From Trebouxia sp. TZW2008 (Eukaryota > Chlorophyta > Trebouxiophyceae > Trebouxiales > Trebouxiaceae): DNA of 64,000 nt. A program made the translations under genes and the position numbers. The notes beneath the pieces are model-generated. The model saw only the letters and a list, made by a program, of their open reading frames with translations, made no database searches and had not been told where the DNA came from. The stretch spans positions 248,001-312,000 of the forward strand of contig BDIU01000062.1 of assembly GCA_002118135.1 (NCBI GenBank), in the 5' to 3' direction. Numbering within the stretch: position 1 is the first letter of the stretch; every line of letters starts with the position of its first letter. Shown piece after piece: positions 1-64,000 of this stretch.

Positions 1-3000
1 ATCTTGCAAGCTGAGCAGAACCTCAAGCATGACACAGAGTCTCAAAACAGCCAGTTGCGGGCTGACCTGACAGAGCTGAAGCACAGGTTTGAGCGTCTGC
101 AGCAGACCAGCAACGCTGCATCAGCTGAGAATGGAAAGCTCCAGACGCAACTGACGCAGGCTATCACTGAGGCTCAGGAGCAGCACAGATCTGCAACAGA
201 TGCACGCTCTGAAAACGAGCGCCTCCAAGCTGGGCTTGCTGCCAGTGCACAGACCCATGAGCATGAACAAAGGATTGAGGCCTTGACTGAGGAAGTCGAG
301 CAGCTGCAAAGCGAGCTAGCCCAAGTAAGGCATTCACAAAGGGACAACCGGTCCAGGGCCTCGCTTGCTAAGGAGCTGAAGAGCCTGCAGGGTCAACTCC
401 AGGCAGCACAAGAGGCAAAGGATGAGCTGGCAACAGCTAAGCAGCAAACACAGAAGCAGCTGCGGACAGCACAGGAGTCAGCAAAGGCCATGCAGCATGA
501 GCATGAGAAAATGGAGGCGGCTGCAGCAGACAGGCACCAATTAGAAGCAGACTTGCAAGCTGCACGTGAGGCTGCTGATGGTCAACAACAAGGCATCGAT
601 GAGCTACAGAGGGCACATGATGAGCGAGTGAGTGAGATGCACCGCACAGCAGCCCAGACGGATGAGGCAGCGAAAGGCGAAAAGTCTGTTCTGCAGGCTG
701 AACTCAAGCAGCTTCAGCAGCAGCTTCATGCTTCTCAGCAGCAGCTGCAACAGCAGCAGCAGGCACATCAACAGCAGCAGCAGGCGCAGCAACAACAGCA
801 GCAGGGGCTGATAAGCCAGCAGCAGCATGAGGAAGAACTGCAAAACCTCAGAAGTGAGCTGGAAGAAGCCAACAGGGATGAGATTGCTGTTGTTATCAAG
901 GAGCAAGAAAGCCTGAGGGATTCAGTAACTCACAGGTACAGCAAAGCAGTTCACCACTGTGTTTGTTGGATTTGCATAAGCCTTGAATGGAGATTCGGTC
1001 AATCAGCCAATTACAACTCACCAATGCATATATCAAAGAAGCCTGTGATTGCTGCTGGCAGAACTGCCTACGTGGCGTAGCATGTCTTTGTATGCGTGTT
1101 TGGTCCAGAGTGATGATGTCATATCTTGACGTTTGCTCCCACTATGCAGTGCACATAGACGTACGCTGCAATGGTTGCCACTAACCAGGAACAGGTGCTT
1201 GTCCATGCAACTATTTGGCTTCAAGGATTGTGCACAGACTACACTGTCAGTGTTATGCTTTGCTGTCAAAGCCCAACCTGACCTGTAAGGTTGTGCTGCA
1301 GGTGGGAGAGCATCTCATCAAGGCATGCAGATCTGGACAAGCAGCGACTTGGTAAGCTGCATGCTCCTGTTTTATACTTATCAAAATGCAGTGCACATTG
1401 ACCGCATTGCGTGAAGGTCATCAAGTGAATGTGCAGCATTTGACTCTGTGAGCCAACACACTTGCATTCAGATGCAATAAAGGTGCCAGGTCGCTGTAAC
1501 TTGCCTCAAGCTGCATTTTGTGCAAAACTGAAGTTGTTAAAGTCCCGTCAATAGTCCCGTCAATACTCTGTGTATGCATGCTATGCAACTGTACAGAACT
1601 TTGACATCTTCCCGCTGACTTTTGCACTGAAGTGCTGTGGCGCCCTGCTGCAGAAAAGGAGCTGCACGAGCACAAACAAGAGCTGTTGCACGTAACCCAG
1701 AAGATGGAGAGACTCCAACATGAGTTGTGGGAGGCGAAGAAGCATTCTGCTGACGAGGTATGCTGCTCAACACCCTACCTGTGAAGCCTCTGCCTAATGC
1801 ATTGTTGCTTGATCTGTGTACAATGTTTGCTTGAATTTCTGACACAGCATCATCGCAGAAGACTGTGACCTGCTGCAAATCTACAAGGCTCAGCTTTGAT
1901 ACATGACACTGATCCTGCATTGGGGCTGCCTTGCTTCCACGATGCCGGATGCAGGCATAAATACATCATGCTGCAGCCCAACCAAAAGCTGAGACACATC
2001 CACGACAAGCCGACTTTACCACTCTAGCCAAGCGTTGAGCCCAGATACCCAAACTCGCATGTTTGAGTGAAGTGAGCTTGGCACAAGAATGACCAAGCTT
2101 TGCACATCATGCCTGTGCACACAAGCAGCTTTGCGCATCATGCCTGTGCACACAAGCAGCTTTGTCCCTACCAGAGGGGTGATACTTGAGCTGACTTGCA
2201 CACAGCGCGACATTGTTTTTAGTCTTGGGAGAATGCCAACCACTTCACGCCATTGTTTCGCTACCATGCACATAATGCGAGTTCAGGGTCATGTCTGCAA
2301 GACATCTGCTTACTGTTTCAGCTGTGCAATCCTGAGCTTTGCGCCAATGCTGGATTGCAGAGGCACCAAAAGTCTTGATTTCAAGACTTTGGCTTAATTT
2401 GCCAGCCAGCCAATTATTCCACACAGTGGCATAATTCTTCCCCCATTGCAAAATAACTCATAATACAGGCAAGGAAGTGACTTGAATGCAAACGCTTTGT
2501 TCATGCACCAACATCCAGCATGACCAGCAGCACTTCATCTTCATGTACGTCAGCAGCTACGTCATGTACACCAGCATCTGTGTCACGTACATCAACATCT
2601 GCAGTATGTTTGTCTTCTTGCAGGTGGGCAAAAGCCAGAGCACTCACAAAAAACACAGCGCTGCGCCACATCGCAGATCCCCGGCACCACGCTCCACAGC
2701 ACAGCAAATGCACACTTCTCCAGCACTTCTGGCATCCCAAAATGAGGTCACTCAGGTTCAAAAAGCCCCTGCATCAAACCAGCATGCTTACAAGCTTGCG
2801 TCAAGTCAGAATCCCACAGCAGCAGGGCAGATTGCTGCAAAGCCTGGGACATACCAGGATGCAGCAACTCCACACACACGGGTTGAGTCACAGCAGACAG
2901 GGGGGCAGCATGCTGTGAACGGAGCTGAAGGGCATGTGCAAGGGGCTGCAGAGCCCTCTGAGGAGACGCCACAGGGCAGCAAAAGGCAGGGCACTGGGGG

Positions 3001-6000
3001 GCCTGAAGGGGTACAGCAAGGAGGGATGCTGTCTAACTTTGGGCAGGCGTTGTTGGGCAGGTTGACTGGCAGGCGAAAAAATCAAAAGCCTACAGCTGCG
3101 TCAGGTATGTGACTGACTGCATACATGCAGTTGTATGACTTTGTTGCAATGTTTTGCTTTGCGCTCAAAGATAGGTTGGGCGGTGCTTGTGATGTCCTAC
3201 TATCAAGTGTGGTCATGGCAATCATATAGATCAGTACCTTTTTTCTGTGGAGCTGCTTGACTGAGGAACCTTGCGATTGCTGCTGTGGGTTCTTGATATT
3301 CATGGTGTGGCCTGCATTCCTGCTCTTTCTTGCCGTTGCTGCAGCTTTTGACCCTGCAACTGACAGCTGCCTGCCACCCCAATTCAGCATTGCGCGCCGG
3401 CTGTGGCTTGAGCCTCCTGACCTCTCACCTCTCACATGCAACACATGGTGTCTTGCAAAAGTTGCTGATGAATGTTTTTTGTGTTGACACAGACACAGCT
3501 GAGTCAGACCAAGATGCTGACGCAAGCATGTCAGATGCGCCTCAAGACCAGGCAGTTCAAGACGAGCAAGCCCAAGAGGTGGGCATGCCATCAGAAGCTG
3601 CTATGACAGCTGCCAGCAGCCAAGATCAACCAGAAGGTGGTGCTAGGGGCAAGGGCAGGGCCGGAGGCAAGGGCAGGGCAATTTCTAGCAGGCTTGCTGC
3701 AAGCACAGCTCCAACTACATCAGCTGCACAGGGTGAGTGACCTTTGACTTGGCCTGTAGTTGTCATGCCGCATGAAAGCGACATACAGTGAATGGTTTTT
3801 GTCACGACTGCTTTGGTCCCCGAGAAAATTGTCTTTGTATCAAATTGTCCTCACAAAGAAGTGCCACTGCAGAATGCAGTGTCTGGTTACGAATTGCATT
3901 GTCCTTGCATTGAGGATGTCCTCACATCAAGTGTCCTTACAACGAGAAGTTGGTGTACACGGGTTGTTATAAGGACTGATGTGCGATACCCTGCCAGCAA
4001 TGCTGTCAGCACTGCCCCAGGTGCTACAGCAGCGCTAGGTGAACATGAAGTCTTCACCTGCCATGAGCGGCATGTCAACTGCCTGTGTGCAGCCTTGGCA
4101 AGGGCTGAAGAAGCTACTTGTTGTGATAGCCACAGTAAAGCTGACACAAAGGGGCCATGCCATGACTTGCAACATGCCTTTAATCTTTATGAATTGATGC
4201 AGGGGCTCTTGGCAGGACTGTGTTGTGTGCTGCAAGTGCAACAGACATCCTACAGCATTTATGACGACAGGAAAACGATTTGCTTTGGACACTGCAAATG
4301 TGTCTCACTGAAATGCCTTGTTTTGTGCATGCACAGATGCTGAGGCAGATGCTGAGGCAGATGCTAGTGGCAATTCTCAAGCCAAGCAGGTCACTGCACA
4401 GCCCGCCCCAGCCCGCAGGAGGGGCCGCCCCAGTAAGGCCCAGCAGGCAGCGACAGCTGCAGCTGCTGCCTCAGCCCCCAAGTCTCCTTCAGCAGCAGCT
4501 GCTGCATCAGTCACACAGTCACCTCCTGCAGCCTTGGTGGACACTAACCAGCTGCATGGGACAGCCCCAGAGCCTGCAGGGCCCAGGCAGGAGGCAGGTC
4601 TGGGCGAGGCCTCAGATGCAGAGCAGAATGAGGCGCCAAAGAGGAGGAGCAGGCGGACCACCAGTGCTGCAACTGCCTCAAAGCAGGTCAGTCTGTCAGG
4701 CGACCAAGCATCTAGCTTGCTGAGATTGATACGGCATCATGTATGGCACTTTGAAGTGTTTGCTGTTATGCACAGCAGCAGTGCAGGCGATGTTCTATCT
4801 GCACACCCCACCTCTTGTCTACCTAATGACTCTCAATAGGCAAATGTGCCAGTCATCACTTCCCATCAAGCTCAAAGATTGCACCACCACCTGCAACTGC
4901 GATCCGGATGCGTCTTGTATTGACTGTGTCCAGCTGGACCTGGCAACCTTTCTGATATGCCACATGTTGCTGCTGACTGCTCACATATCGCTGCTTGGTT
5001 CTGACCATGTTTGTGGCCAGCAAGATCAACTTGAATTATCCATACTCTCATTGCTTATCTGTTCAAATGCACCACAATCCAGAGACTCGCCGTTCCAAGC
5101 AAGCATGTGGTAGAATGTGGTGAGCTGATCATCACATTGCAGGAGCCGCAGACCACAACACTAAGCTTGCTCAGGGCATATTGCTGAATTCTGCGGTAAT
5201 GTAACTCTGAGTACGTGGAGTTACAGATATGCTGAGCTGATTGTTGTGTTGCAGGAGCCAGCAGGCAGCAAAGCTAAGGTTGCTCAGGGCAATGCTGAGC
5301 CTGGCCCCAGTAGGGGCACTAGAGTCACCAGAGCTCAAGCATCCAGGAGCAGAGCCTCTATTGCTGCAGCTGATGTAAGTGACATTCAACTGTTGTCAGT
5401 TGCAAATACAGTGACTTCTTTTTGTAAAGACTGCTTTGGTTCCCAAGAGCATTGTCCTTATTTCAAGCTGCCCCTACTCAGAAGTGTTGCTGCAGTTAGA
5501 ATGTAGTGCTTGTTTACCAATTGCGCTGTCCTTACAGAATGTCCTTGCATTGAATGTCCTCACAAAGAGAACTTACTGTATGTTGTCATCAGGCAAAGAC
5601 CTTTGTGCATGACTTGTTGAGAAGCCTGAGTGACTGCCAATCAGCATCGCATAGGCAGTTGGCTGCCAGCATTTACAGACTTTGACTATGGACAAGGTTA
5701 GCTACACTGGCTGGTTGCTGCAAGATCGTCTGCAACAACTGAGTAAAGCTGGCATGCAACAAATGTCTGAAGCTAACTTGTGCAGGGTGCTTGTCATGTC
5801 TCCAGCATGACTCAATATGATTACCACACTGCATGCTTGATATATTTTCTATTTTGGACTACACAGTGATGGCTTGCTTGTGAATACAGGTGCAAGACAC
5901 TGCTGCAACTTCATCAGGAGCCCCAGCCAGTGGCAGGGGCGGCAGGAAGCGCAAAGCGACTGCCCCTGCCCTTGAGACAATCTCAGAGGTACAGATTGTG

Positions 6001-6180
6001 TATCATGTCTTGTCACATTTGTAAGCCTCAAGGCCCTTGAGTTCATCTGAGAGGTACACTTTGTGCAGCATGTCCTTCTTAGCTTTGCAAACCTTGGAGG
6101 GGGGCAATCAACAGTGGTACTGCTGCTCTTTGCAGGGAGAACCAGAGCCACCCAAGCGGGCTAGGAGCAAAAAGCAGTGA
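1..6180 (+). CDS. Coiled-coil protein with basic AT-hook-like tail (5' partial)
   Basis: The gene enters from the left edge already in frame. Exons that join with consistent phase are 1-935, 1302-1351, 1654-1757, 2624-3104, 3493-3732, 4337-4686, 5255-5374, 5890-5988 and 6136-6180 (TGA). The first three exons encode long Gln/Glu/Leu-rich heptad coiled coil with a polyQ patch near 710-810. From 2624 on the protein is low-complexity: a Ser/Ala/Pro/Gln segment, an RG-rich stretch (GKGRAGGKGRA), an acidic Asp/Glu run, an AT-hook-like core (ARRRGRPSK) near 4410, and basic clusters ending in PPKRARSKKQ, which looks like a nuclear localisation signal. Long coiled coil followed by a disordered charged tail resembles nuclear-basket proteins of the TPR/Mlp/NUA type, but I cannot assign it from this fragment. 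A chromatin-bound coiled-coil protein is an alternative. The exon chain is well supported; the function is open. Confidence 0.72.
2097..2160 (+). repeat. Two tandem 32-bp units in intron 3 of the coiled-coil gene
   Basis: Two adjacent near-identical units containing GCATCATGCCTGTGCACAC lie inside the 1758-2623 intron. They do not copy an exon edge that I can see. Confidence 0.7.
3784..3957 (+). mobile_element. MITE copy 1 (pogo/Tc1-mariner-like)
   Basis: A degenerate copy of the window's roughly 175-bp inverted-repeat family, beginning TACAGTGAATGG and ending in a decayed partner of that end. Internal blocks shared with other copies are the 'actgctttggt', 'aatgcagtg' and 'gtccttacaa' motifs. 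It lies in intron 5 of the coiled-coil gene, starting about 50 nt after the donor at 3733. Confidence 0.75.
5131..5190 (+). repeat. Decayed tandem copy of the 5255 exon start with its acceptor
   Basis: The stretch around 5130-5190 (TTGCAGGAGCC... GCTTGCTCAGGGCA) copies 5232-5300, the acceptor and first about 40 bases of the real exon at 5255. In the frame of the real exon the copy meets TGA at about 5187, so it is a non-functional exon relic about 110 bp upstream of its source. Confidence 0.8.
5407..5580 (+). mobile_element. MITE copy 2
   Basis: Starts TACAGTGACTTC and ends GAACTTACTGTA, matching the terminal inverted repeats of the family. It sits in the intron between exons 5255-5374 and 5890-5988, about 30 nt downstream of the donor at 5375. 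Confidence 0.82.
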
Positions 6181-6913
6181 CAGACAGAGCGGGCATCAAT
6201 ATACTACAGCACTGTGGCAAATGCTTGACAATCAGGGAGGTGTGCAGCATAAGTGCCAGCTCGCAGTGCAAATCAGATGGCTAGGTAATTTAAGCCTCAG
6301 CAGTCATCAGATGTTTTCAGTTGTGTGGTATGAATTGTCTGCTGAGTCAATAGCACAGATCAATGTTGTTGTGGCTTATGATCAGCAGCCTGTTCTGCAC
6401 AGCAGATAAGTTTGTGACCGGATGCTAGGGGTCTCCAAATTTTGCTGATCATGGTATGGTCCTGTTGCAACAGCGGCTGCTATACTCAGCAGCCTATTAG
6501 CTGTTGACGTTTGCTGGCATATTCCCTTCAATGTTGCTATCACTGCCATGTCCGCAGTTCCTGCTGTTTGTACAGTAACAACAGCTGCAAGATTCACTGA
6601 GCGCACAACAGTTACTATCATCCTGACGCTGCAAGATCAACAGTTTATAAAATGTGAGCTTCCAGAGAGCGTTGGAAACAGGTCAAAGACAATTTTCACC
6701 CAGCAAGGGTGAAACCAAGCCATACATACTATAAAAATTAAGTGAAATGCCTAAACAGGCGATCAACCTTGTCTGAGCCTGTGCAACGAGAGCACCGCTT
6801 TGACTCGCAGGCAATCAGCAAAGGCGTCAGCGTGAAGGCAGCTTGCGCGATACATTGCTGATTGACCGCAAGCGCATGCCAACAGGGCAGTGCTTGAGCT
6901 TGCACCTTGGTCT
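6181..6913. other. Intergenic: coiled-coil gene 3' end and CtpA promoter
   Basis: About 730 bp between two plus-strand genes. It must hold the 3' UTR of the first gene and the promoter and 5' UTR of the second. I see no coding exon and no clear TATA box. Confidence 0.6.
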
Positions 6914-9900
6914 ATGAGGCCGCCTGCGATCAGGTCAACGTTGCCATACAACAGCCCCCGAAATTTGCTACCGTTCGGCGCCGCTGCTCCAGTCTTACAT
7001 AGACTAGCTACTCACAAAAAGCAGAAGCGGCAATTGAACCAGCCACCTTCATCAGCCAGCCGCGTCTTTCTGAGAGACCTCTTGTGCAGTGCATCTAGCA
7101 AGACACCGGCTGACCTTATAGTCACTCCTAACTTGGAGGCTGACGGTGGCAGCCGCCCGTCAGGTGAGGCCGCGAGAGAATGCGGAAGATTCAGCATCTA
7201 TCAGGTGTCACACTTTTGCCATCTGCAAAGTGTGTTGCTGCAGGATGGAGGATCAGCTTGTTTCAACAAGCTCTAGCCCTAGGGCTCAGTGTCATCGTGT
7301 CACTGTCTCCAGCCTTCTGTGCAGTCCAGGCTGCTGTAGCTCAGCAGCCTGCAGCTGTATCTATAGTGACGCAGTGAGTGGCTGCTGTTGCACATGCAGC
7401 TCAAGCGCTTCCTTCAGCACAAAGTCTGCAAATTCAGCTCCCTACCTCTGATCAGGACCCAGAACTATGCTCTGTTGCTGCAGGCATGTTCACAACCCCA
7501 AAGCAGAGGTATCAGCACAGCTGGAGGAATCGCTGATGCAAGCTCTCCGGCAAATCGAAGCTACCATAGACTCAGTTGTTACTGTGCTCTCAAACAGCAT
7601 CCCAGGCTTTGTGTCTGCTAGCAGCGCTACTGATCCAGAGGTACCAGAACAACGAGCAAATAATCTCATGTCATTGACAAACATGGCAGTTGTGTTGCAA
7701 GCACTCAAGGAACATTCAAGCAGACATATGCTCATGTCTTGCATCAGCCACCAACTTATCTCAATGTGACTCAATATGACGAGATGGTCATTGGCGGTCT
7801 GTGAAGTCACATATGGCTGCTATTCTACCATGTGAGTGCCATTATTTGATCAATTCACTGGTTCTGCTTGAAGTTCTAATGAGTGCTTGTTTGCCGCAGC
7901 GCGATGCTGATGCACTCAGGGCGGCAAACCTTGTGGAGGAGGTTTATGAGCTTGTGGCTGAAAACTACCTAGATGCCCGCAGCGCTGGCTTTGAACTGAC
8001 AAGGTTAGTTGCTCTGCTATGGCAGCTCATTCCAGTCAGTACAACGTTAACAGTGGCAGATGGATCACAGCTTCTGGATGTCAACAGACTCAATCTTTTG
8101 ATGGTCAACAGCTACACACAGCCAGAAAGCTGATATGGGCTGGAACATGTGTATGCGCCTAGCAGGGCTGTGGATTTGTTTTGCCAGCAAGTATGTCAAT
8201 GTCGCTGGTGATGAACATGCCTACCACCGTGATGCTCAAAACAAGCTGTCCTGGCAAAACAGGACTTAGGCCACATACACCTAGCAACTGTGCTTGAATG
8301 CGGAACGCATTGCCTCAATCATCATGCCTACCCAGATCTCTGTTGTGCAGATGGGAACAGCTGAGGGATGCTGAGCTGCAGCAGCCTCTGAGAGACAGTT
8401 CAGCAGCTTACAGAGCCATAGATAGTAACAGCCGTCATAATGACAACAGTCATCACAATTACAATGACGACCATACGATATATCATGACAACAATCGTCT
8501 ATACAATCTCTGGTGTGCAGATGGGAACAGTTGAGAGATCAAGCCTTGCAGCAGCCTCTCAGGGATAGCTCAGCAGCATACAGAGCTATCAGAGAGATGC
8601 TGGCCAAGGGCACTTCAGACCCATACACCCGCTTTATCACTCCAGAAGAGTTTGACTCCATGCGCAAATACGATGTGACAGGGGTCGGACTACATCTGGG
8701 CACCTCAGAGGAGTTTGTGAGAAAGACAGGGCTGCAATTACCGCCTGGCCATGATGAAAGCGAGGTTTGCTCTCTGACCTTGCACAATACAGCTTGCATT
8801 TCATGCATTGTTTGTTGCAGCCTCCCTACATGACTATGAGGCTGCAACAACAATTCCACGACTTCTAGTCATTCAGTCCCTCAATGCATCGTCCAGTCGA
8901 CCTATCAGTTCTGTGCTCGCTCACTCACTTGATCATTCATTCCCTGCCTCCATTCATTCATCCCATGTGTCTTGTAATGTGCAGGAGGGCATTTGGGTGG
9001 TCGGTATGATCTTGGGCTCCCCTGCCCAAACAGCTGGGGTGGAGCAGGGGGATCAGTTGTTGCAAATAGACAATGTGCAAGTCAATGGTCAGAGCCCCTT
9101 CCAAGCTGCATCCGCCATCAGCGGCGGTGATGCTGAACCTGATGTCATACCAGAGCCCATAGTTCATCTGCAGGTAATGCTGCAACAGATATACTACAGT
9201 AACTTCTCTTTATAACGACTGCATTGGGTACCAGGAAAATTGTCCTTACATTGAATTGCTCTTACTCAGAAATACCACTACAGTCAAAATGCAGTGATTG
9301 GTTCCCAAATGCATTGTCCCTACAACGAGAATGTCCTTATATCGAGTGTCCTTATAAAGAGAAAACACTGTACTTGGCAACACCCAGCAGGCCTGCCCTG
9401 TGCTGTGCTGTGCTGCGCTGTGCTGTGCTGTGCTTTGACCTGTGCTGATGGTGATGACCAAAGCGACTCTGATGTGACAGCAGAGCCCATGGGTCAGGTG
9501 CTGCAAATCATCACAGTACTACTGGCAACTATACAATCCATAGTGAAAGTGGATCACATGTTCCAGCCAAGGTGCCAGGTGTGTAAGGCACAATTTTTAT
9601 CTGGAACAAAGTAAACAAGCTGTCATCACCAAGCAAGGCAAAAGTTGCCTGGTCATGGGATGCTGATGGATAGGCTGCATTGAGATATCCAGTAGCATGG
9701 CATGTGTGCTTCAGTCCTTGAGCCTCATGGCCAAATACATTGCATGCAGGATAAGCAAAAATATGTCAGCTGCTGTGTCATCTCAACTTGCCGTTTTGCA
9801 GCTTCCTTCAAGTCGAACTGAACATGGACAGCAGTCTGTTCCTCATGCATTGTGCAGTGGCAGGCATGTTTACGCTGATGCTGTTGCAGGTCAGGAAACG

Positions 9901-11640
9901 CAATGGATCAGAAAAAGAGCTGGATGTAAATAGGCCTGTCAAGAAAATCATGTCACCAGTCGAAGCGTATCTTGATGACCGAGGGGCAAGAAAGGTGGGC
10001 ACTGGCCTACCTGTAAACAAAAGTTGTGTCTTGCATCTTGCATGTGAACAGCAGGTGCTTCTTGTCTGCTCTGCATTGCAACCCTTGGCACTCAAAAAGT
10101 TACACAATATGCACAGCTACAAGCCAAATAATGCAATGATGAGATGTCCATGCATCTGGATACTTTAACCCCATGCTATGCATGTCAGTCTTATCAACAT
10201 TGCAATTGTGCATATGTGTCTCAGGCTCAGGGCAAACCCAGAGACACTTGGCAGACGACTGTGCATGAGGACCTGACTTCCCTCCATTCTCAATTGAAAT
10301 GCTTTAGGATAGCACAGGACCAAAGTGGTTGGAGGCAGGGATGGCACCTAGCTGGGCCTGCTGAGCTTGTTTAGTACATGTTTAGAATGGATGAGAATGA
10401 ATGCATTGTGTATGCATGAGCAGCTCAATTTGATGTTCAGCACTCTCTCAGGGGTTTTGCCTTATTGCAGGTTGGGGTGATCAGACTGTCAGGCTTCAAT
10501 GCCCGTGCCCAGCAAGACGTTGCGCAAGCAGTCAAGGCTCTCACGCGACAGGGTGCATCTGAGTTCACCCTAGATGTGAGAGACAACCGTGGCGGGCTGT
10601 ATCAAGAAGGAGCTGAAGTCGCTAAGCTTTTCCTTGAGGGTAAGACACCCTTGAGATGCCTGAAATCTGTATGCCGACAATCACACACTGCTTGTCACAC
10701 TTGATGCTTTGCGGGAGCATGTGCTTTGCAAAGAGGCGATATTGTAAACATGGAATGAATCTGGAGTGCTTGATGGGAGCTGACTGATCAATATGTCTTT
10801 TGAAATGGTCAAAAAGGCATGCTGGTGGCAGTTGTGGCATGTCTGCAGATTGGCATAGTCTATGCATTGACTGTCAATGGCGGATTGAGAACAGCAGTAC
10901 AAGCCTGTTCAGTGTAAGTTTTGCCAGGACATCACATGTCCTTACTGTGATGCTCAACTCAAGCTGCCCTGGCAAAACAGGACCTGGGCCAATTTGCCAT
11001 TACTGCTGTTTGTGTGAGTTCAGATGGCGCCACGGTTGTTGTGACTGAGGGCCGAGGGCATGTTCGGAACAAGCCCCTTACAGCACGGGGACCGGCCCTC
11101 ACTAGGGCACCGCTCACAGTGCTCATCAACCAGCAGTCAGCCAGTGCCAGTGAGATCTTTGCTGGGGCTGTGCGTGACAACTGCAGAGCCGTTCTTGTGG
11201 GCAAAAGGTACAGCGTGGTGCCTGCCAATGACACAGTCCTGTCCATAGTGAACAGTTGGGCAACAAGGTACAACGTCGTATCATGTAAACGCATGTACAT
11301 GTCTTTGGCTCAGGAAGGTGTGAAGTCACCAAGCCAGTCCAGAGTACAGGTGGTTGCTTACAATTGGAATGCAGTGGTTGCAAAAGCACTCCTTGCCTTG
11401 TACATGTTGGCTGAAGATGGTGCTATGCTTTGCAGGACCTTTGGCAAAGGCCTCATCCAAAGTGTGTATGAGCTGTCTGATGGCTCTGGCATGGTCATCA
11501 CCAATGGGAAGTACCTGACTCCTGCACTGACAGATATCGACAGAGAGGGCATTGCACCAGATTTCAAACAGCAGCCGTCACCAGAAGCTGCTGCTAGCAG
11601 ACTGAATGCATGTGTCGTGCCAGAAAAGGTGTCTGTGTGA
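6914..11640 (+). CDS. ctpA: C-terminal processing peptidase, chloroplast-lumen CtpA type (S41 family)
   Basis: Ten exons: 6914-7163, 7244-7373, 7484-7640, 7900-8003, 8521-8764, 8985-9173, 9890-9994, 10471-10639, 11024-11207, 11436-11640; 578 aa. Residues 1-83 (MRPPAIRSTLPYNSP...) look like a stromal transit peptide. Exon 2 encodes a hydrophobic stretch ending near an Ala-x-Ala site, as in thylakoid-lumen signals. The family body follows: NYLDARSAGFELTRWEQLRD, a PDZ domain (about 270-358, AGVEQGDQLLQIDNVQVNG), FTLDVRDNRGG (about 430) and NQQSASASEIFAGAV with catalytic Ser490. TFGKG supplies Lys515, giving the 25-residue Ser-Lys spacing of plant and algal D1 processing proteases. In this family the enzyme trims the C-terminus of the photosystem II D1 precursor, so that role is likely but inferred. 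Start: first ATG in frame with the transit peptide. Confidence 0.93.
8229..8273 (+). repeat. Intronic repeat shared with 10949-10990
   Basis: The segment GTGATGCTCAAAACAAGCTG and the following CCTGGCAAAACAGGAC block recur at 10949-10990, in another CtpA intron just upstream of exon 9. Origin unknown. Confidence 0.7.
8346..8430 (+). repeat. Partial tandem copy of CtpA exon 5 with its acceptor
   Basis: 8348-8425 repeats the acceptor and first about 70 bases of the exon at 8521. It encodes WEQLRDAELQQPLRDSSAAY, against WEQLRDQALQQPLRDSSAAY in the real exon. The copy then diverges, and no GT donor follows where the similarity stops. It lies about 170 bp upstream of the real exon. Confidence 0.88.
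9195..9372 (+). mobile_element. MITE copy 3
   Basis: A well-preserved copy: TACAGTAACTTCTCTTTATA at the left, GTCCTTATAAAGAG...CACTGTA at the right. It lies in the CtpA intron after exon 6, starting 21 nt beyond the donor at 9174. Confidence 0.88.
10304..10413 (+). mobile_element. SINE-like repeat, copy 1
   Basis: Family consensus: TTAGGATAGCACAAGACCAA, then a short variable part, then CCTAGCTGGGCCTGCTGAGC, ending in GAAT-rich sequence. This copy is in the CtpA intron between exons 7 and 8 and ends GATGAGAATGAATG. A 3' microsatellite tail is typical of LINE-mobilised short retroposons; the class assignment is inference. Confidence 0.65.
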
Positions 11641-12452
11641 CACACAGAAGCAATAGGGCCCATCGTGATGTCTGCATTGCATGCAGCAGCTGCCTCAAAT
11701 TTTGGTACTACGGATGATGCAGCAACGTCAATGGTAGCAGACGGTAGCAGCAACGTCAAACACATCATGGCTGCAGGCCCATCGCTGAGCTCATGTTTCC
11801 CATTTTTGCATTCAACTTTTGCGTCGCAAGAGCGATGATCCTGCTCAGTTTTGAGCTAGATGGTCTTGCTTGCACTCTCAGTTTTGAATAGCTGCCGAAA
11901 CTATTTGCTGACACATTTATTGCAGGCACTGACAATGCATGACACAGTAAAGCACCATATTGATTTCACCATTTTGCAGTGTAAGCAAGCTGTTGGCTAC
12001 CACAGTCGCAAAGCATGTCATTACGTGTATACATTCAGCATGACTGATCAAGAGCCTTTGATGAATGTCTCATCACTATTTTGCTTGTGGCTACTGCCTG
12101 CACATTGATGGTGCCACGAAGGTGCCGTCGTTGCTCTCAAGCTCAACAATTGGCCATTTGCGTGAAATTCAAAAGCTGATCTGAGTCATGACTCGATTAA
12201 CGGCAAGGACCAAAGGCTGATACAGGCCTTACTGGCATGATGCATGCAGTACGCTCTAGATAGCTAACTATCAGATGATTCAGCTGGAGGGAAAAGTCAA
12301 CAACATGTTGTACATGGCAACATGGAGTCCACAAAAGTGACCAAACAAAATCTGCAGTGCTGCAGTACACAGCTTGAGCAGGGTCCACTACAAGAGCCTG
12401 CCAAAATCTTTTGCAAGACACGGGAAGTGGCGCTTCTCAGACAAGGGCAACT
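11641..12452. other. Intergenic between convergent CtpA and patatin genes
   Basis: Both 3' UTRs should lie here. No exon, RNA gene or mobile element was recognised. Confidence 0.6.
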
Positions 12453-14237
12453 TCACTGTGAGGCATGCATCCAGGCAAACATCGGCATGATGCTTGCTGC
12501 TGGAGCTGCATGTGGTGCACGAGCCAATGCTATGCTGGACTGTGCTCTGTCATATGCTGCTGCTACTTGCTCATCAAAGTTGCCCAGAGCAAAGAAGTTT
12601 GCACCACTCTTTGGAGACCGGCACACTGTGATCTTCTTCTCACCTGCAACACGCCATTGTGTCATCTGACGCGCAAATTGCTGAAAGCTTCTGCAAATCT
12701 GCTCTCAGTCAATAGCAACTGTCCTGCCAAGTTGCGCAATCATCGTATCATGTTTACAAGCCGTGCACAATGTAGCTGCTTTGGTGCTGACAGCCAGTCT
12801 GACTAAATGCTCACCTGTTGCTTCAACATCATCAGCACCACTCATTTGCGAGCTGCGGTCAACCAAGTGGATGAGGGCATGAGGGGGCTGCTTGGCCCAT
12901 GGCAAAGGACCCACATTCTGTCGCCTTTCCTCCCTCCAAGCTTTCAGTGCAGTGCGGTCTACCTTGCCTCCATCAATGTGAGGTCCAGCTGAAGCGCCTG
13001 CAAGCCAATATTGCGGTAAGCAACGAGGTCTGTATACATGTGGCACAGGTAGAGACCTTGGGCAAATGCACAAAGGCATTGTTGCTGATCATTGCAACTC
13101 CATGCATGCAACAGATTGCTGTGTAGCAAACAGGAATGACCATCAAAGTCTTGTGTAGCAAGCGTAATGTTCATCATTGAGTAGCTCTTAAAGTGTCCAA
13201 GTGCTGCGTTGGGCTTTGACAGTGACCTAGGACTGCACGAAGGCACTGCTGCCAGTCAGGGATTCCAACACAATGAACGCGACAACATGCTGTCTAGCAG
13301 ATGTAAGCTTGGTTGGATAGCAGCATGTGAATGCCTGCGTGCTGCCTTGTGCTGTGGCAATATTTTCACCTGGTATGTCTACAGCTGCAAATATCATGGG
13401 GATTGCAGCTGAAGCAGCCACAGCCTCAGGCAAAGGACCACTTCTGACCAGTGTATGCTTGCCAGTCTTGTCAACAACACCAACAGCAAGGGGCACAGGC
13501 AACTCCTCAAAGGTTGCTGGTAGTAGCTGACGAAGGCGGTCAACAACAGGGTCAAGGGTCAGCACTCCTCCTTTCCATGGCTGCATGTTTGGGCGCAAAA
13601 GCTGGATTGGAGGGACACGTGCTAGTTCTGTGGCTACCTGCAACGCAAGTTCTTGCTGATCCATTTGTTGAAGCGTGTTTGTAACATCTGCAGCTTGTTG
13701 ATACATACCTGTTCTGCTGAATATCCTGCTGCATACAGGCTGCCTGAGATAGCTCCACTTGAGGTACCAACAATGCTTGCCACCGGCACCTTTGCCTGCA
13801 CAAGCAGACCAAGTCTGATTTGTTGACATGCTGACCATGCCAGCAAAACGAGCATAGATTGTCGATCTTGCCTCCTCAACGGCCTTCAGGAAACCAGAGT
13901 GCGAAGCGAAGGCAAGGAAACCGCTGGAGAGCACTAGATCGTACTTTGGTCCTGCAAGAATAGGCGCGAACCGCGTGATGAGATCAGGCACCATTGCAGT
14001 CAGCAGTTTCTGAGAGCAAGCAGACACTGAATTGTAGACGACACGCGTACCTCTCGCGATATTCTGGATCAGGTCCTGCACACCAGCGACAATATCCGCG
14101 AAGGGATGCTGGCCTCTCCGCCGAGGCACAACTCTGGCAGGCTTAGGCACAGGCAGAGATGCGACAGGGCTCCAAGGGAACTGACGCTTCTGGTTTGGTG
14201 ACACCAAAGCGCTGGGACCAGCTATTGGGCTGCCCAT
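12453..14237 (-). CDS. Patatin-like phospholipase domain protein
   Basis: Six exons (minus): 14237-14051, 13951-13872, 13795-13709, 13637-13370, 12997-12815, 12643-12453; 331 aa. The catalytic dyad of patatin lipases is present: Ser101 in GTSSG (exon 3) and Asp216 in DGG (exon 5). AAIPMIFAAVDIPG is the usual strand before the Asp. The oxyanion-hole segment is unusual: instead of a Gly-rich LSGGGxxG it reads LSSGFLAFASHSGFLKAVEE. The intron after 13872 uses a GC donor (GAG|GCAAGA). The N-terminal about 60 residues are Pro/Arg-rich and could be a plastid transit peptide. Family enzymes hydrolyse acyl lipids; the substrate here is unknown. It shares a short divergent promoter with the ARC6-like gene. 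Confidence 0.9.
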
Positions 14238-14697
14238 GCCTGCCTTGCACAAGCCACTCGCGAAACTCAGCGCTGCCTACTGGCCGCTACGACACTAAGC
14301 GGCTCGCAGCGACCTCAGCAATGCGCAAGACCGCCTGAAGATGCTTGACAGAGCACAAGAAGTCACGCAAGTGGCAGCAAAAACTTTGATTGCCTGCTGA
14401 GGCTTGAGTTTGCTCACAGGACTCCTCAGGACAGGAGGGAACTGAGCTGAGGACTGTGATGCTTTTCTTTTCATTTAGGGCCTTGCTAACGGTCGCATAA
14501 ACGGTGAGCGCCTCCGAAGCAGCCAGTAGCGAGCTTTGCTACGTTGTTGGGCCTCGCTGAAGGACCAGCTGAGGGTCGTAGTGCAGTTTGGCAACGCCAC
14601 TCGCCATCTGCATACTGAGCAGTGATCAAGGACGGCAGACGCGCGAGGGTGTCTAGTCAACGTGCGGGGCTCAGAAGCTAGGATACTTGCATCGTGT
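14238..14697. promoter_or_regulatory. Divergent promoter region, patatin gene / ARC6-like gene
   Basis: About 460 bp between two opposite start codons. It must carry both promoters. No TATA box or repeated operator is obvious. Confidence 0.5.
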
Positions 14698-17600
14698 ATG
14701 ATCAGTGCGCTTGACGCGCCGAGCAGCGTCATGTCACATTTTGCCCTGCACCACCAGATCACTGTGCACCAACGATGGCGAAACCAAGGCAGACCTACGA
14801 CGCGTCGTCAGCAGGGCGTGTCAAGGCGTCAGAAGCAAGTCGCCAATGTGACTGCCTTCAAGACACAAGACGAAACAATCTCGATTGCGTTTGATGGCTA
14901 TAACCTTCTTCAGGTAGGTCAGAGCCTTAGTCAAGCATGTATTTTGACACTTCCTTTTTTAGCTATAGCTTGCTTGTGTAGGTCAACAGGGCAGCTAGCA
15001 AGGAAACTTGCTTCAAAAAGTATGATGAGATTGTCAGCAGCCCACCCAATGCTGGGTATAGCCAGGAAGCCCTCTACTCCAGAGCTGTGGTGCTGAAATC
15101 AGCAACAGAGGCAATTCTAGACCTCACTGCGACGCCTTCGTACCGCCAAAAACCAGGTCATCTTTCAGTGGAGATGCTTTACTCAGACTTGCCAGGCGCA
15201 TTGGCCCTGCTGCAAGAAGCAGGCGAGCTGCAGACAGTCTTTGACTGGGGCAATGCTTGGCTACGTGACAGCGCAGCAGAGAGCAAGACTAAGGATGTTG
15301 CCCTAGCCCTTGCTTTGGCGCATTGCGACACAGCTGCAATGAAGCTTGAGCAAAATGCATTAGATCAGCTCGCCGCCGCTGAGAGCATGAAAACGGCGCT
15401 CAAGCTTCTGACAAAGTATGATGCTGGAGAGCAGCTGCAGGCCGAAATCACTGGGGCTTTGCAAGTAAGCTGCACCCATGCCCTCGTACACTATGCTTGC
15501 TGCACCACGCCTTTGCCTCTTCTCGCAGACTGCGCTGCAACTCAGACATCTGCATTCATGTGTGCGTCAGCTTGTACAAAGATCTGCCTCACAAGTCATT
15601 GCCAGCTGATGCACGTCAACCCACTTGCAGCACAAGAAGGGTCAAAGTGCAGCCTGAGATGTTCAGCTGAGATACTTTGACATCATTCTCCTTGCTACAT
15701 GCAGAAGACTTGCAGCACAACAGCACAGAAAGGATCAGAGTGCAGCCTGAATGGCCTGTTGAGATACATTGATACCATTGTTGCATGCAGGAGATTCAGC
15801 CCAAGGTTGCTCTGCAGCAGCTTGCTCTGGCCTTGGAAGATGAGAAGCGAAGAGAAGGCAAGGCAACGCTTGCCCAGCTAGCATGGGCATCAGATGACGC
15901 CAGGCTTGGTATGCCTCGCATAGACTATATGCGCATGGCAAGAGAACACCTCACAGCCCAAGAGCAGGTGTGCTTGTGTGCAACAATGGCAGAGAACCGT
16001 TCAGTGCTTTGTGCTTCTGCCGTGCTCAGTACAGGTTTCAGTGGCAGTCTAGCTGTTCAGCACTGCATCTGCACGGGTCTGAACATAAATGTTTGGAGAA
16101 TGCTTGCAGTTCATTGCTTCCATATGCATTGAAGATGGGTTATAGAATTTGACCACAAAGCATGTCAAAGTTGATGGTGATCATTTGTACAGCATGTTGC
16201 TGGGGTGCAAGGGCTGCATCGGCCAAGCAAAGACTATATGCAAACTGGTGTGCCAGCTCCCTGTTTGTACAATTAGCCTCCATACAGACCACTCCAGGAA
16301 TGCTGCAAGCATAGCATTTTTGCAGTCCCTTAGTATGCCAAAACAGTCAAGGACTGCTGCAAACTTCATGTCAGCTTTGACTTCAAAATGCACGTTGGCA
16401 AAGTTGTAATGTAGTCTCGTAACGCAACTAGTTTGGAGGCAGTTCATTGCCTCTGCATGCACATAGCCGGTTTGTAGAACCTCACCTAGAAGGCATGTAA
16501 ATGATGATGATCATGATGAATGCAGATAGACCTATACGAAGATGCAGGAGAGCATGCAACAGAGTCCAGTGAAGATGCATATGACACAGCACTGGCATAC
16601 TTGACTGTGGGTTACACCCAGAGGCGTCCTCAGATGGTGCGCACTGCTCATAGACTGCTGGCGTCAGTCAAGCAGGACAGTGATTCCTCCTCAAGCACTG
16701 ACATTGGTGAGTGACTGCTTTCTAGTTTTTCAGCGCAAATCAGTGCCATAATGATGTGGATAGTAAGTGATTGTGATTGCGTTTTGCAGCAGCGCCACTG
16801 AGTGCAATGCTCACAGTCAATGTTGTCAATGGGAACCAATGCGACATTGAGCCTTTGCAAAAAGGCATGTGACTGTTTGTAGGTGGTTCTTGTATACATA
16901 CTCTGTACATGCTGTGTTTGTAGCTGTCAACACACGCCGGCAATCATCAATTGCATTATCATCATGTGTCTCTTGCAAGGCTGTGCAGAGTAGACTTCCA
17001 AAACCTTGAAGACATTTTTCAGCATACTTGCAAACATGCTCAACAATGCCACTTGCAGATCTGCTTGTAGCAAACACATAATCTGGTCAAGCCTAATGCA
17101 GAGAGTTCCGCCTTCTGCTGTGCTGTGTTGCACTGTGTAAAGCTGTGCTTGTGATGGTGCAGATGTGTCAGTGGAGCTTGCAGTATGCAGCTTGCTGCTG
17201 GGAGATAGTGAGAAGGCTGAAGACATTTTGGCATTAGGGCCTGACAGCAATCCAGATCAGGCAGATCCTGCCATCAAGACGTTTGTCATGGTTTGCTTCC
17301 ATAACCCTGTACTGTACAAGGTGGAAACATGCTGGGCGCAAATCCTTGTTGGCGGACTTTTGTTGAATGCATGCTGCTTGCCGATCAGCTTTGTACATGC
17401 TAATGCATGACTTGATGAGTGCTCATGGCATTGCAATGGTTCAAGCTTTGGGTTTGCTAGCAGCGTGCCTGACTTTGCATGGCCTGATCTTCAGGCTTCG
17501 TGTCTTGATCAAGCCAAGATCAATCAAGCTCACTTTGTGCCAACTGGACAAGAAACAACAGAGAGGGCATCTCCACTTCAGTCCACTTTGATTGCTGATC

Positions 17601-20600
17601 TTCCCCATTTCTTGTAAGCTTGCTGATGTGTTGGTCCCAAGCATCATAAATGATCAGACAAGTCAATGATTGTGACAGTTGTGTAAGTAGGGAAAGGAAA
17701 AGCAAGTTGTAGAAAGCATGACAAAGTGACCATGGTATTCTGCAGGAGGCATGCACAAGCCCAGATGATTTGCTGCCTGGATTGTGTGCCTTGGTGTAGC
17801 ACTGGCAGGGGAGTGTGCTGGCTTCAATTAAAGTATACATAGTACATATCGATTTCCCAAAAACAATCACAATTCTGCAGGAGGCATGCTCAAGCCCAGA
17901 TGATTTGCTGCCTGGGTTGTGTGCCTTGGCGCAGCGCTGGCTTGGAGATGTTGCACTTCCAGGCTTCAGAGACGCTCCAGCAAACAGCGGTACCCTCACA
18001 GACTGGTTCAATGACCGCGGTGTGGCCATGTACTTGCAAGTGAGATCCCTTACAGCCAGTCCAAAATGTTCAGCTTTTTCTAGCAGTCCTTTGGAGCTGT
18101 TGACTTTATGGACTACGCACATTACTTCAGCCAATGCTGAGCTTCTGAGGAGCACTCAAACAGACTGTCTGCAATGCTTCATTGCTTATGATTTGCCCAA
18201 TTTTCACTGTGCACATCACAGCAGCAAAAGACAGGGGTCAGCAAGGCACACAGGATCATGGCTCAATCTTTGGCATCTGTGTCCTGAACTTTGACAAGAG
18301 CAGGTGCTTGCACCTTAGCAACGCAGCTCGTGCAAAGTGAGCGCATTGCAGCAGCAGAATCAGGAAATAGCGAGGCACTTACGCACTGTAACCATGACTC
18401 ACTGCTTGCCGTCTGTGCTCAGGTGTTGGCTGTGCACATCACTGCAGCCCAGAATAAGGCAAGAGAGGCACGTAGGCACACAAGCTCTCGTCTCAATCTT
18501 TGTCATCTGTGTCCATATGTTTGGCAGCAGCAGGCGCTTGCAATTCAGCAATGCAACTTGAGCAAAGTTTGCACATTACAGCAGCAACAGTAGGTGGTAG
18601 CAAGGCACATAGGCACTACATTCATGGCTTACTGCTTGCCGTCTGTGCTCATGTGTTAGCTGCGCAGATCACTGCAGCCCAGAATGAGGTAAGAAAGGCA
18701 TATAGGTACAGAAGGTCATGCTTTGCTGCTTGCCATCTGTGCTCAGGTGAGAGACAAGGTAGGCCCTTGCACCTTGGCAGTGCAGTTGATGCACAGTGTG
18801 CGCATCTCAGCAGCACTAGACAAGGATGAGAAAGGCACCCAGGCATAACGTCCATGGCTCACTGCTTGCCAGTTGTGCTCAGGTGGTAGCTGCACACATC
18901 ACAGCGGCAAAAGATGAAATCAGGAAGGCACATAGGCACACAAAGTCATGGCTTACTGCTTGTCATGTTTGTTCAGGTGTTGAACAACAGCAGGCGCCTG
19001 CACCTTGGCAGTGCCGCTCATGCAAAGTGGGCACATCACAGCAGCAAAAGACAGGATTGGCAAGGCAGTCATGCACTATGCCCCTGGCTCACTATTTGCC
19101 GTCTCTGTCCTCAGGTGTTGGACAACAGCAGACGGCTGCACCTTGGTGATGCAGCTGATGCAACACGTCATGCAATCACTGGCTTTGCTTCTGGCCTCAA
19201 AGCAGCCTTTGCATTTCCCTTTCAAGGGCTACAAAATGCCTTCAAGCCTTCGCCCAGCGCTCCCAGTGAGCTGGCTGAAAGGCAACCAGTCCAAGCTGAA
19301 AGGCAGCCAGTCATGGCTGAAAGGCAGCCAGGTCAAGCTGAAAGGCAGCCAGTCACGGTTGAAAGGCAACCTGTCATGGCGGAAAGGCAGCCAAAGGGAG
19401 CCGTGTTGGAGGCAGGCCCTCTACCAGCTGGCGCAACAGTGAGGGTCAGCGTGAGGTCCTCTCCTGGGGCAAATGGCTCATTGCCAGTAGAGGCCACACT
19501 AGCAGGTATACCAGGACTTTTGCAGCATACCTCAAGATGTCCTAAATCCCTCTCAGTCATAGAGTACAAAGTGTGGATGAGCATGTTAGCTGCCTGCAGC
19601 TTTTCAGGTGCATGTAACTGCTCAAGACGCTTGTCTCTGCTCACTATCCGTCACGCCTGTGCCTTGTCAGGGAAGCAGCGTCGACATCAACTTTGTCACA
19701 CAAGCTAGTCCAAGTGTGTGTATCTCTTGCAACAGACGTCCTGCTTGCTTCTGTCTCATGCGCACTGCTGCAATTCAGTGCAGCTTGTGCAGTGGGGCAG
19801 CATCAAGTTAGTCAAACATGACAGTCAAGTATGTATCAGTGCCTGCAGAAGCCCTCGTGACAGGCACAGCGCTGGCTACTAAGCAACAGCCAAATCTTGC
19901 AAGAGATGATGTCCTTGCTTGCTTTGCTTTGACAAACAGTATCTACTTGTGCTGCATATTCACTATACCCAGTGCACTAAACAGCATCAGGTTAGTCAGT
20001 CATGGAGATCCAAGTATGTATTTGTGCCTGCAGAAGCCATGGTGACAGGCACAGAACTGGCTGCCAAGCAGCAGCAAAGCCCTGCAAACAATGATGCCTT
20101 CGTTTGCTTTGCTTGCAACAAGCACCCCTACTTACTTCTGTGACATGTGCAATAATGCCATATTTACTGTTCCTGGTGCGCTCATATAGCATTAGGTTGG
20201 TCAAACATGACAGACATTGAAGTGTGACTGTGTGTCTGTGACTGCAGAAGCCATGGTGGCAGGCACAGAGCTAGCTACCAAGCAGCAGCCAGATCTTGCA
20301 AGCAATGACTTGTTAGATGAGGACATATCACCCCTCAGAAGAGCACCCCCTTCTCGGGGGGGTCGAGCAGGGGTGCCAACAGTTGCTGCTATGGCAGTCA
20401 CAGAAGGCATCATCCAGTTTGCCGGGGAGAGGGAGATGTGGGCGTCCTTTGAAGATGCCAATTTGCGGAAGCAAAGAAGGCTGAAGTTTGTTGTTGGTGG
20501 AGCTGTACTCCTGGTATGGCAAGTCCTTAGCACATTGCAGCACACGCACTGTTGAACAGCCAGTCTGCTTGTTGCAAGCATGATCAAGTTCCAGCAGCTT

Positions 20601-22109
20601 TGCTCTTTACGCATCTGATGGTAGGCATGCTAGAAGCCGCCTTGATGACTGAGTCATCATGGATTCTGGGTTGTGATTGGCTGCTTCTGACTGCTGTACG
20701 CAGCCTTTTTTGCTGCTTGCACATATTGATCAACAACTGGTCAGTTTATGCAAGCTTCAAGCTCTTACTTCAGCAGCCACTAAGTCAGCGTCATGTACAC
20801 TAGCTGCATCTGTTCCTGCTGTATGCCAGCACAAAGAGGTTCAAAAAGGCAAACAGGACAGTGCTGCATTGCCTGTTCAGGCAGGACTGCTGGGCCTGAG
20901 AGCTTTTCAGCAACACAGGGCTGGTTTGTCAATGGCGTCTGTTGCCCAGCCCTTGCAAGCTGTCTCCAAAGCAGTGCAGCAGGTAAATGGCGCAACATGG
21001 GCACAGACTTCACCCTGTGCACTGCAGAACAGCTGTCAAAGCAAGACCCAGATTGCGCAGCTTACGCATGCTTTCAAATCAGCAGCAAGCTGAATGCACT
21101 AAGCACATCTGCTAGCTTGATTGTGGTCTTTGGAACAGCATGCAGAGCTCATGTGATGCATTTGCTCATTTGGCCTGTGTGATGAGACTGTTGTCATACA
21201 ACACTCACCTCTTTGAAGTCATGCTATGCTTGACAGCATCTCACAATGGCATGCATGCATGCAGCTGCTTCAGATGATTTGCTGATATGACCTCTGGATC
21301 ATGCTTGCTGATTTGCACTCCCATGGCAGTGGCTGTAGCATGACATTCTGTAATGATGCAGGAGTCTCATGCTCTGACAGAGTCATCAGCGCGACAGTTG
21401 CTGTTGCAATGGCAAGGCGCCAAATCAGCTGCTCTAGGTACTGCCATGCAAGTTTGTCATGTTCACGCAATGCCTGCTGCTTTTTTGAACAAAGGCAATA
21501 ACATGTGGTACTTTTGGCTGGCAGTCAATGCACATGACTGCAGTGATGCTGCAGATATGGCCACACGATGCATTGGATGCAGGCACTCATCACGAGATAG
21601 ACAAGTTGGCAACTGTGTTGAATAGTAAGCTGCTTGCATCGTGGCAGGCTCAGGCAGATGACGTCAAGTCAGAAAACAAGTAAGCAATGATGCAAGGTGC
21701 CACCGTTCCTGCTTACTGTCTTCCTAAGCTTGATATAGGGACATGCACAAGAATGATTTCAACTACTGCTGTGCAGGCATTGGGAATACGACTTGCAGCA
21801 ACTGAACATTCTGAATGTAGAAGCAGATGATGATGCCACTAACTGCACTATTCTTGCAGCCATCAAGGTACAAATTTCTAGCGCATTTTCTCACAAGCTA
21901 ACTTGCGAGCTGAAGCAGCATGTCTGTCGCAGAGTTACTCGGCACATGGCAAGAAAGAGCTCAACTATATGCGGATGTTGCAGGAAGATGCAAGTCTGTT
22001 TGAGGATTCAGAGCTTTTGCATATCTACAAAGGAACATATACTGCAGAGTATGAGGCTGAAAGAACGAGACAAGGTTGGCGCTTAAAGAGCAGCACTATC
22101 ACTCTATAG
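14698..22109 (+). CDS. ARC6: ARC6/Ftn2-type chloroplast division protein
   Basis: Thirteen exons: 14698-14913, 14982-15464, 15791-15967, 16526-16706, 17163-17290, 17881-18039, 19115-19505, 20248-20513, 20881-20982, 21362-21437, 21583-21679, 21777-21867, 21933-22109; 847 aa. Order matches ARC6: a putative transit peptide, the J-like region (SIAFDGYNLLQ, then PPNAGYSQEALYSR), helical repeats (VALQQLALALED; ALAYLTVGYTQRRPQMV; LPGFRDAPANSGTLTDWFND), one membrane span made across the exon 8/9 junction (LKFVVGGAVLL + AGLLGLRAF), and the C-terminal IMS/DUF4101 domain (QLLLQWQGAKSAALG, HWEYDLQQLNIL, GWRLKSSTITL). ARC6 spans the inner envelope and anchors the FtsZ ring; that role is inferred from the family. 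Exon 7 holds a run of seven-residue AERQPVx repeats. A close relative such as PARC6/CDP1 is the alternative. Confidence 0.9.
15612..15790 (+). repeat. Tandem duplication of an intron 3' end in the ARC6-like gene
   Basis: Two about 85-bp units, each ending CTACATGCAG or TTGCATGCAG and sharing 'cttgcagcacaa', 'agtgcagcctga' and 'gagatac', precede exon 3. Each carries a usable-looking acceptor. Confidence 0.7.
17744..17816 (+). repeat. Decayed tandem copy of ARC6 exon 6 start with acceptor
   Basis: ATTCTGCAGGAGGCATGC and the next about 55 bases nearly match 17872-17945. In the real frame the copy has CAG changed to TAG at the position equivalent to GCGCAGCGCTGG, so it is dead. It lies about 135 bp upstream of the real exon. 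Confidence 0.9.
18285..19110 (+). repeat. Array of decayed copies of ARC6 exon 7 start
   Basis: At least five degenerate units of roughly 95-230 bp fill the intron before exon 7. Shared blocks are ACTGCTTGCCGTCTGTGCTC (the polypyrimidine tract plus acceptor) and CAGGCGCTTGCACCTT (the exon's RRLHL codons). Acceptor blocks lie near 18392, 18624, 18720, 18857, 18950 and the real one at 19086-19114. Confidence 0.88.
19800..20240 (+). repeat. Two decayed copies of ARC6 exon 8 start
   Basis: CTGCAGAAGCC followed by the codons for (A/L)(M/V)VTGT(A/E)LA(T/A)KQQ occur at about 19849 and 20031, ahead of the real exon at 20248. Spacing is about 180 and 215 bp. Each copy runs about 60 bases into exon-like sequence before diverging. 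Confidence 0.9.
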
Positions 22110-22505
22110 TGCTGCAATACCATTGTGCCCACACTTCAAGGTGCAACACAGCGTTGACCTGTCCTATTACAGTTTTTATCCTTTCGTCAAACGTCACCAA
22201 ACTCAATCTGCAACTAGGAATCAGAGACGTAATTTCTATAAGCATAAAATAAATGAAATGTAGTTGATCGTCTGGAGCAATGTAAGGAAGTTTCGACCAG
22301 CGCGCATGCCCAAACCTGGCAACCCCTTAGTATCAAAGTCAGAGTAGCCTGGAAACCACACTGTCAGGACCTGCGCTGTACGAATACTAAATCCCAGAAA
22401 GCAGATGAGCAGAGCCAGCAAATGGTACATCCTGACAGAAGCAGTGCCGGCCGCTGCCTTGACCACTTCTGCAGCAGATATGAGTCCAGCACTTCCAGAA
22501 TCAAA
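22110..22505. other. Convergent 3' region with unexplained membrane-like reading frames
   Basis: Between the ARC6 stop and the stop of the GAF gene. On the minus strand, 22236-22466 reads as YHLLALLICFLGFSI... and 22364-22500 as LQNDLILEVLDSYLLQK. Both look protein-like and may be alternative C-terminal exons of the GAF/membrane gene, but I found no phase-consistent junction. Confidence 0.4.
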
Positions 22506-25500
22506 TCATTTTGTAGCCTCGTGCAAGTAGACTGCCCTGGCACGCATCTCCACCAGGTACAGCAGTAGAGACGGCGCGCATGTCGCAATTGCTAGCCGTT
22601 GCATGGAGGCTGCCTGCCATGACCAGCCACTACCAGAACTAGCCTTGCATGCCTGCAGCCCTTGCATCACAATGGACGCACAGGAAACAGCGTGCAGCAC
22701 TATATGGTGCTTGAAGCGCACCTGCAGCAGCATGCATTGTATCACAATCACGTGGCAGCACAAAATTGCACTCTCAAAGAACTGACATTCATTGTCAATC
22801 ACTGACACAATAGACAACAGGAACAAATGCTGATACGCAGGCCACAATGAGGCACAACAGAACATCAACTCAACTCACACCACTGCCTGCATCTCTGCAT
22901 TCGCTTGTGAACGATGTGCCTGAAACGTGGTGCCCAATAACCTGCTGCTCAGCATGATGCAAAACTTGTTGCTGCAAACTGACCATGAGTCCAAGAGGGA
23001 TCACAAGTAGGGGACCCAGGCTACCCAGATGCAGCCAGTTATGGCAGCTTTTTGCATGCTGTTGCGCCACGTGAGGAACCACAAAGGCTAAGAATGCCAG
23101 CAGAAGAAGCCGCACACTGCCCAATATGACGCAGCGATGCTTGAGATACCTGCAATGCAGCTCAAAGTCAGTTTTGCATATACATAGTTGCCCACAATAC
23201 TGATGCTTGCGTCGCACGGTCAGCATGTAAACTTGACAATAAACATGATGGCATGACGGATGCTGCTGAGCTTCTGCATATGAATGTTAATGTCAACGTC
23301 ACTTATGTCAAATCCACCTGTTCAAGCTCCACGAGAATTCAGTGATGACCAAACACTAGTATACATAGCACCTAGATGACAATGCGGACCAGCAACAATT
23401 GATATATACTTCAAGAAGACATTATTGCAGGTCAAAATCTTGCAAGCAACGTTACTTGAAGTACTCTGTCATGTGTATGTTATGCCACACCATGCATCTA
23501 CATATGCACAACAATACAAATATTACATACCAAGATTCATCCCCGTGCTGTAGCAGGATGATAGGCAGCATCGCGTAGCCGACCAGTGGCCATTTGTGGG
23601 TCTGCTGATCTTGCAAAGCCCACGTAAAGAACAGCAGCTGTGTAATGTAGATTGTTGCAGCCAGCATGAATATAGTGTCCACCTGTGACACAACAGCAAT
23701 GCTTAGAACTTGACAACACAGCGCATGCAGGCCCGCAAATAAGGTGAGCTGTCTGTCACCGCAGAAATGCCAACACAGGCACTGCAGTCATGCATTCATC
23801 AATCATTCTGGACGTGTGCTGAACAGGCTCGGCAGGCCCAGCTAGGTACTGCAGCGCCAAACAGAAATTGTCAACACAGGGCATTGTAGTGTCAAGCAAA
23901 GCTCCCAGAAATGGCTGACTGCTGACAGCAATATGCTTGAAGGCAACACCAGCAGGGTTTTGGGGCTTGCAAAGAAAGCAATATGCTTCAAGGCAACACC
24001 AGCAGCAGGATTTTGGGGCTTGGGAGTGACAGGAATATGCTTCAAGACAAGGCTTGGAAAAGACAAAGCCTTACCTTGGAGCACTTTCGCCCAAACCACA
24101 CCTTGAACTTGTGCTCAAGCTTTGGCTCTGAAAACGTCATCCACAAGGGATGTTGCTGTGCTGCTACCTGCTTCAAGCGCTTGCTGAGGTGTAAAGCATC
24201 TGACTCCTTACGCACAGTCTCCTTGAAGGTGCTTGCATGCTGCGAGATGCTTAAGCTAAGAGCTCCTGCAGCCTCCTCAACCAGACTGGGTCTCCTTGGA
24301 GAATCACGAGCAGGTAATGCAGGCGCCTTATCTGGTGTGGCGGCTGCCTCTTCCAAGTGAGAATCAGGCGACGCCTCTCTGAAACGAGACGGGTTGGCAT
24401 GTTCACTGCCAGCTTTCTGAGGCAGCATGTGCAGCCTGCTGTACTCAATGCTTGTTCTGGTACCAAACACAACCCCTTGGTGTCGCCCCGCACGGTCAAA
24501 CTGCCCTTGTAGCATCAAGTGGGTCTGGGCAGCTGAGTCCCTGGTGCTTGGATCTAGCACTGCGTTGTCGCTTGGCCAAACAGCCTCGTACAAGATGGGT
24601 CCAGGACAGGATGCTCGTGCCAACAGCTGGCAATGGAGCTCTTCATCGTCAATAGCACACTCAGTAGCACAGTCCTGTGGTGTACTCAGTGCTCTGCGCT
24701 CGATGCTCTGTGAAGCTGCGGCGTAAGTGTAGTCATCCACAATCAGAGTCTGCTGTCCCTTCTGCTGCTGCTGGTGGTACTGCTGTGCCTGTTGCTGCTG
24801 CTCCCCAATGTTGCCAGAGCTCTCCTCTGTCAGACCTGGCATGTTTGCAGGACTGAAATGGGCAATGGGTGTATGTAGAACCCCCTGCAGGAAGGTCGAT
24901 GTGCTGTATCTGCGCTGATGTGCAGCCAGCAGCGGTCTCCTCTTGAACACGAAAGCAGTGTCCAGGGCAGTTGTCTCATCTTCGCTGAGCTCTTCCTGGG
25001 GTCTAGGCACTGCAGCTTGCTCGTCAGAAAGCGCATCATTGAGATCAGAGTGATCAGCTGAGCCTGACATCATGCCATGAGAGCTAGACCCAGAGCCTGA
25101 GTTGGACTGGTGAGTCTGCTCAGAACTGGTCTGAGGCTGACCACTAGCATGCTGCTGCCCACCAGGTATGTCAATCATTGCAGGCGGTGGTGATGGCACC
25201 TGATCAGTGTTTGACAGATGCTGACTGAACAGCCGGCCAGACGCCTGAGCTGCTGCAGCAAACGGGGAGATTGGCTGCTGACGGCTTTCTGAACCAGGAC
25301 CTGTACACTTTTTGGGCGAGACATGAGCATGGCCGGCCGCCTCACTGCTCGATGCATGCCGAGCCGCAGCCGCAGCCTGGGCAAATGGGTTTGTACCAAG
25401 CCGCTGCGCATGGTTTGGATTGCCCTCCTTTGACTGTTCTGGTGAAGCGTCTTTCAATAAGCCTGGCTGACCAGAAGAGGCAGCTCGCGGGCTGCTAGTG

Positions 25501-26992
25501 CCTTTGGAATCACCCTCGTCTGAAGAGCGTGGAGGGGCAAATGCTGAAAAGGGCGAGATGGCACTGAGTGAGGGTCTGCTGACATGCTCAGGCGGTTGAG
25601 CCTGATGGCCTGTGTCATGTGCTGCATGCTGTCTGGCTTTCATTCTGGCCATGGACACAGCATTGGCAGCAGCAACCTCGTGAATCTGGTCTGCTTGCTG
25701 CTGAAGAACTGGTGCAGCGTAATATGCAAGGAAGGGGCTGAGACTCTGAGCAAGCCCTTGAAAGGCTCTCGCTTGCCTGCACAGAAAGATCTGTCAGTCC
25801 TGACACATCACACAGCTGTTGAATTGTATGGTATGCAAATTGACTATCCATCCCACAATCGCGCAAGAGGCGCAGGAATAGTGCCTGGCAAGACTAAATC
25901 ATTACCACAAATTGTGATGGTTTGAGGACTTCAGCATAATGTCAAAGTGCAGTGCATGCATGCAATATAAGAGGGATTGAATGGTCTTGTGCAAAATTGT
26001 GGTAAAAAAAGAATGACAGGCAGCCGTGCATTCATACGCCAGGCAGTGACAGGCACTCACTTGCTGTTCAATTCAGAGTCGAGACCCAGCGTGACAATGC
26101 CAATGGCCCCATTGATGTTGTGCAGCACTGGGCACACATGACTGGCAGGATCTGAAGCTGTCTCCTGAGGCTGTGTCTCCACAATGGATGCCGACTCATA
26201 CGCACGGACAGCTGGAATTGGTACTGACAGCACTGAACTTGCATTTGTTTGATCCCAGGCTTCTTGTAACTCGTAGTACTTGATGCTCCTGTGAGAGACA
26301 GACATAACATTGTACCACTGTAGTACTTGATGCTACTGTGAGTAACAGACGTTCATTGTATTCCCATCAAACAGACTGAGCAAATTGATACTGACAGAGT
26401 AAGCATTGCAAGTGCTTGAGCAGCAGCACTCACGAGCTGTCTCCTGAACGCATCTTGGTATGGAAAGTGGTATTCTTGCGGGCAGCTACGCGTGCTGCTG
26501 ATCCTCTGAGCGTCTGCGGCCGGATATCTACAGAGCCTACTACTGCCAGATCAGAAGTGCGCATAACAACACCATCTTTCAGAAGAGCCCCAAAGCTGCA
26601 GCAGCAGCAAAAAGCGTCAGATGCAACTGTGCAAGCAAAGAGGTGTTCGAGCTCAACAAGCAATGCATGCATGACATGAAGTGCTGCAGCTGTTTGAGCT
26701 TAACATGCAGATACCTGAGGTATTTGACGCCAGGCAACAGCACATGCAAGGCATGAGCCAGCCTTTCACCAATACTTCGATTGGTGAAAGCTGCCAGCAG
26801 GCTAATCTCTGCCAATTGGCTTGTCTCAGGGCCATACTTGACTTCGTTGATAATAGCCTATGTTGACAACATGTCTTCAGTCCGTATTTCCACAAGGGCA
26901 TGCTCGCTTCACAAGATACTGCATTGCTCAGCTAGCGTGTGTACCTGAGCTAGAGCAACTTCGAGCCTAGCCTCGCTTGCGCGGTCTGTCAT
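22506..26992 (-). CDS. GAF-like multi-span membrane protein, paralogue A
   Basis: Eight exons (minus): 26992-26945, 26836-26715, 26595-26434, 26288-26061, 25776-24075, 23682-23531, 23149-22984, 22721-22506; 931 aa. Residues about 57-230 fit a GAF-type sensor domain: KDGVVMRTSDLAVVGSVDIR, GSAARVAARKN, VLSVPIPA, CPVLHNINGAIGIVTLGLDS, then AFQGLAQSLSPFLAYY. Residues about 230-740 are Ser/Gln/Pro-rich and probably disordered. From about 755 on there are several hydrophobic spans (IFMLAATIYITQLLFFTWAL; LLLLAFLAFVVPHVA; LGPLLVIPLGLM; LAIATCAPSLLLYLVEMRAR). GAF domains bind small ligands such as cyclic nucleotides or tetrapyrroles; no ligand can be inferred here. The next gene upstream is a paralogue with the same exon phases. 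An alternative C-terminus in 22236-22500 is possible. Confidence 0.75.
23793..23853 (-). mobile_element. SINE-like repeat, copy 2 (fragment)
   Basis: On the minus strand it reads CCTAGCTGGGCCTGCCGAGC followed by a GAATG tail. It lies in the intron before exon 6 of GAF paralogue A. Confidence 0.6.
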
Positions 26993-27470
26993 GAACAGCA
27001 GCTGCTGAGTATATATCGTGAAGGGCGCCAAGTCGCGCCAAACCGGCACCGGGTGCCAAAAGTGGTTGCCGCCAGCGGAGACTCGCAGAGACTGACACAA
27101 TCAGCCGAGGCAACCATGCATCGGTGCCGCGTTCAGAGTGCGCAGTCTCTCTCGCGTACTGTACCGAAGGAAGAAGGCACGAAGCTATGAACGCACGTGC
27201 CTAGCATCGTCAACTGATCAATCGGATTATGTCTACAAGCGAGCGTCTCTAAGGATGTCAGCAATTTTCCTGCGTTCTGTGGCTGATTTGCACAGCGATA
27301 ATCGCAGGCACGTCGAATGTCTCAAATCAATGGACGATCAGCGCGGTCGCCAGCAGATGGCACATTTGCCAGCGACTTATGATGGCGCAAAAAGTTAAAT
27401 TCTAGCAGGATGAAGCTTGTGTCAATTTGCAAACATCAAGGCTCAAACCACTTGCAACCACTGGACACAA
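26993..27470. other. Intergenic between the two GAF paralogues
   Basis: Promoter of paralogue A. A short plus-strand open frame (27138-27398) has no recognisable domain and is not called. Confidence 0.5.
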
Positions 27471-27471
27471 C

Positions 27472-28080
27472 TTAGTAGTAACATGCAAGCAGGGCAAAAC
27501 AATGGAAACAAAATGCGCAAGAGAATTGGGGCACAACAATGTGTCTCGAGAATGCACTGTTCTTGATAAGCTCTGCAGGCTCTGAGCACGTGCTAAGTAT
27601 GCCCCTAGAGCAAAACGCCAAGACCAGCACTGCTAGCAGAAACAGCATAAACAGAAGTGTCGGCAAGCATTAAACAGGACAATGCAAGTCCAGCCTCACA
27701 AGCTTCACTTGCCTCACAAACTGAAACTCTGACCTTATGTGTGACAAAACATGCAGCTGCTGCAAAGACAAGTGCAGGCTGTATCAGCTGCTGTGGCTTC
27801 AAATCTGCTCCTGGAATGTTCCTGTGCCCTTGAAGCGCCTGGTGCAATACCAAAGCTGTCAAAAGCCACTGCCAGTATTGCCACAGCGCTGCAGAAGGCT
27901 GTCACTACGCCCAGTGTGAACATGTACAGGCCGTGCTGGGTTCAAAGAATTGAGCAAGCTCTATTGCGCTGAGCTGATAGCTGCACCCGAGTCTTCTGCC
28001 TCTTCAGGATACCTGAGTAGACCAGACCCCTGAAATGCAGCAAACATGCAGCGTCTAAAGTGATTTCTGTACATGCTGTC
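27472..28080 (-). other. Probable C-terminal exons of GAF paralogue B (unresolved)
   Basis: Minus-strand frames here look coding but do not join in phase to the exon ending at 28528. 28050-27961 gives HFRRCMFAAFQGSGLLRYPE and reaches a stop. 27919-27735 (MFTLGVVTAFCSAVAILAVA) and 27640-27560 (LLFMLFLLAVLVLAFCSRG) are membrane-like. They are the likely counterpart of the membrane half of paralogue A, but could be decayed. Confidence 0.4.
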
Positions 28081-28261
28081 AACAGAGGACCTGAACAAAT
28101 GCAAATTTGAACAGATATTAGGCTGCCTATAGCATGCGGTGAAACTTGGAAGAAACAGCACAAATAGCAGTACAGATTTGCAGGGACAACTACATGCCAT
28201 CCAGGGATGGCATATGCATCTCAAAGCAGACAAGGTGACAAGCTGCAAGCAGGATCATAGT

Positions 28262-28526
28262 ATTTTCTCCTGATAATGACTGCACTGGTCACCAGGGAAA
28301 CTGTCTTGTATCAAATCGTTCCTACTCAGAGGTAGCACTGCGGTCAGAATGCAGTGACGTTTTCCTCGTGATAATGACCGCGATGTTTACCAGGAGGAGT
28401 GTCTTATATCAAATTGCCTCTACTCAGAGGTAGCACTGCAGTCACAATGCAGTGATGGGTTTGCAATTGCATTGTCCTTGCAATGTGATTGTCCATATAT
28501 GGACCTTGAGGGTGAAACAAACTGTA
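28262..28526 (+). mobile_element. MITE copy 4, internally duplicated
   Basis: Carries two copies of the left half of the family (TGATAATGAC...AATGCAGTGA at 28270 and 28365) and one right end finishing AACAAACTGTA at 28526. Position 28527 is the first base of the donor of GAF-B exon 4, so the element end supplies most of that donor (minus strand G|GTACAG). Confidence 0.78.
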
Positions 28527-28527
28527 C

Positions 28528-31436
28528 CTGATAGCCTGTAGTCCATCTTTGCTGCAAGTCTGCCAAGAAGGGTCGCTGAACACCCTTGCCAGCAGAGTTC
28601 AGGTGCAACTGCTCGCTGACAGCGCGGCTCATGTTCATGAGCGAGCGCTTAGGTGAGCCAACACTCACAGACGTGCTGTTGTCATTGGTAAGGGAGCAGG
28701 AGCGAGCAATGTGCATTGGCTCCTCTGCGCGGTACTCAGTGGAGGCGTTGCTTGCAGCTCTGGACATCATCTGCCCCAGCGATTGGGCAGAGCCTGCTGG
28801 TAGCAGCTGCAGCAGAAGTGATGTCGCCGGCAGCTGCGGCGGCAGCCGATACTGATGCTGCTCATGCCTAGGCTGCGGCTCATTCTGAGGCGCCGCAAGC
28901 ATGCTCCTAATCTGCTGGCTGGGAGAACAAACAGGAGGCAGGCCATGGCCTGACAAGGGTAGTACTGATGGCATTGCTAGAGTTGCCATGCTGCGAGGGG
29001 CGGGTGCAGGCGGCATGGAATCCATGGGCATTGAGAGCACTGCCATGGCCGATGTTGACATGTCTGGCGGCAAGGATGCTGCTAGAGAGGCCATGGCAAG
29101 GGGGGACAAGCGATGTTGACGCTGACTTGAGCTGCCCTGCTGAGATGCAGAGGGCACTGGCGGTAGCATGCTAGGAATGGCGATGGTGCTGCCTGAGCTT
29201 TCCAAGGAGGATGTCAGGTGCCAGATGGAGGAAGGGGGGTGGGACTGAAGTGGCACTCCAGCAGCAAATGGCGTCTCTAGTGAGCTGGGTCCAGACACAT
29301 TTGCAAAGGGCGATCGTGGTGTTGCACTAGCCTGCACAGGGTTGTACTGGGGTTGCTGCTGCTGTTGCTGCTGAGAGTAGTTGGACAATGACGAGCCTGG
29401 AATGCTGAGCTGCCTAGGTAAGAGGGGGTCTAAGGGTCCAGAGCCGTACGCAGAAAGAGGGGAGCTAGCACGCAGCATCGGTACAGGGGCTCTGCGCCGT
29501 TGTTTGGTCTTGCTAGGCCCAAATCCAAGCTCCTGAGAGCCACTGCCCCTAGGGGAGGCTTCTGTGCTGGGCTGATACTCAAGGTCCAGGTCCTTGCTGC
29601 TGCGCAAAACCACATTGGCTGCTGCTGACACTTCAGCAGCTGTGGCTGACTTGCGGCCTGAGCCCTGGTCTCCTGACAGCCGTTGCAGCACAGCCTCAGG
29701 CGCTGCAGTGTCCTCAGGCTTGCCTGGCCTAGCAATGCCTGCAGCTAGCCTAGCAACTTCCAGCATGGACATGTCAAGGGCCGTCTTTGCAGGGCTGAGG
29801 TCCAGCCTGTCTGAGCCAGGCCTGTCAGGAGATGAGGGGGCGCCTTCGTCAGCAGGGGGGTCAGGTCCAGGTCGTTGGGGGGCCGCAGGTGCAGACCAAG
29901 TCTCAAAGGGAGACAGCATCCTGCCTGAGGGGGTTTGCTGCTGCTTCTGTGGAGACTGCTGTTGTTGGGTAGGAGGGGTTGGGACGTTCGCTGGCCGCTG
30001 CTGTGCAGGCTGTTGTGGCAAGGGGGGATGGCCTTGTCGCGGCTGCTGCCGAGAGTCCATGCTGAGACGAGAGCCAGGTCGCTGTGGTGGCATGTTGAGG
30101 CTGTCAGCGCTGTCATGCACAGTGAGTGCAGGCTCTGCAGCTGCAGGTGGCAGACTGCAGCTCATGCTGCGCCTTCGTAGCTGTTGCTGCTGTTGATTGG
30201 TAGCAGCAACTGACTTGATCTGCTGCTGCAGTGCTTCAAGGGCTGGAGCTATGATGTAACCCAGGTGGGGCCCAATGCTCTGTGCTAAGCCTACAAACTG
30301 CCTACCTTGCCTGCAGATGCCACAGTCATGTCAGAAGTAGTGTTTGACAGGGCCAGATACTGCCCAGGTGCAGATTGAGGTGTTGGACAGAGTTTGATGC
30401 AGACTGAGGTCTAGCATAAAGTTTGATGCAAGTTGACAGGTGCTAGCTGTTGAACACATATGATTGCAGAAGCTTTGCATGCCATGCAACACTTTCCTTA
30501 TCATGAATCTTGCATTATCTCTAATGCACATGCCAGGTCTGGCAGCAGAATGGTATGCGCAAGGGTGCCACACAAAAGAAAGTATGGCTGTCTTGCAAAA
30601 GCATACTTCATGCAAAAGCATAGGTATGCAAATGGTCTCAACAGCATTTCCCTACCTGCCATTCAACTTGACATCTTCAGTAGATAGGCCAAAATGCACC
30701 ACGCCAACTGTGCCATTGGCTATGTATAGTACAGGACAGGTTCCCTTTTCAGGCAGAGGCTGGTTCCTGTCATTGTATGGGATAAAGGCATCCTCAAAGT
30801 GCCTTGATGCTGGTATTGGAACTGACACTGTGCTGGTGCACTCCTGCTGATCCCACGCTTCTTGCAACTCTTGAAACTTGATCCTGTAACCAGTCATTTG
30901 TACATTTTAGCTACTGCTAAAGGACACTCTTGATGATGTGAGGTAAGAGTATCATTTGAGCAGTGAGACTTACGGTTCCCCAGCCTTCTTTTGTCCATGG
31001 AAAATGCTGTGCTGTTTGGCAGCTATCCTTGCTGCTGAATGGCCCATAGCCTGAGCACGCACTTGCACTTCACCTTGCACAGCCAAATTGCTGCTTCTGA
31101 TAACCACTCCACCATTGAGAAACGCTGCCAAACTGCACATGCAACTCAAGTTAAGAAAAGTGACAGCAGAACAGGCTTATCACAGCCTATGCTTGAGTGT
31201 AAGCCTGCAACCCAAAGAAAGGTCGGCGGTCACCTGATGTATCGGACCGAGGGCAACGCAGCTGCCAGTCTGCTCTGGAGCTCTGGCTCAATGGCCTTTT
31301 CTTGAAAAGTTGACAGCAGTAGGGACTCTGCTAACTTGCTAAGATGGGTGCCATGTTTGAGCTCGTTCAACAAAGACGTGCTCAAAGCGAGCTCAAAACG
31401 AGCTTCGTCACCCGGAGTGGAAAGCATTTCGACCAC
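28528..31436 (-). CDS. GAF-like protein, paralogue B (3' end unresolved)
   Basis: Exons (minus): 31436-31234, 31132-30974, 30883-30656, 30310-28528, ending in phase 0 before further 3' exons. The first about 190 residues align with paralogue A: LSKLAESLLLSTFQEKAIEP / QLAEISLLAAFTNRSIGE; LAAFLNGGVVIRSSNLAVQG; CPVLYIANGTVGVVHFGLS; GLAQSIGPHLGYIIAPALEA. Exon phases (2, 2, 2) are the same, and the third exon is 228 nt in both genes. Paralogue A has one extra intron inside the first coding block. The 1.8-kb last resolved exon is Ser/Pro/Gln-rich and probably disordered. This is a local gene duplication with strong divergence outside the GAF part. Confidence 0.72.
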
Positions 31437-31971
31437 AAAGCGCCAATTACATCACCAAAAAACAAGCATCCAAGCCTTAAGCATAACTGAATCAGTCCTT
31501 CACACCAGGCTTTAAGCTTCCCCGCCAAAGGCAAATGCGCATCATGAGAGCAATAGCTGAGATCTAAGCGCGCTAATGGCAACTAGGGGGGATAGCAACT
31601 GCGCAAAGAATGACGCCTCTGATAGATCAGTTGCTTTCCGCTGCTGTACTAGTAATGCAGTACTTTGTCAGCTGCCGCGTCGCGCGTTGGCTCCGGATTC
31701 TGGATGCCCGCATTTACATTCATCTTGTTTGTCACCTGGCAAGCTGTTTGCAGAACCATTACCTGGCGAGGGCGCAACTTGTTCTGTGTTGCGTTGTGCC
31801 ATCAAGTAACAGGGCTTATAGTCCGGTGTTCTCCTCGAGCACAAGTCCGTGGCTACTGGTTGCCAGTAGCACGTGATACATCAGAGGCAGCAGCTTGAGA
31901 CGTCGGACCTGTTGTTGGTACAGGCGAACTAATGGTACAGTCAGCTGTCAACCCCGAGAAGCAGCTTGGTA
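31437..31971. other. Intergenic: promoter of GAF-B and 3' end of the TPR/PRMT gene
   Basis: About 530 bp between two minus-strand genes. Several short open frames occur on the plus strand, none with a recognisable domain. Confidence 0.55.
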
Positions 31972-34900
31972 TCATGAGGCACACCCTTTGTTCGTAGGTT
32001 CCACCGGACTGAAGGTATAAGCCTTGAGACCCAGGGTCAGGTCAATTTGGCGTGTCCAGGGTCCATCTGTATGGCAGAGCTTGTATACAGCAGGGCAACA
32101 GCCCGACATCTGCATAAAACATACACGTAAAGCAGCAAGACACCTGTACCCTGCACGTACATGAGACTTGCCCACGCTGGTCGTCCACGCTGCTGATCAA
32201 GACTGCAGAGCCAGTCAACAATGCTTACAGGCTGTCCAGCAGGGCTTTAGGAGCCAAATTATGCATATGATACAGCCAGGCTCTGCCTTGTGCCACTGGG
32301 ACACATGCTGACAGCGTGCTGTGCTTCGAATGTAGCACTGCTTGCTGCAACAACACTCACAGTCTACCTCAGCTGCATGCAATGGGCATATCAGCTGATG
32401 CAGCAACTGCGTTTGGTCACTGGATCAGCACGTGGCTCAACACAAGTCGCATGGCAGTAGAGATGTCATACGTTGCTGCCATGCGTACCAGAGCACGATC
32501 ATGCATTACGCCTATGAGCTACCCTTCTTGATGGCAATAGACTAGTTTACAAAAGACAGCATCCTTGTCTGGCAAAGCATCTTCTAGTTGCAGTGACTAC
32601 ATATGCCTTCCCTGCCAGAGCTGCCAGGGCTGGATCACTGCCACCTAAACAGTAGAATTCTCAGACCTCTGAACAGCGATACCATACGCTGCACAGCATT
32701 GTCATGTCAGAATAGCTTTGGAGCTGCGCCATGTCAATATTTGACAGATTGTGGGCACAACTTACACACATTCCAATAAATGCTGATCAGAATGAATCAC
32801 ATTGATCGCAAAGATATCGATCGGGCCCAATACAGCAGGATCATGATCAATGTTTTGAGCAGTGTCACCATGTTGATCCCTTCTTGATATCAAGACTGCT
32901 CTTATTGATCATGTGCAGATGTCAAAGCTGATGTTACTGATCCACCTGAATTGTTACAATGTTGACTCAACTTAGGTTTGCTTCCTGGCTCTGCAAAACT
33001 TGTGATGGAAAACAGCTGTGCTACTCAGACTTTGCTTCTTCTCGGAGAAGCCATGATGTGTGGACATGCGAATCTGCTCCACATCAACACATATGTGCAT
33101 GTTGACTGTGCACATATGCTGTCCTGTAAGGTCGCGCAAAGACCTGCTGCAGCTGGTACCTAGAGCAAAAGTCTGATGATGCGACCAACTGGGGCCCCAC
33201 GTCATGCATTCATGATTGCAAGTGCAGTACTAGTGAAGCAGCTGGAATCACTCTTTTGCTGGTGAATTGCAAAATGTTGAAGACACTGCTCGTAAGGGCA
33301 GCACAGTTGCTGAAGCCATTAGAAGAAGCCATTAGTGTTCTGTGTTCTCCCCTAAATGACCCTGTATTGCTATCATGCTGATCATGAGGCCTGGGCCAGA
33401 TGCAGATTCAGGCAGTTACATGCTTAAGAAAAAACTAATGTTGCTTTCTGAAGAACAGCTTTTTGTCAGGTGTAGCAGGTCGAGCAGGTCAGGTCGAAGC
33501 CATCCTGCATGCTCGCAGATGCTGTCCTAGATTCATCGATGTGCGAACAATGTTCTTGACTGATGGGGCATAGTTTCTAACCGCACTCTCTCAGCAAAGC
33601 ATGTAGCGGCAAGTAGGCAGGAAATGCTAGCGCTATGTGTACCAAGCTGCCAGCAAAGTCTGGCCATGATTATCTTGCTTCATGGCAACCCCAGCCTCAG
33701 CATGCACTCTGTCAGTGTAAACACAGAGGCAGCCTAGAGATGGCCTCAAGTACAGCACCACTGTCAAATGTTGGCGTGCTGTGCATCTTCTCCATCACCA
33801 CCATATCATGATACACCTGCAGCCTTCAACTGTTACAGCGCGAGTATGGGATGCATGGCACTGCTAGCTAGATGGCGAGGTGCTCATTCCTCACACTGCT
33901 ACTTCAGGCTGGCACATGTCAGCAGTCAAACATTAACCAGCTCATGTTTGCAACCATTGATGTAGCAGAGCGCTTGTTCAGGCAGCATAGCAAATTACAG
34001 ACCACATGCGCATGAAATGGCAATGCCTGAGCGCATTGCAGCTGCAGCACTGCATGTTTCATCCTCAGACTAGCTAGCTGCAATTTGTGAGCAGCATCCC
34101 ACATTTGTGCGTGCAAGCCTTTCCGTGGTGCGGGGAACTGGCAAAGTATATACGGATATGCAAAAGCAGGGTCAAGACTTGCATGGGAGTGTGAAAACAG
34201 ACCCTAATATCGCAAAACTTCTGAACTTACCTTGGCCAGCACAGCTGGGTCAAGGAACAGACTGCCGCAGTGAGCCACCAGCATCCGCATGTCCTTCTCA
34301 ATAGAAGGAAACCTTTGGCTGCGCACGCGCATCAGGAAGTCTTGCACCTGCATTACACATTGCTGAGACTATGCCAGGTCACTCAGGTTCTCTGAGTCCG
34401 AGCATCAATGTTGCAGAAGCAAACAGTGAACAGCTCATGAATAGAAGTCCAAACACAGCAGAGCATCTGCGTGTCCTTCTCAACACCCGGAAGTTTTTGA
34501 CTGAGCGCACGCATCAAGACTCCTTGGATCTTACACCTGCATTGCACATTGCTCAGGCCACGTCACTCAAATTTTACCATCTTGAGCGTCGATAATATAG
34601 TTGCAGACAATAAGCAGCTAGTGAATAAAGCTCCAGACATGGCATAGCATCTGCACGTCCTTCTCAATAGAAGGAAAACTTTGACTGCGCACGCGCATCA
34701 GGAACTCTTGGAGCTGTATTGCACAATGCTAAGGCGACGTGGCTCAGACACCCTCAGCGCAGAAGTGATTCTACACTGGACGACCAGCAGCACTTGAGAA
34801 CTACACCTGGTACTCATGACTAGGTGACACTAAATGCATACTTTAGTGTACAGCAGGCTCACCTGTGAAGTCCTGACATGGTAAGATGATCATGCATACA

Positions 34901-37900
34901 TAGTGTTATGCGTTGACCATGAGTGATAAAGTCGTCCTGACATGGCAATGTCATTAGTACATGGTAGTAGACAGCAGGCCACTCGTGAGAAATAGGCCAT
35001 AGCATGACAGAGTCATGAGGCAATTATCACATAGAGCAAGTACTGATGAAGCTGAGATGATTGAACGAGCAGCTTGTAGAAGTGTACCGGCTGCAGTGAT
35101 TGTGAAGAACAGCTCATCACAACGTAGCACCATGTGTAGACAGCAGTACACAGAAGGCCCACAGATGGAGCAAATATGGTTTACCAGCAGCTCGCAATAG
35201 TGCACTCGCTGGAAATGCGGATTCTCAACAGATGCACCCCCTCCCCATTCTTCTTTCCATGGGGCTTTGGCGGCAGGGCTGCCTGCACCAGCCCTCAGGC
35301 TGAACTGCACCTGTGGTCCATCTCGCCTGGCTAGCAGCATTACCTTCTTGCCTGCTTTCACCTGCACGTGCAACCCATCAAATGAAGTAGACATTCTGTT
35401 CAGACAAGCACTTTGTACATTCATCAGAGGCCTACACTCATACTCCGTACTCCATATTATCTGACTAGCAGCAGCACCTTCTTGCCTGGTGTCACCTGCA
35501 TACGCCATTCACCATATACACAGACACCCAGTTCAGACACACGATTCAGACACGCACTTCGAAACCACACTTCAGAGACACACTTAATCTTGTTTGGCTA
35601 GTAGCAGCACCTTCTTGTCTGGTGCCACCTAGAACAAGCATCCTCTCTTCTTTTGAGGTTCTGTGACCCAGCAAGGTGCGTACAGAAGCAGTGAGCTGCC
35701 TGCCAACAATGCTGTCCAAAGCAAGTTTGTGTCAAAGCAAGTCAGGTTTTGACTCAGTCAAATCTCTTCACGCTTCTGTCACCTGCATATGCAACCGATG
35801 GTATACTTCCAACATGTGCTGCATCTGAGGACTTGGCACACAGATTTGAGCAGAGGTGATCTGACAGCAGTAATCAAGCAATACTGCAATTTGTGCTGCA
35901 TTCTGTGAGTGCATTGCGTATGTTCAGCCCAAACGTGACTGCTTATGCTCTTGCACACAAGTTGAAACAATACAGACTGCACACCTAAATGCTGTTGTGT
36001 CTGGTGGATGCTGCATTTTGCAAGTACACTGCGCTTGTTCAGCTTGCATTTCTGATGTGCATGTACACAAGGTACTACAGTAAACTCTCTTTGTAACGAC
36101 TGCTTTTGTTACCAGGAAATTTGTCCTTACATCAGATTGTCCTTTTTCAGCGGGACCAGTGTAGTCAGAATGCAGTGATTCGTTACCAATGGCGTTGTCC
36201 TTACATTGAGATTGTCCTTACATCGAGTGTCCTTACAAAGCGAGTTTACTGTACATTGCGCTTGTTCAGCTTGCTTTTCTGATGTGCATGTACACAAAGC
36301 ACTAGAGACAACAACGGCTGCACACCTGAATGGTCTGGTCAAGGTACTGCAGGGCTTGACCCCAGTAGTGCCCTTCTTCATCCTTGCCCTGCTGCCCTTC
36401 AGACTCTTCTTTAAGCGTCTCCATATGAGCCTTGTCTGCACTGTTATCCATGGCTGCCGGAGGTTTACTTGACATGTTCTCAGCAGCAGCAAGTGTAGCT
36501 GCAGAGCTGACTGTGCATACACCTTTTGCCTGTTTCTGTTTTGCCAAATTGACGCCGTTGCCTTGGCATAAACAGGCAATAGCATTGTCGGCCTGACTTG
36601 CCTGCTGCACAGTTGCTGCATTGCTGGTCTTGAGTGAGTGACCCAATTGACTGATCTTGCGTGACGGATGAGCGTCATGAGCTGCCATAGTTGCTGATTT
36701 GTTTGCAAGGGTAGTGGCATCTGGGGGATTGCAAATACACATTGCAGGGCTGTTCACTGCTGCGCTGTTGTCTGCAGGGCTGTGCTCTGCAGGGCTGTTC
36801 TGTGCAGGGCTGACGTCTGCAGGGCTGTTCTCCGCAGGGTTGGCCTGTGCAGGGCTGTTCTGTGCAAGGCTGTTTGCTGCAGGGCTGACGTCTGCAGGGC
36901 TGTTATCTGCAGGGCTGTTCTCTGCAGGGCTGTTCTTTGCAGGGCTGTTCTCTGCTGAGGGAGGCATGCAGCCAAGCTGTGCTTCAAGACGCTGAACTGC
37001 AGGTCGCGCTGCACTTGTAGGCTTATCACCTGCTTTGTGTTGCATCCCTGAAGAGAACTTTCCTCTAAGCATGACATATTTGGGACCTGCGTCGCAGCAC
37101 TATACTTAGTGCATGTATTGGAGACAAAGCTGCCAAGTGTGACACAGAGATCTGGAATACAAACACAAGCAACCTCGTAACATTTGGGACAGCCAGTGGT
37201 GGGAAGCTCTGCACACAAAGTTGTTACCAAAAGGAATGCAGCATGAACAAGGCTACTGTGGACACAGTGACAAGCCACATTTACACTCAACTGCTTCAGC
37301 TCACTAGTGACAGTTAGGCTGAGCAGCTGCAGCAGACACTGACAGCTTCTGACTTGCATATTGGCACCATAGCACCATTATACGATGTGACCCATTCACA
37401 ACGTACAGTACCATGCTCAGACTGCTGCTGTGTGCACTCAACATAATCATAGAACCTGACCAGCAAGCATGTGGATGATGGTGTGTTCCATATAGCATGT
37501 AAAGTGCCATGCTCACACTGCCATCATGTGCACTGGACACATTAACAAACACCTGACCAGCATGCGCATGAAAGATGCTGCTGATGATGAAAGGCGAGAA
37601 CTGCAGGCTCACTGCACATCCCACCACTGCACCAGAACTGTTCATCGTTTGAGCGCAGGGCAAAGCAAAAGGCCTAGGCACAAGGCACCGCTCACGCTGC
37701 TTGGGAATGCACCAAACCGAGTCACGAGATCTGCTGATGCTGTAAGCTCACCACTGCACAGGGACTCTTCTTCATCCAAGTGCAGGTCAAACCAAAAGGC
37801 CACAGCATTCATGACCCCCTCAGAAATGGCTTCAAGCTTGACAATGTTGTCACGGCCTCGGCCTTTGCGCTCGCCCTCAAAGAAGTACTCAAACACCTTG

Positions 37901-40900
37901 CAGGGCTTGGTCAGGCAAGCATGTGGCAGCGTGTTCAAGTCACAGGTCTCATACCCCTTGTCCCACCTGCAATCAGCAAAACAACCCTGGAGTGGTAGGC
38001 ACAGGTAGCTTTGTATCACCTGGATTGGCAAAAGAACCCTGGAGCTGCATGCACAGGGGAAGGAAAGCAGCTTTGTGAGGTGTGCAGAGGTCACACGTCT
38101 CATTATCTTTGTCTCGCCTGAAGCAAGCTGAATGAAGTGAGAGGCACAGGGAAAGAAAACCGTGCAGTTTTGCAATGCAGGCAATTGCAACAGCACCCAG
38201 GTCACAAGTCTAATTCCCTTTGTCCCTGTTGAGCGAACAACATAACTTTGGAGTGTCATGCAGAGGCAGAAGCACAATGCAGCTTGCTGCGACAGGCATG
38301 CGGCAGTGTATCCGTTCATAAGTTCTTTCCTCTTTGTCTTACCTGACCTAACAGAATGATGATCACCCTGGAGTGATATGCACATGGGAAATGCTGTAGC
38401 TTTGAGAGGCAGATATGAAGCAACATTTTCAGGTCACAGGTCTCATACCCCTATTGCCACCTACAATTAGCAAACCAACCCTGGAGCAGCTTGTACAAGT
38501 AAAGGTGCAACAAACTTTGCAAGGCAGGTATGCGGCAATGTGTTCAGGTCACAGGTCTCATATTCCTTGTCCCAACTGAAACAACAAAACAGCCCTGATG
38601 CAGTGTACCTGTTGAGCTCAGGCATGACTGCAATGTACCTGTATCGGTCAAGAACATACATGTTGGCGGTGTATTGTTTTCTACTGCAATCAAACATGAC
38701 TGCATGATACCTGTATCTGTTGAGCCCAAACAGGTGATAGCCAGCAGCCTTGCCAGTGGTGACATTGAGCTCCGTGACATACAGGCCAGCCCCACAGGGC
38801 ACCACAGACATGACTGCAGTGTATCTGTGCCTTTCAGGAGCAGATGCAATTGCATTGCACCTCTTTCGTGCAAAATGTAGGCATGCCTGCAGTATTGTGA
38901 GAAAGAACACGCTTTCACTGTGCCTGCATTTGTTGAACGTTTGCGATGTACCTGTATCTGTTGAGACCAGACAGGTCATAGCCAGCCACCTTGCCAGTGG
39001 TGACATTGAGCTCCATGACATACAGGGATGCCCCATAGGGCACCACTGCAGCTGCTGGCTGTGTTCAATGAGAATACTTATGACTGCAATGTACCTGTAT
39101 CTGTTGAGGCCAGAAAGGTCATAAGCAGCCACCTTGCCAGTGGTGAAGTTGAGCTCCATGACATACAGACTAGCCCCACAGGGCACCACAGACATGACTG
39201 CAGTGTATCTGTGCCTTTTAAGAGCAAACGCAACTGCATTGCACCTCTTTCGTGCAAAACTCAAGCATGCCTGCAATATTTTGGGAAAGAACACGCTTTC
39301 ATAGTACCTGCATTTGTTGAACATTTGGGATGTACCTGTATCTGTTGAGACCAAACAGTTTATAGCTGGCCAGCTTGCCGGTGGTGACATTGAGCTAAAT
39401 GACATACAGGGTGGCCCCACAGGGCACCACAGATATGACTGCAGTGTGCCTGTGTTTGATTCAAGATGTACCTGTATGTGTTGAGGCCAGACAGGTCGTA
39501 ACCAGCCACCTTATGGGTGCTGACATTGAGGCCCACGACGTACAGAGTAGCCCCACAAACCACCACAGCAGCTCCTGCTTGCTTTCTCATGTTGATAGCG
39601 TAACAGAGCCAAGTCCTTTTTGTTTATTTCAATGTGGCCTTTGACACAATTCTGGAATCCATAAGACTCAAAACGCACCTGTATCTGTTGAGGCCAGACA
39701 GGTCATAGCCAGCCACCTTGCCAGTAGTGACATTGAGACCCATGACGTACAGGGTAGCCCCACAGGGCACTACTGCGGCTCCCGGCTGCAGCACATTCCT
39801 CTTGGCTGTCTCCAGCAACTGCAGAAAGTTGCCACCCAGCAGCCCTGCAAGTCCAGGGGGTTGAGAGTCAGTCTGCTTGCTTCAGCAAGCAGCACGCACT
39901 GTGAGAGTCAGTGTGCTGATTTCAGCAAATGTTTACAGTGCTGCACTGAGGCCGGTAGGTTGGGAAAGCAGGAGCTGCGACGACTGTTGTTTAAACTGCC
40001 TGCTATACGACGTCAATTGCCAATGTCTCAAACTGCAAGGCATTAGTGATGCAGTGTGTTGCCAACATGACGTCACAAGAGCTGTGCTGCTAGCTGGAGA
40101 AAGCATGTATGGTGCTCCAGTTGCTGTCACACAGACAGCTGATTGCTCCTGAGCGTACCTAGCTATGCAAGTCGCGCCTGGCTAGCATATATACTTTGAA
40201 GTCACTGAATGAGTGAATGAACAAGTGAATGAATTTACGCACCGGCATCAAACAGATCTGCTACTGCGACATTGGCTCCCTGGGGCCGCACCTCCCTGCC
40301 CCTCTGCAACAGTCCTATGCCCTGGTGCACCACGCTCACACGCTCTGACAGACAATTGGTAGCAACTGCCTGCAGCATACATACCAATCATATTTATCAG
40401 ATGTCGCGAACTGTTCACAAAATGCCAAGCTTTCTGCCCGCTATAAATGCTGCACGCCCTGATGCATCGCACTCACACGCTGTGACAGACAAAGCTTGCA
40501 AGACGCATGCAAATATGCGCATTTACATTGTTGACTGATGCCACTTGAAGCAATTTTCAGCAGCAGCTTTGTAAGCTGAAACTTTGCAGTGCCCAACAAT
40601 AAGCAGCAAGACAAAGACTCAGACAGACACAGAGACAATGAGGTACTGGATGCAAACATGCATGTAATCCAAGCTGCTGAAGCACATTGCTGCTGTCGGG
40701 CATTACACAATGTATCAGCTTTGGCTGGAGCATCATAACAAGCTGCATTTGGACTGCTTCAAGCTGCATGTTTGCGGCACCTGTCTGGCAACACTAGTCA
40801 GGCTGTCATGCAGGTCACATGCAATCACGCTGTCAGCCCCAGCTGTGGCTGCCATCAGGGACAGCAGGCCACAGCCTGTGCCCAGGTCCAGTACATGAGC

Positions 40901-43900
40901 CGCCCCAGCTGTGGCCTTCTTCCTGCTGATGACCCTCGTAATGGCGTTCTGATAGGCCTGCACATCACCTTCACCATCACCATCACCAGCACCATCAGCA
41001 GCATCATCAGCATCATTGTTGTTTATATGCGGTTCGCTGAGTTCACCATCACCGGCATCATTGTTTACATGCATTTCACTGAGTTTCTGTGACCAAGCTG
41101 CATGCATACAGCAGCAATGCACTGCACGCTAGGTGTGATGCTTCCATGTCTGAGCATGCACTAACGCCATTCTGCCACTGCCACTGGTGAGCTCTCAACA
41201 AACATTGCCTATCTGAGGTATGAAGCAATTCCATCACATGCGGTTTCCACATGCAACTTGTACGCTGTTCTGCATGAGGTCCAAGAGACTAAGGTTGAGC
41301 AACTGTTTTCAGTCCATCACCTGGTTGCGCTTGTGGTCAGCCAGCACAAGGCCAGCATATGCAATTGTGCTGTCTGCCTTGTCTGCTTTGCATGTTAGTG
41401 GGTTCCAAAAAGGATCTGGCAGACTTGCATGGAGGCAGCTAACTGCGCCTGCACATAGCTAGTCGCTGGATGCCAAAGCCTGCGCTTGTAACAAGTGCAT
41501 GAATGAATGAATGCAGCTGTTCTCATGTTTTCACCTGGCTCCACTTGCGGTCAGCCACCGGAACACAAGCTTGAACAACTAGTGTCAGCCTATCGTCTGG
41601 TTAGAAATGCGGTCGGCCATCAAAAGACAAGCTTGAACAAAGGTTTGCAGTGATCACCTGGTTGCGTTTGTGGTCAGCCAGCATGGCTAGGTGCAAAGCA
41701 GGGAAGCTAGCGTCTGGCTTAGCCAGGTGAAGGTACTCTGCCCTTTCCACATCAAAGCGCATGCTCACTGTGTTGTGGCTAGCCATCAAAGGCATCACTG
41801 CACCTGCTTTGACTGCCATCTCTCCAGCTAGGTACTGCAAGGCTGGGCCCATGTTACTCATGCCTGCATTCAGGAATGTCATGCACCTATACTTTGCGTG
41901 CTGCCAATCTCGATACGCAGTAGTTACAGTTTCCACCTCAAAATGCATGCGCACTGTGGTGCTTAGCCTCTAGGGGCATCATTGTAGCAGCTTTGACTGA
42001 GATCTCCCCTGCTAGGTAATGCAAGGCCGGCCCCACGCTACTCATGCCTGCAATGAGAAACATCATATGGTCAATGCTTTGCATGCTGCCAATCTTGATA
42101 CGCAGCAGTTACCGTTTTCACCTCAAAATACATGCGCACTGTGTAGTGGCTAGCCTCTATAGGCATCACTGTATCAGGTTCCACTGAGTTCTCTCCTGCT
42201 AGGTACTGCAAGACCAGCCCCATGCTACTCATGCCTGCAACGAGAAACATCATATGGTCAATGCTTTGCATGCTTGCAACATTGAAACGCACAGGTACTT
42301 GGTCTTGGAGTGCATGCGCACGTTGCTAGCCACTAAGGGCATCACTGTAGCAGCTTTGATTGAGATCTCTCCTGCTAGATACTGCATGGCCGGCTCCACG
42401 CTACTCATCCCTGCATGGATGCCATGGGGTCTATGCTGAGTGGTCTGGTCTAATTAGTACATATCTGCTGCTAGATACTGCAATGTTGTCCCTGGGCTCA
42501 TTTCTGCGCTGAGAAATGTAACATGATCTGTGCTTTCTACTTTGCTGGTTTCTATTGAGATTGATCTTGCTAGGAGCCCCAATGCTGCCTCCTCAACCCT
42601 GCAGTAAGGAATGTCCTGCGGTCTGTACTTTGCACACAGCCAGCACACATGGTCATCAGCATTCACTGCATCAACTCTGGCCAGTGTATCTGACTACACA
42701 CTTTCTCAATTGCCTCACCAATGTGGATGCAGGAGCAAGCAGTGTGCTACAGCAGCCAGCCGAGTGCCTCACCTGATCTGATGCCAGCAGGCCCAGTGGA
42801 AATCAGAATGTCCTGTGTCAGCCGTAGCTCATACCAGAACACAACAGCATTGAGTTTGCCATCCCTGCAAGCCAGAAAAAGCAAGCTTGAGCTGCACATG
42901 ATGTCAGAAAATAACAGCATTGAGTCTGGCATACATGGACAAACGGACAGGCGGACAGACAGACAGACAGACAGACAGGTCACTGAGTGACTTTTCCTCA
43001 CATCATCACGTCATGTGGGTGAGCAGCTGCATACAGTACCTGTTAAATGCGACATCCAGGGTCTTTCTGTCGCTCTCCTCCGGAGGACTGAGCATGTCAA
43101 AATGCCACACTTCCATGGGCTCTGACAATGCAGTGAACATGTTTGCTGCCAAGGGTACACCTGCATTCACAGCAGCCATTTATTGCAAATGCAAGACGAC
43201 TCCTTATGCATATAAGGTGGCGAAAAGAAGTGCTGTGTGCGCAAAGGTGCCTAAAACCCATAGATGCATTCATGCATATAAGCCGGTCTTGAATAGTCAT
43301 TGCCACAGTGTGGCACATGTGATCAGCCTTGTTGCCTGGCTAAAGCATGTGAAATTACTATATGCACAGAGTATAATTGGCAGACCTGCTTTGTGCGCAA
43401 AAGTGCCTACACCCCATAGATGCCCATTGAGGTGGTCATGCATACAAAGTGGTTGTGCATGCAGGATGGTCATATGCACAGAGGACGATTGCCAGACCTG
43501 CTGTATGTAGTGGGATGCCTACAGCCCATTGATGTTCATGCATTAGGTGGTCACGCATATAAGGTGGTCTCGCATGCAGGGCGATCATATGCACAGAGTA
43601 TAATTGGCAGACCTACTGTATGCACAAAGGCGCCTACACCCCATAGATGTTCATGCATTAGGTGGTCATGCATACAAAGTGTTTGTGCATGCAGGATGGT
43701 CATATGCACAGAGGACAATGAGCACACCTGCTGCATGCACCAAGGTGCCCACAGCCAATAGATGCATATGCATCAGGTGATCATGCATACAAGGTGATCA
43801 GAGGGAGAGAGAAGGAGAGAGACTTTTACATGCTCTAGCCAGCCAACAAGGCTGATTGTATGTACCACATAGTGGCAACGGCAACATATCTTCTCATTCC

Positions 43901-46900
43901 TGAGGTTCAGGCAGTGTATAATATAGTGAGGCGCCCTCAACACAGCATGTTCCGCAAAGATCATGCATGCAACATTGTTATGTGTACAAGATGGTCACGC
44001 ATATGAGATGGTCATACATCTCAGGGTGGTGGGCCAACCTGCTGTATGTGTTGGATGCCAGCGGCACCTGTTGACACCGCTCATGTCAAAGCCGCACACC
44101 TCACTAGTGCGCACCTCTGCAGCCTGCAAAACAGATATAGCGATGCAGTTGCAATGCGCATCCAGGCAATGTAATCATTTGCAGCAAGCTTTCCAGCGAT
44201 ATGCAGCAAAAGGCCCTCTGCTTCAGCAAATTTGGCTGCCCAAGCTTTCATACTGTGCATCAACTAGATACAAATTAAAAAGGTCAAAAAAGTGAATAAA
44301 CTAAATAAAATTTGTGCAGCCCAAGTTCCTTGCAAACAGATTGTTGTTGCTGGAAAACCTTGCCTGAGCACAAGATGCAGTCCTGTCAGTCATGACCTGC
44401 TGCTCAAACTGCTGACCATGCATGATGCTGCATTTGTTGGGCAAATACTCAAAATGTATTGCAGCATGGTATGCAGGCATGTGCATGACTGATGACATGG
44501 GTGGAGCCAATTGGAAAACTACATTGCCAGTGGAAAGCATGATGTGCTGCACTGCACTTGAGCACTAGTTTCAGTGACATGGGTCAAATGCGGTTGCAGC
44601 GAGCAACACGATGCAAAGATGAGAAAGGCACCTGAGCAAAGACAGTTGCTGAGGCTGGGATGATGCGTGTATCTGTGGTCAGCAGGTTGTCCAAGCAGTG
44701 CCGCACAGCAGGCATCATCCCAGAAGCCAGCAAGCCTGCAGAAAGCACAAAAAAATATTACAAAGCTCAAGACTTGAATGTCAGGAACTGTCTCAAGAGG
44801 CCAGCCAAGCCTGCAAAAGCAAACATGGCACGTGACAACAATATTACAAATGGCGGGAATTGATGCAAACAAAGCGAGAACCAGCAGCACAATCTTTGGC
44901 CTGGACCTACCTTCATCATCCATCATGTCACACAGCAGCAGATTACACAGGATGAGTACATCTTCGGTGAATTGTGACAGGACAGGCAGGAGGGGGTGTT
45001 CATTGAGGGCTTGAGGGGGGTCAGGCTTACCCTCATCCATCATATCACTAAGCAGCACTTTACATAGGATGGGCACATCTTTGGTGAGTCAGAATCAAGA
45101 CAGGGCAAGGAGGGGGGGGGGGCATCGCCATGTTGGGGGGTGAGGGGTTCCAGGCTTACCCTCATCCATGATGTCACACAGCAGCAGGTTACACAGGCTG
45201 GGCACATCTTTGGTGAGTCACAATGGGCAGGGGTTGTGGGGGAAATGGGGGTTCTGGGCGGTGGGAGGTTGGGGCATCAGGCTTACCCTCATCTATCATG
45301 TCACACAGCAGCAGGTTACAAAGGATGGGCACATCCTTGCGCAAGCTGAGATCTGTGGGCCGCTTGTACACAACTGCGAACTTGTCCTCCTTGAAACCAT
45401 TGGTAACCAGAGCCTCTTTGCAAGCCAAGGATAAGTACAGCCATCTATCCACACCTGTCACATGGTACGCTCCAGCATCTAAAGCCACCATTGCATGAAG
45501 TCCTACAAAACAGCAGCAAGTCAATGGTTTGCATGCAGAAGAAGAGTCTGCTAGTACCCAAGTCTGATTATGCTCCTTGAAACGGTGGGTAATCAAAAAT
45601 TCCTTGCAAGCCAAGAGTAATCACAGCCATCTATCCACAGCTGTCACATGGTGCATGGTGCAAAGCCACCATTGCATGAGGTCCTACAAAACAGCAGCAG
45701 GTCAAAGGTTTGCATGCAGAAGAAGAAGGATCGGCCAGCAATCAAGGCTAGTTATGCTCCTGGATACGGTTGCTAATCAGGGCCTCCTTGCAAGCCAAGG
45801 ATATGTACAGCCATCTATCAGCTGCTGTCACATAGTAAGCTCCAGTATCTCAAGCCACCATGCCATGAAGGCCTGCAAGACAACAGCATCAAAGGATTGA
45901 AGTTTCATTCTGTTGATCCGTGTCTCAATACAGAATTGGCATGCAATAATTTTACATCCTAGCTGTTCAATACCACAAAGTTATGGCTGCGTTTAGCCAA
46001 GATTGGTCTGAGCTGTGCTGTGCTGTGCTGACTGCCTTGCTGCTGCTGGTCAAGGTTAGTCAGCATGTACACATTAGGAACTTGAGCGACAGGTTGATGT
46101 GTGATCACAACAAAAAGAACTTGCCTTCTGTTTGACACAGACAATTTGACGTGCTAAGACTTGCCAAGCACGCGCGCAAAGTCACATGTCATAGAGGATT
46201 CTCACAAAGAAGCATGTTGGAAAGATCTGGCCTACTGCTCAATTGTTTGTAGCCATGCACAATTGCATGCATTAGATGCGAAAGGTGTTACCTGCGCCTG
46301 CAGCCAAGTCTAGCACTCTGCAGTCCTTGTCTTCAGCTGCAATAGCTTTCACACTATGCTGAATGACCGCCTTGCCAAACTACAGTAAGGGCGCCAAATG
46401 CACAGAGCAACAAACAGATGCAGGTCACAAAAGCAAAGAGTCTTACCTGCGCCTGCAGCCAAGTCTAGCACCCTGCAGTCCTTGTCTTCAGCTACAATAG
46501 CTTTCACACTCTGCTGTATAGCTGCCTGCCATGCTGTTTGACGTACTGTGTCTTCCACAACTCCAATCTGCCGCTTCGGCATGGCGATGTCTGTTTGGAC
46601 TGTGACATAATTGTAGGTGTCTCTCACATGGTGATCACTCTCTGCCTGCATATTAGGTGAGCATTATGTCATGAGCGGCACAGACGATGACATTTCTCTC
46701 TGTTTTCACCAGGTACAGTATGATTCATTGCTCAAAGGCTGGTGATACATAACATATAATATAATAACATGCTTGCTTTCTTAGCATAATGCTTTTGGGG
46801 TGTTTCACTTTTGTTATAGCCTGCGTGAACCTGACGCACACATGGTCATTGCCACTGTGTGGCACATTGCGATCAGCCTTGTTGGCTGGCTAAAGCATGT

Positions 46901-49900
46901 CAAGTCGTGATTCTTTGACATCTCACATTTATTTATGGCATGGGCTGATTGACAGCAAACCTGGCCTGCAACGGAGTTTTATGAAATCACTCTGACATTG
47001 CAGGAATGACTCACCTGTTGAGTCCGTGCGACAGTGAGTATGCACCAGAAGCAACAGCTTGCAGCAGCAGCAGTGGCATCAGCTCAACTTGTGAATGTGC
47101 TGGTCTGGTACCATACTCAAGTGCTTGAGATCTGCCAACGAGCCATGCTTTGTTACAATGGCTTTTCCTTGGGCTTTTGCTGCTGTCTCTAAATGATGGC
47201 ATGATGATGCATCACACAGCATGATGTAGATCAGTACAGAATGACACATACCAGAGCGCTCAACAGCACAAAACATTGCAATGCACATACACAGCTCAAC
47301 ATGACTTGCCGCTGTGAGGCTGTCAAAGTACAGTTTGCAAGTTCAGCTGCAGCAACAGAGTCAACACAAGCCTGTTTGGCGAGACAGGACATGTGCCACA
47401 CACAATTAGCAATGTATGCCAGAAAGTGCAATTTATGACAAGGATCAGTGTTAGCTGAGTCATTGTGCAGAATGGCAAACACGTGCCAACTGCATCTGTG
47501 GAGTCTACTTTGTGGTGACTTTCTAAGCTGCCTGTGCTGCACTGGACAAGGTGAAAACAGGTCACCCCGACTGACCACGAGACACAAAACAGGCGCTGTT
47601 CTGCTCAGCTGAGACCTGTGCAGACTTTCATGCGGCAGAGGGGTTGATCTGACAACCCTGACAAGTGTATAGAAAGGTCTCTTGACCCTTTGCATTGAAT
47701 ACAGACAGCTGAGGTCAGCACAAGACCAAACTGGTAAAGAAGATGATGGAGAAAGTTGGTTGCTGTGTCACACACCTAGCTGGGCCTGCTGAGCCTGTCT
47801 GCTATGTATGTATGTGTGTTCATTGAAGGAAATGGAAAGTTCGTTGGCAGCAGTTGGCACAGGCTGAAAAACAGCAATGGGGTGCTTGGCCTACCCAAAA
47901 AGGTGTCAGTAGTCGGGTTGACAGCATGTTGTCCGTTCTGAGTTTGTGCAGTGGTGCTGACCGTGGGTGGCAGGTGATATGCTGCGATGGCGCAGACTTC
48001 ATTACAGCAAATGGGTCACTGGCCTACCTGAAAAGGTGTCAGTAGTTGGGTTGGCAGCATGTTGTCTGTCCTGAGTTTGTGCAGCGGTGCTGAAAGCGGG
48101 TGGTAGGTGATACGCTGAGTTGGCTCTGCTGCAGGCAAGGCCAAAACTTCCTTCCCCTTGCCTGCATTGCACACACATGAGCCTCACATTCTGTCTGTGC
48201 ACAGACTTGTGTCAAAATGTGAAGTGTCTCCCCTTGCCTGCATTGTAAGCATGCAAAACTCAGACTGTCTCTGTTCTCAGCTTGTGCAGTGGTGCAGGTT
48301 GTGGGTGGTAGGTGATACACTGGGTTGGCTCTGCTACAGGCAGCCCCAAAACTTTCTTCCCCTTGCCTGCACACATGTGAAGCTCAAACTCTGTCTGTGC
48401 ACAGAGTTGTGTCAGAATTTGAAGTGCTTCCCCTTGCCTGCATTGTAAGCATGCAAAACTCAGACTGTCTCTGTTCTCAGCTTGTGCAGTAGTGCAGGTT
48501 GTGGGTGGTAGGTGATACGCTGAGTTGTCTCTGCTGTACGTAAGGCCAAAAGTTCCTTCCCCTTGACCTTACAGTGAATGCACATCCAGACGCTTGGTGT
48601 AGAAATGCTTTCTGAGTCAGGACAGCCAGTTGAGGACCAATCACTGCATACTGATGACAAACTTGATCTGACTCAAACCGGCACTCAATCCAGGACAATC
48701 TGATGTGAGGATGACCGTGACTGAGCTCAGACCGGCTTTGTTACCTGCGCTGGGACAAGGCATACTGTCATGCAGCGCACTAAACAGCATGCAGTTCTTT
48801 CATGTGGGCTGCATTGTCCTAAACTGCACCGCACGTGAACGGGACAGTGCAGCACACATGCAGTGCAGCATTCACCTGTCAGCAGATCCTTGAGCATGCC
48901 TTTTGAGTTGCTGCTTCAGAGCTTTGCCGCAGGGCTGGGTGAAATGCATCAGGCTTCAAGCCCTCCTGGCAAACATCAGCTGCCAGCCTGTGACTTTCTA
49001 GACGCAACATGCCATGCAAAGCCCACCTGCCAGCAGACCCTTGAGCATGCCTTGAGTTGCTTCTTCAGAGGCTTGCTGCAAGGCTGGAAGACATACAATT
49101 ATCACAAGCAGGGACTATGGCCCCTTCTGCAACACAACACACAACTATGATTCGACTATCACAGTGATGTCAACATGCAGTGCAGTGCATACCTGTCAGC
49201 AGATCTTTGAGCATGCCTTGTGTTGCAGCTTCAGATGCTTGCCGCAGGGCTGGGTGAAATGCATCAAGCTTTAAGCCCTCCTGACAAACGTCAGCTGCCA
49301 GCCTGTAACTTTTCAGGCCCAAGAGTGCCTGAGCCTTGCGCAGAAATGACTTGACATATGGCTCATGCGGTCTTGTACTCCTGTGATCAAGGTAAGGAAA
49401 TATTGTTTCCAGTCTCTTCAATGGCAGCACCAGCAAGCACACAAATGACTTGACATATTGCTTGTGCGGTTTTGTGCTCCTGTGATCAAGGTAGGGAAAT
49501 GTTGTTTTCAGTCTTTTTTATGGTAGCATCAGGAAGCACACAAACGACTTGACATGTTGCTCGTGCGCCTCCACACCCCTGGGGTCAATGACAAAGACAC
49601 TGAAACACAGCATGCTCAGCAGCATAAAGGAGAGTCTAGCACAAACAGCAAGCCATGAGCAATTGCCACTGCTGAGGGATGGTTTGCTGTTCAGCATACT
49701 TTGGCATCAGCACATCGAACTGGTTGGAGACAGTTGATTGCTTCTGTATGTACCTAAATGGCTGTATGTACCTAAATGGGCCTGCTGAGCCTGCCTAGCC
49801 CACGTTTACAATTATTGAATGAATGAATGAATACTTTGGCAGACTTGCTTCACAGGCTGCAATGCAGGCAGCATCGGGCTTGTCGATATAGTTCTTCCAG

Positions 49901-50631
49901 TTTCTTCTGAATCTTCTCATGGCAGCATGGACAAGAGTCGTGATAATTGTGTCAGCGCAGCACTTGACATTGTTAGAGGTTCATCAATGTCAAATGCAAA
50001 GGCGAGTTGTATGCTAACAACTTGTAAAAATGTCAAATGCAACTCGCTGTTGCCACTGCTGAGAGTCTGTATCGAGTCTTGGACGTCAAAAGGGACTGAA
50101 GCAGCAGGAAGACACAGGAAGGCAAATACCAACTTGACAGCAAATTCAAAGGGCAAAACGGTTTGATCTGACCTTTTCAAAGCCAGTTCCGCCAGTTTCC
50201 TTGCCATCTCTGCATCTTGCAATGCTTCCTGATACATGTGCAGTTTGAGATACGAAGCTGCCCTATTGTTGTAGCAGGAATACATCTCAGCATGGCTCAG
50301 ATTGTTTTGCCGAGCTTTGGCGAACAATCTGCTGTAGGCCACCACAGCCTCGACGTGCTTGCTTTCCCTGTACAGCTGTACAGCCTCGCCGTTCAGCCGT
50401 GCCATACTGCGGTGCGCGTGATCTTGCTCAGATGGCGTTGCTGCCAAGGCCTGCGACACTTGCCTCCGTGACTGCAAGCACAAAAACCCACTTTGGATTG
50501 ATGATTTTCACGGCTTTACCAGCAGCAGTGCAGTGACGTACCTGCTCAGCGTTGCGCTCACGACTTGTTACCGCGTCATGTGTTTGGTCTGCTGCGATAT
50601 TGTCTGCCGCGGTCTCACTCGTAAAGCTCAT
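31972..50631 (-). CDS. TPR protein with two arginine-methyltransferase-like modules (PRMT9/PRMT7 type)
   Basis: Nineteen phase-consistent exons (minus): 50631-50542, 50471-50173, 49380-49193, 47188-47112, 46645-46447, 45502-45287, 44735-44632, 44123-44039, 43160-43040, 42864-42773, 41863-41658, 41086-40781, 40369-40243, 39844-39679, 37966-37752, 37086-36326, 35361-35185, 34347-34231, 32109-31972; 1227 aa. Residues 45-190 are TPR helices (MYSCYNNRAASYLKLHMYQE; YVKSFLRKAQALLGLKSYRL). Module 1 has RVLDLAAGAG, GVDRWLYLSLACKEAL and CDMIDEGLLASGMMP. Module 2 has VLDLGTGCGLLSLMAATAGA, VADLFDAGLLGGNF, VAGYDLSGLNRYR and AVAFWFDLHLDEE. TPRs plus two modules is the PRMT9 plan, with PRMT7-like details. 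Both double-Glu loops are degenerate, so methylation activity is doubtful. Exon 16 holds a disordered NSPA-repeat insert. The last exon (DGPWTRQIDLTLGLKAYTFS) is joined on phase alone and is the least certain. Confidence 0.82.
32110..34230 (-). other. Last intron of the TPR/PRMT gene, about 2.1 kb
   Basis: No exon with convincing protein similarity was seen between exon 18 and the terminal exon. A missed exon or a gene break here cannot be excluded, because only phase 0 links the two ends. Confidence 0.4.
34440..34720 (-). repeat. Two decayed copies of PRMT exon 18 start
   Basis: GCGCACGCGCATCAGGAA-type segments recur at about 34500 and 34690, upstream (in gene direction) of the real exon at 34231-34347. 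Both include CATTGCACA-like intron sequence beyond the acceptor. The encoded block is FLMRVRSQ.FPSIEKD. Confidence 0.9.
35440..35640 (-). repeat. Two decayed copies of PRMT exon 17 start
   Basis: CTAGCAGCAGCACCTTCTTG and GGCTAGTAGCAGCACCTTCT copy the codons for KKVMLLA plus the acceptor of the exon at 35361. Spacing is about 130 bp. Confidence 0.85.
36076..36253 (+). mobile_element. MITE copy 5, best-preserved (178 bp)
   Basis: Ends TACAGTAAACTCTCTTTGTA and GTCCTTACAAAGCGAGTTTACTGTA (split here for length: right end begins GTCCTTACAAAG). They form inverted repeats of about 25 bp. A TA boundary followed by CAGT is typical of Tc1/mariner and pogo elements. No transposase is encoded. It lies in PRMT intron 16, about 70 nt downstream of the donor at 36325 in gene direction. 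Confidence 0.92.
38080..38600 (-). repeat. Four decayed copies of PRMT exon 15 start
   Basis: CACAGGTCTCATACCCCTTG-like segments (codons for WDKGYETCD plus acceptor) recur near 38090, 38205, 38430 and 38545, upstream in gene direction of the real exon at 37966. The copy at 38545 still reads WDKEYETCDLNTLPHTC. Confidence 0.9.
38467..39420 (-). other. Open 317-codon frame across the exon 14/15 copy array
   Basis: A minus-strand frame stays open for about 950 bp through what should be an intron. It includes two exon-14 copies in the correct frame (VVPCGASLYVMELNFTTGK; VVPCGAGLYVTELNVTTGK) and an exon-15 copy (WDKEYETCDLNTLPHTC). Other copies are read in the wrong frame. It may be chance, but intron retention is possible. 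Not called as a gene. Confidence 0.5.
38610..39600 (-). repeat. Array of copies of PRMT exon 14 end with donor
   Basis: Six or seven degenerate units repeat the codons for CGATLYVMGLNVTTGK and VAGYDLSGLNRYR plus the following GT donor. Starts of the copied blocks lie near 39570, 39430, 39195, 39045, 38810 and a short one at 38640. The real exon ends at 39679, so the copies lie downstream of it in gene direction. Confidence 0.92.
41960..42520 (-). repeat. Four copies of PRMT exon 11 start with acceptor
   Basis: GCATGAGTAGC...CAGTACCTAGCAGG blocks occur near 42510, 42415, 42235 and 42045 ahead of the real exon at 41863. The 42235 copy keeps an open frame (GMSSMGLVLQYLAGENSVEP) up to a possible donor near 42115. 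The others have lost conserved codons or the frame. Confidence 0.9.
42943..42980 (+). repeat. GACA microsatellite
   Basis: About nine imperfect GACA/GGCA units in the PRMT intron between exons 9 and 10. Confidence 0.9.
43300..43350 (+). repeat. Short dispersed repeat, also at 46850-46910 and inverted near 43830-43885
   Basis: Shared block: CATTGCCACAGTGTGGCACA followed by GATCAGCCTTGTTG.CTGGCTAAAGCATGT. It occurs three times in PRMT introns, once inverted. Identity unknown. Confidence 0.75.
43360..43790 (-). repeat. Tandem array of about 120-bp units carrying PRMT exon 8 end
   Basis: Units share CATGCAGG(A/G)..GTCATATGCACAGAG and GGCAGACCTGCTGTATG. The latter copies the end of exon 8 with its donor (CATACAGCAG|GTTGGCC on the minus strand; real site at 44039). 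Copies lie near 43385, 43491, 43608 and 43727, downstream of exon 8 in gene direction. Confidence 0.85.
44905..45225 (-). repeat. Three copies of PRMT exon 6 end with donor
   Basis: CTTACCCTCATC.ATCATGTCACACAGCAGC-type blocks occur at about 45158, 45028 and 44910 beyond the real exon end (45287). Each encodes ILCNLLLCDMM(I)DEG followed by GT. Spacing is about 125 bp. Confidence 0.93.
45100..45145 (+). repeat. G-tract (possible G-quadruplex)
   Basis: A run of about a dozen G near 45110, then GGGGGG and GGGG within 30 bases, on the non-template side of a PRMT intron. Confidence 0.8.
45590..45880 (-). repeat. Two decayed copies of PRMT exon 6 start
   Basis: Around 45600-45690 and 45780-45875 the codons for CKEAL(V/I)TNGFKE, the SLACKE segment and GLHAMVA recur with the GTAGGAC acceptor, upstream in gene direction of the real exon (45502). 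Both contain frame-breaking changes. Confidence 0.9.
46288..46385 (-). repeat. Copy of PRMT exon 5 end with donor, frame intact
   Basis: Nearly identical to 46443-46530. On the minus strand it reads AVIQHSVKAIAAEDKDCRVL then DLAAGAG, followed by a GT donor in the same phase as exon 5. It is the best candidate in the window for a still-usable alternative exon. Confidence 0.88.
47722..47822 (+). mobile_element. SINE-like repeat, copy 3
   Basis: CACAAGACCAAACTGG at the left and CACCTAGCTGGGCCTGCTGA followed by TGTATGTATG at the right, in PRMT intron 3. Confidence 0.65.
47880..48580 (-). repeat. Tandem array of about 200-bp units in PRMT intron 3
   Basis: Units share AGGTGATACGCTGAGTTG, then CTGCTG.AGGCAAGGCCAAAA and TTCCTTCCCCTTGCCTGC, at about 48105, 48310 and 48510, with a diverged unit at 47970. 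The block has donor-like GTA sites, but I did not match it to a present exon; it may derive from an exon no longer used. Confidence 0.75.
48865..49100 (-). repeat. Two decayed copies of PRMT exon 3 end with donor
   Basis: CACCTGTCAGCAGATCCTTG and CACCTGCCAGCAGACCCTTG copy the LLTG|GT junction and the preceding codons (ALRQASEAATQGMLKD region) of the exon ending at 49193. Confidence 0.9.
49440..49600 (-). repeat. Two decayed copies of PRMT exon 3 start with acceptor
   Basis: CACAAATGACTTGACATATT and CACAAACGACTTGACATGTT repeat the segment at 49346-49365. The first continues into the same TCCTGTGATCAAGGTA acceptor region. They lie upstream of exon 3 in gene direction. Confidence 0.85.
49702..49832 (+). 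mobile_element. SINE-like repeat, copy 4 (near full length)
   Basis: CGAACTGGTTGGAGACAGTTGATTGC (start CGAACTGGTTGGAGACAGTT), a duplicated TGTATGTACCTAAATGG, GGGCCTGCTGAGCCTGCCTA, then TTATTGAATGAATGAATGAA. This copy shows the GAAT tail best. Confidence 0.75.
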
Positions 50632-51976
50632 GACGTCAAGCAACGGTATCAGAACGCAAAAGTTACAACAAACTCACGCGTCGAGAGCGAGACCAAGAGC
50701 GCCGGTTGCTATTGGCGTGATCACCTAGGCCAATGTGAGCGTTACTACCTGTGTTCCATGCAGGCAACGCACGCAAGATGTGATGAAATTTCAAGAAACC
50801 ACCTTACAGGCCAATCTGCTCGCTAGCAGCACTGATACACGCTTCCATTGAAATATCAGAAGCTGTACAGGAAAACTAATCAACAATTTCCCCATCAATG
50901 TCCGAAACATTGATGGATATCCCAATACCTACCATCCAAAAGATATTACAGTCCAGACCCAAACAAACGAATGATGTTGACACAAGACAGCACAGGCCAT
51001 CCCCGTTCAAAGATGTCTGTACCAGAAAGCAGCCACAAATGTTTGCCCTCTGACTGAGCAAAGGCCTGAGTAAAATTTGACAACTAACACAGCTGGAAAA
51101 CCCGAAAAGCAACGTGAGACAAAGATGACACAGTACATTCCGAGTCTGATGACGCAGAACAGGCAAACCAACGTGTGATCTGCAATGTGATCTCAACCAT
51201 TGGCGCAACAATTGAAATCAATGAGGACTAGAGCTTGCGATATGTCCTGGGCTGAGCTGAACAAACCTTGGTGGCACATTTCAGTGGGCTTGAGTTAGTG
51301 TAACAATCTGAAGTCCCAGACTGAACAGTGGCTGGCCTGTGAAGAATATGTTGACACCATGAGGTGCGTAGAAGGTGACTGAGAAGGAACCGAGAAGGTG
51401 ACTGAGAAAAGGAACAAAGCTGAGTGTCTGAGCTGAGCATGAAATGGAGGTACAGAGAGGAATAAGGCAGTCTGTCATCTGCCCTGAATTCAAATTTTGA
51501 AATCAACAAGGGCAACCAGATGTCGGAACTTGATCTGATAGCATGAACAATGACTGATGTACTGTGTGCGTCCCCTTACATCAACATGACTATCAGGATA
51601 TGGCAGGGATGAGCCAGCTGCTGCTGGCATCACAGTGCTGTGCAGCATATCAAGCAATGCAGGAATGCAATACAACGCAGCAGAATGCTTCATCACTTAC
51701 GGGGGGCAGGGCAAGGATGCAATACAAACATACATACTGCACAGCAACATAATTTTCAGACACAGCAATACAGGCGAATGCTGAAGCGACATGCAGCTGT
51801 TTCCCTTTGCAGCTGCATGCAACTGTTGGCCTTTGCAACTGTATGCAACTGTTGGACTTTGCAACTGCATGCATCAGCAGTCAAATGTGTGTGTAGCCAT
51901 GGCAGGCATGTGACTTGATTTGCACAATTGCACATGACTCAAGCTGGCAGAAAAGAGAGGGGAATCACCTTGCTGG
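50632..51976. other. Intergenic between the TPR/PRMT and RRM genes
   Basis: About 1.3 kb holding the PRMT promoter and the RRM gene's 3' UTR. Contains a short imperfect repeat of GCAACTGTTGG..TTTGCAACT at 51800-51870. No gene recognised. Confidence 0.55.
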
Positions 51977-54818
51977 TCAAAATGGTGTCCATGGTGGCAA
52001 ACTGTAGTTGGACTGAACAGGGTCTTGCATGGACACTGCAGCCAAACAATTCAGTGTCATTCATTCATTCATTTTCGATCATTCTAGAGGTATGCTAGGC
52101 AGGCTCAGAAAGGAAGGCCCAGCTAGGTATGTACTGGAGCAATCAACTGTCTCCAAGCAGTTTTCCAAACCCTAAATGTCAGCCATTAGTACATCAGCTC
52201 AGAACACATCTCACAGTCTTGTGCACATGAGCTTAGCATTTTCGTTTATATGGCGTTTGCGTCCATGGCCATCAGCTTAACAAATACCACAGGCTCATGC
52301 ATATGAACTTTGCAACTTTGCTTGCGTAGCATTTATTGTAATTTTGTTTGTACGATTATTTTATTCATAAGTGATAATTTATAGATAAATCAAAAAGCTG
52401 TGCTTCACAAAGTGTGAAGTTGGAGCAGAAGCTTAGCGGACTGCAGGGCCAGGTTCCTATGATCATGCACAGAATGTCTGAATGACTGCCGGTGAGATGT
52501 GCAAGCTACCCAATATAAGGCACCGCTTAATGTAACACTTAAAATGGTGCCAGCTGACTGGAAAACAGTCTGTAACTCAACAGAACAAAAGCAAAAAAGC
52601 TCACTACTCATTCTCACTAACTTTGGACCATGTGCCCGCCACATAAAAAACAACAAGAACACCTACAGACTCACCATCGCAAAATTTGGAGTGGCCACCT
52701 TTCACGTCAATCACAGTATCAGCAAAATGCATGGGCTTCAGACTCACCGTCATGGTTTCTGGACTCTGCACTCCCCACTTTATCAACAATAACAACAACA
52801 AAAGCTTCAAAGTCACCTCTACAGAGACTGGAATTTGAACCCTTAACAGACCAAAACAGCACCGACAGCAATCTGCTCTTATCAAAAAAGGGAATCTGTG
52901 TTCAACTGTTGTCGTCAACACCAGTACCCTGTTCTTGGCATCAACGCCACCACCAACAATAGCAACCTTGTACAACAAGACCATTCAGGAGAAACTTGTC
53001 AGACTCACCGTCACGGAGTTTGGAATCTGCGCTCTTCATGTCATCCAGAAGGCTAGCCAAACCAGGGGTTCCAGCAGCAATTGCTGCCTGCTGAGCCAAA
53101 TTGCGCAGGTGGCTAGCGTTGTCAATCTGGCCTTGCTGAAAGGTGGGGTTCGGCCCCTGCAGACCTGAGAGGTATGCATTGAGAGCCTCGGAATTGCCAA
53201 TTGCAGGAGCTGGCTGGCTGTACACATTGACTGGTCCCGCTGAGTAAGGCGAAGACTGACTGAAGCGACTGTATACATCTGGCGTGGGCTGAGTTGAAGG
53301 CTGGCTGTACAGCTTAGACAGCATGGCGTCCAGGTTTTGCTGTGGGCTGTCTGTGGTGGCTGTGTAACCAGCTGGCATGTACTGTACGCTGTAAGGTAAG
53401 GCAGCAGGAGCATCAGGCAGGTACTGTGGTGGCAGCATCTTTTGGGGGCTTATAGGAAGTGAGTCAGGCTTGGGTGCATGTGACAGGTGGGAAGTCACAG
53501 CGCCCTGGGCATTCTCAGCAAGCAGCTGCTGCTGCAGGTGCTCTAGGTGGAGCCAAGTAGCATAGGCAGATGGATTTGCAATCCTGAGGCGGGCCGCCAT
53601 CAATGCGACATCGTTTGCGCCAAAACCAGTGTTGGCAACAAAACCTGCAACTTCTGCCGCAGCAGACTCAAGGCGGGCTGCCTGACTGCTGGCCCCAAAG
53701 CGTGCCTTCTCTAAACTTGCCTCTGAAGACCCAGAGTCAAGGGAGTGACTGTGGGGCTGCTCGTTGTTGCTGTGGCTCACCATGCTGATAGATCTGATTG
53801 CCTGCAGACGAAATTGTCGTCAGCAACACAGAAAAAAAGGGAGTCACTGTGGAGCTGAACACTGTTGCTGTGACTCAACACGCTGACAGATCCAATTGCC
53901 CGCAGTCATCCTCATTGTCAGCAACACAGAAAGAGACGGCATCAGCAACGTGATGAGAGGCAGGCGTGAAAATGGGCATCGCCTATGATCCCAGGGTAAG
54001 CCATTTTGATGGCTGAATGACATGATATGCAATAGGGTCAAGCATCATGGCATGCACAGTGAGTCAAGGATGCAGCTTTGACAAGTGATTATACAAGTAT
54101 GCCAACATATGTAAGCTGCATGCTTCTGAAGCATGCTTGGCTCACCCGTCCGTCAAGGACTCTCTCAGATTGGTCACAGGCCCGCTTAGCATCTATCTGA
54201 CTGTCAAAGGTGACAATGCAGTCCTTGCCCTGCTGTGCAGCGCTGAAAGATATATGTGTAACTAAACCCCATTTAGCAAAATGCTGCTGGACCTGAACTT
54301 CTGAAACACAAGCTGCAAGGCCTTCAACATAGACTTTTGCAGATAGCGCAGTTGGCGTGCTGGCAGCTGGATAATGCGTTGGTGCGTTTGGCTCAAGCTT
54401 GCCAGGCGGACGGGGAGTAGCCCTCTTGACCTGCACAGCATGCCAGGAGAGGCTCAGCGTGTCAGGAAAGGCTCTGCAGGCTGATTCAATTTGTCACACA
54501 ACAAATCCTGCTTGAACCCGCCGCTGATGCTGCAGATAAAAGTAAAAGGGAAAACCTGTGGCTGATGTGGCCCTTACAAGCAAGTTGCAGTATATGAGAT
54601 CTCACCTTCAACTTGACTCCGCTCACCACGGGCTGAGTGTCTAGCAGAGCTTGCGACAGCGCCTGCTCTGAAGTGAACGTAACGAATGCATAGCCCTTGT
54701 TGCGACCCATGCTATGCTTCGGCAGGTAGACGTCCGAAACTGCGCCATATCTTGTGAAGTGCTGTCGAAGCTGGGGTTCGGACAGATCGTAGCCCACATC
54801 AACAAACAGCCGGTGCAT
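51977..54818 (-). CDS. Two-RRM RNA-binding protein (hnRNP/Musashi-like layout)
   Basis: Four exons (minus): 54818-54606, 54430-54146, 53801-53009, 52035-51977; 449 aa. RRM1 (residues 2-71) has RNP2-like RLFVDVG and RNP1-like KGYAFVTF. RRM2 (about 105-166) has AKVYVEGL and a weak RNP1 (KDCIVTFDS). Between them is a short basic Pro-rich linker. The C-terminal about 280 residues are Ser/Pro/Tyr/Gln-rich and probably disordered, ending in a 20-codon terminal exon (SMQDPVQSNYSLPPWTPF, stop). Two N-terminal RRMs with a low-complexity tail suggest an mRNA-binding regulator or splicing factor. Start: first ATG just before RRM1; the same frame is open upstream only from a non-ATG codon. Confidence 0.88.
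52058..52165 (-). mobile_element. SINE-like repeat, copy 5
   Basis: On the minus strand: GATTGCTCCAGTACATACCT, AGCTGGGCC, GAGCCTGCCTAGCATACC, then ATGAATGAATGAATGAC. It lies in the last intron of the RRM gene. Confidence 0.78.
52600..52775 (-). repeat. Decayed copies of RRM exon 3 end with donor
   Basis: GACTCACCGTCATGGTTTCT at 52742 and GACTCACCATCGCAAAATTT at 52669 repeat GACTCACCGTCACGGAGTTT at the real donor (53003-53022). A weaker one lies near 52610. They are downstream of the exon in gene direction. Confidence 0.85.
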
Positions 54819-55320
54819 TCGAGACGAAAATGCCCGAAACCACCACCCGACGTCACGTCCGCTCGTCCGTTGTGCCGACTGCCCCGGGAACGAATCCAAC
54901 GGATTGTCAGTCCTGCAGGATGTGGTAAAAGCTTGTACTGCAAGCAAGGGCGTTCGTGGGAACGCCCTGCTGAGCCACAAGTCGCAATTCCCTCACTGTG
55001 AAGTGCCCTCCTTGAGATGATCGCTTAGCTACAAGTTGTGGCTGATGTTCCTATCATTACAAGTCACCACTAGCAGCTGCTACAACATTCACGGCCTGAC
55101 AGCGTCATTCTGATGAGGCTGGGAGCCCAATCAATTAATTGCAATATTGCACTCATGGCATGATGGGCATATGAGCTGGTGTGTTCAACGATCCAAATCT
55201 GGTCCAGACTCTAGATACAGTAGCAGTAAGTGTGAAAGAATGGCGTGGTAACACAACCAGAAAGTGCGACATACTGAGTGCACGCTGTCAGCACTGATCA
55301 GAGCAAGTCAAGTGCAATGA
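54819..55320. other. RRM-gene promoter and flank of the retroelement
   Basis: No exon or repeat recognised. Confidence 0.5.
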
Positions 55321-55339
55321 GCTCAATTCAAAATTGTAG

Positions 55340-56460
55340 GTGTTCGTCAGCGTGAAGGTGAGGTGGTCAGAAGACCTCCAAGCCTTCACGTCTAGATGGC
55401 AGTACAGGCCAGGAAGGATTGATGTAGCTGAGTTCAAGAGTAGAGTGCACGTTGTTATGGTCGTTGCAGTAACAAGAGGGCAAAGCAAGCTTGCAGCACC
55501 CAAGCTGCCCGCTGAGAACCCTGCTGCAGACCCTAGCATAGTGCTGCCTGCAGAAACAGACATAGAACCTGAACTGCATCCTAGCCCACAGACTGCAGCT
55601 GCTTAGTCTTTGACTGATCTCCAGTTGTAAATGCAGAAAGGCTATGAAGAAGATGTAGGCTGGTTTGAGAAGCTTTCACCTGCTGAACAGGCTAAGTGCA
55701 CACAGAAGCAAGGCTTTTGGTGGCATGGTGATGCGCTAATCATCCCAGACAGTCAGGATTTGAGGAAGCGATGCTTGCACGAGTTGCACAACTGCCCTTA
55801 CAGTGGTCACTTGGGTGTAGCTAAGACCCAAAGGGCTGTCGACAGGCTGTATCGGTGGCCAGGTGTACGCTCAGACGTGGTGCAACACATCAGAAACTGT
55901 TTGCACTGTCAGAGAAATAAGTCAAACAGTAATCAGAAGCCAGGTGGTTTGCTTGAGCCGCTGTAGATTCCTGGTAGAAGGTGGGAAAGTGTCAGTGTTG
56001 ACCTCATCACTCACCTTCCCAAGACTAAGTCTGGAAACACACAGATTGTGGTGTTTGTTGACAGGCTTACCAAGATGGTGCACTTTGCAGCTGTGCCCAC
56101 CGCATTCAATGCATTCCAGATGGCCAGACACTATGTGCACACAAATTCAAGTTGCACGGCATGCAGCGTGAGACTGTCGGTAATAGATATGCTCTTTTCA
56201 CAAGTGAGTCCTGGAATGAGTTGACTGAATCGCTTGGCACAAGGCTTGCAATGTCCACTACACCATCCAGCTAGTGATGGACAGACAGAAAGGACCAAAA
56301 GAAGACATGCTTCAGCATTGTGTTGTTCCAACTCAGGATGACTGGGATGAGCACTTAGATGCTGCAGAGTTTGCTATCAACAACTCTTGGCAAGACTCGG
56401 TAAACAACACTCCTTTCATGCTGAATCCAGGACAACATTTTGCCATGTACATTCTCTGAT
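55340..56460 (+). pseudogene. Ty3/gypsy retrotransposon fragment: end of RNase H region and integrase
   Basis: 55350-55440 reads WSEDLQAFTSRWQYRPGRID, the usual connection after RNase H. 55631-55966 is an integrase zinc-binding region (HELHNCPYSGHLGVAKT...CLHCQRNK, an HHCC finger) with a stop after LLEPL. The catalytic core continues in other frames (WESVSVDLITHLPKTKSGNT, then HPASDGQTER, then WDEHLDAAEFAINNSWQDS). No reverse transcriptase, gag or LTR is visible. It is broken by stops and frame changes, so inactive. Confidence 0.85.
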
Positions 56461-57055
56461 TCATGTCTACTAATGTGTAAGCTCACTGGCAAACGCCCTC
56501 TGTGAGTTGTATTACACTGTGATACATCATCTGTATGCATGAAGCATTGGGCGATCTTTGGGCTGCGCTGTACTGCCTGCTTGCTGCTGACATCAAGTTT
56601 TCTCTCCTTGCTCTGCATGCGCTGCTAATCTGACCTCCTTCAAGCTGTCCCACCCAATCTTGCCCTGCTCTGCCCCAATACCCTGTCGTTTCATGCTTTG
56701 TCGTGTACAATGCTCTTCCAGAGCTGCACAGCCAATGACTGCTCTGCCCAGACCTGCTGTTCCTTCTTCCAACGCAGTGCCATGCGTCCTGACCTGCACC
56801 AGCTTTGTCTTGTCATCGAAAGTCCTGGCCAACCATAGACACAAGCAGCTCACCGCCCACAAGCGGCACATTTATAGCAGCCGCTGCAGACGCAGAAAGG
56901 ATGAAAATGAGATCAAAAAAGCCAACGATACCGCCTGCAAGGTGATCACTCAACTCATAAGATAGCAGCAAAACCATTTCCTAAAAATCCAGGAGTATGC
57001 CTGACAGAGCTGACATAATTGCGAAATTTCACAAGTATGGTCCTTTTGGTCTCAA
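56461..57055. other. Non-coding gap between retroelement fragments
   Basis: No domain recognised in any frame. Confidence 0.5.
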
Positions 57056-57059
57056 AAGA

Positions 57060-57845
57060 TGATTATCATTGTGCAGGGCTATTGGTGGTGGGTCTTGAAA
57101 CCTTGAGTGCATGAGCATGCAAAGGCTTGCAGTCCGTGTAAGCTGGGCTTTTGTAAGCTGGGCTTGGCCAAGTTCAATGAGCCAGTGGAGATGCAGCCAT
57201 TGAAGTACAAGGCATCTATCATCAGGTAGGAGGCGACATCATAGGTCCTATACAAACAAGTAAATCTGGAAATAGTTAAATCATTACAGCAGTAGATTAC
57301 ACGTTAAAGAATTCAGAAGCAAAAGCAGTACCTGATAAGAGTTTCAGAACAACAGCAGCTAGAAAGATTATTTCATGCCATGGCTTTCCATTAGAAGATG
57401 TCACCAATCAAGGAGGGGAGTTTCAAGGTAAATTCAACCTTTTCCTTGAGAAGTGGCACAAAGTGACCAGTTCATATCATCTGCAAGCTAATGACTTGAC
57501 AGAAAGAGCAGATCAATCCTCACAAATGCACTGACGAAAATGACTGAAGAAGACCTCTTGAGGTTGGACAAGCACATTCCAACTGTTCTCATGGGATACT
57601 GCGCCACTGAACAAGCATGCACCAAATACTCCCCTTTCTCCATGCCGCATGGTCATGACATTCCGTTACCTATCAACAATAAGGGGAGAGCTGTGGATGC
57701 ACAGCACAGGGAATTGTCTGAATCACTCTTAGCTGAATTGTTTGGACCTTTCAAAGCTGTGCTTGAGGTTTGCTCACCCAATGTTACAGATACACAGAGC
57801 AGAAATGCAGCATTTGCATTACTTGCAAAAGCTTTGTACTTGTGA
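57060..57845 (+). pseudogene. Second, different Ty3/gypsy-type integrase fragment
   Basis: A decayed zinc-binding part (VHEHAKACSPC), then HGFPLEDVTNQGGEFQGKFN and SYHLQANDLTER from the catalytic core, then an open stretch 57540-57845 with LDKHIPTVLMGYCATEQACT and KYSPFSMPHGHDIPLPI, the typical end of the core. Stops separate the parts. Its sequence differs from the 55.6-kb element, so it is a separate lineage. Confidence 0.82.
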
Positions 57846-58494
57846 GAGCAGGTGCTAACCCATCAAAGTCAGCATCAAGCATTGAATTTGTCATGTCTTG
57901 AAAAATGCATGTCATGCCAATGCAACTTGCCTGCCGGGAGCACTAATGTAAGCTGATTCTTCTGTCATGGAAGTACTGCTCATCTTCTGCCAGATATGCT
58001 TGGCACATGATATTGAAACTATGCTGAGGCCAATGCTTTTGTGTACTGCCATGCAGCTGCTGTCGTCAACACCACTCCAGATGAGCCTAAGCAACCTTGC
58101 ATACTCTTGTGAATGGGAAACTAATTGGCAGTAACACAACAATCTAGGTCAGCTGCCAATGTCCAAGTCCACAACAACTGTGCATCTCTGTCTTTGATCT
58201 GTGAGCGTATTGTGTTGGTTGGCACAGATGCAGCTCTTTGGCTGTTGAAGTGGCTGTGCGTGTGTGTCCGTTTGGGCTTTGAGCCGATAAGTAGATCACT
58301 TCAAAGTAAATCAGTAAAATTTGTCAAGGCAAGGTGACCAATGTCTTCAGCTAGGAAACACATGGTCAAAGTGGCCATGTGGACAAGCCACAGGGCTCAA
58401 AATTTGTCATGTAAGTCTGCAAGGTCTCAAGCCTGCCCTCCCAAGACTGCCTGCTGTGGCAGTATGCATCGTCCCTCCTGGGTGCTTTGAGCCC

Positions 58495-58670
58495 TGCTGT
58501 GTGCCTTGACCTCTGCTGTTTGCCCTCAGGCCTGTTGCTCGCCCTCAGCCATGCTGCTCACCCTCAGCCCTACTGTGTGACTTGCCCCCTGATGCTTGCG
58601 CTCAGGCCTGCTGCGTACCCTGAGCCGCGCGGCTTGCCCTGAGCCTCGCTGCTTGCCTTCAGCCACATCA
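58495..58670 (+). repeat. Degenerate minisatellite, about 27-bp units
   Basis: Repeated blocks of the form TTGCCCTCAGGCCTGCTGC / TCACCCTCAGCC.TGCTG. On the minus strand it reads as repeated AEGEQQA-like peptides, but no gene context supports coding. Confidence 0.75.
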
Positions 58671-59511
58671 AATGATCTGTTGTCTGACTCTGGTTGCAAG
58701 GCCCCATTCCTGTGAGATTGAGTGTTCGAACTACACTTGCAGGGCATATCTTTCATGATTGGGGAGCTGGGACATGACACAGACGACTTTGCAGTGCTGT
58801 CAATTGGGACAGGCTCAGCAGTGCGAGACATGTGCAAGAGGCCTCTGAAGGAGGGCCATTGGAGATGGGGCATGCTGGAGTGAACCTTGCCCTCTGAGGG
58901 CAATACCACCTACATGGCAGCTCTGCAGCAGATCAAGCGGTCATGGATTTCCTCTTCAGGGTATGTTCCTGCTGCAGTGGCAACAAACAAGCTGCTGATC
59001 ACAGCTCTGTGTTCACAATGTCATGGAGTACGACACATTGACATGGTTGGCAGTTGTACAGTGGCCAGGCAGTCTTCTGCAGGACGTGCCTTTGCGCTTC
59101 AACAGTCATGGGTCATATGGTCTTCATAGTGGCTTCAACAAGTCAGATGAGTGAAGGTGCGATCACCTAAATTGCTTTTTGTCCTTACCAAGTGGATGCT
59201 GACATCAACATCCCAGGCTGTAAATTCCACTTTGCTGTCAACAAGACCGCCCACAAAACTCATGCAATATGTTGACATGCAAGCCTGGTCTTGGGGTTGC
59301 TGGTAGCATGTACAGGACTCACCCTTTGCAATGATGCACCTTGACTTCATTGGCTCAGATGCACGGTTTGTGATGCAGACACGGCAAGATGCTTGACAAG
59401 GCAATCAACCAGCTGGGCAGCACAGCCGGCCATTGCGTATTCCAGGAATTGGCAGGCAACTGTGTACAAGGACCTCTCCATTCTGCACATTCAGTATAAC
59501 TGGTTCAGGCT

Positions 59512-59612
59512 AGCACAAGACCAAACTGGTTGGAGTTGGTGATTGCTCCAGTATGTGCCTAGCTGGGCTAGCTGAGCCTGTCTAGCATGCAATTTTGTTG
59601 AATGGTCAAAAT
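59512..59612 (+). mobile_element. SINE-like repeat, copy 6
   Basis: TAGCACAAGACCAAACTGGT, GTGATTGCTCCAGTATGTGC, CTAGCTGGGCTAGCTGAGCC, then TTGTTGAATGG. Confidence 0.78.
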
Positions 59613-60322
59613 GAGAAGACTGTTGATGATGCCAGAAATGCCAAAGATGTCCTTGACAGAGTCGGTTTGCCCCTCTCAAAAAATGTTGAGGTTGTGAGCG
59701 AGATGAACACTGGTCACCGGGTGAAAACTGGTAGAATACTGCCAAGCACAACAGACACAATCTGCAAGCTTTCGTCAGATATAGCATGCTGAGCCAGTGA
59801 AAGCATGTGTAGGCCTTGTAACAAAAGTCTGAAACGAGTTGACTCAGTAAGCTACAGGGTTCATCTACATGGGCACCCGTTGGCGAAGCACAAGTGATGT
59901 TATGTGAATGTGTATCTTGCAAGAAGTCTGTAGTGTAGAGATCAGCTCAGCATGTGCACCGCACAGGTCGTTGAAAGTAAGCTCACCATGCATAAAGCAT
60001 TTAGTCATCCACACAAACAGTAGTGCTTTGCAGCATTAGTGCTGTTCATGACAGCTCCTTTGCATGCGTGATGCCTCAACATGACTATCATTCAGAAGGC
60101 ATTATGTTGCTGAAGCCCAGCAACAATAGTGCAACAGTAGACAGGCACAAGATGTTTGGCAATAGTGCTTTGCAACATTGGTGTTGGTTGACACAGCTGC
60201 ATAAGATGCATGCTTTTGCAGCTGATGCATGCTTTTGTAGCTGGGACTAGAATACATTTGAACACAACTCTTTTGCACAATGTTAGACAATCTATGTTGC
60301 TTTGCTGGATCCAAGCGAGCCT

Positions 60323-60811
60323 TCACACCACAGGGATTTGGTACCGACCACAGGTCCAGAGATTGCCTAGCCGCTGCAGTAGGCTATGCTGTGTTTGCCT
60401 GCCCTTTGCCCATACAATGTAATTGAAGTGGGATGCATGATGAGGATTGCCCCCTGACGCGCAAAGGAACGGAAGGTAGAAGCATCCCTGAACATGAATT
60501 CACCACTTGTGTAGGTAGCTCTTGTGCTGCATGGCGCTCTGCTTTTAAGGTCAAAGCCCGCAGTGAGAACAAGATAGCTTTACCTGGTCACACCAGTCAA
60601 TGCCCCAGCTGTTCTGGCATATCAAGTGGATGCCAGTGTTAGTTTCTTTTATGCCAACGATCAGTATCGCATGTCTGACTGGTTTGTCATCAAGCACTTC
60701 ACTCTCCTTAGGATTGGGGCATGTCCAGATATGTGGGGGGCCAAGCTCGCTCAAGTTGAGGGGTGCAGTGATGATGAAGCTAGCCAGCAGAGGGCCATGC
60801 TGTTGCAATGC
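60323..60811 (-). pseudogene. Papain-family (C1) cysteine protease, C-terminal half only
   Basis: Two phase-0 exons (minus): 60811-60584 and 60487-60323. The frame is open and ends in a normal stop. Exon 1 contains the conserved second half of the fold: QQHGPLLASFIITAPLNL, the active-site His in VRHAILIVG and the active-site Asn in CQNSWGIDW. Exon 2 starts GCFYLPF, as usual after the NSWG motif. The N-terminal half with the catalytic Cys (the QGxCGSCWAF region) is not found upstream, where the next gene lies on the other strand about 350 bp away. It is therefore a truncated copy, or its first exons are too divergent for me to see. Confidence 0.72.
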
Positions 60812-61164
60812 CTGCAAGACACTGATATGGCTTCAACACAAAGAACATGATGAAAGTCAGAGTCAACACCAACATTTGACGTGCCTGAGTTACGCTTTCT
60901 CTAGTGATCTCAGAAAGTAAACCCCACTCACTGATTGTACATGAGCTTGCCAGTGAATACTTGCATGGATTTGTCCATTTTTTCAAGTCCTTGCCAGACT
61001 GCCCTCGTCAAGTGAGTCAAATTCATACTCCAAATATGCGATCTGGGCAAAAATCGATAAGCAAAATCTGGCCAAATTGGCTTAGGTTATCATCAGGGTC
61101 TTTGACAGGGGTTTCGACCACAAACGGACGATTCTTGCTCTGCCTTTTGCACAATGCCGCTGAT

Positions 61165-61830
61165 ATGCCGATTCAAACGCTTCGCTTGTCAACAGTGAGT
61201 TTTTCTGGGCGTCCGTATGTGCGCCAGCGTGTTTGCTGTTGCACGCGAGCAAATCTTCAGAATAGGGTGCAAGTACTGCAAGACGCGTTCCCAAACAGCA
61301 AACAAAGGAGCATCGTTCAGTCTCACGATTTGCAGCTTGAGAAGCTGTTAGACACTGTCGCTAAAATGGACTCCAAACTAGACAATCTGGCTTCTGACAT
61401 CAGGACATTGACCACAGACATAAAGCATGTGGACACCAAGCTGACCGCTCTGGATACCAAGCTGACCAGAGAGTTGACCGCTCTTGACACAAAGATGACC
61501 ACAGAGATAAAGCATCTGGACACCAAGCTGACCGCTCTGGATGCCAAGCTGGACACGAAGCTCACTGCACTTGACACAAAGCTAACGACAGAGACGAAAG
61601 CTCTGGAAGCCCTTGGGTTAGACACTAAGATAAACACAACTACTGAACGACTGAGCACCAAAATAGAAACAGAAATCAAGATTCTTGCTGACCGATCAAA
61701 CGCCAGACTGGATATAAGAGTGGTTATTCTGTTCTTTGTAACCTTGCTCAGTATCGATCCTGACAGCAAATCTATCCTTGCTAGAATCATATCACCTTCA
61801 CACAGACAAAGCTTCAGTACCCCTGATTAG
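61165..61830 (+). CDS. Organelle-targeted coiled-coil protein with C-terminal membrane span
   Basis: Open frame of 221 aa from ATG 61165 (the frame is open further upstream; another ATG is at 61037). The N-terminus (MPIQTLRLSTVSFSGRPYVR) is basic and hydroxylated, like a mitochondrial or plastid presequence. Residues about 50-180 are regular coiled coil built from 7- and 11-residue units (TALDTKLT, EIKHLDTKLTALDAK). A single hydrophobic span follows (VVILFFVTLLSI), then a short tail. The layout of presequence, coiled coil and near-terminal span resembles DUF1640/CCDC90 (MCUR1-like) proteins, which sit in the mitochondrial inner membrane. That similarity is architectural only, because coiled coils look alike. 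Confidence 0.65.
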   Translation: MPIQTLRLSTVSFSGRPYVRQRVCCCTRANLQNRVQVLQDAFPNSKQRSIVQSHDLQLEKLLDTVAKMDSKLDNLASDIRTLTTDIKHVDTKLTALDTKLTRELTALDTKMTTEIKHLDTKLTALDAKLDTKLTALDTKLTTETKALEALGLDTKINTTTERLSTKIETEIKILADRSNARLDIRVVILFFVTLLSIDPDSKSILARIISPSHRQSFSTPD

Positions 61831-62349
61831 TACCATACCTTCTATTCTCTACAGAATGTAGTGTGAAGGTGTGAAGGTAATGCGTTACAGAAAACAGCAC
61901 TGTTGCTAAGTACTGTCTGTTCAATCTGATTAATTTTAAGAGAAACAGCAGTGTGAAGCGTGTGAGTAAGGTACTTTACATTGACAGATCAGCACCTGAT
62001 TTCATATTCATAAAACCTAACCTGCCAGATTCCAGTGTTGTGCACACATTCCCCCTGCTTAGTCATGCACACCCACTGACTAAACCATGACAAAACACTG
62101 GAAATGCTTAGAAATAGCAAATGGTCAGTTGTCAGTGTTGTAAATATATATATATATCAGTGTATTGTATACTATACTAACAAATATATCACAGAAGTTG
62201 CCAGACTACACAAACCCTGAGTACCTCCATAATTCACACTGAATAGATCTGAGCAGACTCTGACAAGCGTATGCACGCTCATAATCAATCACATTGCATG
62301 CCGCTAGTTGTAGAGAACAGTGCCATAGCATTGGACCCTGCATGTCTTG
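61831..62349. other. Intergenic, convergent 3' ends, with a TA microsatellite
   Basis: Holds an (AT)n run at about 62138-62158. No gene recognised. Confidence 0.55.
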
Positions 62350-62826
62350 TCACTTGTGCAGCTGCTGCTGCATTCCAAGACACACTGCTCTGATGCTTTC
62401 AACAGCAGTGAGCAATTCCTGAAGCTGCGAGCCAATGTCACTTTGTGGCATTGACACCGGTGCCTGATCAGATGCAACATTAGCATCAGACACATTGCTG
62501 ACATTGCTGCTGTGTTCCCATGCCACAGGCAGTTGAAGATTGGCTGATGCAGATCTCACAGTGGTACACCCAACAGGGGCTGACTTATGTCCAAGGCGAT
62601 GCATTGATGGTTTACGCTGTACAAAACTCTGATGAGCACTCACTACACCAGCACTGTCTTTATGACTGGGCCGTTTCTGAAGGTGGCGGCCAGGAATTGT
62701 GTTGTATGACCTTCGCTTCCAAACTTGCTTCAGCTGCTGTGACTGCTGCCTTTGTGGCTGCTGCTGCTGCTGCTGCTGTGGTGACTGCTGTGTTTGCAGC
62801 AGCAACTGCTGTTGTGGCTGCTGTGT

Positions 62827-62880
<54 letters not shown>

Positions 62881-63147
62881 ACGGTGATGATGCTGCTGCT
62901 GATGGTCTCGGAGCTGCTCAGCACCCTGTAGCTGCACGGTATCATTGTGCACAGCAGCACTTTGGCTCGCATTAGGCGCCATACTTTGCACATCTTGATG
63001 CACCGCCTGCTGCTGCCTGCCTTCATGCCGCGCTGTATTTGTTGAAGTCAGGCTAGCGCTGTGATCTGCCTGTGGCAAATCACCAAAAGAATGAGATTGG
63101 TGCTCCAGGGTCTGTCTCTGCTCATCATGCAAGCCGCCTGGTACTGC

Positions 63148-63184
<37 letters not shown>

Positions 63185-63238
63185 ACAGATGGTTGCTGAT
63201 GCAAATTTGGAATCCTGCTATCATGCAGGCTGTCCACA

Positions 63239-63272
<34 letters not shown>

Positions 63273-63766
63273 CATGACGATGGTGGTGATCCTCATCTGG
63301 GGATGCCTGTTGATGCGAGTAGGGTTGTACCACCCCAGTCATGGCTGCGTCTCCATGAGGCACCACCTCATGTGCATGATGCCGCTGCTGCCAACCCTGC
63401 AGCTTCTGTGGCGGCTGCAAACCTCCTAATGCTGGGTTAAGGACAAAGCCGTCACTGTACACTGGCAAAACCTGCTGCTGTTGCGGTGCCTGCAAACCTG
63501 CTGTTGCTGTGTCACAGACAGCGCCGTCACTGTACACTGGCAAGTGACCCCTCCTGTAGCTTTTGGTGCTGTACGCACTGTCGTGTGGCTCTGCAGCATC
63601 TTCAGTGTCATTGCTGCTGGGGCCACTCCCTGAAGGCTGGTTACTGTCCCCTGAGGGCATGTTGATCAGCACATGGCCCTGCTGATGTTGCACTGCTGAT
63701 GCATCTTCGTCTGCCCCTTCTGATGAGCTTGTACCTGAGGCTGCCTGCTGATCAGCGCTATCACCT
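62350..63766 (-). CDS. PolyQ/His-rich protein, last exon (5' partial)
   Basis: The frame is open from about 63807, but the exon probably starts at 63766 after the acceptor GTGCTACAG, since the sequence further upstream is a SINE-like repeat. Stop at 62350. The product (about 470 aa) is Ser/Gln/His-rich with three polyQ tracts. It carries two copies of a roughly 35-residue unit containing LPVYSDG(A/F)V and GLQ(A/P)PQ, preceded by a third partial copy. The C-terminus is a short amphipathic helix (QLQELLTAVESIRAVCLGMQ). No known domain. PolyQ with a terminal helix is common in algal transcription regulators, but the function is unknown. Earlier exons lie beyond the window. Confidence 0.68.
62750..62881 (+). 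repeat. CTG trinucleotide tracts (polyQ on minus strand)
   Basis: Near-pure (CTG)n at 62829-62880 and shorter tracts at 62756-62778, with others at 63151-63183 and 63241-63272. All lie in the polyQ gene and are likely length-variable. Confidence 0.95.
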
Positions 63767-63799
63767 GTAGCACAACTATTCAATTTCTTTTCTATCATT

Positions 63800-63896
63800 G
63801 TAGACATGCGTTAGACAGGCTCAGCAGGCCCAGCTAGGTACGTACTGGAGCAATGAACTGTCTACAACCAATTTGGTCTTGTGCTATCCTAAAGCA
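63800..63896 (-). mobile_element. SINE-like repeat, copy 7
   Basis: On the minus strand: TTAGGATAGCACAAGACCAA, TTGGTTGTAGACAGTTCATT, ACGTACCTAGCTGGGCCTGC, TGAGCCTGTCTAACGCATG. It shows the 5' part of the family well and lies in the presumed intron before the polyQ exon. Confidence 0.8.
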
Positions 63897-64000
63897 TCAA
63901 CTTCGACTTGTGCAAAGCAATGCGATCACTCCGCAGACTTTGACCTTTGTTGCAGGCTCATGCTGAGGCAAAGCAAGCAGCATCACAAAAATTGGTCAAC

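Follow-up and report, generated by a model that had tools for sequence, protein, structure and literature searches.

Introns are known to be gained through tandem duplication of gene segments, some of which span an exon-intron border, and the parts of PMC4974935 and PMC3443670 available to us cite for this route the internal gene or tandem genomic duplication of Rogers (1989) and Gao and Lynch (2009), as well as Hellsten (2011). In the potato RdRp gene, a tandem duplication over one intron-exon border, together with branch site, tract and 3' splice site, gave rise to a new spliced intron (PMC4974935, in part). In Chlamydomonas and Volvox, tandem repeats were densest in introns and more numerous close to intron-exon junctions (the available part of PMC3887541), and introners, which are dispersed multicopy introns, are known to alter intron content genome-wide (PMC9860276, likewise in part).

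Here we describe the introns of a 64,000-nucleotide stretch of contig BDIU01000062.1 of the lichen alga Trebouxia sp. TZW2008 (hereafter the window), many of which hold copies of the adjoining exon edge and its splice signal. Copies beside an exon are also the outcome of tandem exon duplication with mutually exclusive exons, in which exon copies adjoin the exon; the Trebouxia copies, however, are one-sided, decayed and partial, each made of one exon edge, part of the exon and some intron, and none was found to be a whole exon with both splice sites and an open frame. As in internal gene duplication (Gao and Lynch; Rogers, as represented in the parts of PMC4974935 and PMC3443670 at hand), local tandem gene segments are involved, some of them border-crossing, whereas new introns arise there from duplicated AGGT or border segments and here existing introns lengthen, the copies are abandoned and no new intron is evident. 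The potato duplication is the closest in structure, but it yielded a spliced intron, while the inner Trebouxia copy appears to be skipped, judging from one transcript-derived protein and two homologs (PMC4974935, in part). Trebouxia introns share with those of Chlamydomonas and Volvox a richness in tandem repeats near junctions, although in that study the repeats were counted by motif (GT/AC dinucleotides being abundant in introns) and its available part does not describe an exon-edge origin (PMC3887541). As to introners, which would appear as near-identical copies in unrelated genes, an 876-bp array and a 74-bp spacer from Trebouxia each had one match in the genome, namely itself.

Within a limited literature collection, no paper was found on exon-edge copies filling Trebouxia introns, nor any genome where recognisable abandoned copies persist at between an eighth and a third of the exon edges; the main texts of two Trebouxia genome papers (PMC11523091 and PMC12712428) lack the word 'tandem', and 'intron' occurs 0 times in the former and once, in the reference list, in the latter. 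The mutation process is known, and what is unusual is the density and persistence of intact decoys. Two open questions are touched by it, namely how introns lengthen without transposons and how the spliceosome chooses among nearly identical splice sites, for which such a genome offers many natural experiments, with duplicated splice sites in one transcript, a known true site and graded decay.

Exons of three genes were checked by spliced alignment: CtpA against P0016, ARC6 against P0001, and TPR-PRMT against P0110 and P0111. The CtpA model (plus strand, 6914-11640) encodes the same protein as P0016 apart from one false 21-residue exon extension, and its exons match P0016 over 578/578 residues; because the contigs that P0016 is listed from do not exceed 3030 bp and the CtpA coding span is 4.7 kb, P0016 must be spliced. 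Hand edits were confined to leaving ARC6 exon 19115-19505 whole though the alignment split it at a coding repeat, removing one zero-length TPR-PRMT exon, and preferring P0111 where it differs from P0110. The closest named relatives of all three models are Trebouxia strains. Pfam searches of the translated strands gave Peptidase_S41, ARC6 and Arm_PDR above the curated cut-off and PDZ, TPR_1 and methyltransferase below it; homologs of TPR-PRMT carry methyltransferase and TPR domains. Whole-genome searches used 68.5 Mb in 527 contigs, and a wider sample combined the window with four 50-kb blocks of other contigs (264 kb in total). Gene-based statistics on the 264 kb (base coverage, edge rotation, cluster placement and the 69 exon/copy pairs) rest on ab initio models. 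Compared with the homology-checked exons, the ab initio gene finder took decoys for exons at 18668-18688, 38711-39307 and 41955-42047, a mistake to which gene predictors are liable; as its window models thus hold false exons made of copies, statements about the window use homology-checked exons where possible.

The copies and arrays of the window are as follows.

5115-5291, plus strand: coiled-coil gene, copy 5115-5178 of exon start 5255 with decoy acceptor 5143 (TGCAG); blastn 77%, exon ab initio only
8336-8589, plus: CtpA, copy 8336-8419 of exon start 8521, decoy acceptor 8351; self-blastn, exon checked with P0016
17737-17941, plus: ARC6, copy 17737-17806 of exon start 17881, decoy acceptor 17746, in-frame TAG; 93% identity, exon and phase checked
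18205-19163, plus: ARC6, tandem array of about 230-bp units, last unit on exon start 19115; TRF, self-blastn, checked exon
19798-20308, plus: ARC6, array with decoy acceptors 19849 and 20034 ahead of exon start 20248; self-blastn
34280-34746, minus: TPR-PRMT, acceptor edge 34347, decoys 34537 and 34714; self-blastn, exons checked against homologs
35327-35630, minus: TPR-PRMT, duplicate across acceptor edge 35361; self-blastn
37905-38597, minus: TPR-PRMT, acceptor edge 37966, copies 38399-38486 and 38522-38597; self-blastn
38696-39788, minus: TPR-PRMT, donor edge 39679 (exon 39679-39844), five exon-end copies; 81-89% identity, exon checked
41282-41683, minus: TPR-PRMT, donor edge 41658, copy 41282-41346; self-blastn
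41741-42416, minus: TPR-PRMT, acceptor edge 41863, 187-bp array; TRF, self-blastn, exons checked against homologs
42905-42932, minus: short copy of acceptor edge 42864; targeted alignment, 24/28
43360-43799, minus: 115-bp tandem array, intron-only, holding the 27-nt copy 43491-43519 of donor edge 44039; TRF, self-blastn, 26/27
44796-44821, minus: short copy of acceptor edge 44735; targeted alignment, 24/25
44916-45339, minus: array at donor edge 45287; TRF, self-blastn
45362-45899, minus: array at acceptor edge 45502, decoys 45684 and 45873; TRF, self-blastn
46281-46531, minus: donor edge 46447, copy 46281-46377; self-blastn, 90%
47855-48124, minus: donor edge 48028, copy 47855-47991; self-blastn, targeted alignment
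48065-48565, minus: acceptor edge 48161, 200-bp array, decoy 48367; TRF, self-blastn
48856-49312, minus: donor edge 49193, copies; self-blastn
49338-49567, minus: acceptor edge 49380, 99-bp array; TRF, self-blastn
52738-52773, minus: short copy of donor edge 53009, exon ab initio; targeted alignment, 30/36

The first-pass annotation of this DNA had named 17 places at which introns would hold exon-edge copies, 15 of which were recovered by blastn, the other two being short copies found by targeted alignment. The edge-derived part at 43.4-43.7 kb is just the 27-nt copy within the intron-only array, that at 52.6-52.8 kb is the 36-nt copy, and blastn copies at 38.1-38.6 kb are confined to 38.40-38.60; the copy at 5145 was counted as edge-derived against an ab initio exon. 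The annotation also held that only the outermost copy matches the protein family, and the spliced alignments of all three checked genes indeed use that copy; its serial duplication across borders is borne out in part, 14/50 edges having at least two decoys, and its ladders of decoy splice sites are real, with AG in 40/43 decoy acceptors and GT in 21/26 decoy donors. The consistent upstream/downstream polarity that it offered as support is no evidence, being a matter of geometry: a copy of an exon start in the preceding intron can only lie upstream.

In the checked genes, a blastn-level copy occurs in the adjacent intron at 19/76 edges (12/38 acceptors and 7/38 donors). A more sensitive census compared 60-nt windows around each edge with the adjacent intron (introns of at least 120 bp only), using foreign edges as control, and found copies at 23/66 edges of the three checked genes (14/33 acceptors, 9/33 donors) vs 0/66 foreign edges, and at 52/434 edges on the four other contigs (27/217 acceptors, 25/217 donors; ab initio exons) vs 1/434 foreign edges. 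Edge copies are far beyond chance. The window is richer in them than the other contigs, whose counts are depressed by wrong ab initio edges. Exon-interior windows were duplicated in 5/42 cases in the checked genes and 12/310 on the other contigs. Altogether 69 exon/copy pairs were collected at the 50 edges, some of them on window exons without support from the homologs (18668, 42048), and their exon parts have a median identity of 84%.

The surrounding DNA is rich in local direct repeats in general. Self-comparison of the window by blastn gave 70 direct vs 2 inverted pairs less than 3 kb apart, and under one fixed threshold with a 1.5-kb limit the window and the four blocks together gave 226 direct vs 21 inverted pairs (direct 68/42/29/23/64 and inverted 1/3/1/2/14 per block, window first), the direct pairs occupying 6-16% of bases. 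Such adjacent direct copies, with units that span exon and intron in 39/69 pairs, are what defines tandem gene-segment duplication. At eight more small loci of 2.7-3.9 kb, direct pairs were present in 3/8 and inverted pairs in 0/8. Contiguous tandem arrays in the window have periods of 99-384 bp (TRF); when the smallest spacing is taken from each of 99 clusters, the median is 127 bp, and in 52/67 border clusters this value falls between 100 and 200 bp. Duplications are patchy from gene to gene. Several gene models reach 25-55% local-duplicate coverage, and a 12.4-kb, 21-exon model at 15913-28346 of the C100 block (L014-L018) is free of local duplicates.

The reading that we prefer, with a probability of roughly three in four, is that the copies are what remains of local tandem duplications, each of about 100-200 bp, that recurred in Trebouxia gene bodies, those crossing a border having been tolerated. 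Such duplication would recur within gene bodies, and a unit straddling an acceptor border would place intron part plus exon part twice in a row, the donor side being the mirror image. Provided that splicing still used the site next to the intact exon, the mRNA would remain unchanged and the event would be tolerated; the intron would gain one unit, the inner copy would decay as a pseudo-exon edge, and repeated rounds would build ladders. Duplications internal to introns would persist too, and should lose similarity faster since neither copy is constrained. The events were presumably effectively neutral, with a cause that probably lies at the DNA level, and the outermost site is probably used in all these genes, as suggested by the spliced-transcript protein of CtpA and by homologous proteins for the two others. 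Several observations count against plain tandem duplication, namely a slight excess of AG in decoys (40/43 vs 250/328), early ends of homology and the paucity of young pairs. In addition, if duplication took no account of gene structure, intergenic DNA should hold duplicates at least as often as genes do. Instead, detectable local duplicates cover 2.9% of called-intergenic bases, compared with 14.7% in introns and 13.5% in exons (264 kb, ab initio); the low intergenic share could come from a link between duplication and transcription, from a faster turnover of intergenic DNA or from errors in the models.

Duplication adds visibly to intron length. Introns with an edge copy in the checked genes have a median of 873 bp (n=16) vs 346.5 bp without (n=22; Mann-Whitney p = 2e-6), and for introns of at least 150 bp in all models the values are 581 (n=77) vs 325 (n=179). 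The first-pass annotation had gone further and taken the duplications for the main route of intron growth; the association with longer introns stands, but duplicates make up just 14.7% of intron bases in the 264 kb and 32% in the three checked genes (where they form 20% of exon bases). A bolder form of the preferred reading, which we regard as possible but doubtful, holds that splicing ignores intact, near-consensus intronic copies and takes the site on the full exon (the farthest acceptor, the nearest donor), so that border duplication acts as a ratchet, and that the duplications date largely from a single past pulse restricted to gene bodies. If true, this intron-growth ratchet would leave dated ladders of natural decoys.

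Another possibility is that duplication is aimed at borders, with splice junctions or transcription (R-loops, an AG/GT motif) causing breaks or template switches and thereby driving most intron growth. With ab initio models, 66/92 clusters in the 264 kb touch a border vs 52.5 +- 4.2 under random placement (0/1000), and intron-only clusters number 16 vs 29.6 expected; similarly, when exon structures were rotated within genes, the distinct edges spanned by local repeats were 93 vs 72.6 +- 7.7 (0/500), and the scarcity of intergenic duplicates and the frequent stop of homology at the splice signal point the same way. However, edge-spanning pairs were 97 vs 87.6 +- 9.1, which is not significant (80/500), the checked genes gave 16/21 clusters at borders vs 12.8 +- 2.0 (P = 0.085), and mid-intron 60-mers were duplicated at a similar rate, in 8/29 cases vs 23/66 edges in the checked genes and in 13/174 vs 52/434 on the other contigs. 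Moreover, with one copy constrained, border copies should be detectable for longer, so that a border excess would be expected even without targeting. There is no clear targeting of borders, the special preference for them implied by the earlier annotation is not upheld, and we consider this mechanism improbable. It had also been assumed that duplications inside exons are purged, an idea that was dropped since exon-only clusters are at random expectation (10/92 vs 9.95 expected) and no purging is visible.

About as improbable, in our view, are old tandem duplicates kept exon-like by gene conversion, or exon pieces inserted by templated repair. These would account for the sharp end of homology seen in 30/69 pairs, which stops less than 15 nt from the splice site, with exon parts about 86% identical and intron flanks that score like unrelated introns; the decoys at 27329 of contig C208 likewise have intron flanks common to each other and unlike the true edge. 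When tandem duplication was simulated at a neutral divergence of 0.12, homology rarely stopped so early (6-8%), and at exon identities of at least 0.88 the observed 11/19 exceeds the simulated 5-12% (ages uniform up to 0.35), whereas in the lower-identity bins 13/36 and 6/14 fall inside or close to the ranges obtained by simulation (14-38% and 31-48%). On the other hand, the remaining 39/69 pairs reach at least 15 nt into the intron, so that their homology covers both sides of the border, and an older neutral simulation (0.16-0.2 substitutions per site, 0.3 indels per substitution) gave early stops in 28-36% of all pairs and in 29-68% of those in the high-identity bin, with a mean exon identity of 0.83-0.85. 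Older, old-skewed neutral duplicates thus roughly reproduce the early end of homology at the splice signal. The same model overpredicts copies ending inside the exon (22-36% vs 7/76 observed), and gene conversion or templated insertion may therefore have contributed.

The age of the copies bears on the same question. Recent conversion should yield near-identical pairs, but 0/226 local pairs in the window and four blocks reach 96% identity, and exon identities of at least 0.94 occur in 2/69 pairs, both at most 32 nt long, where a constant duplication rate predicts 15-20. Shorter copies from targeted alignment do attain that identity (26/27 and 24/25). The scarcity of young pairs gives independent support for old age and fits a past pulse of duplication; for the youngest repeats only, assembly collapse is a possible cause. 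Three further ideas found little support. Copies limited to the exon part and its splice signal had looked like a separate class with a mechanism of its own, but were largely reproduced, in a rough fit, by older neutral duplicates with frequent indels. As for spacers of such copies being dispersed elements, the one 74-bp spacer searched had itself as its sole genome match, while a few flanks touch dispersed repeats; and as for inverted local copies as a source of flanks, there was just one significant best match on the other strand.

It is less probable still that the copies are functional, as alternative or poison exons that regulate expression and hence keep their AG. At the median, decoy acceptors score above about 95% of intronic AG and decoy donors above about 98% of intronic GT, 11/43 acceptors and 11/26 donors score at least as high as their own true site, and AG is retained a little more often than in the exon body (p = 0.01 for the excess given above). 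By codon position (1/2/3), exon and copy differ at rates of 0.166/0.130/0.218 where the intron flanks are long and of 0.120/0.113/0.221 in the remaining pairs. Taken by itself, the higher third-position value could also reflect an earlier constraint on the copies; together with about equal positions 1 and 2, it fits an unconstrained copy paired with an exon whose changes fall mainly at third positions. However, the copies are partial exons whose reading is broken, with 53 frameshifting vs 2 in-frame indels, and a stop or frameshift would follow the use of 41/43 decoy acceptors. Intact decoy acceptors score below true acceptors on average (5.15 vs 7.17, p = 7e-5), and the AG excess is not significant in the less biased subset with longer flanks (22/24, p = 0.13). 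The spliced alignments of CtpA, ARC6 and TPR-PRMT skip the copies, and P0016, the spliced CtpA protein, skips the CtpA decoy acceptor.

Very unlikely, finally, is an origin from introner-like or other mobile elements or from faulty assembly: a dispersed element of about 180 bp is present in several window introns, but the copies are local and specific to their own edge, a genome-wide search (which skips very common words) with the 876-bp ARC6 array or the 74-bp spacer finds only the query itself, and blastn-level copies are about 7-32% diverged in 264 kb without N, so that they are not assembly duplicates, a worry that the first-pass annotation had itself raised.

In exon/copy pairs of the 264 kb, CG dinucleotides were kept in 34/106 copy cases, compared with 56-83% for other dinucleotides, which suggests CpG hypermutation, perhaps by methylation. 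The 180-bp element, with ends TACAGT...ACTGTA, lies at 3783-3964, 5403-5580, 9192-9377, 28259-28503 and 36073-36255; a genome search gave 1042 candidate places, of which 40 were scored, all of these being matches, the window's own copy included. We take it to resemble a Tc1/mariner-type MITE. A second dispersed element of about 110 bp occurs on both strands (10279-10406, 23785-23849, 49714-49836, 52056-52163, 59449-59589 and 63778-63897) and also on contigs C273 and C208. A third repeat (43293-43354, 43824-43878 and 46842-46903; 97% identity over 65 bp with contig C32) forms an inverted pair that flanks the 43.4-43.8 kb array. In-frame 21-bp repeats are found in the ARC6 coding sequence (19273-19393), with fewer copies in the homolog of Trebouxia C0004, and a 15-bp repeat of 14 copies encodes an in-frame pentapeptide repeat within an ab initio exon (36743-36955). 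A minus-strand gene at 12453-14237 has an ab initio protein that, by motif, presumably resembles a patatin-type lipase.
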